DNA of 64,000 bases, taken from contig NC_135359.1 of NCBI RefSeq assembly GCF_051622035.1, forward strand, positions 22,664,001 to 22,728,000, read 5' to 3'. The DNA comes from Arctopsyche grandis. Its lineage: Eukaryota; Arthropoda; Insecta; Trichoptera; Hydropsychidae. Shown in pieces: positions 1-64,000 of the stretch. The notes beneath the pieces were generated by a model, which was given only the letters and a program-made list of their open reading frames with translations, had not been told where the DNA came from and made no database searches. Numbering within the stretch: position 1 is the first letter of the stretch; every line of letters starts with the position of its first letter. Made by a program: the position numbers and the translations under genes.

Positions 1-610
1 GACATGGTATAATATGAAAAGCAGGCAAGATTAGTGGTAGTGGAACGACATGGTGAAAAACCATGCTGCTCATCACACAACAATCTTTTGAACTGCAAAA
101 GAATCAAACGGTGAAGGATATTATCGAAAATTTTGGGAATAGCCGAGATGATAGCAATAGGTCTGTAATTTTCAACCTCATTTTTAGAGCCACTTTTATG
201 AATGGGAATGACTCTAGATAATTTCCATTTTTCAGGATAATTACCAGAATCCAGAATAAGGTTAAAAATAAACTGAAGAGGCTCTAAGAGCGAATTACAG
301 CATGCCTTTAATACGTCAGGGGGCACACCGTCAGGCCCAACAGACCTTTTCAGCTTCAAAATTGCTATCCTAACATCTCCAAGCGAGACCCGCGGAATGT
401 CTATAATAACACCTTCAGTACCAATTTGGGAAGCCAAATTAGCATCAAGGGATGGTGATCTCTGATCAAATACAGAGCTAAAAAAACTAGCAAAAGCTTT
501 AGCGATCTCAGGACCGACACAACTTTTATTATTAAATGAGAACGAATGCTCAAGGCCATGTGAAATATGCTTACTCTTAATAAATCTGAAAAAGTATGCC
601 TTTATATGTA
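1..610 (-). mobile_element. LINE reverse transcriptase fragment, cut by window edge
   Basis: Read on the minus strand, about 200 codons are open without a stop and continue off the left edge. Visible parts are a linker with AYFFRFIKSKH, then the early RT blocks: SVGPDGVPPDVLK, a WKLSRVIPIHKSG segment, ENYRPIAIISAIPK and finally CDEQHGFSPCRST. These match RT blocks 0 to 3 of jockey/CR1-group non-LTR retrotransposons. The 5' side is truncated near 596-620, where TATGCCTTTA is duplicated. The fragment stops about where the LINE at 28 kb begins (IDQQHGFRPARS), so the two are probably the same or sister families. The uninterrupted frame suggests a fairly recent insertion. Confidence 0.85.
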
Positions 611-3180
611 TGCCTTTAAACGTGATGTCTTTTAAAATGTTCTCGTATTGAAAAGTCCCTATTTGAAACATTTCGCAGTCGTTATCTGTAACTGTAAAAG
701 GACATTTTTTTTCGTTGTACAAAAACCAAATAGTTTACACGGTCAATTAGCAAGTGTTTTCGGGTTTATTTGAGGATGGTATAGAAAGTGACAAAAGTGG
801 AAAAATGTTTATTTGAAACGTACAGGTATTTAAAAACGTGTGCCTACATGTATAATATATTGTAAAATTTTATGAAAGTTCTAAAGAAAAATCGATCGAT
901 CTCGTATTTCACACACGTACCGACATATTTGCGTGCAATGACCTATAAAATTGATTATGAATAGAGTACCTTGTCAATCAAGGTTGTTTATATACGTACA
1001 TATGAACATATATGGTGTTTTAGTATTCGGAAGTTGACATGTTTGTTTGAATAATGATTATCATCTCCGAGTACAGCCGTGCAAATACACAACGTCATTA
1101 CAATCGTAAATGTGTACATTGCGCAGTTTTATTCGCATTAAGTCGACACAATAAATCGTTAAATTGGGCAATAATGTCTTTGGATTTTATGTCGATGGTT
1201 TTTCGACCGAATTAAGTACTATTTACATTCGTAGGGGAATTTCGTCGATTGTCGTACCATACATAATAGCTTTCGATTTCATTGGACGTAATTATAATAC
1301 ATATGTACATACATATGTAAGTGAATATTGAACACATCAGTAGGTGTTGACCTTATGTATATCATAGAAATCTTTTTTTTTTTTTTTAATAATTATTTTA
1401 CTTATTGTTGATTATTGAGTGTGACCGTTCGATAGATGATCGATCTGAAAACGTATTACAGTTGTGTAATTGCATCTTTTTATGTCAAGGTTTTGTGGGG
1501 TCGAATTTCATAATACCTATATAATATAATTATTTTACATCAATATGGTCACCCTTGCGTGCTCGCTTCGTTGTTCTGAATATTTTTTGCTATTTTATGC
1601 GTACATGTATGTACATATCTAATCAAGTTTTTTTTTATTTTATTTATTGTTTCTTTTAACAATTTACAGCTATCGGTATTGGAAACTTGTTGATTTACTA
1701 TAGAACACATACTATTTTGACATTTTAAAATGTAGTATTATATTTATAGTATTATTAAATTAAAAACATCCGGAGACAATATATGCAAATAATGGACAGA
1801 AAAATTTGCTATTTACTTGATTTGAAATTCGATTATAATTTAAAGTATTTTTTGCGTTTCAAAGATTATTGATATAATACAATAAACAATCGTCAACGCT
1901 CTGCAGCCCAACATGAAATACGAAGATTTTTCAATGGGACGAGAATTAATCATTTATTATTGTAATAGTTGGTATATTTTGTATTGACAACTGCTTTATT
2001 ATTTTGAGGATTTTTTTTAAGTTAATGTCAATTTTTGACACGTTCATATAATCGGCAATAATCATAAAAAAATATTTGCATATTATTATTATGTTTGTTA
2101 TTTTGTTCACTATTTCCATTCATGAATAATGAATGAAATGTCATTGAATTACTATTACTAAAATGAAACATCTTTAAGGAAGGAATACTTGAACCAATGC
2201 GAACAAAGCTTTCCATAATCGTTTTTTTTTTTTTTGGTACAGCTTTTGAGCATTCAACAACTGGATATTTTTTATTAAAAAATGTCCTTGAAATTGTGAG
2301 AGAATGGTGAAACACATATCAATTGAATATTCAGTTCGCCTACTCGACGTAACTTTTTTCTTTCTAAAATTATGGACACTTGTCTCGATTAATATTAGGT
2401 TTTTATATAGAAATATTTGTCAACAAAACTGTAAAGTGTGTCACGCAAATAATCGCCGTAAATATATAATGTATTATGGTCTATGTATGTAATTTTTATA
2501 ACAAATGCCCATCTTGGTATTGAGCAATCACGATTAGTGAGAAAGTAACGATGCATCAACGCGTGGCGTTGTTGTAATCAATTGAGAAATAATGGCAATC
2601 GTGAATTTCGGTCGTTCCCTTAAAATGTATGTACGTATGATTTTTCGTTATACGAGTATTTGAAACAATACAATTTCGGGAAACACGACTGAGGAAGTTG
2701 CCGAAACAATCTTGGTAGATTGGTGTGGATTTGTGACGTTTCAGAAGTTGACTTTCATAAATGATAAAATGACATTTCCTATTCAAATTCAAATCATGTT
2801 TAATTTCAAAACGTTTTCCGTTTGGTTTAAAAATAAGTTGCAATATTGATCATAGCGAAATGAATGAAGAATGCTTTGTGGCGAAATTTTTATTCAATTA
2901 AAGTGAATTTTTGCAAGGCGGAAACATAAATACATAATTATAAAGGCGAGACAAATACATATAGAAAAGTAAGCACGATTTTCATTAGGAAAATTTCCGA
3001 ATGTATTTTCAATGAAATCGTAAAAATGTAAATACTTAATACGTATTGTTTCGAGATTGTCCGAAGTAAAATTTGTAAATAATTTTTTAAAATTCAATTG
3101 TAAGTAATAGTTTTGTTGAAAAATTTTATTTTAATTTTGGTAGTTTTATTTGATATATGATGTATAATCAATATTGTAGC
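611..3180. other. No gene seen, AT-rich intergenic
   Basis: AT-rich sequence with short TACATA/TGTA microsatellite runs. Small open frames here (for example 2028-2315 and 2556-2843 on the minus strand) show no recognisable family or coding bias. This is also where exon 2 of CSP-A would be expected if it lies in the window, and I could not find it. Confidence 0.6.
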
Positions 3181-3189
3181 GAGGATAAA

Positions 3190-3720
3190 TTATGCCCGGG
3201 GCAAGCTTTTTTTGCGCCCCCCCCCCCCACATCACAAAATATATATGTATAAAAAGCATTATTGGGCTCAAATCGGACGTCACATTATTGCTTTCAATAC
3301 AAAGACTAGGAATACTGCATGTTTGACAGGCGGATTACAAAGAACACTCATCAACTTCAATGTTGTTAGCGTATTTTGTAGAATAGTTTACATTCGTCAC
3401 CCGCTCACATTGTACTTTTCAAAAAAAAAAACTAAGCTACTATGAAAATCTGTGGCAAACATAAATCATAAATATATTTTGCTTTAGCGGCGCCACCAAA
3501 TCTGGTGCGCCCGCGGTATTGCCCCCCCCCCCCCGTTACTCTTGTTCGTACTGTACTGTCTTGTACTGACCCCCACCAGTTTCATATGAGCATTCATCGA
3601 ACCCTTCTTAATTGGCACCCGAATTATGTGAGTCGGGTGTGTGTCTTGACCTCCACCGAACCCCTGAGACTGACTCACCGAACCCCTGGAGTTCGATCGA
3701 ACCCAGGTGAAGAACCACTG
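3190..3720 (-). mobile_element. hAT-like non-autonomous element remnants
   Basis: The right end, read on the minus strand, starts CAGTGGTTCTTCACCTGGG, a typical hAT terminal inverted repeat. The 8 bases outside it (CTTTAAAT) would be the target duplication. Two internal blocks with long C runs (about 3218 and 3524) next to GCGCC/GCCCGGGGC resemble other hAT ends, so this may be two nested copies. The left end is not clean and no transposase is visible. Confidence 0.5.
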
Positions 3721-3734
3721 CTTTAAATACTCTC

Positions 3735-4350
3735 GCTCTTCACGAGAAAATTTTAATACATATAATCTTAGTATCAATGTGATGAAAATAAAATAAAAAA
3801 TCATTTAATTTAATTAACCGGAAGAGGGCTTTTTTCTTTTTAGAAAAGTCATAAATGTTGTGACTACATGATTTTTCCACACCACTGAACCTATCAAGCT
3901 GAAAATTCATGTTTGTATTCTTAATGTGCTAACTCATAGTTGATAAGGTTTTGGATAGAAGTCGTAAACTGGAAGTAGTATTTTTTTTTAAACAATATTT
4001 AATTATTTTATTTTGACCTTTTAAATTATTTTTATTTTCCTTGATATTTTATGTTTATAATATTTACAGTGATAAGTAATAAATTTTTTTTTTAACAAAA
4101 TCTGACAACCGGAAGTAGAACTTTCATCTTGTGTAAGTTTCCCTACTTTTGCGTTCAATTTTTATCGAAAATACTCTCATAGCCGTATATGTGAACGTGT
4201 ATGTACATATGTTTCATTATCGAATTTTGTTTTTTATACCCCTTATATTCCTCAAATACATAGATAAAGTCGTGCGTTGGTCACATCCAAATTTTTTTTA
4301 TATGTATTCATATTCGAAATAAAGAATTTTGATTAAACATTTATATGTGA
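3735..4350 (-). repeat. Interspersed repeat family R1, copy 1
   Basis: This segment matches, in reverse, the repeats at 8290-9265 and 53755-55400. Shared phrases include AACCGGAAGTAG and ATCAATGTGATGAAAAT. It is AT-rich, made of internal subunits each carrying a CCGGAAGT motif, and has no coding capacity. The class is unknown. The hAT remnant ending at 3720 sits at or in its edge. Confidence 0.65.
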
Positions 4351-4459
4351 AATTGCTTAAAAATAATTTAACTGTGAAATACCGCGAGTTTAGATGTAAG
4401 TTAATTTAAGATCATTTGGGTTCGAATGATGATCAATCAGCTGATCTACTACTACTCAC

Positions 4460-4664
4460 GTCTCAGCTGTTTCCCTTCTGCCGTACATGGTTTTTCATTA
4501 AGCAGACAGTCCACGTAGTTCCTCACGAGTCTCTTGTTGTCAAGTATGGTGTCTACATCCAAATAGTCGTATCTCGAATCATAGAACCCGCCTTCTTGAT
4601 TTTGGGCTTCCACCTGCGACCACGTGGCCAGGGACAAGGCCAAACACAACACTGCACAGTTCAT
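4460..4664 (-). CDS. Chemosensory protein (CSP-A), exon 1 only
   Basis: This is the first coding exon of an insect chemosensory protein (OS-D family), a small secreted alpha-helical carrier of hydrophobic ligands. It encodes 68 residues plus one base. A signal peptide (MNCAVLCLALSLATWSQVEA) is followed by the family motif YDYLDVDTILDNKRLVRNYV and the first cysteine pair, C53-x6-C60 (CLLNEKPC). The exon ends in phase 1 after an LR codon pair at a GTGAGT donor, the conserved CSP intron site, also used by CSP-B and CSP-C. An initiator-like TCAGT lies at 4690-4694 on the minus strand. Exon 2, which should carry CxxC and KPxxW, was not found down to position 1. It may lie outside the window, be lost, or be disrupted, so whether the gene is functional is unresolved. 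Confidence 0.85.
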
Positions 4665-5085
4665 TTTTTTTACACTTTACTATACTAACACTGAACAGAA
4701 AAAAATGCACAACCGGTTGACTATCGCATAACACGTGGAATGTACAACGTGAGATTCACATGGTAGACTTTAGTGGCAGTTCGTAGTCAGACTGTAAACA
4801 AAATGACACACAAGTTAAAAAAAAGTCTTTTGAGGTATTATCATACGTATGAGAAGATAACCTTCGTTTGATTAGACAAAATTATAATCAGTTCCAATGA
4901 GACAAAAAAATATAATCCTAAATCTAGTTTGCATTGATTTGAGCTAGCTTGCTTATGTCAAATATGACATTTGATATAATACATACATACATCAGTCTGT
5001 TGAATTCTCTTCAATCACATGTTGCCCAAAGATGCCCAAATTATTTAAACTTATATCGAATTACGTAAATATCCTTCGATGTGAG

Positions 5086-5156
5086 GAAGAAACTGACACA
5101 CTTTCGAAAGGCATTCAATACGATACAAATAGATGAAAAAGTGTGTCAGTTGCTTC
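5086..5156. other. Short imperfect stem-loop
   Basis: A 19-base arm (5086-5104, containing AACTGACACACTTT) pairs with 5138-5156 (AAAGTGTGTCAGTT) with one mismatch, leaving a loop of about 33 bases. Size and shape resemble a small pre-miRNA hairpin, but the stem is short. No seed family is recognised and expression is unknown. Confidence 0.35.
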
Positions 5157-7832
5157 GAGAAAGCAACGATATTGCTGCACAAGTTGATTATAGTTAACCA
5201 GTAAAAAAGTGTTTTGTTTCAGTTTCGTATGAAAATCGTTGCAAAATCTCAATGCAGTTGCACATCGTGTACGAAATTAATCCATCACAAAAATCATATT
5301 ATAAATTTAATAGAAAAAAATAATTGATTTTCAAATAGCAGTCGAAAAATCAACGCCAATCGTATACAAGATCGAAAATATGAGATCTTTATAAATGAAA
5401 CACGTATTATGGGATGCTTTGAATATGCAAAATAGATAAATCACCACAGCTTTTAAAATGAGAAAATACAAACACGTCGTCCTACAGATTTATATTTTAA
5501 AATTTGAATTTTTAAAATTCCCAAAAAGGTATATTCGAATGACACAAATAACACGCGCGCGGAATAAAGGTCAAGTTTCGACATACATTTGAAAATGTTT
5601 TTCTTTTAATTTACATTATTTATTGTCAACATATAAACTATATATATATATACATATATACCAAATGTATGTATACAAAGTTCTGTTAAATAAAAATTGA
5701 CATAATACCGGGTATTATAAAAGTGAAAGTGTTATATGAATCTATGCAAACTTACACGTAAGATGTTAGATGTATCGCGTAACTTTAGCAATTCGATTTA
5801 TTTGCATACTACATATAAAACTATAATACATACCGTACATATACGAATGATTTATTAACGAGCGATTGAATGAATTGTTAAGGAAGTAATATTGTAAACG
5901 TTCGGATATGTATGCACTTATTATAATTGATTTATTATTAAATTGTCAATGCAATGCAGTCGGGTACGAGATAAGATAATCGTCGGATGAGATTCTTTGA
6001 CATTATGAATCGTCCATATGAGATGGAACTTATGCAATTTATTTTCTCTTTTTTTATGTGAACTTTGGCAATTAACCGATTCGTTTTTAGACGTTGACTA
6101 ATATTATTTTCAGTCAACAATCGAGATTGGCAAACGAACTTGCTAAATTTCATTATGTGTTGGGAATTTGAACTTTCCCAGAATACAGTCGGTCTTATGA
6201 AAAAAATCCTAATAAAACGATCACAAATCCGGTTCTTTTAAAATGCGTTTTACTTGTGTTTTTCATTTTTTTAATGAATTCAAAGCATTCTTCTTCAATG
6301 TCAGATCAAATCTTTAAATATGATATGCATGTAAATTTTAGTATTAATTCAGCTGGAAAATTTACAGTCATTATTTCCTTTTAAAAAGACATTTTGATTT
6401 TATTTATATGACGGAATACGTACAATAAATCACATTTGAAATAAACCGGCTATCAATACAACGTATGCCATATATGTACATATGTAAAACAATTAGGTAC
6501 GTTTTACTATAAAAATACTTAAAGTTTCATTTAAACGATCATTAAACATGTAAAGTACTTATAATGAAGTCGATTTGCATTACTGATGCACTTTTTACAT
6601 TCGCATAATTTAAAATACTCACTAATTGCTTATTACTTAAAAAAAATTGCATATATGTATGTATGTATGTGGTTACCCGTATACAGCTCTAATGGTATAT
6701 CGATTGTTATTATTGTACAGGTATATAGTGTGTGAAATAATATTTATAGGTCATTGAAACTTTGGTGAAATGATAGGGCTTAAGTTGATCAAATCAATCA
6801 ATCATAAATCTCAAGTTCACTACTTTTTGCTCCTCTTCAGTGGTCTAGATTTAAACGAAAGTACTTAGAGGTTATTGAAATCGTAGGTGTTACACAGAAA
6901 TGAGAAAAGTAAATATACTTAATGGTATGAATTTAAAATATAATAATTCAATTACTTATAAAATATAATTATAATACTCATATTAAAAAAAAATCAAATA
7001 AACTTTCAACCAACGGTAAAATAGACTTTCAGATGAAGGTTGTTTTATTTCGATTATTATGTTACTTTGTGTTAACTTTTTTTTTAATAATCTTAAACAG
7101 GAAACATTTCAATGTTTTTTTTATTTTTGTAAATTGAACTTTTTACTTTCATTTTCAAATTAGATAGTATTTGTATGTATCACATTACATAGATTTTGAT
7201 AATACCTATTTTTGAATGTGTGTGCGTATCTAAATTGAATTTTTAATGAGCATGAATGTGAAATTAATGTTATCTGCAATATAACAAACATTATATGATG
7301 ATATATGTAACGAATTATCTAATTTGAAGTCACGTTATTTTAATAAAATTTAAAAAATCTTAAGAACTAAACATTTTATTATTATTTTTATTATACTATT
7401 AACACCTTATTATGTACTTCATTTAAATATTTTATTTTAAAATTCATAAATGTACGTATATTATACGAAAATTTCATTAGCACAGGGTAATAATTGTAAT
7501 CGTTTTATAATACATACATACATACTTGTACAATAATTTGAAGTTATAGTACTCATTATGTTAATTTACATAAAACGCGAAGACCGATCACGATGACATA
7601 CCATATCGTTGTAAACATAAACACTTCATTAGCATGCATAATAAAAAAAACATTGAAACATCATTAAATCGTTATCAAATTGGATTGCACTGAGGTCGAA
7701 ATGTATGTACGAAAAAAAAACAAACATAATTATTATTTATTTAAATGCATACCTTTGGTTTAATTTAGATGAATACCAATGTATTAGACGTGTTTTTAAA
7801 TTAATTGATTTATTATATTAAAATTGAGTTGA

Positions 7833-7985
7833 ATGGTTGACGTTGCACACGCGGCCAACTTCACCGACAGTCGCTCCGCTACTAAACGTTCATTGTCACC
7901 GTACCGGAATTTTAACCATATCAACACGCTGGACAAAATACAACCTTGTGCTATCGTAATTATTATAATTATATTACCTGGTTAA
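7833..7985 (+). CDS. Possible small ORF, 50 aa, unrecognised
   Basis: A complete ATG-to-stop frame begins MVDVAHAANFTDSRSATKRS and ends ILPG. Its first 100 bases are clearly richer in G+C and CpG than the surroundings, which is why it is listed. The C-terminal third is AT-rich and gives an isoleucine run. No domain or signal peptide is recognised. It could equally be a promoter or regulatory patch read as an ORF by chance. Confidence 0.15.
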   Translation: MVDVAHAANFTDSRSATKRSLSPYRNFNHINTLDKIQPCAIVIIIIILPG

Positions 7986-8289
7986 CTTATGCACTTTTCT
8001 GAAAGAAATCGAAACGTGTTTATAGTGAAAATTCTGGTTTGTTAAGACAAGTTCGCCCAATCACGTAGTACTTTCAATTTTACGGTATCGATTTCAGTAT
8101 TAGTAAATTGCTGAAAATTTAACAGGTTTTATATTTTGAATACAACTCTAGAATTTTTGTGATAAATTTATGAAACTGTAGTATTTTCTTCCAATATATG
8201 TATAAGTAAAAAATTCGGGGGTTTGCTACAAATGATTGTTAACTGTATGAATTTCAGCATGTACGAAAGACGAGATATTCATGGGGTTG

Positions 8290-9265
8290 AGCAGATGACA
8301 TTTCGATGTACATTGATGATTGGCAATTCTTAAAATTGAGTTGGATCTTTCTGGCAAGTTTAAAATGGCGAAAGCCGAGATCCTACAGACACATTCACAC
8401 ATACAAATGTATGGAAACTACTTCCGGTTTGCGAATTCTAACCAAAACCTTATCAGCTCTAAGTTAGTACACAAAGAATACAAATATAAATTTTCAGCTT
8501 GATATGTTTAGGGGTGTGGACGGAATAGTGGCCACAACATTTTTGACCGTTCTAAGAGGGAAAAATTTCACTTCTGGTTTATTAAATTTAGTGATTTTTT
8601 TTATTTTCATCACATTGATACAAGAATTATACTTGATTTTTTTCATGAAGATCACACATGTTAACAGGGTTGAAAAAAAATAGTGGAAGTAAAATCAAAC
8701 AAGAGTAAATTGTCACTTCCGGTTGACGGATACTTACCAAATTTTATACATAACTAACATGGTATTAAGCTTAACTCTCTAGATATGAAATTTCAGTTTC
8801 ATAAACTAAAATTTCAGTTTCATAAAGGTTTCTGAGAAAAACATTAAAAACCTCGATTCTCTAAAGTAAAAGTACTACTTCCGGTTCAGGTAAAAATATT
8901 ACGGTATAAAATTTATAACTTCTATTACATGTAAAAAAATTTCAGTCTGATTCAGTTAGCGGTTTGGGAGATAATTGAATTCAAAAACTTCACATCTACA
9001 TATAAGGGGAGGTACCATTTCCGATCAACTTAAAAATTTGACAACAATTAACGTTGTATCGATAAGAATTTCAGTACCCGATACTAAGTTTCAGTTCCAT
9101 AGGATTAACGGTGTTCAAAAAATCCCCAAAATACACACAGACACACACATTATTTTTCTAGATCATGAAAACGTGATCAGTGATCGATTCTGAGTTCGAA
9201 TTTTCGCATGATCACAAAACATCATCTATTGTTACTACGTACATAGATAAAGTAAAAATCTGAAG
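8290..9265 (+). repeat. Interspersed repeat family R1, copy 2
   Basis: This is the longest plus-strand copy of R1. It consists of diverged subunits, each with a CTTCCGGTT-like motif followed by AATTTCAG (about 8405, 8489, 8709, 8879 and 8937), and ends with CATCTATTGTTACTACG. The same terminal sequence closes the minus-strand copies at 53755 and 63355. No transposase or RT frame is present. The subunit structure suggests a non-autonomous element grown by internal tandem duplication. Confidence 0.65.
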
Positions 9266-9289
9266 CAGTAAAAGGTTGGGTTGCAGTGG

Positions 9290-10110
9290 AAACATTAAGG
9301 TGCAGACACACAGAGTCGTACCTACGCTGAACTTTTTTTTAATATAATTTTGCACACGAAAAACAACTAGCTAGCTCTATTTATGTCATCGCGATCCTTC
9401 CCAAAAATCTTCTCCTGGAGTTTTTTTGGCGATATTTTATCCTCGTATTTACATATTATGTTTGATAGTAGATAGATTTGTGTTTATATCTGTTAAGACA
9501 TACTTTCTCCCACCCATTCATTGTAATGCTCAATGAGGGGAATTGCTCACACACATTTTATTAGACACGCAAAGTGCAGAAAGCATCACCGAGGAAGCTT
9601 AGAGCCGTCGGCAGTTCACCTCATTGGGCAATTCAAGAAAGTTATATATCGTTAAATAATAAAGTATTACAATGATAGAAGAAGAAAATTTCAATCAACT
9701 CATTCACACATTATTCCCATCATTCCCCATTAGACAGTGATCCCCATATTTGAAGAAATGTAGGAGAAACTTGTTGAAATAATAATATCGTACGAATGAC
9801 ATGAAGATAAGCCGGCGTGACGTGCCGCTTTTTTTTTTGAGTTTGTTATTACCATAAATCTTTCTCCCTTCACTAGATCTGAATGTAGTAGATTTTTACA
9901 TAAAGACTTATGTAAAGCATTTCGAAATTTTGTTTATATTGATTTTGTATAAATCTTTAATTTATAATCGTTGCAAACCGAAATAATAAGCTCCAACAAA
10001 TTAGCAATGACATGAAACACGCCTACCTCAGCTGGAGTTTACATTTACATTACTTTTAAGTGTGTTCTCACCATTAGTAGAGGGTTTTGCTTAAGTAATC
10101 TCACTTTATC
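9290..10110 (+). repeat. Interspersed repeat family R2, copy 1
   Basis: It shares long phrases with the inverted-repeat element at 59785-61600, such as ATATTTGAAGAAATGTAGGA (about 9748), GATATTTTATCCTCG (about 9430) and CTCAGCTGGAGT (about 10027). The middle (about 9490-9690) is not shared and may be a separate insertion. No coding capacity is seen. Confidence 0.55.
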
Positions 10111-10491
10111 TTTAATAAGGCATAGATATGTCTCTTTTTATTTTGAAACTAGCTATTCTGCTACAATCTGGCACCCGAAATTTAATAACAGGCATTCCAT
10201 TGTGAACTAACTGGAATTGTTTATTCGAAACTAATTACGAGTCCTACATATATTTATGTAGGTTTTAAATAATTCAACATATATTTGATCTCGAGTTTGA
10301 ATGATTTGTATCAGTATCTATGTATGTACATACATATATGTACATCTCTGATCACATTTTCATGGTTTGCTAGATGAAATTCTATTAGTGTAGGTTGTTG
10401 ATTTTTCCAAAATTTTAAATGGATTATATGATAAAAATAAAAAATCTATTTCAACTTTGACCTTGACTTCGACTCGAATGCCGGTGCGGTT

Positions 10492-10824
10492 ATGTCGGGG
10501 TGCTTATTGACCGAGCGGAAAAGTCGGTGTACCTTTCTTTATACAAGCCTCTTATTAGACGTAGATTTAAGGAATGGTGATGTATGGCTAATGAAGTTGA
10601 TTAAAAAATGCAACAAGGAGTTAATAAAACAAAATGACAAATTTCAGCATTTTTTCTTGTTTCATATCGTACATATGTATGTAAAAATTGAGAAGCGACG
10701 CTTAAAACATTGGATTGTGTATTCAGAAATTTTGCATGAAATTACAGCTGTAAATAGTGCTAATATGTTCCAAAAGATTACACTCTGGTACATTAACAGA
10801 AAAGTTTGTTCAACTTCCATTTGA
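10492..10824 (+). CDS. Hypothetical 110-aa ORF, unrecognised
   Basis: An ATG-initiated frame of 110 codons begins MSGCLLTERKSRCTFLYTSL. It is long for such AT-rich DNA, and its start lies in a GC-richer patch (10465-10560). No signal peptide, domain or neighbour relation is recognised, and the second half is lysine- and isoleucine-rich as expected of chance AT-rich translation. The flanks at 10111-10490 and 10825-11230 hold no other feature I can support. Confidence 0.15.
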   Translation: MSGCLLTERKSRCTFLYTSLLLDVDLRNGDVWLMKLIKKCNKELIKQNDKFQHFFLFHIVHMYVKIEKRRLKHWIVYSEILHEITAVNSANMFQKITLWYINRKVCSTSI

Positions 10825-11230
10825 TAAAAATAAATATCAAGAATCGACCTTCACGTTTTTCTTGTTGATTCAAACAAACACAAATCTATATTGATTTAAC
10901 CGATCGTTCTTTTCATTCGATGTCGATCAATTACGCATAATTAGGGTGTGAATAATGAACAAGGTCTTGTACGGCATCTAATTGGAGTTTTTCATCTGTA
11001 GAAAGATATCAATAATCGCGTGTTCGTTCGATTTTGCTGTGCGTTTTTTAACGCGCTATAATTTTATGTTTGGAAAATGCGTGTAAAAACAACGTCTATT
11101 GTTTTTGTTCATGATAAAAATTCATAATTTGACCCCATAAATTGAAGCTATTTACGAGCTAAACTGTGTCTATAATAATTGCTATATGCCAAACTTTGTT
11201 TTTTTCTCTTTGAAAAAATTGTTTTTGTGC

Positions 11231-11545
11231 ATTTCATCATCATCATCTACAGCCATTCACCATCTACTGCTGGATCAAGGCCTCTCCAGCACGCTTCCAC
11301 TCGTTTCTGTTATGCGCAACTCTCATCCATCTCACCCCACACATTTTCTTAATTTCGTTTACCCATCTTTCCTGCGGTCTTACTTTTACTCTTTTGCATT
11401 CTCTCGGGTACCATTCAAGCACTTCTTTTGCCCACCTTTCGTCCACTCTTCTAGCCACATGGCCTTCCCATTGCCATTTCAATCTCTTTACTCTATCCAC
11501 TATGTCCACTACCCTTGTCATACTTTTCATCCACGTGTTCCGCTT
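11231..11545 (-). mobile_element. RTE-like LINE 3'-end fragment, copy 1
   Basis: The minus-strand frame carries the C-terminal end typical of RTE-group endonuclease/reverse transcriptases: LKWQWEGHVARRVDERW, then RWVNEIKKMCGVRWMRVAHN and NEWKRAGEALIQQ. The protein end is followed by an ATGATGATGA-type tail (plus-strand CATCATCATC near 11238). Only the last 90 or so codons are present, so it is a 5'-truncated dead copy. It is closely related to the copy at 24.5 kb. Confidence 0.85.
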
Positions 11546-13908
11546 GCATTTATTTGAGTAAAAATCTCTGTTCGGAATACATTTAATGCAGATATCGAAA
11601 ATCGTGACATAAATTGCATAACCTTCGATGTGTAATTTGATTAATGTGTTTTGAATGGAATGCTTTCGAAAAATTTTGTTTGTACAATTTTCAGTATAAG
11701 ATTTTAAAGAGATTATGTTTTATAAATAATATATTCTTCAAAATACTTATTATATATGTAAATCATGATCGAAATCACTCTTCAAGGTCTAATTGATTCA
11801 ATTGCATTAAGTCATAGCTTTGAGATCAAAATCAAGGTTAAATATTAAACGTTAATTGTATTAGTTAGCTTGTTAAAATGCATTCTTCCAATTAATTTAT
11901 TTCACTCTAATTAGAAGAGACCTTCGCTATATGTATATGATTATGCAAATGTTGCCGAATGATTGCATGTGTAATGCGTCGCCAATGTGCACTCTATTAG
12001 AAAATGCAACTGACATTTGATATACATTTCAACCGCAATATGTAGAGATTACGACACGTACTTATTTATATCATTAAACAAAATAGTATGACTAGCAAAA
12101 AAAAATCGACATCTTGTGTAATTTTAATTTTAATAATCATGAAATTCGGGGCATTCGAGTGTTTAAAGGATTAGCTAGACTGATACGAAAAAATTATCTT
12201 AATCAGACATATTAGTTTATAAATTTTAAGAAATGTAATTTATTTGATATTTTCATTTCATCGTGTGAAATATTTTCATTTCATCACATTTTACAGAAAA
12301 CAATCAAAAAGTGTGTGAAAAGTGTGTTTTGCATATTTTTGCAAAAACCCGAGATTTTTTTTTCAACTATGAGAAAACACAGCTTGAACACGTAACATTA
12401 TATATTGATCAAAAATCATTAGATATCTAGCATTAGATAAAGTTTAATGCAAATGTGTAATTGCAACTTTAATGCATTTTGATACAGTATTATAATGATT
12501 GGAAATAAATTCCTAGTTTGAATGAATGTTTAGTTATTTCATATGATTTACAATACCTAATTAATCATTAGGATTATAGTAAGGCATAAATACATACATA
12601 GGTAAATGGTAAAAATATTAAAAGAACGGATAGGAACTAGGGATCTCAAATCTGTCTATTCGAATACTTTTAATACGAACTTAGTTTTTTTTTTTTAATT
12701 TTCAATCTACAGCACTTTTGATTCTATCCAATGTTCCAGATTAGGGTTCTTTTAAAATTTAATGATATCTTTATCTTTTCAAAACTTAATATAAATAATT
12801 TTAAGCTACTATTCGATATTCAATATTCGAATATTTGTTAACCTTAATAGGAACGTTAGACTAAATAACGAACTACGTCTAATATATAATTTTGAAAGAG
12901 ACTTTATATGTATGTATGTATGTAAGTTTTGGTTCGTAGAATCCATGACGTTAAATTTAATTAAAAAAAAATAAAACTCTTCAAATAAATTAAATAAAAT
13001 GTTTACTATTAGATTGGCCATGTTTAAGCTGTTTATATTACAAATACATTTTAAACCACTAGTATATTATATGTATATGTATGTATGTTAGTAATTGCAT
13101 CATCAATGTGATGAAAAATATATATTTGTATTATTTGATACAGATGTTTATTGTATTTTATCATAATCATTATCAATTACATACATATATGTAAATTATA
13201 TGTACATATTTGGAAGTTGTTGAGACATCTCTATCTTTGTATTGTAATGATTTTTATTGACAATAGTTTTTTAAAATGCTGAAAGATGACGCTATTTCAA
13301 CAAAACTTTTGAAAGCATATAATAATTTGTACGTATTTTAAATGCACATATTTTGATGTCAACTAAAAAGATGTCCTGATCAACTCGACTACTTCATACA
13401 TAATATATAAATAATTTATGAAATACATAAATAAAAGATAGTGATATTGACGGCATGTACCAGTAGGTACATTAGTTATTCATACTCTTCCTTTGGCCTG
13501 AATTTTGCAGGTCACATTTTAATTCTTTTGAGAATACAAACGGTTGTGACTTGAATGTAATAAACTCGTTAGATCAATTGTGCAATAAAATTAAAATTCA
13601 CAACATATTATTTTACATTTCCTTTTAATAAATCACCGTCGCAACATTTCACAAGTCAACAATCAAAAGTAAAATCATGTTTTTTTTTATTCAAAATTAA
13701 AAATAATCATTAATTAATCAGGAAGATAGATATTCAAATTTTATTACAAATATTTTTTTAATTAAATTGCAATAACCTTAAATTAAACATTAAATATATG
13801 AAATCTTGCGTACCCAATCGAACAAAAAATTTTGCTTATTCTTATGCACATATGTATGTATGTATTGTTTTATGACCGACCTCACATCAGAATTTAATTG
13901 ATTCGGAA
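11546..13908. other. No gene seen, AT-rich intergenic
   Basis: AT-rich DNA with TATGTATG microsatellites (12910-12925, 13070-13088). The reading frame at 12809-13021 on the minus strand is low-complexity and unsupported. Confidence 0.55.
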
Positions 13909-14082
13909 TTAGTTGTTCGTTATTGAATTTCTCCACGGGGAAGGAGGATAAAAATACTCATCATTGGTCATCAGGATCTGACCATCAATATTAACGGTCA
14001 CCGATGCCAAGGTTTGGGGCTTCGGGCAATTTAAATATTTATTGTATGTTCCGATATGGAATGGAGCTGGTCCTTCGATGAC
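13909..14082 (-). CDS. Orphan terminal coding exon, family unrecognised
   Basis: A 58-codon frame lies directly downstream of a TTCTAG splice acceptor on the minus strand and ends in TAA. It opens VIEGPAPFHIGTYNKYLNCP, continues with KPQTLASVTVNIDG and ends WRNSITNN. Codon content is clearly less AT-rich than the surroundings. The other two phases hit stops, and phase 0 is open throughout. It reads as a conserved beta-rich C-terminal segment, but I do not recognise the family. No upstream exon was found between 14083 and the Tigger element at 14397. The gene may continue beyond the transposons, or this may be a relic exon. Confidence 0.5.
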   Translation of the reverse strand, partial: VIEGPAPFHIGTYNKYLNCPKPQTLASVTVNIDGQILMTNDEYFYPPSPWRNSITNN

Positions 14083-14919
14083 CTAGAATTTAAAGTATAC
14101 TCGTATATGTACGTACATGTATGTAAATGAAAATACGTGAAGATCCTTTTATTATTTTTAGCATATTCGAAGACCATAAATTTCAACTACGTCTCGTTGT
14201 ATTTTACCGTCAAAATATTTAAATTTAAAATAGTCAAATGTTAAATCTTATTATCATATTTTTATTAACGTGTTAATGAGCTACTCGCCGGTGCTTTTAC
14301 TGAATAATTCAATGTAATTGAAATTAAATTTTACGGTTTGTATATACTTTACCATTATTATCATTTTATTATGCTAGCTCGGATGTTATATAAGTACAGT
14401 ATACTCTCGATTATCCGGGTGCGGATTATCTGGTTTGCGGATTATCCGTGCTTGAAAAATAATAATAATTTTTTAAAAATTAATTTAATATTTTTCTTAT
14501 ATGATTATGTGACGCACCGATTGATTGCGACCGTAAACACGCGAAGACGTGTTGCGGAAACGCATCAGAAGTCATGAAATTAAACTTTTGATGATTGGGA
14601 AAGCAAAAAAACCTCGATCTTTTAAGGGAGCTGAAGTGGAAAATTTTCCCATCGATTTTCCCATGATTATAGTCAGAAAGGGGCATAAATGGACAGGAAA
14701 ATTTTTGAAGATTGGTTAAAAAAGAAATGGGTTCTAGAAGTGCAAGATTTAAAAAAAATAAGGGATTGCCACAGAAAGCAGTATTGTTATTAAATAACTA
14801 GTGTAGGGCCCGTTGATTTCAACGGGTGGTTTCGAAAAGAAATTGAAACTCGAATAAAAATTACATAAGTTAAAGATATGGAATCGAATGGTTTCGGAAA
14901 GACAAATGCACAAAAAAAT

Positions 14920-15062
14920 GAAAATTATGAAAAAAATGAAAAATATGAAAATAATGAAAAATATGAAAAAAATGAAAAAAATGAAAAATATGAAAAATAT
15001 GAAAAAAATGAAAAAAATGAAAAAAATGAAAAAACTGAAAAAACTGAAAATAATAAAAATAT
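14920..15062. repeat. AATGAAAA-type microsatellite
   Basis: Imperfect repeats of 8-9 bases (AAAAATGA, AAAATATGA). They give long spurious frames on both strands, phenylalanine-rich in one direction and asparagine/glutamate/lysine-rich in the other. None is a credible protein. Confidence 0.9.
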
Positions 15063-15225
15063 GAAAAAAAAAATTTGTTCCCCATACTGGTTGATGGTTG
15101 ATCATAAGAAATCGGAAATCGAAAAAGATTGTCGACGAAAGCCGAAGATACGCGAATAATTGGTTCCCCATACTTCTATAGGATAATCGAATATTAAGTA
15201 ATTTTAGAGCGTTTTTTCTGTCGAG

Positions 15226-15292
15226 GCTGTAGTCTAATGGCTAGTGACCTGTTCTGGGCAAGGGGGCCTTAGTTCGATTCCGTGATTTTGAA
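15226..15292 (+). other. tRNA-like Pol III promoter (SINE head)
   Basis: TAGTCTAATGG fits the A-box consensus TRGYNNANNNG exactly and GTTCGATTC fits the B-box GWTCRANNC, spaced about 35 bases apart as in a tRNA. The acceptor stem does not pair, so this is a tRNA-derived SINE head or tRNA pseudogene, not a working tRNA. Confidence 0.6.
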
Positions 15293-15477
15293 TTAATTTT
15301 ATTTTTCAAATATCGCTAAAATATAAATTAATTTCAATAATTTCAATTAAAAATATATATTTAATTGTTTTATATGAAAAGAAAAAAAATGGTTCAAAAC
15401 GTCGCTAAATGAAATTATTAAAATTACGTATTTTTATATGGCGAGAAGGAATATTTCAATTAATGTTTAAAAAAAAA

Positions 15478-15592
15478 GGCGAAATGAAAAATTGGATTTG
15501 GCGTGATGTCCGAGAGCATTAGCTCAATTTAGAACCATATTCAGGCTATTTGGGGTGATCGGTTCGAGTCGCGACAAAGTCGTCTCGTCGAA
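15478..15592 (+). other. Second tRNA-like region
   Basis: A perfect B-box (GTTCGAGTC, about 15562) follows TTAGCTCAATTTAG, an imperfect A-box. Together with the head at 15226 it makes this insertion look like a dimeric tRNA-derived element. Confidence 0.45.
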
Positions 15593-16304
15593 AAATGAAT
15601 TAATCGATTTTTATCGATTCATTCATTATGTTCGGCGAGAGTTAGGACACACACACACACCCACACACACACCCACACAGAGATTACCGTCTTTATATAT
15701 ATGATGCCCCTTCTCATCCGAACGAAAGCATATTGGAAACAAACGATGGACTTATGTATGGTTAAAAAAATGTTGTCCCCTAATGTGACATATTTGATTC
15801 AGCCCATGGACCAAGGTGTTATATCATCAATGAAACGTCTTTGTCGTCAAAGTATTCTGAAAACTCTTGTTGAGAAATATGACAATCTGATTACTTTCTG
15901 GAAAAAAATGACGATATTGGATGTTATACACGGAATAACAATCTTGGTCAAAAGTAAATCCAGTAACATTTGTACGATCATGGAGAAAGATTCTTCCTGC
16001 CATGGAAACAGATTTAGTGGATTCTGAAGAGAATGAATTGAGAAAGAATGAATTTAGTGGATTCTGAAGCAAATGATATATCTGAAATATGTGGATTATT
16101 GGAAAATTTTAAATGTTTTGAAAACGTGGATAAGGAATATATCGAGCAGTGGCTCAGTCATGATTTAAATGATTCAGATTTTAAACACACGGATGATGCA
16201 GATATCGTTTATTTTTTTTCTCAAGAGCAAGAAAATGAGATTGACACTACATACATACAAGTGGAGATGATACCAGTGGTTCCATTAGTACGACATAACT
16301 AAAG

Positions 16305-16415
16305 CCCGGATAACCAGCGTGCCGTTCATTGTTCAAATTGTTAAAGGTTTGCCGAACCTTTTTTACAAAGCATTTACAACAATTGAACAATGAGTGGCGC
16401 GCTGTTTATCCGTAC
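16305..16415. repeat. Palindromic repeat family P, copy 1
   Basis: The core AAAGGTTTGCCGAACCTTT sits between CATTGTTC and GAACAATG. Outer arms CGGATAACCAGCGTGCC and GGCGCGCTGTTTATCCG are mutually complementary with few mismatches. The same core recurs at 26295 and 60205. It lies near the right end of the Tigger element. This copy lacks about 17 bases of the core present in the others. Confidence 0.8.
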
Positions 16416-16698
16416 TCTATGTAACATAACTACTAACAGCCACTTATCTGCTTAACTATGAGCGTTTTTCTTAATAAATAACGAGTATTAAAATTATGAA
16501 TCAAAAATTTGTGTCGTAAATATGATATTATATTCGAAACCAAGTCAAAATTTGATGATTCGGATTATCTGTGTTTTTCAATTATCCGTGCCCTTCCTCC
16601 CCAGCATTAGCCCGGATAATCGAGAGTGTACTGTATGTTTCTTTGAAGTCTGGAATATTTTATGGTTTGTTGAAGGAAACTTTTATAATACTCTAACT

Positions 16699-17472
16699 CA
16701 GCGGTTCCCAACCAGTGGCACGCCTACCACTATACACTATATACACATTTAATATTTACTTGGTGGTACGCGAAAAAAATCAATAATGGCGGACATTCAG
16801 GAATGAATGATTTACAAACATCAAAATAGAAATATTTTTTATATAATTAATAAACATTATCTTAATTCATCAAAGTCGACGTCAATATGTACAGTCGATG
16901 ATCGAAAATCCGTCATATAGTATTTGCACGGTAAGGAATTTGAAGGCAGGGTAAACGAAATGGATCTGTTTTGTTAAGAAATTTTGTGGAAATAAAGTTA
17001 TTTCCATAGTCACAATTATAAAATGCTCAAAGTTTAATAATTTATTTACTATTTCGTTATACTTCTATTACTGATAAACGGTTTTAATAAAAACACAAAC
17101 TTACAAAGTATGTACATACATATAATATATTTTCTTTTCTTGATTGAATCTCCTTACAAAATAAATTTAATAAGATCCTTATGCATGTTTCGAGGAACAT
17201 AGTTTTTTAAAATTCGATTCAAATGCTGCGAGATATATCCTTAAGTCCGCGATTAATAATTGTGAATTGGGACACAAAATTTCTTAACAAAACAGATCCA
17301 ATGCGTCTACCTTATCTTCAAATTCCTCACAATGTAAATACTATACATACATATATGAAATTACACTTGCAATAACAAATTTAATGAAATACAATCATTT
17401 TTATATGGTGGTACAATTTAGTGAAATGTATTACCAAGTGGTACGCGAGTCAAAAAAGGTTAGGAACCGCTG
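16699..17472. mobile_element. hAT-type MITE with exact 8-bp target duplication
   Basis: Ends are CAGCGGTTCCCAACC and GGTTAGGAACCGCTG, flanked on both sides by CTCTAACT (16691-16698 and 17473-17480). No transposase. Two internal segments (about 16913-16990 and 17271-17345) are long inverted copies of each other sharing GGATCTGTTTTGTTAAGAAA, so either the element is internally palindromic or a second foldback element is nested in it. Confidence 0.92.
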
Positions 17473-17721
17473 CTCTAACTAATAACTTTAATTTACTCCC
17501 AAAAAAGTTCAAAAGTTTAGTGTAAATATCAAGAGTATTATGCAAATTTATGTAAATCATAATTTCGTGAAATTACATGTCTTGAATTTCGTGCGTAATA
17601 ACATTATTTTCACTCAAGTTTCAATGCCTCGTAGAATATTGTTTTAATATGTAATAATAGTTTCGATTTTGATTTTCAAATTAAATAAAATTAAACCAAA
17701 AACATATGTATTTTATAATAA

Positions 17722-17727
17722 TTTATT
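17722..17727 (-). promoter_or_regulatory. Putative poly(A) signal of CSP-B
   Basis: AATAAA on the minus strand, about 34 bases past the CSP-B stop codon. In such AT-rich DNA the motif is frequent, so support is positional only. Confidence 0.4.
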
Positions 17728-17760
17728 TCTATAAATAAAATAAATACAACCAATCTCGAA

Positions 17761-18682
17761 TTAAGACAAGAATAATTTACCATACGAATTATTCGTATCA
17801 TATCTTTTTATGAATAGTTTCCAAACTTCTGGTTGTTTGAATAAAAGCGTTGCCATTGCATTGCCAGCTAATTGTTTTTCTTCTTCGCGACAATCTGTAC
17901 AATCATTGTCGAAAGCCTTCAAAATGGTTTCTGAAATTCAAATAAATAGTATCATTATTATTTACCACTCTATAAACTTTATATTTTTTATCTCCAATTT
18001 CTGTATTTCGTTTGTAGTATATTTTTTTCAATTTATTGATATTAAACAACTACCGGGTGAATTATTTAAAACTCTGTTTTTCATACAACTCATTTTTTGG
18101 TGACTTTAATATACATACATGGCTTTAATACTATGCAGTTATTAAAAAAAATATATTTGAATACATATGTATATATGTATACCTCCTAAATATAACCATT
18201 ATATACATTTTTTTCCATTACCCAGTTATTAAAGTAAAATATTTCCATTGTCCAGTTTAAAAGTTAAAATTCGATTTAATATACGCGAAGCACTGTTATG
18301 ATTAAAATAAATTATTTTTCATGCCTTAATATATAAGTTTAAAAATAACACATGAAAATACTACAAAAATATTGTAAACTAGTTAATTGTAATTTTGTTA
18401 TTAGGGATGTATAATTATTTTACCTTTAATTTTTAACAGCTGCACTGAGCATTTTCTATTCCACACAAGACAATCTACGTCTTCCTTTTCAAACTTCTCT
18501 TCCAAAAAGACTTTCTTGTGTTTTCTGTTATCAGCTACATCTTCAATGCCCAGCAATATTTCAGTTTCTTGCAAACTATCATCGTTTGTAGATTCTAAAT
18601 CGGGTATTGATTTTACTAAAGGAATCATCACAATCGCTAAGAGCAATGTCGTCGAAACCAACATGTTTCCCGTATGAGACAT
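17761..18682 (-). CDS. Divergent chemosensory protein (CSP-B), two exons
   Basis: Exons are 18424-18682 and 17761-17930, joined by a 493-base intron (donor GTAAAA, acceptor TTTCAG, phase 1), giving 142 aa. The ATG at 18682 is preferred. An internal Met (18664) is possible and a GTG lies further upstream. There is a signal peptide (LVSTTLLLAIVMIPLVKS) and an unusual acidic then lysine-rich region before the cysteines. The four cysteines keep exact CSP spacing: C71-x6-C78-x18-C97-x2-C100 (CLVWNRKC and CTDC). C-terminal block QPEVWKLFIKRYDTNNSY matches the family KPxxW...KYD motif. It lacks the common PDG after the second cysteine and has a longer N-terminus, so the ligand surface probably differs. 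A TATA box sits upstream. Exact cysteine spacing across the splice makes the gene model strong. Confidence 0.9.
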
Positions 18683-18753
18683 CTTGTACACTAGGTGAAC
18701 TGTCACGGTTGAAGGATTTTAAGACACTAACCGTGAATGTGGTGACATCCGAC

Positions 18754-18760
18754 TTATATA
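18754..18760 (-). promoter_or_regulatory. TATA box of CSP-B
   Basis: TATATAA on the minus strand, 72 bases upstream of the CSP-B ATG. It would place the start site near 18728, leaving a 5'UTR of about 45 bases. The motif stands in a less AT-rich stretch than average here. Confidence 0.6.
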
Positions 18761-19044
18761 TGTGTAGAATTGGTCAGATCAGATTCAACGTTGTCGCCGT
18801 TGGGCAATGGAAACCTTGCGCAGCTGGCTAAAAATTCATATTCCCTGTGTGGGGAGTTTTTATTTTTTAGCGATAATATTAAATATATAAGCCAAGAGCA
18901 AGAGTTCAATAGTCGCCAACGATGGAAGTCGAGACAAAACACGTTTATTGAATATATTGATAGAATTACAAGGACTATTTATTTTCATATGGAGAGAAAA
19001 GGTACCCATTTGGGTGTACAAAATCTCAAATTTATGTACATATG

Positions 19045-19981
19045 CAGTGGCGGACTGGCCATACAAGCGAACATGTCCGATGGCATGTGGGCCCCACTAT
19101 CTGTTAGAAAATATGGGCCCTCAGTAAAATTAAATAACTTTTGATCTATTTCACGTGTGTAAAAAATTATAGGATATTGCACTTTGGGACCCAAAGTTTG
19201 GGTATTTCAACAAAACAAATTTCTTACGATATACACAAACAACTAATACGGTCAACAAGGTACAACAAGGATCGGTTAACTTTTTTTATTAGGCTCGAAA
19301 AATAAGTTTCAACATTTGCGTGGGCCCTTTTGCCGGGCCCATTTCTAACCTCAATATTATGTATATACCAATATTTATGTAACAACTACCTACTGAAATA
19401 AAAATGGGAATAAACAAATTTCCGTGAATAATATAAACTGAATTCCTTAAAACTATTTTGTTAGGACGATTCATCATCAACCAGCGATTTAAATTTACTT
19501 CATACTTTTAAAATAACATTTGATTATACTTCGACGATATAGTGAGATTTAAATACACAATTTTAAACAGTTTCCGAATATAAAATCTATTCCTAATCTA
19601 GACACATCCATGTACATATGTATATAGAAATATAGGATAGGGGCCCCCTCCCCAAAATCCCGATTTTCGATTAATATTAATTGAAAATATTATGCATTTT
19701 TTTCAGGGACGTCGTTTGGGGGGGGCGTAGGGGGGATTTTCGTTGATCATGTGAAGATTTTTGGAAAAAAATTTTCGCCTGCGGCGCTTTTTTAGCTTTT
19801 TACATAATATTTTTTCAAAAATAAGCTTATTTTTTCATATTTTATAACTCAATAAGGTGTATGCAAAGAATATTTTCCATTTTTATTCCGATATAAAAAA
19901 GATTTTTTGAAAAAAAATTCAATTTGGGTGGGCCCCCTTTGACTCCTGGTATGCACTGATTTCAGTCCCAGTCCGCCACTG
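19045..19981. mobile_element. hAT-type non-autonomous element, 937 bp
   Basis: Ends CAGTGGCGGACTGG and CCAGTCCGCCACTG are perfect inverted repeats and are flanked by 8-bp duplications TACATATG (19037-19044 and 19982-19989). Internal G/C-rich patches (about 19640 and 19715) look like ends of other hAT elements nested inside. No transposase frame. It lies about 360 bases upstream of the CSP-B start. Confidence 0.92.
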
Positions 19982-19989
19982 TACATATG

Positions 19990-21290
19990 TATGTATAAAA
20001 ATTACATAAGAGTGTTGAGAATACGAAAAAGGGTAAACTTAAAAGGAATTATTAAAAAATATATATAGATCTTAGTTACATATACATATGTAATTTGTGT
20101 ATATACAGTTATAAAATTGTTTTAATAAATACGGGTGAAAAGTATTTTTTTATTATTTTTAAATGATTTTTATTATTACAAAATTATATTCACTATACAT
20201 CTTATATCTATTTTAATAGCTGCTGATCTACTGATCATTTTCTATCTTACAAGTTTATTTTATTTTTGTTAGTAATTATAGTATTATATTATTTTAATGT
20301 TAATGTGCAGCATAACAGGAAAATCATAAGAATTTAAAAGTATATAAATGCAAGCATTCGAAAAAATATTTTGTAGCACAACAAGCAATGTAAAATATCC
20401 TCATCAATTTTTATGATTCTAATTTGTTTTATTTGGAATACATAATCAATGTCAACAGTAAAATTCAATACGATGCATTTTTTGAATGCATCTTTGCAAT
20501 TTTGAATTAAAATTCAATACGATGCATGTGTATTGGTTTGAAATAAAAATAAAATAAAATTCAATACTACGGTGCATATTTGTACACATGTATGTATGTA
20601 TGTACTTGTAGAATACATTTTGAAATGGAAAAAAATAGTATCCATTTTAAATCCAAAATAAATCGATGTGATAAATGTGTACATGTTCATTTACGGTTAA
20701 ATAATTAAATATAAGTGGAGCCTTGTTAAGTAAAGGAAAGCAATTAAAATATTAAAAAATAATAGCGAAAACAACGTCAGCTTCATTGGTATATAAATTA
20801 ACGCAAATTCATTAAATACAATTAAATCCCCTAGCGTGTCTTGAAACGTGACATTTTAACAAGTTTTTGATATTGTCAGTTCGAATAAATGTATTGTAAC
20901 ACATTCGTTGTGTTAGTTCAGTCAGTATGGATATTCGAAATTATTTAATGTAATGAAAATAACTAAAAAAAGTTTATCCTTCTGCATCGAACAACTTTAA
21001 AAGTCATTGTACAATTATCATGATGAGAAAACATATTTCCATTATTATGGAGATGAAAATTTATTTTTATACGCGTTCAACTCGATCAACTTGACATTTT
21101 CAAGTTTTTTACAAAATAACTAATAAAAATTTAGTAATAACAACATAAAATTTAAATAAATTCGACGGATTGTTATTGTTTAGAGCTATTTTGATTTTTC
21201 TTATTTTTGGCTGAAAATTTCCACCAAATTCTTATAAGTATCAAATTATAAGTATCAAATAGATAAAATAAAAACTTTCACTGAAGCTTT
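19990..21290. other. No gene seen, AT-rich intergenic
   Basis: AT-rich. A short phrase, AAATTCAATACGATGCAT, is repeated at about 20461 and 20510, with a variant at 20568. No coding or RNA signal. Confidence 0.6.
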
Positions 21291-21294
21291 TATT

Positions 21295-21525
21295 TATATA
21301 TATATACATATATATTACTAGTGGTTTTACCCGGCTTCGCTCGGTATTTGTAATATAAATCGCTTAAACATGACTAACCTAATAGTAAACATTTTATTAA
21401 ATTTATTTGAATACTTTTATTTTATATAAATTTATTTGAATACGCATTTGTTTTTTTTATTAAATTGACTGTCACAAATAAACAAACATATATACATAAG
21501 CCTCTTTCAAAATTATATGTATACT
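21295..21525 (+). repeat. Repeat family R3, copy
   Basis: Begins TACTAGTGGTTTTACCCGG with the hairpin-like CCGGCTTCGCTCGG, then GTATTTGTAATATAAATCGC. The same start with few changes occurs at 30075. Preceded by a TATA run. Non-coding, class unknown. Confidence 0.6.
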
Positions 21526-21960
21526 AGAATCCGGCGACTTCGCCCCCGGGGATTTCGAGTCTTTTGAATCGAAATAAATCAAATCGGCGCCTATGAATCG
21601 AAAAAAAAAAATCGAATGTGTTTTCTACGAACCAACCAATCAAGGTTACATATATTCAAAGTATCTTTCGAAATTATATATGAGATTAAAATATTGAAGA
21701 GATCGAAATGACAATGTGCGGGTTGACGAATGGATAGCAAAAAAGTTCGGCGGAAAAAAGTCCTGGAATCGTCCCCGTCAGAATGTAAGATGGTGTGAGG
21801 AAGGCCGCAAGGCAGATAGATGAGTGGATGAAATTAGAAAAATGTCTGGTATGAAAAGTGTATGGAGCGAGATGCATAAGAGTTGCGGAAAATGAAGACG
21901 AATGGAAGAGCGTTGCCTTCATACAGCAGCGGATGGTAAATGGTTATAAATGGCCTCTAT
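21526..21960 (+). mobile_element. R3-type start followed by decayed RTE-like LINE end
   Basis: A second R3-like start (TACTAGAATCCGGCGACTTCG) is followed from about 21690 by a plus-strand relic of an RTE LINE C-terminus: WNRPRQNVRWCEEGRK, then VDEIRKMSGMKS, and in another frame RVAENEDEWKSVAFIQQRMV. Compared with the copy at 24.5 kb it is clearly older, with stops and shifts. Confidence 0.6.
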
Positions 21961-22017
21961 TTAATCGATCATTAAAAAACAATAAGTATTTAATAATATG
22001 AGCAGTAATTAAACCAA

Positions 22018-23060
22018 AATGATCAGTATATAAAACGAAATGATAAGATTTTAGTGATAAGATGCAGATGCAGGTGAACTGCTGACGCTACTGGCTTCCT
22101 GATTTTTGTTTTTTTCCCTTGAACTGGCTTTTTCTCGGATATGTGTTTGACCCGGCTTTAACAACCTGAACATCGTTCATAAATTAACCCCGTTCATTAA
22201 CCCCCTCTCCGTTTTCAACCCCCTCGGTCCTCGCCCCTTGCTCCAGGTTCAATTTCAGTCTCACGGTCTCAGTTCTCGCGTGTCTGTTAAATTAATAAAT
22301 ACCGACCCTAACAACCTAATCTTAAATGAATAGGGCCAACTTTAACTTAACCTAACCTAATCTGGCCCTTAAATAAATAAGTGCTGGCTGCTAAGATATG
22401 GTTTTTAATACCGTAATAAAATACCGACCCTAACAACCTAAACTTAAATGAATAAGGCCAACCCTAACTTAACCTAACCTAATCTGACCCTTAAATAAAT
22501 AAGTGTTGGCTGCTGAGATCTAAGATGGGCGACGCCCTATCTTCTAACTGTCAACAATTATAATTTATTTGGTTTTACTGATCATTTATATTATTTAACT
22601 GATCACTTATTTAATAAATTACTGATCATTGATCTTAATTTTTTACTGATCATTAATCTTAATTTTTTACTGATCATTTTAGTCATTTTTAGCCGACCAA
22701 ATAATAGGTTCCCAAATTAAATGGCCAGTTACAAGTCAATTTCGGTAAGTATATAAATCAATTTTCGGCCAATATTTTATTAACAAAATGGTCAGTATTA
22801 TATTATTAAATGTCAGTATAAATAACAAATGGACAGTATAAAACAAATTGGAAATCTGACGTACATTCGCCAGAACAAATATGTACATACACAGCAGTGC
22901 CTGTTGGATGAAGTTGTCTATCAATATCGTACCAATCTTGTGTTGATATCAATAAAAAAGTTATATTGGCCATCCGTTAACATAAAACTTACCTTTTAAG
23001 ATTAATACTGACCATTTAATATAAATACTGACCTCTCGTATGTAAATACTGACAAAAATA
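22018..23060. repeat. Array of ACTGATCATT-like motifs in both orientations
   Basis: At least a dozen copies of TACTGAYCATTT or its reverse complement AAATGRTCAGTA occur: 22018, a run at 22576-22680, then 22719, 22786, 22807 and 22826, and reversed at 23003, 23024 and 23045. They are spaced irregularly and separated by AT-rich DNA. The cluster lies about 365 bases from the 3' end of CSP-C. Origin unknown, perhaps a decayed satellite or repeat internal to a mobile element. Confidence 0.5.
22299..22530 (+). repeat. Two tandem 122-bp units
   Basis: ATACCGACCCTAACAACCTA begins at 22299 and again at 22421, and the units stay similar through AGTGYTGGCTGCT. Each contains CTTAACCTAACCTAATC, close to the insect telomere unit CCTAA but too short and degenerate to be telomeric. 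Confidence 0.8.
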
Positions 23061-23424
23061 GACTAAAATACTTACTAGTAAAATTCAAGCTGTTGTAAAA
23101 TGATGACGATGATGATTATTAAAATATCTGTTGATATGAACAAGGTTATAATCCAAACACAATATTATTTTTGTCAATAAAATTTTTATTTTGTTTTATG
23201 CAAATTAAAACTTCGTACAACTTAATTTATTTGCCATTTTTAGAGTTGGTGAAAATATTAAACTTTAGCGACATCTATTATTCATAATGAAATATTATTA
23301 TGCATTTAAAACAACAGTAAGGCACAAATTATATCGTTAAAAACATCACACTAACTCAAATATTTGAAACAATAAAAACTATTATAAATTACTTGATTGC
23401 ATATGAAAACCATTTATGGTGAAA

Positions 23425-24084
23425 TTAGTCAACAGACTTCTTTTCAGAATCATCACTGTCATTTTCACCTTCAGAAGATTTGTTTGCTTTCAGTTTTAAA
23501 TATGCTTCTTTATACGATCCGCTTGGGTTGTATCTGAAAAATAATTTATAATATACATATAAATAAAAAATGATTTCATCATAAATTCTGTCATTTATTG
23601 AGAACATCTATGGTTACTTTGTTTCAAGCTCTTTCCACCAGTCAGGCTTGTTGTCAATTAAGTAGTACATCACCATTTTAGAACCGATATCCTGTTTTTC
23701 GCTACACTTTTTGCAATCGTTGTCGATCGCATCGGGTAGATTTTCTGAAACGTTTTAAAAGTTAGTTTTTTAAGACACAGATGGCGTGCAGGGTGTGTTT
23801 ATTAGTCATTTTAAAAATTACTATTTATTATACATTGTACGTATGTACTTACTTTTCAGTTCGACTCCGTCTGGAGTACAGCGTCCCTTCTCTAATAAAC
23901 AATTCACATAGTTCAATAGTAAACGGTCGCTGTGCAAGATTTCATCAATATCAAGATCATCATATTTGGTTGTATAAGTCACGTCGTCGGCTCCTTCTTT
24001 GGTTTCATTTCTCGCACTTACCACTGAAGCAGTCAATAAAATCAACGATATGGCGCAGAAAATATTACTTCTATGAACAAACAT
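23425..24084 (-). CDS. Chemosensory protein (CSP-C), three exons, acidic tail
   Basis: Exons are 23853-24084, 23618-23744 and 23425-23533, giving 155 aa. A signal peptide ([17 protein letters not shown]) precedes the family block [20 protein letters not shown]. Cysteines are C62-x6-C69-x18-C88-x2-C91 ([12 protein letters not shown]), then [20 protein letters not shown]. Intron 1 (donor GTAAGT) is at the conserved CSP site, phase 1 after LK. Intron 2 (donor GTAACC, acceptor TTTTCAG) falls inside the lysine codon of ETKYNPSG and is not usual for the family. Without it the frame would stop at once, and splicing restores the conserved Y motif. The C-terminus extends beyond the CSP fold with a serine/acidic tail ([17 protein letters not shown]). 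It is likely secreted. Ligand unknown. Start chosen at the first ATG after the TATA box. Confidence 0.92.
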
Positions 24085-24164
24085 ATTGAACAATATGAAG
24101 TTAAGATAAATCGTCAAGATCGAAAGACGTCACACGACTAGAAAATCTGTAAAAATTTTCAGCA

Positions 24165-24171
24165 TTATATA
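24165..24171 (-). promoter_or_regulatory. TATA box of CSP-C
   Basis: TATATAA on the minus strand, 81 bases upstream of the CSP-C ATG, in the same relative place as in CSP-B. Confidence 0.6.
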
Positions 24172-24449
24172 CGCGTTTTCACATACACTTATGCTTATTT
24201 CCCAATTACAGTAACAACAGTATTATTACTGCGGAAAATATGAGGGTGTGTAGAAAATAACTTTGTATTTTTTATTATATTCACATTTTTTTTAATTTAA
24301 GCTGATTTTAGAATATAATATTATAGATGGAATGTTAATATTACATATGTATATACATATGTATGTACATGGAATGGGTAGTATTGACCTCTAATGACGC
24401 ACATATATTTTTTTTATATTTAATGACTCATATTTAAAAAAAAAAAGTG

Positions 24450-25110
24450 ACGATGAATTAACATCATCATCACAATCATCTACACCCGCTCACCATCCAA
24501 CGCTGGATTAAGGCCTCTCCAATACGCTTCCACTCGTCTCTATTTTGCGCAACTCTCATCCATCTCGCCCCAAACATTTTCCTAATGTCGTCTACCCATC
24601 TTCCCTGCGTTCTTCCTTTTACCATTTTGCATTCCTCGGGTACCATTCTATGGATTACTTCTTTTGTTGAGCTTTCGTCCATTCTTCTAGCCACGTGGCC
24701 CACCCATTGCCATTTCAATCTCTTCAATTTATCCACTATATCCACTACCCTTGTCATACTTCTCACCCACGTATTCCGTTTCCTGTCTTTCCTCGTTACG
24801 CCAAGCATACAGCGTTCCATACGTCTTTGAGTGCATGGGACTTTGTGTAGCATCTTGGCGTTATGTCTAAGTTTTGCATCCATACGTCATCACTGGCAAA
24901 ACTCATTGATCGAAGATCTTTTTCTTCAGGCAGAGTAGCACTTTTGATTTAAAAACAGCATTCATTCCTCAAAATATACTCCATCCTTATTTCATACGTC
25001 TCTTTATTTATTCTTCTTTACTACCGGAGATGACAATTATTTGACCTAAATATAAATAATTATTTACTACTTCTACTATTTTATCATCTAATAAAATGCT
25101 ATCAGGCATG
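24450..25110 (-). mobile_element. RTE-like LINE 3'-end fragment, copy 2
   Basis: Minus-strand protein similarity starts with ILLDDKIVEVVNNYLYLGQ (about 25090), the usual RTE phrase after the RT domain. It continues with VPCTQRRMERCMLGVTRKDR, KRLKWQWVGHVARRM and RWVDDIRKMFGARWMRVAQN. About 135 codons at the end are open, while the upstream part has stops and shifts. The 3' end is followed by a GATGATGATG tail. It sits about 365 bases upstream of the CSP-C gene start. Confidence 0.85.
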
Positions 25111-26290
25111 CCATTGCTTTAGTAGTATTGTTACTACTATTGAACATTAGAATATTATCTCATTAAATAAATTTAATTTAAATGTCAAAAATTAAAATGT
25201 GTTCTGTAGATTTTGATATACAAATTAAATCTACATACATATATATGTATGTAGATAGATTCAACTATATATTTTGTTTTCCAATAAATACAATTTACAT
25301 ATGTGCATGGAATGTTTTTATTGTTATATAAATAATTGTTTGGAATTTTGGAGAAGCTTCAATCAATTTTCAAATACATAACTGCTAAATAGCACCTATT
25401 GACAATAAAACGATTTAAAGTTCTATTTATTTTGACTACATTGAATAAATTTAAAGATCATATCAGATACAATGTCTAAATAGCGTGCAAATATGTATAT
25501 ATTTATATAATATATGTATGTATTAGTTTCTAATAGCATCCGAATACATGTAAATATATAGTAAATATATTCATATAAATATATTTTGACTATATTTTTA
25601 TACTGTATATGGACACGTTTTTTTTCAATAAAATACGATCTTGTTATTATTCTTAACCATACCCCATTTTTTGCAATTGTTGCATTACATACATATATTG
25701 AATTGCTTTTTCAAGGTAAATATGTATAATACGCGAATACAACATGCATGCTTATTGACTACCTATATTATATGAACATAGTTTTGCGTAAAGAATCCAA
25801 GCACATGATATATATACATACATACATACATACATATATTATATTAAGAAAACTGCAAATTCATGGTTTTTTATACAAAAAGTTTTCAATAGTCATCAAC
25901 ATTGTCAATAATAATTACACTCTATATTAATACTTTTTATAAACTTGCTTTTACATTTGACAAAAAGCATTCATGGCCATTGTACATATTATTTATGTTT
26001 GTTGGATCTTCTTTGCAAAAATACCGTACAAAGTTTCTCAAACTTTTTCCTTGTATTTAATTACACTGAGCAACAAAAAATCACATTTTTTAATAACGAT
26101 ATTTATTAAACTTGACACACTGAATTCGAATACGAAAATGATTTTTGTTAGTTTCTTCTCGTTTATGAGATATAACCAAGTGTTTAAAAAACAATTTACT
26201 GATTTTCGGCTTTTAACTCAAAATATTTTTAATAATTTTTCTATTGATTGTGATTTTTTTGCTTTAAAATGCGTATATATAATAACTAGA
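25111..26290. other. No gene seen, AT-rich intergenic
   Basis: AT-rich with TACATACATA microsatellites (for example 25815-25840). A 119-codon frame at 25973-26332 runs into the palindromic repeat at 26295, is low-complexity, and is not accepted as a gene. Confidence 0.6.
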
Positions 26291-26294
26291 GACC

Positions 26295-26422
26295 GGAATC
26301 TGAAGGGGCTGTTTATTGTTCAAAGATTGTAAATGCATTGTTAAAGGTTTGCCGAACCTTTTTTACAAAGGATTTACAACAATGGAACAATAGGCGGCAC
26401 GTTTCCGGCCCCTTCAGATTCC
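26295..26422. repeat. Palindromic repeat family P, copy 2
   Basis: Outer arms GGAATCTGAAGGGGC (26295-26309) and GCCCCTTCAGATTCC (26408-26422) are perfect complements. The core again holds AAAGGTTTGCCGAACCTTT with TTGTAAAT and ATTTACAA around it. The core matches copies 1 and 3, but the outer arms differ in sequence from those of copy 1. Confidence 0.88.
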
Positions 26423-26559
26423 AACCTATGATAATAACAATAAATAAAATTTAATACAATAACTAATTAATTTATTTGTAGTACCATTAGAGAGGATATT
26501 TGTGGAAGAGACGTGCCAGGGCTTAGATTCTAGTTGAATTTCTATAGATATTGGCAATA

Positions 26560-26840
26560 TTTTTCAACTAAGTGGTTGTGTTAATGCTAACCAGTGAGAG
26601 GTTTCCGGGCTCTTGCCTTGCCTTGCCTTGGGTTGACCTCGAATGAAAATAATTTATTCGGAAGTATTTCTCTAGTGCCATTGGTCAAACTTGAATATCT
26701 GTAAGTCGATCGTTTCCTATCAGGGTTTTCCAATTAATCTGATTTGATTGTTAAGACGGTTCCTCATCAAACCATCCTACCCACTATGTCAACACTATTT
26801 GAATATGGTTTAAAATTTATATATGTACAAGTTTAATACC
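26560..26840 (+). mobile_element. tRNA-derived SINE (core family), decayed copy
   Basis: Contains the shared SINE core GATCGTTTCCTATCAGGG, then AATCTGATTTG and GACGGTTCC (about 26708-26765), followed by CCATCCTACCCACTATGTC. The tRNA-like head (AGTGGTTGTGTTAATGC) is degraded and no stem-loop tail is visible. Confidence 0.65.
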
Positions 26841-26849
26841 ATAGGTGTC

Positions 26850-27990
26850 ACTCAGAGGCATAATGGCATGTAGTAATAACGTGTAGTAATAACATAATGG
26901 CATGTAATAATAATAAGATGTGGCATCATGGTAAATTAAAAATAAAAAATTCTAAAATATTCCAAACTTTATTAAATTTGAATGATTTTCAATATATGTA
27001 CGATATAAAGCATTAGATAAATATCTTTCCACGAACTCTTCATTACTTAGGAAAATGTAAAAAATGCATACTCGAATACAAGTATGACATTTTAAAAAGA
27101 ACATACATACATATGTACATAGGTCGTTATAAAATGTTTTTTTTTCATAAAAAAAATATTTATCTAATTAATTAATGCCCGTTGTAAACTACACAGCTAA
27201 TATCGAATAATATACAATACAAATAGAAAAAAACAGCTTGATGAGTGCTTTCAGAGCACCATGTTTGTTCACTTTCATCAAATATTCATGAGGTCAACGT
27301 TCGAATGCCTTATTATTTTTCCCCCTTGACCAATTCCTTGACAAACTACTGTTTTTACTTTAAAATAATTAGAAAGCGCCTTTGTGTTTTGTTTGTATGG
27401 CGGATGCAAATATCTACACCGGTGTAAATACAGTTCAACAGAACAACCGAATCGTATAAAGAAACTCAAATCAATATATATTTATTTATAAGATTTAATT
27501 TGAATATTGCATATATTGTTACAAGGTCGCATAAACCAAATGGACCATAATAATTATCGGACGCTCCGTTGATCATGTCGAAGTAATGCGATTATTATTA
27601 TAATATCAGATATACATAATAAGTCATATCGGCAAGCGACTAGTGCGCTGATTGTATGTAAATAACAACTTGCGCAAAGTGTTCCAAGTAAAAGAAAAAT
27701 ACCCCGAAATCAATTATGACTTGCAAAAGAGTAGCTGAAAAATTAAATCCGTGTGCCTGTACGCATGTATAATGCATAAGTGGTGATTTCATCATTTGAT
27801 TTAATGCAACACAATCTTTTTAAACGCGAAAGCATTTTGCCAAATCATTCAGACCGACGATGTTGTAATGATTGATTCGAAAATTACTATAATAAACACA
27901 GTCGCTAATTATTTTATAACTGGATTAAGGTTGAAGATTTTTTCTAATTATTTATCCATTTAGGATTCATCATAAATCATTCATTTTTAA
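26850..27990. other. No gene seen, AT-rich intergenic
   Basis: Short repeats of GGCATGTAGTAATAA near 26863-26930 and AT-rich DNA. Small frames (27245-27469) have no recognisable content. Confidence 0.6.
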
Positions 27991-27994
27991 TCAC

Positions 27995-29497
27995 TTTCAA
28001 AGTATGCTCATTGATCAGCAGCATGGCTTTCGTCCGGCCAGATCAGCTATTACCAACTTGTTATGTTTCTCTAATGACATAACCAGCACTTTGGATTGTA
28101 ATAATCAAATGGATGTAATATATACTGATTTTGAGAAGGCGTTTGATAAAGTTGATCATAAAATTTTGGTTAGTAAATTAAGTTTTATTGGATTTACTTA
28201 TAATCTTGTTGGTCTTTTTATTTCTTATTTACAGGATCGACGTCAATTCGTTAAGTTTGGGAGTTGCTTTTCTTATGAGTATGTTGCCACTTCTGGGATT
28301 CCCCAAGGATCAAATCTTGGCCCTTTATTATTCCTAATATTTATCAACGATATTCAATCTTCTATTCACCATTCTAAATTTTTATTATATGCGGATGACT
28401 TAAAAATCTATAAGAGAATAATTGATTTACCTGACGCTCTTTATTTGCAAGAGGATTTGAATTCTATTTATGAATGGGCTAATGTTAATAAACTTCCCTT
28501 CAATATCCTAAAGTGTCGGGTCATTTCTTACTCTCGTTCTCGTTCTCCTATTAATTATCCGTATAAATTTCATGATTCTCTTCTTCAGAGAGAATTATTT
28601 ATATCTGATCTGGGAATAGTCTTCGAAAATAGTTGGAGTTTCAACATTCACATTGAGAATATCTGTGATAGGGCAACAAAAATCCTTGGATTCGTAATCC
28701 GTAATTCGTCCGAACTAGGGCTCACTGCCATTCGTCTCTTATATTGTACATTAGTTCGCAGTGTGCTCGAGTTTGGCTCCATTATATGGTCTCCCTATCA
28801 ACTTCGTTACTCTCTAATGTTGGAACGAGTCCAAAGGAAATTCCTTAGGTTTTTATATCTGAAGACATTTGGATTTTATCCATATCTGTTCCCTAGTGCC
28901 TTTGTCTTGGGATCTTTGGGTTTCAACTCCCTGGCAAAGAGAAGAGATTTATTTCTTGGGAAACATTTCGTAAAATTACTTAGAGGAGAGATTCACAATC
29001 CCACTATCCTGGAGAAACTAAAATTCTGGGCCCCGGAAAATCGTAGAGTTTTAAGAAAACATGATATATTTTTACCAATTAGGGCTAAATCAAACGTGCT
29101 CATGAACTCCCCCCTCTCGAGAGCTGTTCGACTCCTCAACTTACTGGCACATTACTTGGACCTATTCGATGCCAGTTATGTTGAGTTGGTGGAACACATC
29201 CTAAATAGCACGATATAAATTTTTCAATCTTATTTCTTTGTTTTTATTTTGTGTACATATTTTTTACTTGATTTTTATTATTTTTTTATGATGTTTTTTT
29301 TTATTTATGATTTTTATTATTTTCTTATGTTTTTTTTTATTTATGATTTTTATTATTTTTTTTATGGTGTTTTTTTTGTAATTTTTATGATTTTTATTAT
29401 TTGTATTAAAATCACATTGACGCTTTGGGGCAACCTGTCAAGTCTCTGTGGTATTGATTTTTTAAAATAAAATAAAAATAAATAAATAAATAAATAA
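27995..29497 (+). mobile_element. 5'-truncated LINE with open RT (jockey/CR1-like)
   Basis: An uninterrupted 404-codon frame (28004-29218) starts inside the RT domain at IDQQHGFRPARS. It carries TDFEKAFDKVDH, TSGIPQGSNLGPLLFLIFIN, the catalytic box YADDLKIY, then the thumb and C-terminal region ending VEHILNSTI. Endonuclease and the first RT blocks are missing, so it cannot move alone. The 3'UTR has T-rich runs, GGGGCAACCTGTCAAGTC and ends in AAATAAATAAATAAA. Absence of stops argues for a recent insertion. Clear flanking duplications were not found. Its family also accounts for the fragments at 1-610 and about 56.4 kb. Confidence 0.92.
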
Positions 29498-30070
29498 AGT
29501 CGCCCATATCAGAGTCGTCACCGCTCAACGTTGCTTTCTTCCGGCAATCGAACGTGCTTACGTCTGTCAATAGAATCATCGTTTCGAACATATTCACACT
29601 TATTATTTACCATTAAATACGAATGATCTTGAGAGACCTCGTACCGTATAAACTTGAACTTGTAATTTTCCACAATCGATGCTGAACAAATTTATATTCA
29701 TGTATGTATGTTGTTTATTATTCATAAAATTATCCGATCTAATTTGATGATTGTCGCAACGATTCCGACAGACGCAACAAAAGGAATATTAATAAGATTT
29801 ATATGTACTGGTATAAAAAATTAAATGTCGGTCCATGTATGTGTTTCTAATGATTCTGTGAGGCATATCAGGCAGTGTCTCGCAAGCGGTTATCGTAAAA
29901 TTTATCATTACTGATTCAATTAAAAAGTTGTTCAAAATCATCAGAGCCGCTTTAAAATAATTATCAAATTGACTTTGAACAATCTATTTTTTGTGAGAGG
30001 ACTACTATTCTTTTATTTTCTTTTTATTTAAAAAAATGTATGCAAGATTTTCACGTCGAGTGCATAAATA
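29498..30070. other. No gene seen
   Basis: Unique-looking AT-rich sequence with a slightly GC-richer patch at 29500-29560. No convincing frame. Confidence 0.55.
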
Positions 30071-30074
30071 TATG

Positions 30075-30230
30075 TAGTACTAGTGTTTTTACCCGGTTTC
30101 GATCGGTATTTGTAATACAAACCGCTTAAACATATGTAATCTAATAGTAAAAATTCATTTGATTTTTAATTAAATTTATTTGTATTGAAACAAAGAAAAA
30201 TTAACGACAGCCAATCAGAAATTAATACAC
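30075..30230 (+). repeat. Repeat family R3, copy
   Basis: Starts TACTAGTGTTTTTACCCGG and continues GGTATTTGTAATACAAACCG, matching the copy at 21295. Its 3' side passes into the minisatellite at 30235. Confidence 0.6.
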
Positions 30231-30234
30231 ACAA

Positions 30235-30440
30235 CTGAAAATGAAAAAATAATCTTAAACTGGAACTGAAAAAAGAATCCAGAACAGGAACTGAAACAAG
30301 AATCCGGAACCAGAAATGAAAAAGTAATCGGGATCCGTAACTGAAAAGAGAATCCAGAACCGGAACTCAAACAGGTATCCGATCCCGAACTCAAACTGAA
30401 ATCCAGCTCCAGAACTGAAAAAGGAATTGAAATCTGAACA
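30235..30440 (+). repeat. Minisatellite with unit about 30 bp
   Basis: Imperfect repeats of AACTGAAAAAGAATCCAGAA in which GAACCGGAACTG-like phrases alternate with AATCC phrases. Six to seven diverged units. Confidence 0.75.
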
Positions 30441-30527
30441 GAAAAATAATCAATATCGATATCGATATCATCGTTATAAAAATGATATTTTTTCGATAAC
30501 GTCACGGATTCTACCACCCAAACCTAA

Positions 30528-30701
30528 GAGCCGGGCCGCACCGTGCAACTTTGTCGGCCGACTAGTTGCGCGACACGAAAAATGTATGGAAATATGTGCG
30601 ACAAACAAGTTGACGGGTGGAGCATGTCCCATCTACCTGCATGCATTGGTCTGGTCGCTTTCAACCAAGTCGCTCGCAAGTCGCACGGTGCGGCCCGGCC
30701 C
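30528..30701. mobile_element. Short GC-rich MITE, PIF/Harbinger-like
   Basis: Ends GAGCCGGGCCGCACC and, reversed, GGGCCGGGCCGCACC form inverted repeats of about 22 bases. The flanks are TAA on both sides (30525-30527 and 30702-30704). A 3-bp TWA duplication is the PIF/Harbinger preference. No transposase. Much GC-richer than its surroundings. Confidence 0.8.
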
Positions 30702-30704
30702 TAA

Positions 30705-30776
30705 CATACATTAAACCTTATATACATTAAACCTTACATACATCAAACCTTACATACATACATTAAACCTTACAAA
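30705..30776 (+). repeat. Tandem CATTAAACCTTA repeats
   Basis: Four units of 16-20 bases built on ATACATTAAACCTTA, directly after the MITE. Confidence 0.8.
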
Positions 30777-30779
30777 GTC

Positions 30780-32005
30780 TGTTTCGAAATTATATATTAT
30801 AGGTAGATGGATGTATGTACTTGAAATCTCATCACGTTGGTTGAATTTCCAGAAAACAATTGCTGCTTTTTTCCAGAAAATTATTCTAGAGGTCAGGCAA
30901 CGGTAGCCTGTAATTTTGTATTTATTAAATACAGGGTTTGTCAAGAGTTTGGTTGTGACGTATTTCCTGTGTTTACAAACAGCAATGACTCACTTGGCTG
31001 TCTGTGCGTGGTCGCTAAGGTCACCACGTACATGTAACATAAACCATGTTTTCAAGCTCGCATTTCAATTGTGGATCATTCGTCACGGTTTGGAACTACG
31101 TAGGTTTTCAAACTATTCATCCATGTCTTGAAAAGTTTGGACATTGACAAAAAAGGGGACTTTTGAACTGTGACATGTGTTGAATCGCATCATTGAAACG
31201 AGCGACGTTATACAAATGACACTCGGTCGATTGTCATGATTTTCCAAAAGGAACACTGCTTTGAAGAATGATTCGATGATGGTGTTTGCGATGTAAAAAC
31301 TTTGTATCGTCAAGGTGAAGTTCAATGTGCGTACTTATTCACATTGAACTTCAGTAAAAAGATGACGACCATCGTGAATGAGTATAACTAAAATTTTCAA
31401 TAGTTTTTTTTTATGTACTTTAATTTTAAAGTCACTTTGAAATTCTCGGAAGAGATCTTTGATGATAAAAGTGAACAAGAGATTGTTTTTCGTTTTATTA
31501 TATCGATTAGATTTTTAATGTACATATATACTCATGTATGTACATACATATGTATAATTACAGTCTCAATGTACAATTCGTTCGCTCATGTAAATATGTG
31601 CATACACTAATGACTAGAACACTAGTTTATTCATACACAAAATATTCTAGCCAGTGATATTCGGCTGTCGAGAGGAATTCTGGGCCCTGGAAAATAACTA
31701 TTAGAAGAATACCTACATATATGTTAAATGATATTTTTTTAAATAATCGAATGAGAAAGTATGATATAACAGGTATTATTTCACATGGACTCAAAGAATG
31801 CGCGGATCTAAAAATAATAAACATTTAGCATTAAAGAAATATATGTATTTTTATGTAGAATAATATTAAATATCAATATCGATCAGTTGAATGTCCCAAC
31901 ACGGAGTCCCTCAAGTAGTCCGGGCCCTGGAACTTTAACCCCAGATCCCCCCCACCCCTATCGGTGGCCCTTGTGATGTATATGTTCACATGTGTATGTA
32001 TGTAG
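30780..32005. other. No gene seen, partly unique
   Basis: Less AT-rich than average between 30880 and 31380 but without a convincing frame. Patches with GGGCCCTGGAA (31680, 31921) resemble hAT ends but could not be paired into an element. A perfect stem-loop at 31316-31353 is listed separately. Confidence 0.5.
31316..31353. other. Perfect 14-bp stem-loop
   Basis: TGAAGTTCAATGTG (31316-31329) and CACATTGAACTTCA (31340-31353) are exact complements with a 10-base loop. Function unknown. It could be a cruciform, a binding-site palindrome or a small RNA hairpin. Confidence 0.6.
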
Positions 32006-32009
32006 AGTC

Positions 32010-32567
32010 GAAGTGTATTTTCAATTGTAATATATTCCAACTGGCGTTTTAGCTCAATCATAGTCTAATACAATTAAACTAGTAAATTATATTTCTACAA
32101 GGGCAAATACACTTTCAACAATGTGCGCCAGTTGTAATATATGTAACAGTGTTTTGACAGATCTGATGCTTTTACGAATGCTTCAGAATTCAATAATTCG
32201 TTAATATTTTTTACGAATAAAAGTAATAAGTACCGTATTACGATAGCTCTAAAGTTGTGTTCAAAATAAAAATGTGCCTTTCCAACTCAATTTACTAATC
32301 GAGTGACATTTTCACAAGAACCTAACCTCTCCATATAACCTAGTACCAATTTTTAATTGAACTGCTTTTTCAATTGTAATATATTTTGAACAGTTGGAGT
32401 TTAATTCACCATATGAATCAACTTACGTGGGTTAAACAGAATATATTCCAGTTAGTCAAAATATATAACAACTGAAAATACACTTTAACTATAATTTTAA
32501 TTGGTACCAAGTTAGTTGGAATATATTTCAACTAGTCAAAATATATTACAACAGGGATATACACTTC
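32010..32567. mobile_element. MITE-like element with reiterated subunits
   Basis: Ends GAAGTGTATTTTCAATTG and, reversed, GAAGTGTATATCCCTGTTG. Inside, the phrase TTGTAATATATTCCAACTGG or its complement recurs about five times (for example 32025, 32129, 32372, 32440 and 32514). It looks like a foldback element that grew by internal duplication. No clear target duplication. Confidence 0.6.
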
Positions 32568-32574
32568 AACTGTA

Positions 32575-32960
32575 ACATATACAAAAGAAAAAATTGACAA
32601 ACGAACTACATAGTTTGTTCATGCAAAAACTACTAAGCATTAGTCTAAGTATTTTCAATCGTTTGTCCCATCCTCTTACATATGTATGTTGACCTTAGGT
32701 TTCAATATTTTTAATATAGGCGGAAATATTATAGCAACGTTGTAATGCGGTTTCCATTGGAATTTCCTTTGAAATATGTACTTGGCGTTTTAACATCTTA
32801 ACGGTTTTGATAGCTTAAAAGTTTTGACAGCTAAAAGTTGCATGCGACACCTGGTGAGATTATTTAAAGATATATTTTGACTGTTAGCACTTCAACTTTT
32901 ACCAATAGTTCGTGCATGAACAAACTTGTAAGCTTATAAACGAACCGGGTGAAAACTTGG
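32575..32960. repeat. Interspersed repeat family R4, copy 1
   Basis: Collinear with 58238-58680. Shared phrases include AATTGACAAACGAA, CTCAATCGTTTGTCCCATCC-like sequence, GGAATTTTCCTTTGAAATAT-like sequence and GTTCATGNATGAA. Ends include GTTTGTTC/GAACAAAC. Non-coding, probably a MITE. Confidence 0.7.
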
Positions 32961-33840
32961 ACTTAAACATATACATACATATTTAGTAGTCATAATATAC
33001 ATTTCAGTATTATCATATTATAATAGTCTCATTTTTTTTGGCAAATATCCATTTTGATATTAATCTATTGGAAAAACGATACTTTAAAATGAAACAAATT
33101 TAATTTCCAAGATCATATATACGACTTCAGCAATTAATTACATTACGTGGAAGTATAATATGAAAATGCGATGGAAATTTATTTACATGATAATGTATGA
33201 CCAATAAATCAATTGAAGCAATTTTCCGCGGAAATTACAAGTAATTGTAGGGAAAAAACCGAATAAATTTTGCAATGAAAATGCACGCGCTTTTCTAAGG
33301 CCCATATTCATTTCAAATTTATAATCAATAAATAAACTTACATATAATGAACAACCAATCAAAAAATAGTATTTTATATAAAACACAGTTGGGGATTTCT
33401 AGAAAGCAGTCGAATATATTATAGATTTTATATACATGTGTATGTCATCTGAGAAAACTTTATTTAGCGAATTTTGTTTATTTATAATTCTTGGAATTCT
33501 TAAAAATAAAATCCTTGGAGTTTATACGCGGAAAATCTGAATTTTAAACAAGGTGTGAAAAAAAACACGAACGCTTACGCTTGTTTTCAAAATTAATTTG
33601 CAGAAATATCGCAAGATGCTGAAAACAAATCTTAAAAAATATCTATTTCGTTTAATTTAAAAATAATATTTTAGTATTTACATATGTATATGTAAACTAT
33701 TTCAGTGCTCTCGGTGAAAGGTTTTGCAACTCACCACAGTAATAAATTAATCGTTTAATAATACACATTAAAAAAGAACAAATTAAAAAAAATAACAGAC
33801 AGATTTATTATTTTACAAATATCAATTATTAACTTTTATA
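32961..33840. other. No gene seen, AT-rich
   Basis: AT-rich DNA with TACATATGTATATGTA palindromic microsatellites. The small minus frame at 33183-33386 has no support. Confidence 0.6.
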
Positions 33841-33844
33841 AATT

Positions 33845-34225
33845 AACTAGCTGAACCCCGGCATGCGCTGCAATGCCATAATAACGCATGCAATTCCCGT
33901 TCCCGTTCCCGTTCCCGATCTCGTTCCCGTTCCCGTTCTCGTTCCCGTTCCCGTTCTCGTTCTCGTTTTCATTCTCGTTCCCGTTCCCATATGTCGGAAA
34001 AACTTAGGCAGCGAACACATTTGAAATTATTGCGTCGCAATGACACTCATTCCCGTTTTTCCCGTTTCCGTTCCAGTTTCTTCCCGTTTTTTTTTCACAG
34101 TAATCTTCCCCGACATGCATACAACAAATCCTGAAAGTTCCATCGTAATCGGTTTCGTGGTTTAGGAGCCTATTCGAGACACACACACTGACATTAATTT
34201 TTATATACATACATATATATAGATT
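33845..34225 (+). repeat. Repeat family R3 copy with CCCGTT minisatellite
   Basis: Starts AACTAGCTGAACCCCGGCATG, contains a CCCGTT hexamer array (33895-33990), and ends with CGGTTTCGTGGTTTAGGAGC, a CACACACAC run and TATATACATACATATA. The end phrase is common in insect interspersed repeats whose class I cannot fix from sequence alone. Confidence 0.6.
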
Positions 34226-34229
34226 TCTC

Positions 34230-35690
34230 AATTTTTCAGGACCTGATTTGAAGCTTTTTCAAACCTCTTAATCTGACATACATACATATGTACATCCTAC
34301 TCAATTTATACAATGTGGTTTTCATATGTTTAAAATACACAATAGGTACATATATAAGTCATCCTACATATACATATGCAGAAAAAATTAATGATTTCTA
34401 AAAACAAAACACAGCATCATCAGTGATTTTCATTTGGATTGATAGATAGTTATATAATTGTTAAATAAGGCATAAAATCAGGGTGACCGCAACAAGTCGA
34501 CCGTCCATTGGAGTCATTGAATATGAAAATGATATTATACAGACACTTTACAAGGTTTCGCTTAGACTTAATTTTTTCCATCCTCGATAAATGATATGCA
34601 AACACGTATCCGACCAGCCGTGATACATCACAAGAAGCGAACGTAAAATCTGGTTTACGACAATGGCCATAGGTAGTCCATCCACTCTCGTCATGTCGTA
34701 TGTGTTCAATTAATGGTTATGACAACACTAAGGCAACGAAGTAAGTAAATAAAGTACATAAATATATACGATACGAATACATGGAAATGGAGTAGGTAAG
34801 TCAGGTGACAAAAGAAATGAGGAAAATGCTTATTTTCATTTATACATATTATATATGTCGAGGTGGTCACGCGGTGAAAGTCCGAATTCGGTGATTGTCG
34901 TTTTGGCCACTGTTTAATTTGACAGTTCGGTGCGAATAATCGAATCAATTGGGTTGATTCGTGATCGAATGTTCAATATTTGCCGTAGTTTTGGGCACAA
35001 CGTGAATGAATTAGAATATTGCGAAGACAAACTTATAATTTAACTAGAAAAGTGTTTCAAAACATTTTTGATCGCGGAAAACATTGAAAATATTTTCAAA
35101 ACATTGAACTTGGTGGTCATTTAGTTCATTATTGAAAATTATACACTATACATACACATATTATATACATGCATAGAATCAAAAAACGTCAATCGCAATC
35201 TTAGACGTGTTTATTACGATTATTTTTCACCACCAAAGTATCAAAATTTTCTAAACGATCGGAAGAATGTAGGAATTTCAGCTGAATCGTTTGCGAAGTG
35301 AAATATGTATAAAGGAGCCTTGTAAAAATGGCGAAAAATTTATATCGAGTTTTGTAAAATATTTCTTTCATCAAATACATAGATCACGATAGATGTTTTA
35401 TTCGTATATTAATATTTGGTGAAATAATACAGAAAATTAAAAAAAAATGGAGTTTTTGATTTTGATTCTTATGTATGTATTTGGTAACTTTTGTTTGCTG
35501 TAGATAAATTTAAAATGCTTCTTATTATAAGGACCTAAAAATAGTGATTTTCAATATTTAATATAAAATATACATATATGTAATTACGTCAGTTCGTATA
35601 AATTAATTGTTATACTTATTAATTTAATCAAATAAAAAAAAAAAAAATTGTATACCCATTAGTTAGAGGTTTAAAAATTTAGTATACCCA
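34230..35690. other. No gene seen
   Basis: Mostly AT-rich. The stretch 34860-35040 is less AT-rich and appears unique, so it might be regulatory. No open frame of note. Confidence 0.5.
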
Positions 35691-35693
35691 CTA

Positions 35694-35841
35694 AATTCCA
35701 CTTGGAAAAATCATATTTCCACTATTCTTGTGGATTAATCACAAAAATTCTATTGATAACTGGCTTATCTCGATAAAATAAACGAATTTTTGTTATTAAT
35801 CCACAAGAATAGTCGAAATATGATTTTCCTAAGTGGAATTT
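35694..35841. mobile_element. Palindromic MITE, about 150 bp
   Basis: Arms of about 57 bases (35694-35750 and 35785-35841) are near-perfect inverted repeats, each with CCACAAGAATAG or its complement and AAATCATATTTC. TA dinucleotides on both sides fit Tc1/mariner-type insertion. The central spacer is about 34 bases. Confidence 0.85.
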
Positions 35842-35844
35842 TAT

Positions 35845-38800
35845 TTAATTCTCATATAAAGACAATTTAATATATTATCCCTATTAATTCAATTCAGATT
35901 CGTGTAAATACGAGTAAATACTAGTACGAGCATTTAGCTCGCAATTTTACCGATTTAAAATTCAGCACACTTCCAATTAACCGTTTTAAACGAAAACAAA
36001 AAATAGTATGGTCAGTCACTATCCCAATTAACATTTTTCAATGGAAAATACTCGATATAAAATAGTATTAACAGTGGTAAAAAATCCCAAGTGAAAATAC
36101 GTACTTTTGACTTTTGATTTAAACTGGACGACTACTTAGAGAGATTTGAAAGCTGAAAAGTACTACAAATGAAAGATAAAATACCCGATTATAGAATCCA
36201 ATATTCATTTTGAACAGAAAATTTAAAGATTTTGAGACATCGACCGAACAACACCAAGATATAGAAAAATCGAGCGATTTAAAAAACACATATATCTGAA
36301 TCTCGAGACAATCAACATTTATTATTACCAGATTCGTGTTAACTGGGCATAAATCTATAAGAAAAGCCATATCTCGTCTATGAACCATTTTTCGTGTCGA
36401 ACAGTGTTATAGTAGATGACAATATTAAAATGAATATTGTTCATTCTCCCTCACATCCCATGAAATCAAATTGATTTATTTTAGTTGTTTTAAAAGATTT
36501 GTCTCAATCAGTCAAAAAATGTGGAACTGAATGACCAAATAATAAAGTAAATAATTAATAAAAAATAATAAAATAAACAATGACCAAAAAATTAATAAAA
36601 CATTATGATGAATAATAAATATAGTAGGATCTTCTGTTATAAATACATACATAAGATACATACAAAAATGAAGTTAGTCCACAGTTTTTATTTTAGAACC
36701 TCCAAATTTAGTATACTATTATTTTTTAGTAACTATAACATTTTCTCAAACTTCACTTTTTTGCAATTTCACATTTCTGAGTACGTCGGGCAATTCAGTT
36801 AGAAATTTTTAAAATTAATATTATACATAAAAATATGTACATATATACATACATATGTATATATAAAAATATCGTATTTCGAAATAAGATTAATATTTGA
36901 ATATTGATGAGATGAGAATAATACAAGATTCAAAATTAATTACAAAAAAATTTACTTTCTATATGTTTTTATTCAGAATTACGTTATATGTATATGTAAA
37001 TCCATAGATTTTGAAACCTTACGTCTTGTATTTTAGATTACTTAAACAATAAATTACATTAATCATGATTAAAAAATATACACATATAAAAATAATGGTA
37101 ATTTTTGAACTACGTAAACATTTTAATACAATAATTTTCCTTGACTAATAACTAATAAAAGACTAATAACATATTACGGTTATTTAAACAATTTTTAGAC
37201 ATTAATTTAAAAATGCATCCTGGTCACAGTTTAACAACTTCATTACAACTTAAATTTACTTCTTTACGTACCTACCACATACATATTATGTAAATGTTGA
37301 TGTGTCTAACAAACACTAATGCCGATGTATTGAGGATAAAATTAAATATTCATACACGGTATAAAACTCTATTTTTTCTTCATTCTATCATTCTTGGCGA
37401 ATTTATTTGACAATTTGAAAAAAAATGTGTAATTTAAAATATAAACAATGGTAGACGTCTTATACATTTAAAACTTTCCTTGTTGTTGTAATTTTTTATA
37501 TTACTTGAGATGAAAAATAAAATGAAATATTTTCCAGAAAAATATACCACTCGATAATATTAATTGAATAACATTAAATCTAGTTGCAATACTGAAAGTG
37601 TTCAGAACAGAGATTAGGTGCGTGCCAGTCGCAATCCCAGCAAATGTGCTATCGATGGGAAAAACCGTGCAACTGTTTGTGCACACAATAAATTCATTAA
37701 GATGCAGTCGTTTTTTAGGTTCAAGGATTTGATACGACGCGATTTGTTCAATGAAGTATTAATTAAAATATCATTGATGTTTGTATAGTGACTCATTTGC
37801 ATCATATGCTACAATCAAGTTATGCATAGTGTTAAAAATATAAAAATCAAATTGATTACCTGTAATTATATAATAAAATCTATACAAATTGCAAAGATTT
37901 CATGTACGTATTTATTTCCGAGAAATACTCATATAATTTCAAACTTTGCTGGCAATCATGGTATGTATGTATATAATGAAAATTGAAAGCTTGAACTGAT
38001 GTAAAGATGTATTGGCAGGTAGCCTTCAAACGTCAATCACCATTTGAACCCATGATTATACATATATGATTTAGATAATCACTTATAGAGTAAAAAATTG
38101 GGCTGAAAAAATTAATTGGCCTATAAGTTTTTTGCGCAATAAAATATGTATTGATCGTCTTTAACTTACTTAATATATTTTATGCAAATTCGTTAGTGAT
38201 CTAACCTGTTTTATTTTATTGAGATATGCATCATTCGGAAGACTGATATAACCGCATAAAAAATACCAGATATACACATAGATTTCGATTTGAAAAATAT
38301 AATTAAAAAATATATTCTTGAATGTAATCAAACATATTTATAGTCGAATTGTATTGACATAATTTTATATGAATTACTTTGTTTAAATGTCTTATTTACA
38401 AAAGACGAAAAGATTTATTCATTATTTCATAATAGTAGCTAGAATTAATTCACTATATTGTATGTAAATACATATTTATTACTCAATATAAATATATTGT
38501 ACGTTTGGTTCATTTCATTTTGAAATGTTGAATATTTGTATGTACGAACATATTATATTTAAAAATAAATTAAATTAAGAAAATTTTTCATACAAAATAC
38601 TTTTGACAGTTATGTTTTATTTTTAAATCAATATTCCATGTACGTATATTCATTTGAAATAGAATTTTGAATGTGTTGTATAAGAAATATGGGTTAAGTT
38701 AAAGTATGTATAGCAGATGAGTTTCTAAAATAACAAATATATACATTTATATTTACTTGATAAATAGTTTAAATAATGATAAAAAAAACTATAATAGGCT

Positions 38801-38960
38801 TATTTTTTTTATTAATATTGAATGTTCACGTCTCTATTCAAATGAATCGGTTGTTGTGTTGTGTGTGTGTGTTTGTTTTATTTGTATCTAGCAACCAATA
38901 CCAGTTAATGTGTTGCGACGAAGGATTATTGAATTTTACTTGAGATTTTTCTCACCAACG
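35845..38960. other. No confident gene, AT-rich
   Basis: AT-rich DNA with frequent TACATATGTA. Minus-strand frames at 36119-36388 (89 codons) and 37501-37805 are not supported as genes. The second shows weak CSP-like spacing discussed in the findings. Confidence 0.5.
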
Positions 38961-38966
38961 GCCAAC

Positions 38967-38974
38967 TATAAATA
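38967..38974 (+). promoter_or_regulatory. TATA box of CSP-D
   Basis: TATAAATA, followed within 25-45 bases by TTCAG and CTCAGTG initiator-like sequences. It lies upstream of the predicted non-coding first exon of CSP-D. Confidence 0.65.
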
Positions 38975-38991
38975 CTAGTTTGATTTGCTTC

Positions 38992-39039
38992 AGCAACCAG
39001 AGCTTCTCAGTGCTTCATTCAGTGAACACGGTCTGAGAG
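38992..39039 (+). other. Predicted 5'UTR exon of CSP-D
   Basis: The exon ends GAG at 39039 before a GTAAGG donor (39040). The matching acceptor CTTTCAG ends at 40306, giving a 1,267-base 5'UTR intron. Spliced, it joins ATAAACCAAATTTCATCCAAG directly to the CSP-D ATG. The start near 38992 is set from the TATA box and is approximate. Confidence 0.65.
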
Positions 39040-40327
39040 GTAAGGCAATAATTAACAACCGATAATTATAATTATTATTACTGTGGACGCTTAATAATAA
39101 TTAATGGCGTTTCCGAAAAGTCTACTTTGGCTCAGCTTTTAAATTCAAAGACTTTTTTATTCTTGTTGATCGGTAATATTTATTCCAATTTTATTGTGCT
39201 ATTGTCGTTTTCACACTTAGATCATCGTGACTTCACTGTCATGACGATTGGTGTCAATTTTCATTTCTTACCTGGCGACATGATGATATTTTTCACACAA
39301 TTATCATTTTATGAATGATTCTTGTATGAAACGTGTGAAAAATTTTTAAAAGAAATTTATTACTTTTGGAGACTTGAACGCACGGTTTCTTTCCAAACCC
39401 ATATATGCGAAATAACAATATACATATTATAATATAATACTTTTTGTTTTCAATATAATTAGAGAATTATGTTAAAGCTTTAATAATAATATCCATTAAA
39501 CTGACAGTGTTTGTTTAATAAATTTATTTTGTATTTTCGTATGAAATTGCTACTCAGTTTTCAATGCCATAAGCATAAATCTTAAATAATATATTATATA
39601 TAAAAAATCAATTGATTAGCCTTAATCTCACAAGTGGAAAAATCTATGACCTAGTTTTGCATTGTTGTGTTTACTTTGAAATCTGCCATTATGCATTTTT
39701 AAACGTGACCGTAGACGATAGCTTCTCATATAAATAATTACAGGTTTTGTAATCATACGACGGCTGCTGGTTGCGTGTTTAATTCTAGATGCAAAACGAT
39801 TTTATGACGTTAGATACTTAGAAAAAATATTAATAATAAAACATTGTAAATTTATTGAAATATGTGTGTGCTTGCGCTGCAATGATGAAATATATGCATG
39901 CGATATTAATTTGAATATAATATCAATTAAAAATGCTTTGTTGCGAAAAAATAGACACGTTAAACCACTTTTGAACAGGTCGGGTTGTTCGTCTGGTGAA
40001 TATGTTGCAATTAATTATATGTCAAAAGCTCTGAAATCGAATGGTTCGTTTTTATATTTAACAGTAACTTGAATATTTTTTGAAAATAAAATCATTTATT
40101 GAATAAAACAATTTATAGTCCTTTAATTCTTTCATTTGTTTAAATTTTTAATATATTATACACGATAAACCATGTGAGAATTTTCATCATACCTAATGCG
40201 ATATTTCTAAATTCATTTGGAAAACTGTTGTTTAAAATAGAATTCTGTAAAACTCAACAGAATTTTACATTGAATGTATATTATAAAGTATTTTTTAATC
40301 TTTCAGATAAACCAAATTTCATCCAAG

Positions 40328-40717
40328 ATGAAGGGTCTGTTCGTTATTGCTTTTGCTTGCGTGGTCGCTTCGGCCATCGCTGCTCCCAAAGAAACCTACA
40401 CAGATAGGTTCGACAACATTGATCTAGATGAAATCCTTGCATCCGATCGTCTTCTCAAGAACTACGTAGACTGTTTATTGGACAAGGGTCGATGCTCTCC
40501 CGATGGCAAAACCCTTAAGGACACCTTGCCCGACGCCCTCGAAAACGAATGCTCCAAGTGCACAGAAAAGCAAAAGTCTGGCGCTGACAAAGTTATCCGT
40601 CATTTGGTAAACAAGAAACCAGACCTCTGGAAATTGCTCGGAGCCAGGTACGATAAGGATGGCGAATACGTCAAGAGGTACAAGGATATCGCCACCGGAC
40701 ACGGAATCACCGTTTAA
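40328..40717 (+). CDS. Chemosensory protein (CSP-D), coding region uninterrupted
   Basis: A complete 129-aa insect CSP. The signal peptide (MKGLFVIAFACVVASAIAA) is followed by YTDRFDNIDLDEILASDRLL. Cysteines are C49-x6-C56-x18-C75-x2-C78 (CLLDKGRC, CSKC), then NKKPDLWKLLGARYDKDGEY. All canonical features and length are present, so a secreted hydrophobic-ligand carrier is expected. The frame runs straight through the position where the other CSPs here have an intron (KTLK/DTLP), so that intron is absent. An intron is instead predicted in the 5'UTR. Codon use is clearly richer in C-ending codons than in the other CSPs, as in highly expressed genes. Start chosen at the ATG in AAGATGAAG just after the acceptor, because upstream in-frame codons are AT-rich UTR. 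Confidence 0.97.
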   Translation: MKGLFVIAFACVVASAIAAPKETYTDRFDNIDLDEILASDRLLKNYVDCLLDKGRCSPDGKTLKDTLPDALENECSKCTEKQKSGADKVIRHLVNKKPDLWKLLGARYDKDGEYVKRYKDIATGHGITV

Positions 40718-40877
40718 ATAGCCACAATTATAAAAAGGTTTCCAACCCTTAATTTCAGCCAGTATTTTTGATTCAATATTACTCAATTTTAATTATATGA
40801 AATCTTTGTATGTACATATGCAATATATTTTTTGTGGTATTAAAACTATTTTATGGTACTATTTGTTACACTTTGTG

Positions 40878-40883
40878 AATAAA
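40878..40883 (+). promoter_or_regulatory. Poly(A) signal of CSP-D
   Basis: AATAAA 160 bases after the stop codon, in a position typical for insect mRNAs. Confidence 0.6.
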
Positions 40884-40899
40884 CTTTCGAACAACTAAA

Positions 40900-43350
<2,451 letters not shown>

Positions 43351-43353
43351 TAA

Positions 43354-43359
43354 TTTATT
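43354..43359 (-). promoter_or_regulatory. Putative poly(A) signal of the ZAD gene
   Basis: AATAAA on the minus strand about 205 bases past the last exon's stop codon. Positional support only. Confidence 0.35.
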
Positions 43360-43563
43360 GTATTAAAAAAAAAACTTAAACGAATATGATAACAAGGAAC
43401 TATAAATGATAAATAAAAAAAGTTTTAGGCGCATTTATGTAATTAAGTTCTAAGAATTCGATTACAATCAGAAAGTATTACACACTAAAAAATAAAAATC
43501 AACAACCAAATCACATCCAAATTCACAAATTCTACAATGCTCTCATCGTTGATCATAACCAAG

Positions 43564-46500
43564 TTATAACTGATACGGAGGAAAACCAAGAGTTCGAGAA
43601 TCAAAATGAATTCGCGGATCAAAATTAGATTTAGCATCGGTATCAACACCTTCACGGCGATTTACACTATTCTTGGTGTCGCACGGTTGGGCAGACATAA
43701 CTGATGGAAATAAACCATTGTCGGAACTCGTAGTGTAATTTTTTGCATCTTCATTCTGAAAACAATCAAAAATTAATACGTATCGAAAATATTTGTATAT
43801 TAAATCAACATTAAAAATCATGCCTTGTGATCAGATTCAAGCTTAACATCAGCTTCACGAATTACACGCGATTCTTCCTTATTTACAATCTTCAACTTAT
43901 TAAGTTTGACCGTTGCTTCAGCTTCGAGTTTTAATTTCCCGTGAGTTTTTTTAACATGGTAATTCAATGTAGACTTTTGGCTAAAGCCATGATTACATTC
44001 TAGACATTTATAAGGCCTTTCTCCTGTAATTTCAAATATGTATATATTTGTATTTGTAGTGTATTTAAATAAAACAATGGAATAAGATTAATAAATAATA
44101 CTTACCGGTATGAGTTCGCATATGTTCTGTTAAATTTCTATTTTTAACGAAAGCTTTACCACATTCGGAGCAAGTAAAAGGTTTTGATCTGTCACCTGTA
44201 TATATATATAAAATAGATATTGAGTCATAGTTTGAATCGTTTTATTTGCTCTAATAATATGTGTTACAAACCAAAATGAATTTTTGAATGTTGCTTCAAA
44301 TACCCCTGATTAGCAAATCGCCTGTCGCATACGGGACAAGCAAACGGTTTGTTGTTAGAATGGGTTCTCATATGAACAGTTAACTTTCCAGCATGAGCCA
44401 CTCTATGTCCACACGTCGGGCATACAAATTTTTTCTCACCTATAAGACAAATATCACAGTTGAAAAAGTATATTTTAGGCTTACTAAAAAGGACAACCAA
44501 CAGAATAGACTATTGGTTTGCATATAATGCTTTGAACCGCTGGTTTCTGCTGGCCAGACCTTGGATTTGAGACTCCAGATCGATCGTTTCCTATGGTGAG
44601 TTTGGCAATTTATCTGATTTTCATTGAAACGGTTCCAAAAAATTGCCAACCTTACCCATTCTCTCCCAAAATATCGAGTTTTCAGTAATCTCGAATTTCG
44701 CTGAATTGTATAAAAAGCTGCAAAATTACAAATTTGACAATAAATGTCTCTGTGTATTTACTTAATTGTTTAAAATGCTGCTAATTCACAACTTTGACCA
44801 TAGATGTCTCTGTGGATAATAATTGATATGTATTTACAGGGCCGCGGCCAGGAGTTACAGGCCGCCTGTGTGCAAACTTAAATCGGCCGCTCTTTTATTA
44901 TATCAGCATTTGTATAAATCATATTAATTCGGGGTATTGTGATTAAAAATTTAATCACAATAAAAATTAGCCAAAAAACCAAAACGTTTAGTTCTGAATA
45001 GGACCAAATGACAAGAGTGACTGAGAGTTTTCTAGTTCATTCAAAGTGTTTTTATCCCCAATCCTACATCTAGGACATTGTTCTTTCGATAACCAACCAA
45101 TACTCAACATCCTTGAAGAAATACAACTGGCAATCGCAAAGATAATAGAACATAAAAGACCTAACTCTATGCGAAGCTATACCTGCTATCCTATTATTTC
45201 CCCGAATCACAGTTCGATGTGTTACATGTTGTAACTTGCAACAGTAATACACAAATACATATACAACAAAACAACCTAAATGCATGTAGGAATATAGCAC
45301 AACTTGTGCTATTACGAATCAAAACCAGTGATCTCATACATTTCACACCAATCATCATCGCTCCTGTACAAACATGCATAACTCAAGGGCAACGTCCCCT
45401 TTGACCATTCCTGAAGAAAGAGTTCATCGCTCAATCGTAAAACGAACGAAATCCAACAGTGATGTCATCAGGAAACTGTAACACGTGTCCTGAAAGACGT
45501 TTACACGTGGAACACGACCGCATTCTTAAATGAACGACAGCTATAAAACACGCGCCCCGAAAACAGGTCAACACACGTGTCCCGAAAACACGTGCCTCGA
45601 AAACAGGTCAACACGCGGATAAAAAACGTGTCCTGGAGACGAAGACAAAGCATCTGCACACGGCACGCTTCAAGCCAGAACGTATATAAAGCGAAGCACC
45701 AGCTCCAAACGCCAGAGTGAGCCTCTGGAGTTTAACCAGCTCACTTCTCCGAAGCTCAACTTCTTCGTACATACAATAACCATTGTAACAATTGAACAAA
45801 AATAAACGATCTTCTTACAAACACAAACGGTGTTTTCTTAGACCGGGACACGGTCAATACACCTGTCGCACATACTAAATGCATATGCATATTCAGCCAG
45901 CAGTTTGGCTTAATGATAGCGTATATATTTAGCGCCACTGAAGTCGAAGGTTCGAGTCCTCGTCAAACTGTTGGTTAGGTTTGGGGGTTTTGTGACTCCA
46001 AATCGATCGTTTCTCTATCAGAGTTTGCCAATTTTATCTGATCATTGTTGAAACGGTTCCTGAAAATTGGTATTAGATCATTTCCTATTGTTACAAAATC
46101 TGTGTGTAAAATTTGTAAAAATTATGCACAGTAATCTGATATATATAGACATCTCTATAATTTCATGTTTATTATATGTATAAAAATTGTAATAATAATT
46201 GTACACAAAAATCTAAAAATAATCCATAGATGTCTCTATGATTATTATTTCTGTACTGATTAATTGTTATATTCTATGTATTCTGATTGTATATGTATTA
46301 TTGTATTTCTGACCGTTCTCGTACACTCGTCGCATTGGAGCGATCTGTAATGACGAGTGTATATTGATTGTAACAATAAAATAAAAAATATTAAAAAGTA
46401 CGATGTCTGGTTTTGTAATTTTTTAAGGAATATAATTCTTTCAATTTATTTTGGCTGCCTTTGTATTTCGGCCGCCTGTGTGCGTTGCACACATTTGTAC

Positions 46501-48426
46501 AGATGGTAGACTGTGTATAATATTAATAATATTTGTATCAAATGTACAATGTTTCTGGCCAGGAAGGCGCATTAGGGTTACCTGTTAAGCCTTCCTGGTA
46601 TGAATTAAAGATAAAATAAACGTACCTGTATGTGAATACATGTGTGCTTGAAGAGAACTTTTTTTGATGAAAGCTTTAGAACATGTTCGACAAACGTATG
46701 GCTTTTCCCCTGTGTGTGTGCGCATATGAATTGTAAGTTCGCCACTACGAGCCATTCTTTTACCACATATTGTACAGACGAAATTTTTCACACCTGTGTA
46801 GTGATTGAATAATGAATCATTATTATAAAAATACCCTTTGTGCGTTATTAATATTCATTTTTAAAGACCTGTATGGACGGGCATATGTAAAGATAGACTA
46901 GCACCATTTGTAAATGCTTTGCCACATTCTTTACACACGAAAGGTTTTTCTCCTGTGTGAGTACGCCTATGGATTACAAAATTGTTCGGTTGAATATAGC
47001 TTTTGCCACATAAATCGCAAACGTATGGTCGCTCTCCGGTATGAGTTTTTTCATGATATTGTAATGGTTTCCTAGATAAATAAATTATGTTAATTTTAAC
47101 ATTCAAAATATAAATATATATTATAATTATCATCTTCATACTTTTGAGCAAACTTTCTATCACAGTATGAACATTTAAATGGTTTGTCGCCGGTGTGTGA
47201 CAGAGAATGTTCACGCAGAGATCTGGAGTCACTAAAGCTTTGGCCGCAAGCAGAACAAAGAAGAGACTCCGATTGAGTGTGAATATGTGCATGTATGTGT
47301 AATCCTCGGGCAGTAGAAAAGCTATCACCTAAAAATTTAAATAGCGTATATCTTCAAATAAAAAAATAAATCAATTTTGATCTTAAGTTCAGAGCAAATA
47401 CCTACCACATGTAGAACAATTGTGTAGAGAATTTTGACTCGAGTCAAATTTTTCAATTTCTTTAGAATTTTCAGTATTTTTGCTTTCGTCTTTTGTTTCA
47501 AAGACTTGTGAAATTTGGTTAAAGTTGGGTGAAATATGAGAAACATTTTTTAATGCGTTATCTGTAAATCGAAATTAATATAGTTTATAAAATGCAGTGA
47601 TAGGATGAATAATAATACAATTAGAAGACAAAATAATATAAACCACAATCAGGAGTTTTATTCACTGATTCAATTTTATTGTCATTAGAAATAGGAATGT
47701 CTTTATTTTGAATATCACTTTGAACACACACCTAAAAAACATAAAAATTAATCTTGATTCACTTAGAATTTATATAAATACTTAAATAAAGTAAATATGA
47801 ATTATTACGGTATAATCGATGACTTCATTAGAATCCATTGAATCATCACAATTACTAATTGCCTCTGTTTTTAATGGTAGACAAATATCGTCAGTTTTAA
47901 TCGAGTCATCCTTTTGCTTTCTTTTATTTTTAGATTTGACTTTTTTTATTTTCTTTGAAAAAATTTCATTTATAGAAGTTTCACTATCTTCTTGTTTGTT
48001 ATCAAATTTGAAATCTTCACAATCGGAATTCAATTGCGATTTTACAAATTTGTGTAAAATTTCACTAGCCTTTTTGCACTGCCTTTTAAATTTGAACATC
48101 ATGGAAATTTTATCGGCGCATGCATCACATACTTTATGCGGCATTTTTTCGTCGTCGTTTATCTAAACATAGATAAAGTAAAAATTAAATCGTAGCTTAC
48201 GCTGGAAGACATTGTGTGAAATAATAGCTAACAAATTATGATATACCTGAATTTCTAAATATTGATTAAAAAATTGTGAATCGTTCGAAGTCAATTGATT
48301 ACCACACGAAGACACTAGAGGGAACATATTTATTTGATGAGACAAACAAGCGCGACACACCGTCAATATGTCAATTGATTTCAGATACGTTATTATATCG
48401 TCCTGGCTTTTTTCAATTAAAGACAT
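43564..48426 (-). CDS. ZAD C2H2 zinc-finger protein, 11 exons, 11 fingers
   Basis: Exons, 5' to 3': 48247-48426, 47809-48162, 47731-47644, 47561-47406, 47328-47142, 47071-46869, 46793-46626, 44439-44272, 44195-44106, 44023-43824 and 43755-43564, giving 661 aa. All junctions keep phase. The N-terminal ZAD (insect dimerisation domain) has CRAC at about residue 24 and CDAC at about 73. A lysine-rich acidic linker follows, with [17 protein letters not shown] as a probable nuclear signal. The eleven C2H2 fingers run from [17 protein letters not shown] to [17 protein letters not shown], mostly with TGEKPY/F-type linkers, so it should bind DNA in the nucleus. Most finger-region introns fall in the linker glycine codon (phase 1). 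The last intron needs a GC-AG splice (AAG/GCATGA). If unspliced, the protein ends two codons later (KA stop). ZAD genes expand rapidly in insects and their targets are rarely predictable. Start chosen at the first ATG before the ZAD. Confidence 0.9.
44500..44836 (+). mobile_element. SINE core copy in ZAD intron, body
   Basis: Contains the SINE core GATCGTTTCCTATGGTGAG, then ATCTGATTTTCATTG and AAACGGTTCC (44580-44640), and two CATAGATGTCTCTGTG-like phrases. The tRNA-like head is degraded. Its stem-loop tail is found separated at 46553-46622, because a hAT-like element sits between. Confidence 0.75.
45477..45872 (+). mobile_element. Solo LTR fossil (LTR retrotransposon), copy 1
   Basis: Shares with the LTRs at 48.9 and 50 kb the order TATATAAA promoter (about 45691), AATAAA (about 45802), a TGTTTTCTTAGAC phrase and a GGGACACGGTCAA phrase near the 3' end. 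Only an LTR is present, with no coding interior, so it is a broken, old copy. The exact limits are uncertain because no target duplication could be matched. It is in opposite orientation to the host gene. Confidence 0.6.
45897..46398 (+). mobile_element. tRNA-derived SINE with type-2 tail
   Basis: The head has TTTGGCTTAATGATAGCG (A-box region) and GGTTCGAGTCC (B-box, 45949). The core follows as GATCGTTTCTCTATCAGAG, then ATCTGATCATTG and GAAACGGTTCC. The tail is a stem-loop, ACACTCGTC paired with GACGAGTGT (46321-46361), and then AATAAAATAAAAAAT. This copy keeps the full head-core-tail order. Confidence 0.85.
46553..46622 (+). mobile_element. Detached type-1 SINE tail
   Basis: GGCCAGGAAGGCGCATTAGG and AAGCCTTCCTGGTAT form the type-1 tail stem-loop, followed by AGATAAAATAAA. 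It matches the tails at 54.8 kb and, reversed, 57.06 kb. It is probably the tail of the SINE body at 44500-44836. It abuts the zinc-finger exon that starts at 46626. Confidence 0.8.
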
Positions 48427-48429
48427 TTC

Positions 48430-48855
48430 TTCAGAACACCTCGGTGAGAGGTGTAAAACTGACTATTGTAATTGTAATTGTAAAATTTGAGGTATTTAAA
48501 TGCGTCCGAATAATGTAAGTCAGCGAAGCAGCGTCAAGCCGCATACTGTTGACAACCAAAACTTTTGACGTTAGTCGTAACATAATTACACACGGCCCTG
48601 ACTTAATATCTATTAATTCTATGGTTCTATGATTATTCCTTACAATTAGATAACCCATACGTATGTTGTTCACACGAGTATTGCTCACACGAAGATCCCA
48701 CACATTTACATTATAGGAAAATTAAAATCGATAGTAAAAAAAAACAATAAAAAATAAAGCTACAGGCTTGTAGAAAATTATCCCTTCACTATATTGACTA
48801 TAGTACCTTCATACATTATGAAAAGACTTGAGCCTAGGCATACAAAATACTACAT
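48430..48855. other. Upstream flank of the ZAD gene, nothing recognised
   Basis: Holds the ZAD gene's 5' flank. A short TGTAATTGTAATTGTAA run sits at 48465-48482. No TATA box or second gene is evident. The minus frame at 48431-48703 is not supported. Confidence 0.45.
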
Positions 48856-48864
48856 ACTACGTAC

Positions 48865-49855
48865 GGTTCGGTGATTATTCCGTAAAAAGCTGTAGGAATC
48901 TCGTAATCGTCATCGTCATCGAAACATTTGAGAATATTCCACAACAACAAACCACATTCCTCGCAGAACTCACCACACAACACGTGCACTTCTTGGAATC
49001 AATCGCCAGTTCCTTCGAGAATGTTCCACCCCTCACACTCGAGCGGAACGAAACCCAGACGACGCACACCTGCAGCCATTATATTAAACTCAAGCGGAAC
49101 GCCCCTACCAGTCGAGCGGAACCAAAACGGTCGAAACACGCCGCCACCATTAAACTACATCGAGCGGAACGGCGCCAATCGTTCCAGAAAATTCTACCCC
49201 TCGACAAAAGCAAATTCCTCGCTTACGCATCAACAACCACCACCATCGGTCAGGTGATTCCAGAAACACTATAAAAGGAGGTACAACCCAAACAACGCCA
49301 GTCGACCCACAGCAGCAAGCGTCGACACACAGCAGCAGACCAGTCGACATACAGCTCCTGACCAGCCACCACTACACTACGCGGACTTGGAAGATCAACC
49401 AGCCGGACGAGCCAGCAACTCACTGCCGTATCCAGAGACCTTCCGAACATAGCCGAACGACGAGCCAGCAACACACTGCCGCATCCAGAGACCTTCTGAA
49501 CATATCTGAATGCCGAGCCAGCGACACTCTACCATATCCAGAGACCGCTGAACGACATACTTTTGCCCAAATATAATACCTTTGTACAACCATAGGCAAA
49601 CAATAAAACTTTATAAAACAAGCACAACAGTGTTTCGTTAGGCTGGGATACGGTCAACACGTACCACCCCCGCCTACAAAGCGATCTCGCGCACATCACT
49701 AAAATCTCGATCACGGAACATCTGGCACCCAAAAACTCAATTGAAAGCTTCCCTCGTGAAATATTGCACTAATGAGAACTCGGGTGCGAGATGTTCCGTG
49801 ATCGAGATTTTAGTGACGTGCGCGAGATCGCTTTTTGCGGAATAATCCGTTTACC
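48865..49855. mobile_element. Foldback MITE (about 200 bp) split by a solo LTR
   Basis: Arms of about 74 bases: the left arm is 48865-48890 plus 49683-49730, the right arm is 49782-49855. They are inverted copies with about 8 mismatches, sharing AAAAAGCGATCTCGCGCAC and AAAATCTCGATCACGGAAC. Outer flanks are both ACTACGTAC (48856-48864 and 49856-49864), a possible 9-bp duplication of the Mutator-like type. The same 9-mer recurs in adjacent tandem repeats, which weakens that point. An LTR is inserted in the left arm. No coding capacity. Confidence 0.82.
48891..49678 (+). mobile_element. Solo LTR fossil, copy 2
   Basis: Starts TGTAGGAATCTCGT and ends CGCCTACA, so the terminal 6 bases TGTAGG/CCTACA are inverted. 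It is flanked by a 4-bp duplication, AAGC. A TATAAAA promoter motif (about 49271) and AATAAA (about 49606) lie inside. No coding interior remains. The 4-bp duplication fits Ty3/Gypsy-type integration. An intact duplication suggests a not very old insertion. Confidence 0.88.
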
Positions 49856-49864
49856 ACTACGTAC

Positions 49865-49945
49865 ATATTACGTACTACGTACTACGCCAATACAATACGT
49901 ACTACGCCAATACACTACGTACTACGCCACTCGATAAAAACAGTA
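49865..49945 (+). repeat. Tandem TACTACGCCAATACA-type repeats
   Basis: About four units of 19-21 bases built on TACGTACTACGCCAATAC, lying between the foldback MITE and the next LTR. Confidence 0.8.
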
Positions 49946-49997
49946 CACATAAAAACACACGGAACCATGTCTCTTCTCAATTTTTAAAATATGGTAC

Positions 49998-50701
49998 TGT
50001 AGGCGGGGTAGGAAGTGTTGACCGTATCCCAGCCTAAGGAAACACTGTTGTGCTTGTTTTAAGTTGTTTTATTGTTTGCCTAAATATTGTACAAGTGTAT
50101 TAGAATATTTGGGGAAGTTTTCTCGAAGCGGCTATTGGCTGTTGACTTGGTGTCGTGATGGCTGCTGGATCTGCAATGTGTCGTTGCTCTGGATCCGGCT
50201 GAGTTGCAAGCGTTCTTCCATTGTAGGGTAGTGTAGTGGTAGCTGGTCAGATGCTGGATGTCGACTGCTGTCGTGGTGGCTGCTGCCTGTTGACTGAAGT
50301 TGTCTGGGTTGGATCTCCTTTTATATTGTTTTTGGGGATCCACGTGACTTGTTTACTGGCGATTGATTCTGAGAACCGCAGGTGGTGTTTACGTCTGCAA
50401 GTTATGCGAGGAATGTGGTTTCGTTGTTTGGGGTGGAATATTCTCGAATATGTGTCGTCTTTCCACTCGATTTAGTTTTTATCGTCCTTTGTTCCAGTGA
50501 GTCTGGATGTTTGTTCAATGGGTTACAATGTAGTTGTTATTTGTGCACTTTAATGGGTGCAGGTGTTCTTTGACTTCGCGTCGTTCTACTTGATTTGTTG
50601 GGGTGGAATTTTCTCGACTCAAGATGACGTCAATGGTTGAGCGTGAGAAATGTATTCTCCGTCGCAATAGATGTTTCGATTGCGGTGACGAGATTCCTAC
50701 A
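49998..50701 (-). mobile_element. Solo LTR fossil, copy 3, inverted
   Basis: Same terminal TGTAGG/CCTACA and the same GGGATACGGTCAACAC phrase as copy 2 but on the opposite strand and with a diverged body, so it is a related subfamily. Flanked by the 4-bp duplication GTAC (49994-49997 and 50702-50705). No coding interior. Confidence 0.88.
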
Positions 50702-50711
50702 GTACGAATTA

Positions 50712-51173
50712 AGGTCTGTTCATACCTATCCAGCACGACCCGTATCCTGCAGGTGTCATGCAAATGCGGATAGTATTCTTTGGTACATTATATGGACGTA
50801 TTCATACTCCATTCGCGCATGCGCATTTACGCATTCATGCGCGTCCATATAGAATGTACCATTGGTGTATAATACACATAGATGGGCCTTGACGTGTGAT
50901 TTTGGTCGCAGATCTTGTCTTCACTAACTGAGGGGTGCGGGGGGTTTAACTAGCGGGGAAGTTGGGAAAAAAATGGTTTTTTCCCTACGACGCAGCGGTA
51001 CCTACTGTGCAGGTAGAAACTGTGCATGCGCCATGTATTTTGCATGCACCAAAAGGGAGACCAGTATAAGACGTGAGGGCGGATCTAGTGTATTATACAT
51101 CAATGGAATGTACTAAAGAATACTGTCCGTACTTGTAGGATTCGGGTCGTGCTGGATAGGTATGAACAGACCT
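50712..51173. mobile_element. MITE with TTA duplications, PIF/Harbinger-like
   Basis: Ends AGGTCTGTTCATACCTATCC are inverted on both sides for at least 30 bases and, more loosely, about 100. Flanks are TTA on both sides (50709-50711 and 51174-51176), the 3-bp TWA pattern of PIF/Harbinger. The interior is GC-richer than the surroundings and has no transposase. It lies about 440 bases upstream of the heme transporter ATG. Confidence 0.85.
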
Positions 51174-51615
51174 TTAGATGTAAAATGTAATTAATCATCG
51201 TTATCAAGTTAAAACTAAATTCATGGGATGTTTTTTTTTGAGATAACGTATTGCATAGGGTAATTTTTTGTGTCTCTTTAAATGCTTATCTTATTTCAAC
51301 CTACATAAAAATATAAATTTCGTATTTAACGTTTTAACGTATTCGGCAATCAATTGATGGATATCAGCAATTATTTCGATTTAGTATATGATTTTCGGTT
51401 TTAGAGGAGCATCACCATAGTCCAACAGCTTTGATAAATCACAAAAAAAAAAAAAATTGTTATGCTCAATTTGAATGTTATGCTAAGACCGTCTGCCTGT
51501 TTACTTCAGACAGAAATGTCAGTTGATTGGTATGCTTTGGTGTGTTTGTTTGTCGGCGAATTGGTTATTTTTTATCTGGAGAAATTAAATAGTTTTACTG
51601 TTGGAAGTTGAAAAG

Positions 51616-52516
51616 ATGGCTCTCTGTTGTCGTAATGTTTGGTGCTACATGTTTTTTAGTTTCATCGGAATAATTTTAGGAATTTCAAGCTTCATCTGTT
51701 TCACTTTCGTCTTCTATAACTATTATGCTGGCGTCATGGGATTTTATTCAGGTATGAAATCAAATTTATTATTTATTTATTAGATTGGTGTAATTTTTAA
51801 AAATATTCAATGCTAGAAAATTAAAATATGTAAATCATATTTAAAATGACATTTTTTTCCGTGTGTAATACTATGTGTAGGTTCTTTTACTTAAAAAAAA
51901 AAATACGAAATTGCTGTTTTATGACAACACATGTGTGAATAATATTTAAATGTCATTTGATATTATGAAAATGTGTAATCTGATAAAAAATTGAAATGTG
52001 TGATGTATTTTTTAAACATAGTAAAACACGTGGTGAAAAAAATATTTTTTTAGTATACTATATATGTAGATAGTATCTTAATCGTAATACAATTTTGATT
52101 TAAATTTGTTTTCAGGTGTATTGGCGCTCATGGTATTTCATCTGCATCGTTTACACGCCAAGGATGTATTGCGAGATTGGTACTCGGTTGACATATTCAG
52201 CAACATTGAATTTTTCGCCCTTATCGGAATGATGATCGGACTGGCAACGACACTATGGTTTATTTTCGTACAGTTGTATTATGAGCCTCGTATGTATTAT
52301 AGATATTCATATGAATTTCATGTTGATGATATTTTTGTATTGTATTATTGAAATATGTTTTCAGCAATAATGCCGATCCAAACGAGCGCTGCTATTACGA
52401 CTGTTTGGACGTTCATGACTTTCAAGTGGGGTCTAATATTATTCTTCACTTCGAAGAAGTACTCACGTTCACTGGAAGAAATTCATTTAGTACTGACGAA
52501 TTCTGAAAACGCTTAG
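51616..52516 (+). CDS. HRG1-type heme transporter (SLC48A1 family), three exons
   Basis: Exons 51616-51751, 52116-52289 and 52365-52516, both introns GT-AG and phase 1, give 153 aa, close to the usual 145-150. HRG1 proteins move heme from endo-lysosomes to the cytosol. Four membrane segments are visible (about residues 9-36, 40-58, 74-101 and 112-132). GVLALMVFHLH aligns with the second helix carrying the heme-binding histidine (His56 here; the human family member also has a histidine there). TFMTFKWGLILFF aligns with the conserved fourth helix, and TSKKY corresponds to the FARKY-type aromatic/basic motif after it. The C-tail (LEEIHLVL) has an acidic/leucine sorting-like motif. Start chosen at the ATG in AAAGATGGCT. 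The zinc-finger gene is divergent, 3.2 kb upstream. Assignment is by my own recall of family motifs. Confidence 0.88.
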
Positions 52517-52794
52517 AATGCCTTCAATACAATTCTCACAACAATGACTTGCAATATTTGCTAGATTTATTTTCATGTTTATAGGTCTATTTTATGAAAT
52601 GCATTTCCTATATTAGTTTTTATTAGTAATTAAAAATTAAAAATGGAAATCGATTCTAATTATATATGTATCATAATTAAATTTAAAACTGAACTGTGGC
52701 TGTGATTGAAAATACACACGAGACACGTATGTATTTTTATTGTCGTCGTCAATTGAAATTCATGATATTATATAAATAATGATTACATATATCG

Positions 52795-53020
52795 ATGACT
52801 CGGTGTACTGATATTGTATGTCCATTTCTGAATTTGTATCAAATTTTAAGTTTGTAGAATAATTCAGGTTTTTCCTTTCAAGTTAATGTGGTATACATAA
52901 AATACCTTGAAAGGAAAAACCTGAATTATTCCAGCATCTATGTACATACAAACTTAAAATTCGATACAAATTCAAAAATGGACAAACAATATATGTATGT
53001 GCACCAAGCCATCGATATGT
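52795..53020. repeat. Long palindrome downstream of the heme transporter
   Basis: Arms of about 100 bases: TTCAGGTTTTTCCTTTCAAG (52865) pairs exactly with CTTGAAAGGAAAAACCTGAA (52907), and the outer parts (ATGTCCATTTCTGAATTTG and its partner near 52968) also pair. It is probably a foldback MITE. If the mRNA extends this far, it would place a long hairpin in the 3'UTR. Confidence 0.85.
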
Positions 53021-53024
53021 ATAT

Positions 53025-53750
53025 CCATGCAGTTGACAAAGGCTATGCTTTATATTTAGGTATTTAATTATTAAGAAGTCAAAACATTCTACAATTTAAG
53101 GTCAAATACAATTGTTACGAATATGTAGGTTATATTTTAATTTGCTGTTTAAGCTCACATCGGTTTCTAGATAATTTAAAACAAAATAGATAGTCTTAGT
53201 CATATTTCTTTTTGTTTCATATTATGTATTTTCATTTTGTTGTGCTTACTCACTACTTATCTACACGCTATGTCAACAGTACAGAATGTTGTATAATTAT
53301 TATATTATCAATTTTATTATTGTGCTGGGCAAAGGATATATGTATGTAAATATAAACATCGTAACACAGGCATCGTCTTTCACATTACGATAGTTTGCCC
53401 TCGTTTTGTTTACACAAAGAAAATTCATTATATTTACTGTGCGTATTTTTTATAGTACATATTAAAAATATAACGAAGATCATCTGCAATTTTACAGATA
53501 GGTATACGACTATTTTTATAATATAATAATATATGTAGCACTATGCAAATATATTGCATGATTTGGAATTTTATATGCAGTATTGTTTTGGATTATTTGT
53601 ATTTTGTGTAAATTTTTCAATAAAAAAGAAATTGAAAAATATAACGTTTTTCATTAGAAAAATCATTTCAACACATACATGTGTATGAATATGTACATAA
53701 GCTATCTTGATTATTCAAAATTGATTAACAATTTCTTTATCTACATATGT
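53025..53750. other. No gene seen, AT-rich
   Basis: AT-rich DNA. An AATAAA near 53619 could serve the heme transporter mRNA but is far from the stop codon. Confidence 0.5.
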
Positions 53751-54051
53751 ATTATATGTACGTAGTAACAATAAATGAAGTTTTATGATCATGAGAAAAT
53801 TTTAAATTGTGATTTTGACTGATTCGAACTCGGAATCGATCACTGATCACGTTTTCATGATCTAGAAAAAATGTGCATGTGTGTGTGTTTGTGTCATGTA
53901 CAAAGGTCTCCTCTTTTTGTAAGTTTTTGAATTCAATTATCTCCCAAGCCGCTAACCGAATCTGGCTGAATTATTTTTACATGTAATAGAAATTATAAAT
54001 TTTATACCCTAATATTTTTCCTAAATCGGAAGTAGTACTTTTACTCTAGAG

Positions 54052-54270
54052 CAGAGCATCGTAACCTCTGAATATTTGCGGCACACATTGTTTACGACTC
54101 GTAGAGTTTGTCAGCTACGTACATATGTACTTCATCGGCAGTCGCTAGTAATTCCGTATATGCATAGGAACAAAACACTAACTAACATCGGTTTTCTCCC
54201 TCACACGCATTAGGCTGAAGTGCTGTTCAGGGAACACATATTACCGCGGTGCACAGGTTACGATGCTCTG
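54052..54270. mobile_element. hAT-type MITE, 219 bp
   Basis: Ends CAGAGCATCGTAACCT and AGGTTACGATGCTCTG are exact inverted repeats. Flanks are both CTCTAGAG (54044-54051 and 54271-54278), an 8-bp duplication that is itself palindromic. Inserted in R1. Confidence 0.93.
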
Positions 54271-54654
54271 CTCTAGAGAAACAAAGTTTTTTATGTTTTT
54301 CCAAGAAACCTTTTAGTTGATTGAACTGAAATTTCTTATTTAGAAGTTTAAGCATAATACCAAGTTATATATAAAATTTGGTGAGCACCCGTCGACCAGA
54401 AGTGGCAGTTTACTCTTGTTCGATTTTTCTTCCACTATTTTTTTCGACCCCTAAAACATGTGTGCTCTTCACGAAAAAATTCAAGTATAATTCTTGTATC
54501 AATGTGATGAAAATAATAAAAAGTCATTAAATTTATTTAGCCGGAAGTGGGATTTTTTAATCTTAGAAAGGTCAAAAATGTTGTGACCACGATTCTGTCC
54601 ACACCCCACACATGTGCGCTCTTCACCAGAAAATTCAAATATAATGCTTGTAAA

Positions 54655-54900
54655 AATCCTTCCTACCTACTATGTCACCACTATTTGAAATTTGATGGAT
54701 GTACAATAAAAATTTATGTACAATTCATAGATGTCTCGTTAATTTGCGAGTTTTTTCAGTGTCTCGCAATTCAACGACTTATAATAAAAAAAATGCTGCA
54801 TTTGTATTTGTAATTGGCCAGGAAGGCGCATTGGGATTTACCTGTAAGGCCTTCCTGGTATATATGTAAAATAAAAATAAAAATAATGTAATGAAAATCA
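54655..54900 (+). mobile_element. 5'-truncated SINE with type-1 tail
   Basis: Contains CCTACCTACTATGTCACCAC and CATAGATGTCTCG from the post-core region, then the tail stem-loop GGCCAGGAAGGCGCATTGGG with AAGGCCTTCCTGG, and TATATATGTAAAATAAAAAT. The head and core are missing. Confidence 0.8.
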
Positions 54901-55400
54901 TTAAAAAAAAAATTATTTTCATTTTAGATTAATAAAAAATGTTGTGACCACACGAATTTTTGCACACTCCTGAACGTATTGAGCTGAAAATTTATATTTG
55001 TATTCTTTATGTACTAACTTAGAGTTGATAAGATTTTGGTTAGAGTTCGTAAATCGGAAGTAGTAATATTTTTTAAAACAATATTTCATTATTTTATTTT
55101 GACCTTTCAAATTATTTTGATCGTCTTGATATTTAATGTGTATAATATTTATAGTGATTTTAAGTAATAAAAAAAATTTAAACAAAATCCCACAACCGGA
55201 AGTCGAACTTTTGTCTTGTGTAAGTTTCCCTATATTTGCGCCCAATTTGTATCAAAAATGCTGTTATAGCTATTAGTATTTCATAATGCTGCCGGTATGT
55301 GTGAATGTGTCTGTACGCTTCAATATCGAATTTTGTTTTGTGACCTTCTTACATTCCTCAAATTCATAGATAAAGTCATGGGTTGGTCACATGCGAATTT

Positions 55401-56420
55401 TTTTAATTTAAAGTCTACACATAAATATGCCAAATAAATATTTGCGAATAGCAATGTCAATTATTTTCTGTTCTTGATTGATTGACGTTGATACGGAATA
55501 CCACACAGCGCAGAATCCACTTCCGCTATATTTCTCATCATCGCAGCAACATAACCGTTAATCAATCCTGCTCATTTGTGACTATATGTACATACATATG
55601 TACATATATACACGTTAGCTAAGTCTTGCAGACATTATTTAGTATGCCCGAGTCTGTTTACTGATTGATACCTCGTTTTATGTGATAAAATGTAATTTTC
55701 GATTGAATGAGTGATATAAATTCGAATTGCCGGTCGAAGTACATATACATATTAGGGCACTAGCAGTGAGATAGCATTGAAGCAGTTTGCTGGAATGAAT
55801 CTTGCGTTGTTTTAAAAAAGAAGAGCTATCACATTGGAATTAAACGAAAACTTGTGTGAACATCAAGTACCGCAAGTTCCGATCACGACCGTTCCAGAAT
55901 ACAGTAAGAACTATGTACTATCGCCATCGTTTCTCGAAAACTGTTTTAATAAGATTAAATAGACGATCTTTCAATAGTTTCGTTGTACTGTAGTACAGAA
56001 AATACGACCGATTGCTACTAAGCCTATCTTTTATATCATACTTTTTTAGCATTGATAAGAAACACTATACTGCCGTATGGTTTTGATATTACAAAAAAGT
56101 CACTTGTGAAGAGTCATATTTATTTAATAGATTTAATTAATAATTTATTGTTAAAACTCTTTCCTTATGTACATAGTTGCCCTATTCGCATTGTTTACTA
56201 CTCGTGCGAAAAACTAACTTGATTTAGTTGAATCAAGTACGCCCAACGTGCTATGGAGTAATTTATGGGTTCAATTCCTATATCAGGGCATACAAATCAA
56301 CCTTATAGCATTTAATGTATTTTTTTAAACCCTGAATTTTAATCATCTACCTACTAGTAAATTTTGAAAGTTTAAAAGACTACCATGTGAAGATCATTTC
56401 ATCGGTATAATTTGTCTGAT
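55401..56420. other. No confident gene
   Basis: Less AT-rich patches (55480-55560, 55780-55930). A possible B-box GGTTCAATTCC at 56268 hints at a SINE head. A short frame with KRRAITLELNENL near 55820 followed by a GTAAGA was considered as an exon but lacks an upstream acceptor. Confidence 0.4.
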
Positions 56421-56424
56421 ATGT

Positions 56425-57005
56425 TCACAGTTATCCATAGTCCATTGCTTAATAGTTGAGAGAGTCCAGTGGAAGTTTCTCAGATATACTGATATGATAG
56501 TTTACGATCGCTATCCTTGGCTCTATCCTAGTGCCTGCCTGCTGGGAGTAATATGTAGGTTATAATTCCCTTGAGTCAGGAAGTAGAGTATATCTGGGAA
56601 AGCATTTTTACAAGACAAGTTTGGTGAACAATCTTCAAAATCTTGCAGAATTGATTTTAAATGTTCTCAAACCAACTCGGGTACATTAGATGCAGTTTGT
56701 TCTTTTCTCCGGCGACACGTACCAATTTAATGGTTTCGTCGCCTGTTGTAAGGGGCATCAAGCTTCTCAACCAGATTAGCTTGAATTTTTTAAATGTTAA
56801 TTACGGTCATCTGGTTGGCCGATTGTTTAATTTGAGATCGTAAATGTGTTCTAATATTGTTATTGTTTTTATATATTGATTTATTTGCTATATATTTTAT
56901 CTTTTCTTTGTTTATTGTCTTATTTTGTTTTTACATTCATATTATTCTTATATCTTTCATTGTGCTTTGCTCTAGTGATGATTTAGAGTAATTCTATAAT
57001 GTCAC
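56425..57005 (+). mobile_element. Decayed LINE 3' end, same family as 28 kb
   Basis: Protein traces align in order with the C-terminus of the 28 kb LINE: ERVQWKFLRY (about 56456), YPWLYPSACLLG, VYLGKHFYKT (about 56590), and MVSSPVVRGIKLLNQI (about 56727) to GRLFNLRS. Frame changes and a stop separate the blocks, so it is much older than the 28 kb copy. Confidence 0.85.
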
Positions 57006-57019
57006 AATGGCAAATCTAT

Positions 57020-57455
57020 AATTTTATTTTTATTTTTACATAGATATATATCAGGAAGGCTTGACAGGAAGACTCCAATGCGCCTTCCTAGACATTTAAT
57101 TACAAACAATGCAGCATTTTTTATTACATAAATCACTGTATTTCGAGAAGCTGAAGAACACGAAATTAACAATTAATTAATTAATCCATTGAGAAATCTA
57201 TGATTTTTAGACTTGTACATACATTTTTACAAATTATGCATACATTAAATACAGAAGATTTGTGACAGCAGTTTTTTGCTAATTTTTTAGGAACTGTTTC
57301 AACAGTAAAATCAGATAAATTGGCAAACTCTGATAAGAAACGATCGAATTGGACTCACAGATATCTAAGTCTAACTAGCAGTATTAAAGATTAGCCCGGG
57401 ATCGAACCCAAAAATCTCTTGGTGTTAAACATAAACGCAACCACTGAGTCGTACG
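57020..57455 (-). mobile_element. tRNA-derived SINE with type-1 tail
   Basis: Read on the minus strand: head GACTCAGTGGTTGCG (A-box) and GGGTTCGATCCCGGG (B-box, 57396-57410), core CGATCGTTTCTTATCAGAG, then AATTTATCTGATTTTACTG and GAAACAGTTCC, then the tail with GGCGCATTGGAGTCTTCC and AGCCTTCCTGATATATAT. Full head-core-tail order is preserved. Confidence 0.88.
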
Positions 57456-57539
57456 TACGTAGGTCAAATGTAATGTAATGTAAAATTCTGAACTATTGTG
57501 ATGCGATGAAGTTTTCAAAGTATTTTTAACAGTGTCCAA

Positions 57540-58060
57540 AAATTAGTTGATGAGTCATTTAGGTATTTGCCGCGAAAATGTGCGTAGTAATTTGCATTTT
57601 TTGCCGGTCGACTAATTCACGTGCGTCGTGAGCATGAAAGGCGAGGCCCCAGAACCGTCCGTTTGCGACCCCTGAACAGTTAAAGTTAACCGTACCGACT
57701 AACTGGAGTTTGCAGGCCGGCCAGTCGCACTCGACGCTCTTCCACGCGAACACACCTCGCCGGTACGATCGTCGATCTCATTTCGCTATTTCGCCAATGC
57801 ACGTACCTAGTAGACCCGTTAAAATGTCCACTTTCAAATTTCGAAATCTGCGCGTATTCTGACCGTGAAAACTGTGGGAAATCCGCGGAAAATCTCCCAT
57901 CATCCCCGAATGCGCGTGGACATCGTTATCTGCCAACCGCAACTAGTTGGATTTACAATTTGATTTTCACGCTCGTTAATGTTTGTCTATCGGAAAATAC
58001 TATTCGCTTTCGTGTAAAATTTCATTTTGATAGTGATTTTATGGGATTCATAGTGTTAGT
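57540..58060. promoter_or_regulatory. CpG-richer segment, possible promoter region
   Basis: Clearly higher G+C and CpG than the window, with GGCCGGCC, CGCCGGTACGATCG and many CGs, and no matching repeat elsewhere. No frame is convincing (the minus frame at 57559-57753 has no recognised domain). It may be the promoter or first exon of a gene lying to the right. Confidence 0.35.
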
Positions 58061-58237
58061 TTTCGACGAAGCCTAATTTAATATGTCTTATTTGTTTGAA
58101 TTCCACATAGTTAATACGAAAAAAAAATAGGTGATGAATGAAGTAATTATTTTTAAGAATACCTTGCCAAAAATATCAATTAAAATCGCCCATATCACAT
58201 TATTAAATGTGATTTTTATATACATAGAACAGTCCAA

Positions 58238-58680
58238 GTGTACATTGCGTTCGTTTATGAACATACTAGTTTGTTCAAACACGAACCAATCTGGTTAGTT
58301 ATAGTGTACACAAAAGAACAAATTGACAAACGAATTATTGTATATACATACATATGTATGTATTTTGTTCATGTACGAACTATTAGGCATAAGTTAAAGT
58401 TTTCTCAATCGTTTTTCCCATCCTCTATGTTTATCCTGGGTTGCAATATATTTTTCCCGTTATAGCGGAAACGGGAATCATAGCAAGGATGTAAAATGGT
58501 TTTCATAGGATTTTCCTTTGAAATATTTGACATTTTGACAGCCAAAAGTTTCATGTGACCCCTTGTGAGTCTATTCAAAGATAGCTTTTGGCTGTTAGCG
58601 CTTAAACTAAAACCAATGGTTCATGTATGAATAAACTATTATGTTCACGAAAGAACCAGAGTTAACACTTGTATAATATG
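58238..58680. repeat. Interspersed repeat family R4, copy 2
   Basis: Collinear with 32575-32960. Outer phrases CTAGTTTGTTCAAACACGAA and, reversed at the other end, ATAGTTTATTCATACATGAA show that it has inverted terminal repeats and is likely a MITE. Confidence 0.72.
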
Positions 58681-58684
58681 TACT

Positions 58685-59130
58685 ATCAGTCTGATGATGC
58701 AGTATGGAATTAACCCACATTCAATTCAAACACAAGTAATTTTTAAATATGTGCAATTTTATGAAACCTTTTAGTGATGAAAACTTATAAAATTTATCAA
58801 TAATTAGTACATGTATTATTGCCACTCTTTTATACGCTAATTTACACAAAAAATATTCATTAAATTTTGTATGTAAAAAAATTGTTCATATAGTTAAGTT
58901 CCAATCGGCAAAACTGCGCCATATAATTATTATGAACATTGTAATTATAGTATACCTTCATCTAGCTCGCGTTTTTAATTAAAATATGTTGTAGGCTGTG
59001 AGGTTAAAGGTTGCATAGTGTAAACTGAATGGCATAGTTCATTTTCGGGTGTGAAAATCTCTTTTTGTTAGAGTAGTTATGGTTAAAACTGCCTAAATTT
59101 TTCCACAGACCTGCGTGCATATTATATTGT
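58685..59130. other. No gene seen
   Basis: AT-rich at first and more balanced after 58980. No frame or repeat recognised. Confidence 0.5.
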
Positions 59131-59139
59131 ATGGTAAAA

Positions 59140-59298
59140 AATTGAAACAACAACGAACAGTCTATCAAACGAGACGCTGCCAATTATCCCGTTCGAAAAG
59201 ACTGAGATCTCCCACATTGTCCATTGTGTACGTTTTCATCGTCGTCATCAGCGTCGTCGTGGTCTTCGCAGTGGCCGCCACAATTTCGCATTAATCAG
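59140..59298 (+). other. Possible 5' exon with strong splice donor
   Basis: A GC-richer stretch with CATCGTCGTCATCAGCGTCG ends CAG at 59298, followed by GTAAGTG, a perfect consensus donor. The left limit is arbitrary. It could be a 5'UTR exon, or a coding exon with an upstream start outside the stretch, of a plus-strand gene continuing beyond the window. No acceptor or partner exon was identified here. Confidence 0.4.
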
Positions 59299-59784
59299 GT
59301 AAGTGAAAATATTCAAATCTCGTCGTGATTCCGGTGTGCGAGCGAAACGCGATCTCTTTTTCACGAAACGAATAATTGCACTGTGAACCGTTTGCTTTCA
59401 TCTCCATGAAACTCATTTGAACCTGCTCGTTACGATGTTTTACGCAAGCCGAAGTACTCGAGAATTCAATTTTTGATAATACTAGGAAAATCGTTACCTT
59501 ATGTAAATTCTGTACTATTACAATTCACATTACGAGTAGATATGGATCATTAATTTGTAGAAAATATTTAACATATCGAATACGAGTTTTTGATTCTATT
59601 ATTCAAAGGTCAAATGGAATCATTTTTCTTCCGCATACTTGGTAGTATCATCAATCAAATTGTGCGTACATATGTACTATTCATTTCTGCAACTTTGCTA
59701 AATATTTAAACGCATTCTTCATTTGATGATGTTATGCGATAGAAAGGAAATATGAGCAATGATTTTATGTCTAAAAGCGTTACT

Positions 59785-61600
59785 GCTTCAAGATATTTTT
59801 TTTTTCAATTTACCACGCAGCAAAATCTTCTGGGAGCAGTAAAATCATATCTACATAAATGGCCTTCTTATCTGAATTTTTGAGCACGCTGCTATAGAGT
59901 GCCCCATTATTAACAATGAAAAACCTATAAGCATCGCATTTGTTCTTAAGGTTATGTGTTTATGCAATAATATGACAATCCAAATAGTTTCATAGCAGTA
60001 ATATTTCTGTAACGCCTTTTCGTTGAATCTTATGCTAAAAACACACTCGAAAGTACAGCACGGGACGCGTACGTGGACTCCACAGTGAGAGGCGTATCTT
60101 CGCACTGAAGGGGTTGTCCATACCGAGGTCGCACATAGAAAGGAAATAATATGAGCAATAATTTTATAGGTAAAAATTAGTCACCGGAGCCTGAGGGGGC
60201 CGTGTATTGTTCAAAGGTTGTAAATGCATTGTTAAAGGTTTGCCGAACCTTTTTTACAAAGGATTTACAACAATGGAACAATGGATAGCACTGTGACTAT
60301 CCTACCTCTAGTAATCATTATATAGGTAAGCATTACTACTTCATGATTTTTTTTTCTATTTAAATATTTTGCTGCGTTATTGCATTATTAAATTGCATTA
60401 TTAAATACTTTATCAACTGTAAGGCACAGACTCATTATGAATCGTATGGCACGGCATGCATAGATAGACTCTAGCTGTGATGGGCGTATCCTCATATCAT
60501 TGTTAATTCGTACGGTCTTATTTTTTTGAATAGATTCTCCTACATTTCTTCAAATATGGAAATCACCGTTAGCGATCACTGTCAATACAAAGATAAAATA
60601 CTATCGAAAACACCCCAGGGGATGATTTTTCAGCGTCCCTCAACTCCTTTGAGTGTTTTCGGTGATATTTTATCTTTGTATTGACATATTTGAAGAAATG
60701 TAGGAGAAATTTTTCGAAATAATAATTGTTCAACGAATCAACAATGATGATATGCGCATCTCAGCTGGAGTCTACCTAGGCATGCCGTGCCGTAATATCA
60801 AATGTGTGCGCCTTAAGGTTGAAAAAGTATTTGATGATACAGATCATCGTCTCAAAAATTCAGATAACACGGCCATTTAGATATCATTGTACTGTTGCTA
60901 AAAGATTTCGCTGCGTGCTAAATAGAAAAAAAATCTTGAAGCAGTAATTCTTTCACCAATGAAATGATTGCTCATATTATTTCCTTTCTATGTGCGGCCT
61001 CAGTATGGGCAACCCTTGCTGTGAGAAAGTACGCCTCTCACATTTGGAGCCCACGTCGCGTCCCGTGCCACACTTTTGAGTGTGTTCTTACCATTAGGGC
61101 GAAAACACATCGAGTGGGACGTGGTACGTGTTTTTTTTTTAGATACTTTCAAACATACGAGACCCCTAGCCCATGTTCATGGTACACAGTCCCAAAAATC
61201 ACCCCCTGGAGTGTTTTCGGTGATATTTTATCCTCGTTTGACAGTGATCGATAACGGTGAATCCTATATTTGAAGAAATTAATGAGAAACTTGTCGGTTG
61301 CATATGGATATGCATAAAAGTGCGACCTCCCAAACATATTCATTCGGCACGTGGACAGCGGGAAGCCATACCATTCAGTGTGCTTTCGCCCTCAATGAAA
61401 AGGCGCCGCAGAAATATTCTTACCATGAAACTTTGGATTGTTATATTATTGCATGAACACATAACCTCAAGAACAAATACGATATTTAAAGGTTTTTCAT
61501 TGTTGATAGTGGGCATTCATTTTATGGCAACGTGCTCCAGTTCAATTAAACAATGGTTCTGTCAAGAAGAACCTTGAAACACTTGAAAATGTTCTCCGAA
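59785..61600. repeat. R2 element with large inverted repeats
   Basis: Sequence from 59785 (AGATATTTTTTTTTTCAATT) reappears inverted near 60930, and both sides continue with GGAAATAATATGAGCAAT or its complement. A second inverted pair is centred near 60640 and shares ATTTGAAGAAATGTAGGAGA and AAAGATAAAATA. From 60960 to 61600 a further partial copy runs on. Related to 9290-10110. A foldback DNA element or nested set of them. No transposase recognised. Confidence 0.7.
60185..60300. repeat. Palindromic repeat family P, copy 3
   Basis: The core AAAGGTTTGCCGAACCTTT with TTGTAAAT and ATTTACAA and ATTGTTC/GAACAAT (60205-60282) matches copy 2 almost base for base. The left arm (CCGGAGCCTGAGGGGGCC) resembles the copy-2 left arm. 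The right arm is unrelated, so this copy is no longer paired outside the core. It lies inside R2. Confidence 0.85.
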
Positions 61601-61739
61601 AGAGTAACAAGTGGCGATTTCGTATCGAATCACCCACATTCTTCCCTCTATACCTCTTATCTTGTTCGATTGTTTCGTTCACGCACGCGTGTAGCACAAC
61701 AATGCAAACTATTTTGCATCTATTGGCAAATGGCATAAT

Positions 61740-62340
61740 AATACGCGACGGACGAACACCATTGTTTTCGCTCAGATCACTCACTCTCGGTTGCCTAATT
61801 ATGGATGTTCGAGCTCGCCTAACGAAGGACGCTCATTTTCACTAAACAAATATGTAAACTTTCCCCCGGCCCTAATGAATTTTCCACATTCGTCATGCAA
61901 ATTTGTACGAGCGCGTGTTTAGGTACATTTTGCATATGAATCGCAACTCGGAGTGTACGACCGTTTTGTTATTTCAGTTTTTTCGCAATTGATGGTTAAT
62001 TTTAACGGACGTACGAAAATGTTTAAATGAACGAGTAGAAAGTGATAGTTAAGTGAACGTGTGCAATTATTACCGTAGAATGTCTCATGTAAACGTCGCG
62101 TCGACAAAATAATTGATGCCGCAAATCGTTATTTTTCATTACACGCGTTCTATTTGAAATGGTATCGAGTGTGAAAAACGCTCATAATTATTATCACTTT
62201 CATTGTGCGTTTATTGTGATCACTTATGAGAATTTTCGAAGGGAAGTTCGAGGCGGGCGCGTCCGGACGTAAAATTTTGCGTCAATAAATTTACATGTAT
62301 AATTTCATATAATGTACGGTAAAAATCTTGTTTATTTTGT
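61740..62340. other. GC-richer unique segment, no gene found
   Basis: Contains CGCGACGGACGAAC, TTCGAGCTCGCCTAACG and GAGGCGGGCGCGTCCGGACG. No long frame. May be regulatory or 5' non-coding sequence of a neighbouring gene. Confidence 0.3.
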
Positions 62341-63345
62341 AATTGAGGTATAACTGGACTTTCAAGTGCGTTTTTCGATGAAATTCTCATAGGCGATTTG
62401 CATTTTAAGCATCAGCATATTATCGCAAATACATATGTATGCATATAATGTTTAAAATGTACTTTATATACGTTTATGGAAGTAATATTGGAATTGATTA
62501 GCTTCGGGAAAATTTCGGAAAAGCTCTAATAAGAATCTTATTATACTGTGTTACAGAATATTACATAAATTTTTATTTATTAATCATCCGTCAATTCAGA
62601 TTTATAATATTTTTTGCATATAACCAAGATCTTCAATACACTTTTATTATTTTCTTTTTGGTTTATATTCATTTATCTGAAACCTTAAATTTTCTACAGG
62701 GTTCATTCATCATTTAAAAAAAGATTCATTTTAAAAGGCAAAATATTCTTGAATAATTACAAAAACTATTTTTTTTATATTTTCGTAATTCTTTTTATAA
62801 ATATGTCATATTTCCATGGATTCAATACATTTCAATTGAGTCAACGTAACATAATTTTGCAATTAAATCAACTGTAATTCTAAATTTCCCACATCAATTG
62901 AAAAAATCATTGCGATGGTTTAAGCTAGACTTTTATTTAGATATTATTTTTATTCCGATTTATAGGTGATGATAAAAAATTGCAAAATTTATGGAGCTCA
63001 TTAAAGTCAGTAAAGGTTTTGTTAAATTGATCCAATACTTCTTATTTTAAAAGCCATTCCTTGTTTTTATCTCAATTAAAACTGTTTCAGACAATAACTC
63101 TCAAAACCAACAAAAAAATATCCTTTGCTCAACTACATTACTTCATGATGAATCACCAAATTGTTGTATCTCAACTTCTTCTCTGAAACAATTTACATGC
63201 AATACAATTAATAATAATTAATATTTTATTTTAAAATATGGAAGTTATTATTATTTTCAAAATTCATAATATAGCGATCAACCGATTGGGAACCCTTGCT
63301 ATATTGGATAAATCTATTAATGTCGGATAATTACTATTCTTTTTA
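62341..63345. other. No gene seen, AT-rich
   Basis: AT-rich, with no recognisable repeat ends or frames. Confidence 0.6.
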
Positions 63346-63349
63346 CTTT

Positions 63350-63560
63350 ATTATATATGTACGTAGTAACAATAGATGAAGTTTTGTCATCACGCGAAAA
63401 TTAGAACTCGAGATCTTGACTGATTCGAACTCAGTATCGATCACTGGTCCAGGAAACCTTTCATGATCTTGGAAAAATGTGTTTGTGTCTGTGTATTTTG
63501 GAACACGGTTAGTCCTATCAAAATGAAACTTAGTATCGGTTACTGAAATTCTTATCTTAA
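63350..63560 (-). repeat. Interspersed repeat family R1, copy 4
   Basis: Starts CGTAGTAACAATAGATGAAG and continues TTGACTGATTCGAACTCAG and GATCACTGGTC, as in copies 2 and 3. 5'-truncated relative to those. Confidence 0.7.
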
Positions 63561-63925
63561 TTTTTTTTTTAATTTTTATTTTATATATACCATTACGGGC
63601 TTTGCACCATGGCGACCTCTATGGCCAAATTTTTACACTCGTAATGTACTGTATATAAATTCATAACAATATTGTTATTAATTTAAAATTTTAATCAAAT
63701 AATGGTGATAAATTTATTTATTAAAGTAGGTAAAAAGGTTGCCAAGTTGTTTGAAACCGTTTCAACAAAAATAAATTGGCGAATCTGATAGGAAACGATC
63801 ATCCTAGAGTCACATAAATACCTATATATGCAAGATCTGGCCAACAACACTGTTGCCAGGGATTGAACTCGTGACCCATTCGTTGATAACATTATTCGTT
63901 AACCACTGGGCAAAGTTGCTGGTTC
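63560..63925 (-). mobile_element. tRNA-derived SINE with type-3 tail
   Basis: Minus strand: head GCCCAGTGGTTAACG (A-box) and GAGTTCAATCCCTGG (B-box), core GATCGTTTCCTATCAGATT and GTTGAAACGGTTTC, then a third kind of tail in which CATTACGAG pairs with CCCGTAATG (63591-63645), followed by TATATATAAAATAAAAA. Confidence 0.85.
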
Positions 63926-64000
63926 ATATTAACATTCAAACCTATTCACTTACTCCAACACATCTGTTTTTCAGCTTCATTGTAGTTACATACAATTCAA

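Follow-up and report, generated by a model that had tools for sequence, protein, structure and literature searches.

The three palindromic repeats in the window (the whole 64,000-nucleotide stretch of Arctopsyche grandis DNA that was analysed) are copies of one near-palindromic, non-coding DNA transposon family, a MITE, whose terminal inverted repeats form the outer arms. Our reading, to which we give a probability of about 0.82, is that the MITE is non-autonomous, most likely belongs to the hAT superfamily, and carries arms that have been exchanged and probably sometimes copied from one arm to the other. The striking pairing of the arms can in this way be accounted for as transposon anatomy, and a palindrome whose arms change while remaining complementary need not imply a selected hairpin.

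Anatomy of the element and its three window copies

The 19-nt core AAAGGTTTGCCGAACCTTT, which lies in the loop region of the hairpin, is found at exactly three places in the window, 16343..16361, 26343..26361 and 60234..60252, all on the + strand, in agreement with the near-identical core given in the preliminary description. When up to three mismatches were allowed, there were six matches in the window (each place being counted once per strand), compared with an expectation of 0.02 from shuffles. In the 475.7-Mb genome the exact core was found 3150 times (1608 + 1542), and 1865 whole elements fit the pattern CCGG..core..CTCTA. Their length is mostly 133 bp, and 144 bp in the subfamily of copy 2. 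An 8-bp target-site duplication with the consensus NTNATNAN flanks 108 of 124 distinct core places, where duplications were called as 8 bp with at most one mismatch and at least two of the 108 (L010+ and window copy 3) were placed wrongly. Four positions of the duplication are conserved: T2 (105 of 108), A4 (107), T5 (105) and A7 (98). The element is thus short, non-coding and present in high copy number, with a duplication of fixed length and terminal inverted repeats, as is characteristic of MITEs. With its mosaic of end modules the family appears new, and is of an established kind, since composite and chimeric elements are already known; our literature search, made without the species name, returned reports of such elements and nothing that we recognised as this family. 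A 34-nt stretch of the element had no exact match in viral contigs, and Rfam gave no match in the window at gathering scores. The window also holds an OS-D chemosensory protein reading frame, at 40274-40717.

Copy 2 (26287..26430, + strand; sampled as L009) is a 144-bp element of subfamily B, bounded by a perfect 8-bp duplication, ATAATAAC, at 26279-26286 and 26431-26438. Its left arm, GGAATCTGAAGGGGC (26295..26309, + strand), is met by its exact complement at 26408..26422 (+ strand), just as first described, and the right arm contains an 11-nt block that is missing there from the 133-bp subfamilies. Copy 1 (16300..16419, + strand) is a 120-bp element whose left stem has an internal deletion of 13 bp, and belongs to a clade that we name after it. 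Its flanks, GACATAAC and AACATAAC, agree at seven of eight positions, with three extra bases preceding the right one. The left arm, CGGATAACCAGCGTGCC (16307..16323, + strand), carries module ATAACCAGCG and is of type P6; the right arm (16396..16412, + strand) is CGGATAAACAGCGCGCC read backwards and carries module ATAAACAGCG. Both arm sequences are present as reported, and they pair at 15 of 17 positions rather than as exact complements. Copy 3 (60178..60310, + strand), a 133-bp element, has the mismatched arms that had been noted: 12 of the 15 positions of its left arm, GGAGCCTGAGGGGGC, are shared with the left arm of copy 2, and its right arm is of a different type, P11, with no match to its own left arm. 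The duplication around copy 3 has decayed to GTAAAAAT and GTAATCAT, which agree at six of eight positions. The possibility, raised at the outset, that the arms are mere flanking DNA can be set aside, as they lie inside the 8-bp duplications.

Within the element, the same end motif is held on both sides, consisting of TA, six variable bases and GGA, followed by A17, G20, GC22-23 and G25. Among 59 distinct 133-bp elements, ATTGTTC at positions 29-35 is also kept on both sides, and positions 1-2, 9-11, 17, 20, 22-23 and 29-35 are paired in at least 56, except for position 22, which is paired in 55. In the same 59 elements, positions 6-8 and 14-15 are paired in at most eight, and positions 12, 13 and 16 are mostly unpaired. 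In the model we favour, a transposase acting in trans would bind the ends of the element and move it, the motif held on both sides being its putative binding site, with varying bases in between; the inner stem would be palindromic by descent.

Arm agreement across the genome

All three window copies fold as hairpins, with RNA z-scores of -10.3, -8.6 and -3.4 for copies 1, 2 and 3, and of 200 shuffles 0, 0 and 1, respectively, fold as well. This better folding than nearly all shuffles is what would be expected if the arms were kept complementary by selection for a hairpin, in transposition or in small-RNA processing, as had been suggested. The same proposal could draw on the exact or near-exact arms of subfamily B, which makes up 10 of the 89 elements described below, and on the clade of copy 1, where arms match more often than shuffles do. 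We nevertheless consider it very improbable, given how arms behave across the genome.

For a genome-wide view we used 89 assigned elements from an unseeded sample, and typed the variable 15-nt block of each arm by prototypes, since single-linkage clustering merged nearly everything. Agreement between the two arms of an element is bimodal: 15 of the 89 agree at 13-15 of 15 positions, and the other 74, which include the largest subfamily, at 5-10 of 15. An element's two arms are therefore either dissimilar or almost the same. That arms change and yet stay complementary holds for copy 2 and largely for copy 1, but it fails as a general rule: in the genome-wide sample, a match of at least 13 of 15 is confined to those 15 of 89 elements.

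Across all 89 elements, 4.75 of 10 variable positions agree, compared with 4.33 when right arms are shuffled, a value reached by 6 of 10000 shuffles. This excess is due to subfamily B: without it, own-arm agreement is 4.10 of 10 against 4.23 in shuffles, 8872 of 10000 of which reach the observed value. Unique arm pairs show no own-arm excess either, the observed agreement being reached by 3385 of 10000 shuffles with subfamily B and by 7697 of 10000 without it. At the level of types, the 16 arm combinations exceed shuffles (fraction 0.009 of 20000; 0.057 without P1).

Some paired positions have changed on both sides (12, 18, 19 and 26 among others, chiefly 18 and 26). Among the 59 distinct 133-bp elements, such double changes fill 44 cells, where shuffles give 44.9, and 127 of 500 shuffles attain the observed covariation score; within the variable module the corresponding figures are 42 and 43.4, with 568 of 1000 shuffles reaching the observed value. 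The fold and covariation check that had been proposed thus returned hairpins in all three window copies and, for the 133-bp elements, covariation no greater than in shuffles. Two inner-stem positions, 36 and 49, are paired in just 25 and 18 of the 59, which also argues against a selected hairpin. Compensatory changes that keep the pairing were not seen in excess, with the exception of the clade of copy 1, where the excess is block-wise.

The most abundant subfamily, with 29 of the 89 elements, has unmatched outer arms. Its divergence from consensus is 1.5% (21 of 29 elements used), as against 1.6% for the subfamily of copy 2 (8 of 10 used), both values being on the low side, since only elements with an exact core were taken. 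Amplification therefore does not depend on matched arms, for the mismatched subfamily outnumbers the others and has diverged just as little.

Proposed exchange and copying of end blocks

The modules are not tied to one side. P7, P8, P6 and others form the left arm in some elements and the right arm in others, and chimeric types are plentiful. In chimeric types such as L048 and L122 the duplications agree at seven or eight of eight positions, and because these duplications match, the chimeras probably moved after they were formed. A second, related MITE family (X) shares this type of end and the target, and elements that are half X and half the present family occur (L007 and L199); the X chimeras of L199, read by eye, carry an inverted left inner half of the present family on the right side. 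On a smaller scale, CACC, the bases of the left arm, stands at positions 5-8 in 3 of 36 P11-type right ends. This change need not derive from the element's own left arm, because a related element adjoining L112 also starts with TAGACACCGGA.

We suggest that the close likeness of an element's two halves, to each other and to thousands of further copies, may allow half-elements to be joined through the shared palindromic centre by recombination, template switching or gap repair, and that an outer block is probably at times copied across between the arms as repair takes place. The outcome would be subfamilies with unlike arms, the chimeras, and some with matching arms. We infer both the repair mechanism and the occurrence and direction of arm copying.

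Subfamily B contributes 10 of the 89 unseeded elements and 10 of the 100 left arms listed, and its arms are equal over 15-16 nt. Its right arm is 11 nt longer than those of its relatives and reads like a right arm of type P9 in which GGA is followed by an additional 11-nt block, identical to part of B's own left arm. In the 328,700 bases examined there was no element of type B whose right arm lacked the extension; L121 combines an unextended right arm bearing the letters GGAAACG, as in B, with a left arm of type P4.

The clade of copy 1 was selected by its inner right sequence, found 124 + 121 times. It contains three matched forms, ATAACCAAGG/ATAGCCAAGG, CCCAGAGCG/CCCAAAGCG and ATAACCAGCG/ATAAACAGCG, and each of the three arm sequences is present on both sides. 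Copy 1 itself has the rarest of these forms, ATAACCAGCG/ATAAACAGCG, with a right arm that has a single relative (L172) in the clade sample. Its left arm is paired with the right arm CCCAAAGCG in 10 elements of that sample, a common chimera of the left arm of the ATAACCAGCG/ATAAACAGCG form and the right arm of the CCCAGAGCG/CCCAAAGCG form. In 24 of the 39 assigned elements of the clade the arms share at least 12 of 15 positions, and own arms agree better than shuffles, none of 10000 reaching the observed value for elements and 107 of 10000 for the 25 unique pairs, in a test that is confounded by common descent. Arm differences within the clade are whole blocks.

Because matched arms recur as whole blocks, in subfamily B and in the clade of copy 1, the pattern points to block exchange, perhaps with arm-to-arm copying, rather than to selection for a hairpin. 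Arm-to-arm repair, another of the mechanisms first put forward, gains partial support from the block that the right arm of B shares with its own left arm and from the clade arms found on both sides; what looks like arm copying might alternatively reflect exchange among separate copies.

Matched arms could also be the old state. Several end lineages with matching ends would then have existed from the start, and recombination in the shared centre would have produced the mismatched forms, with no need for arm copying. The abundance of chimeric types fits this history, as does the occurrence of several modules in matched form (for example P7/P7, P8/P8 and P13/P10), and AgaP2-P12MITE, a composite MITE whose two ends come from different subfamilies, is described in the relevant part of an earlier report (PMC1562414). 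The right arm of B, an own-left-arm block set atop a right arm of another type and 11 nt longer, is more easily read as the result of copying. We regard an old matched state as a real possibility, a little short of an even chance, and we judge inheritance and renewal about equally likely as the main source of matched arms.

Within the model of arm exchange with occasional copying, it is conceivable, if rather doubtful, that the MITE regularly renews its own ends, so that when one end is changed or swapped the other is rewritten by arm-templated repair. If this were true, new matched end pairs would arise repeatedly and found subfamilies, such as B and the three matched types in the clade of copy 1. 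The family, with one core, many end modules and mostly intact duplications, offers a natural series for studying end exchange and renewal, and so bears on the question of how non-autonomous transposons swap or renew the ends that their transposase recognises.

Superfamily and relation to known elements

The superfamily is probably hAT. Elements of this group have a YARNG-type end sequence, which the TAAAG and TAGAG ends fit and the TAGTC start of the commonest subfamily does not. The duplication fits the nTnnnnAn target preference (T2 in 105 and A7 in 98 of 108) given for the hAT element Hermes in the portion of the report drawn on here (PMC10368747). We looked for a hAT transposase with these ends and saw none at 20 loci, out of 150 scored hits and 2335 first-look candidates. 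Five hAT reading-frame families comprised three with other ends and two without visible ends within about 1 kb, and about half of 15 further hAT C-terminal flanks had ends of another sort; in the remainder nothing like the ends of the MITE was seen, except for a nested family-X element in L152. Ends could be identified at about half of the 20 loci. The ends seen at the sampled hAT loci were CAGTGGCG.., CAGTGCC.., which we take to be Buster-like, or TAGGCTTG. A search for the Hermes DNA-binding domain gave no match here, but the controls were also without a match.

The elements could instead belong to the P superfamily, whose duplications are 7-8 bp long with a palindromic target, GTANTAC in Galileo according to the section cited (PMC4168063). 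Of the 108 present duplications, 47 have G at position 1 and 63 have C at position 8, which leans weakly towards GTNATNAC, and the genome contains P-type transposases (20 matches). Three P-type loci were sampled, and none had the ends of the MITE within 1.7-1.8 kb on each side; one of them had ends CAGAGAAGTG.. with the duplication GCTCTATG. We think membership of the P superfamily unlikely.

Among known short elements, Made1 is mariner-related, and it is set apart from the present family by the 8-bp duplication and varied ends found here. The likeness lies in a very short MITE that can fold as a single hairpin, and Made1 and other MITEs are described, in the part of the work consulted, as able to yield miRNAs (PMC1784062). 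With Hermes the family shares the target preference and imperfect inverted ends with asymmetric inner sites, as far as the cited portion describes them (PMC10368747); Hermes is autonomous and about 3 kb long, whereas the MITE is non-autonomous.

Like our family, the P-MITEs of Anopheles gambiae are non-coding and have 8-bp duplications, and AgaP2-P12MITE likewise has ends of different subfamilies. In the account available for P-MITEs (PMC1562414), a central region unrelated to P lies between P-type ends and there is one composite family, whereas here the palindrome runs through the whole element and the composites form a swarm. Galileo, of the P superfamily in Drosophila, is similarly rich in inverted repeats, divided into subfamilies and present in chimeric copies; 12 of 170 copies are given as chimeric in the passages cited, and are ascribed to recombination and conversion (PMC3573991, PMC4168063). 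Galileo is much longer, and the chimeras described there have unlike flanking 7-mers, whereas the chimeric types of the present MITE lie between matching 8-bp duplications.

Surroundings of copy 1 and other features of the window

Copy 1 of the near-palindromic MITE looks to be nested in a decayed element at 14397-16633, which we take to be pogo/Tigger-like and which has apparent ends CAGTATACTCTCGATTATCCG at 14397 and CGGATAATCGAGAGTGTACTG at 16613. Within this element, DDE_1 matches were found in broken frames, one with an E-value of 6e-9 and a second, below the cut-off, of 0.006. The window also carries an intact 147-aa reading frame for an OS-D (chemosensory) protein (40274-40717). The longest inverted repeat in the window (42032-42207) consists mostly of an AT dinucleotide tract and is unrelated to the MITE finding.

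Transposase loci elsewhere in the genome

Among the matches listed, a 628-aa hAT reading frame recurs many times over almost 4 Mb (G000:C2:30.7-34.4 Mb), and so do copy-1 clade MITEs, relatives picked by their inner right sequence. The pattern resembles that of a large repeated segment. A P-superfamily locus spanning L156 and L157 (G000:C6:27172700-27177900) has 24-bp inverted ends (CAGAGAAGTGTTATACAATAG..) and an 8-bp duplication, GCTCTATG.

Family X, chimeras and a head-to-tail array

A second MITE family, family X (internal TTTTTCCAGGAA), has ends and target in common with the near-palindromic MITE; it, or chimeras with it, occurs at L007:2064-2229, L017:988, L025:800 and L152. At L199 (G000:C3:34883215-34884100), one element of the near-palindromic family and four of its chimeras with X lie head to tail with a period of ~165 bp; each of the four junctions has a single 8-bp CTCATAAC, and the last end has CTCATTTT. 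This array looks like an incipient satellite.
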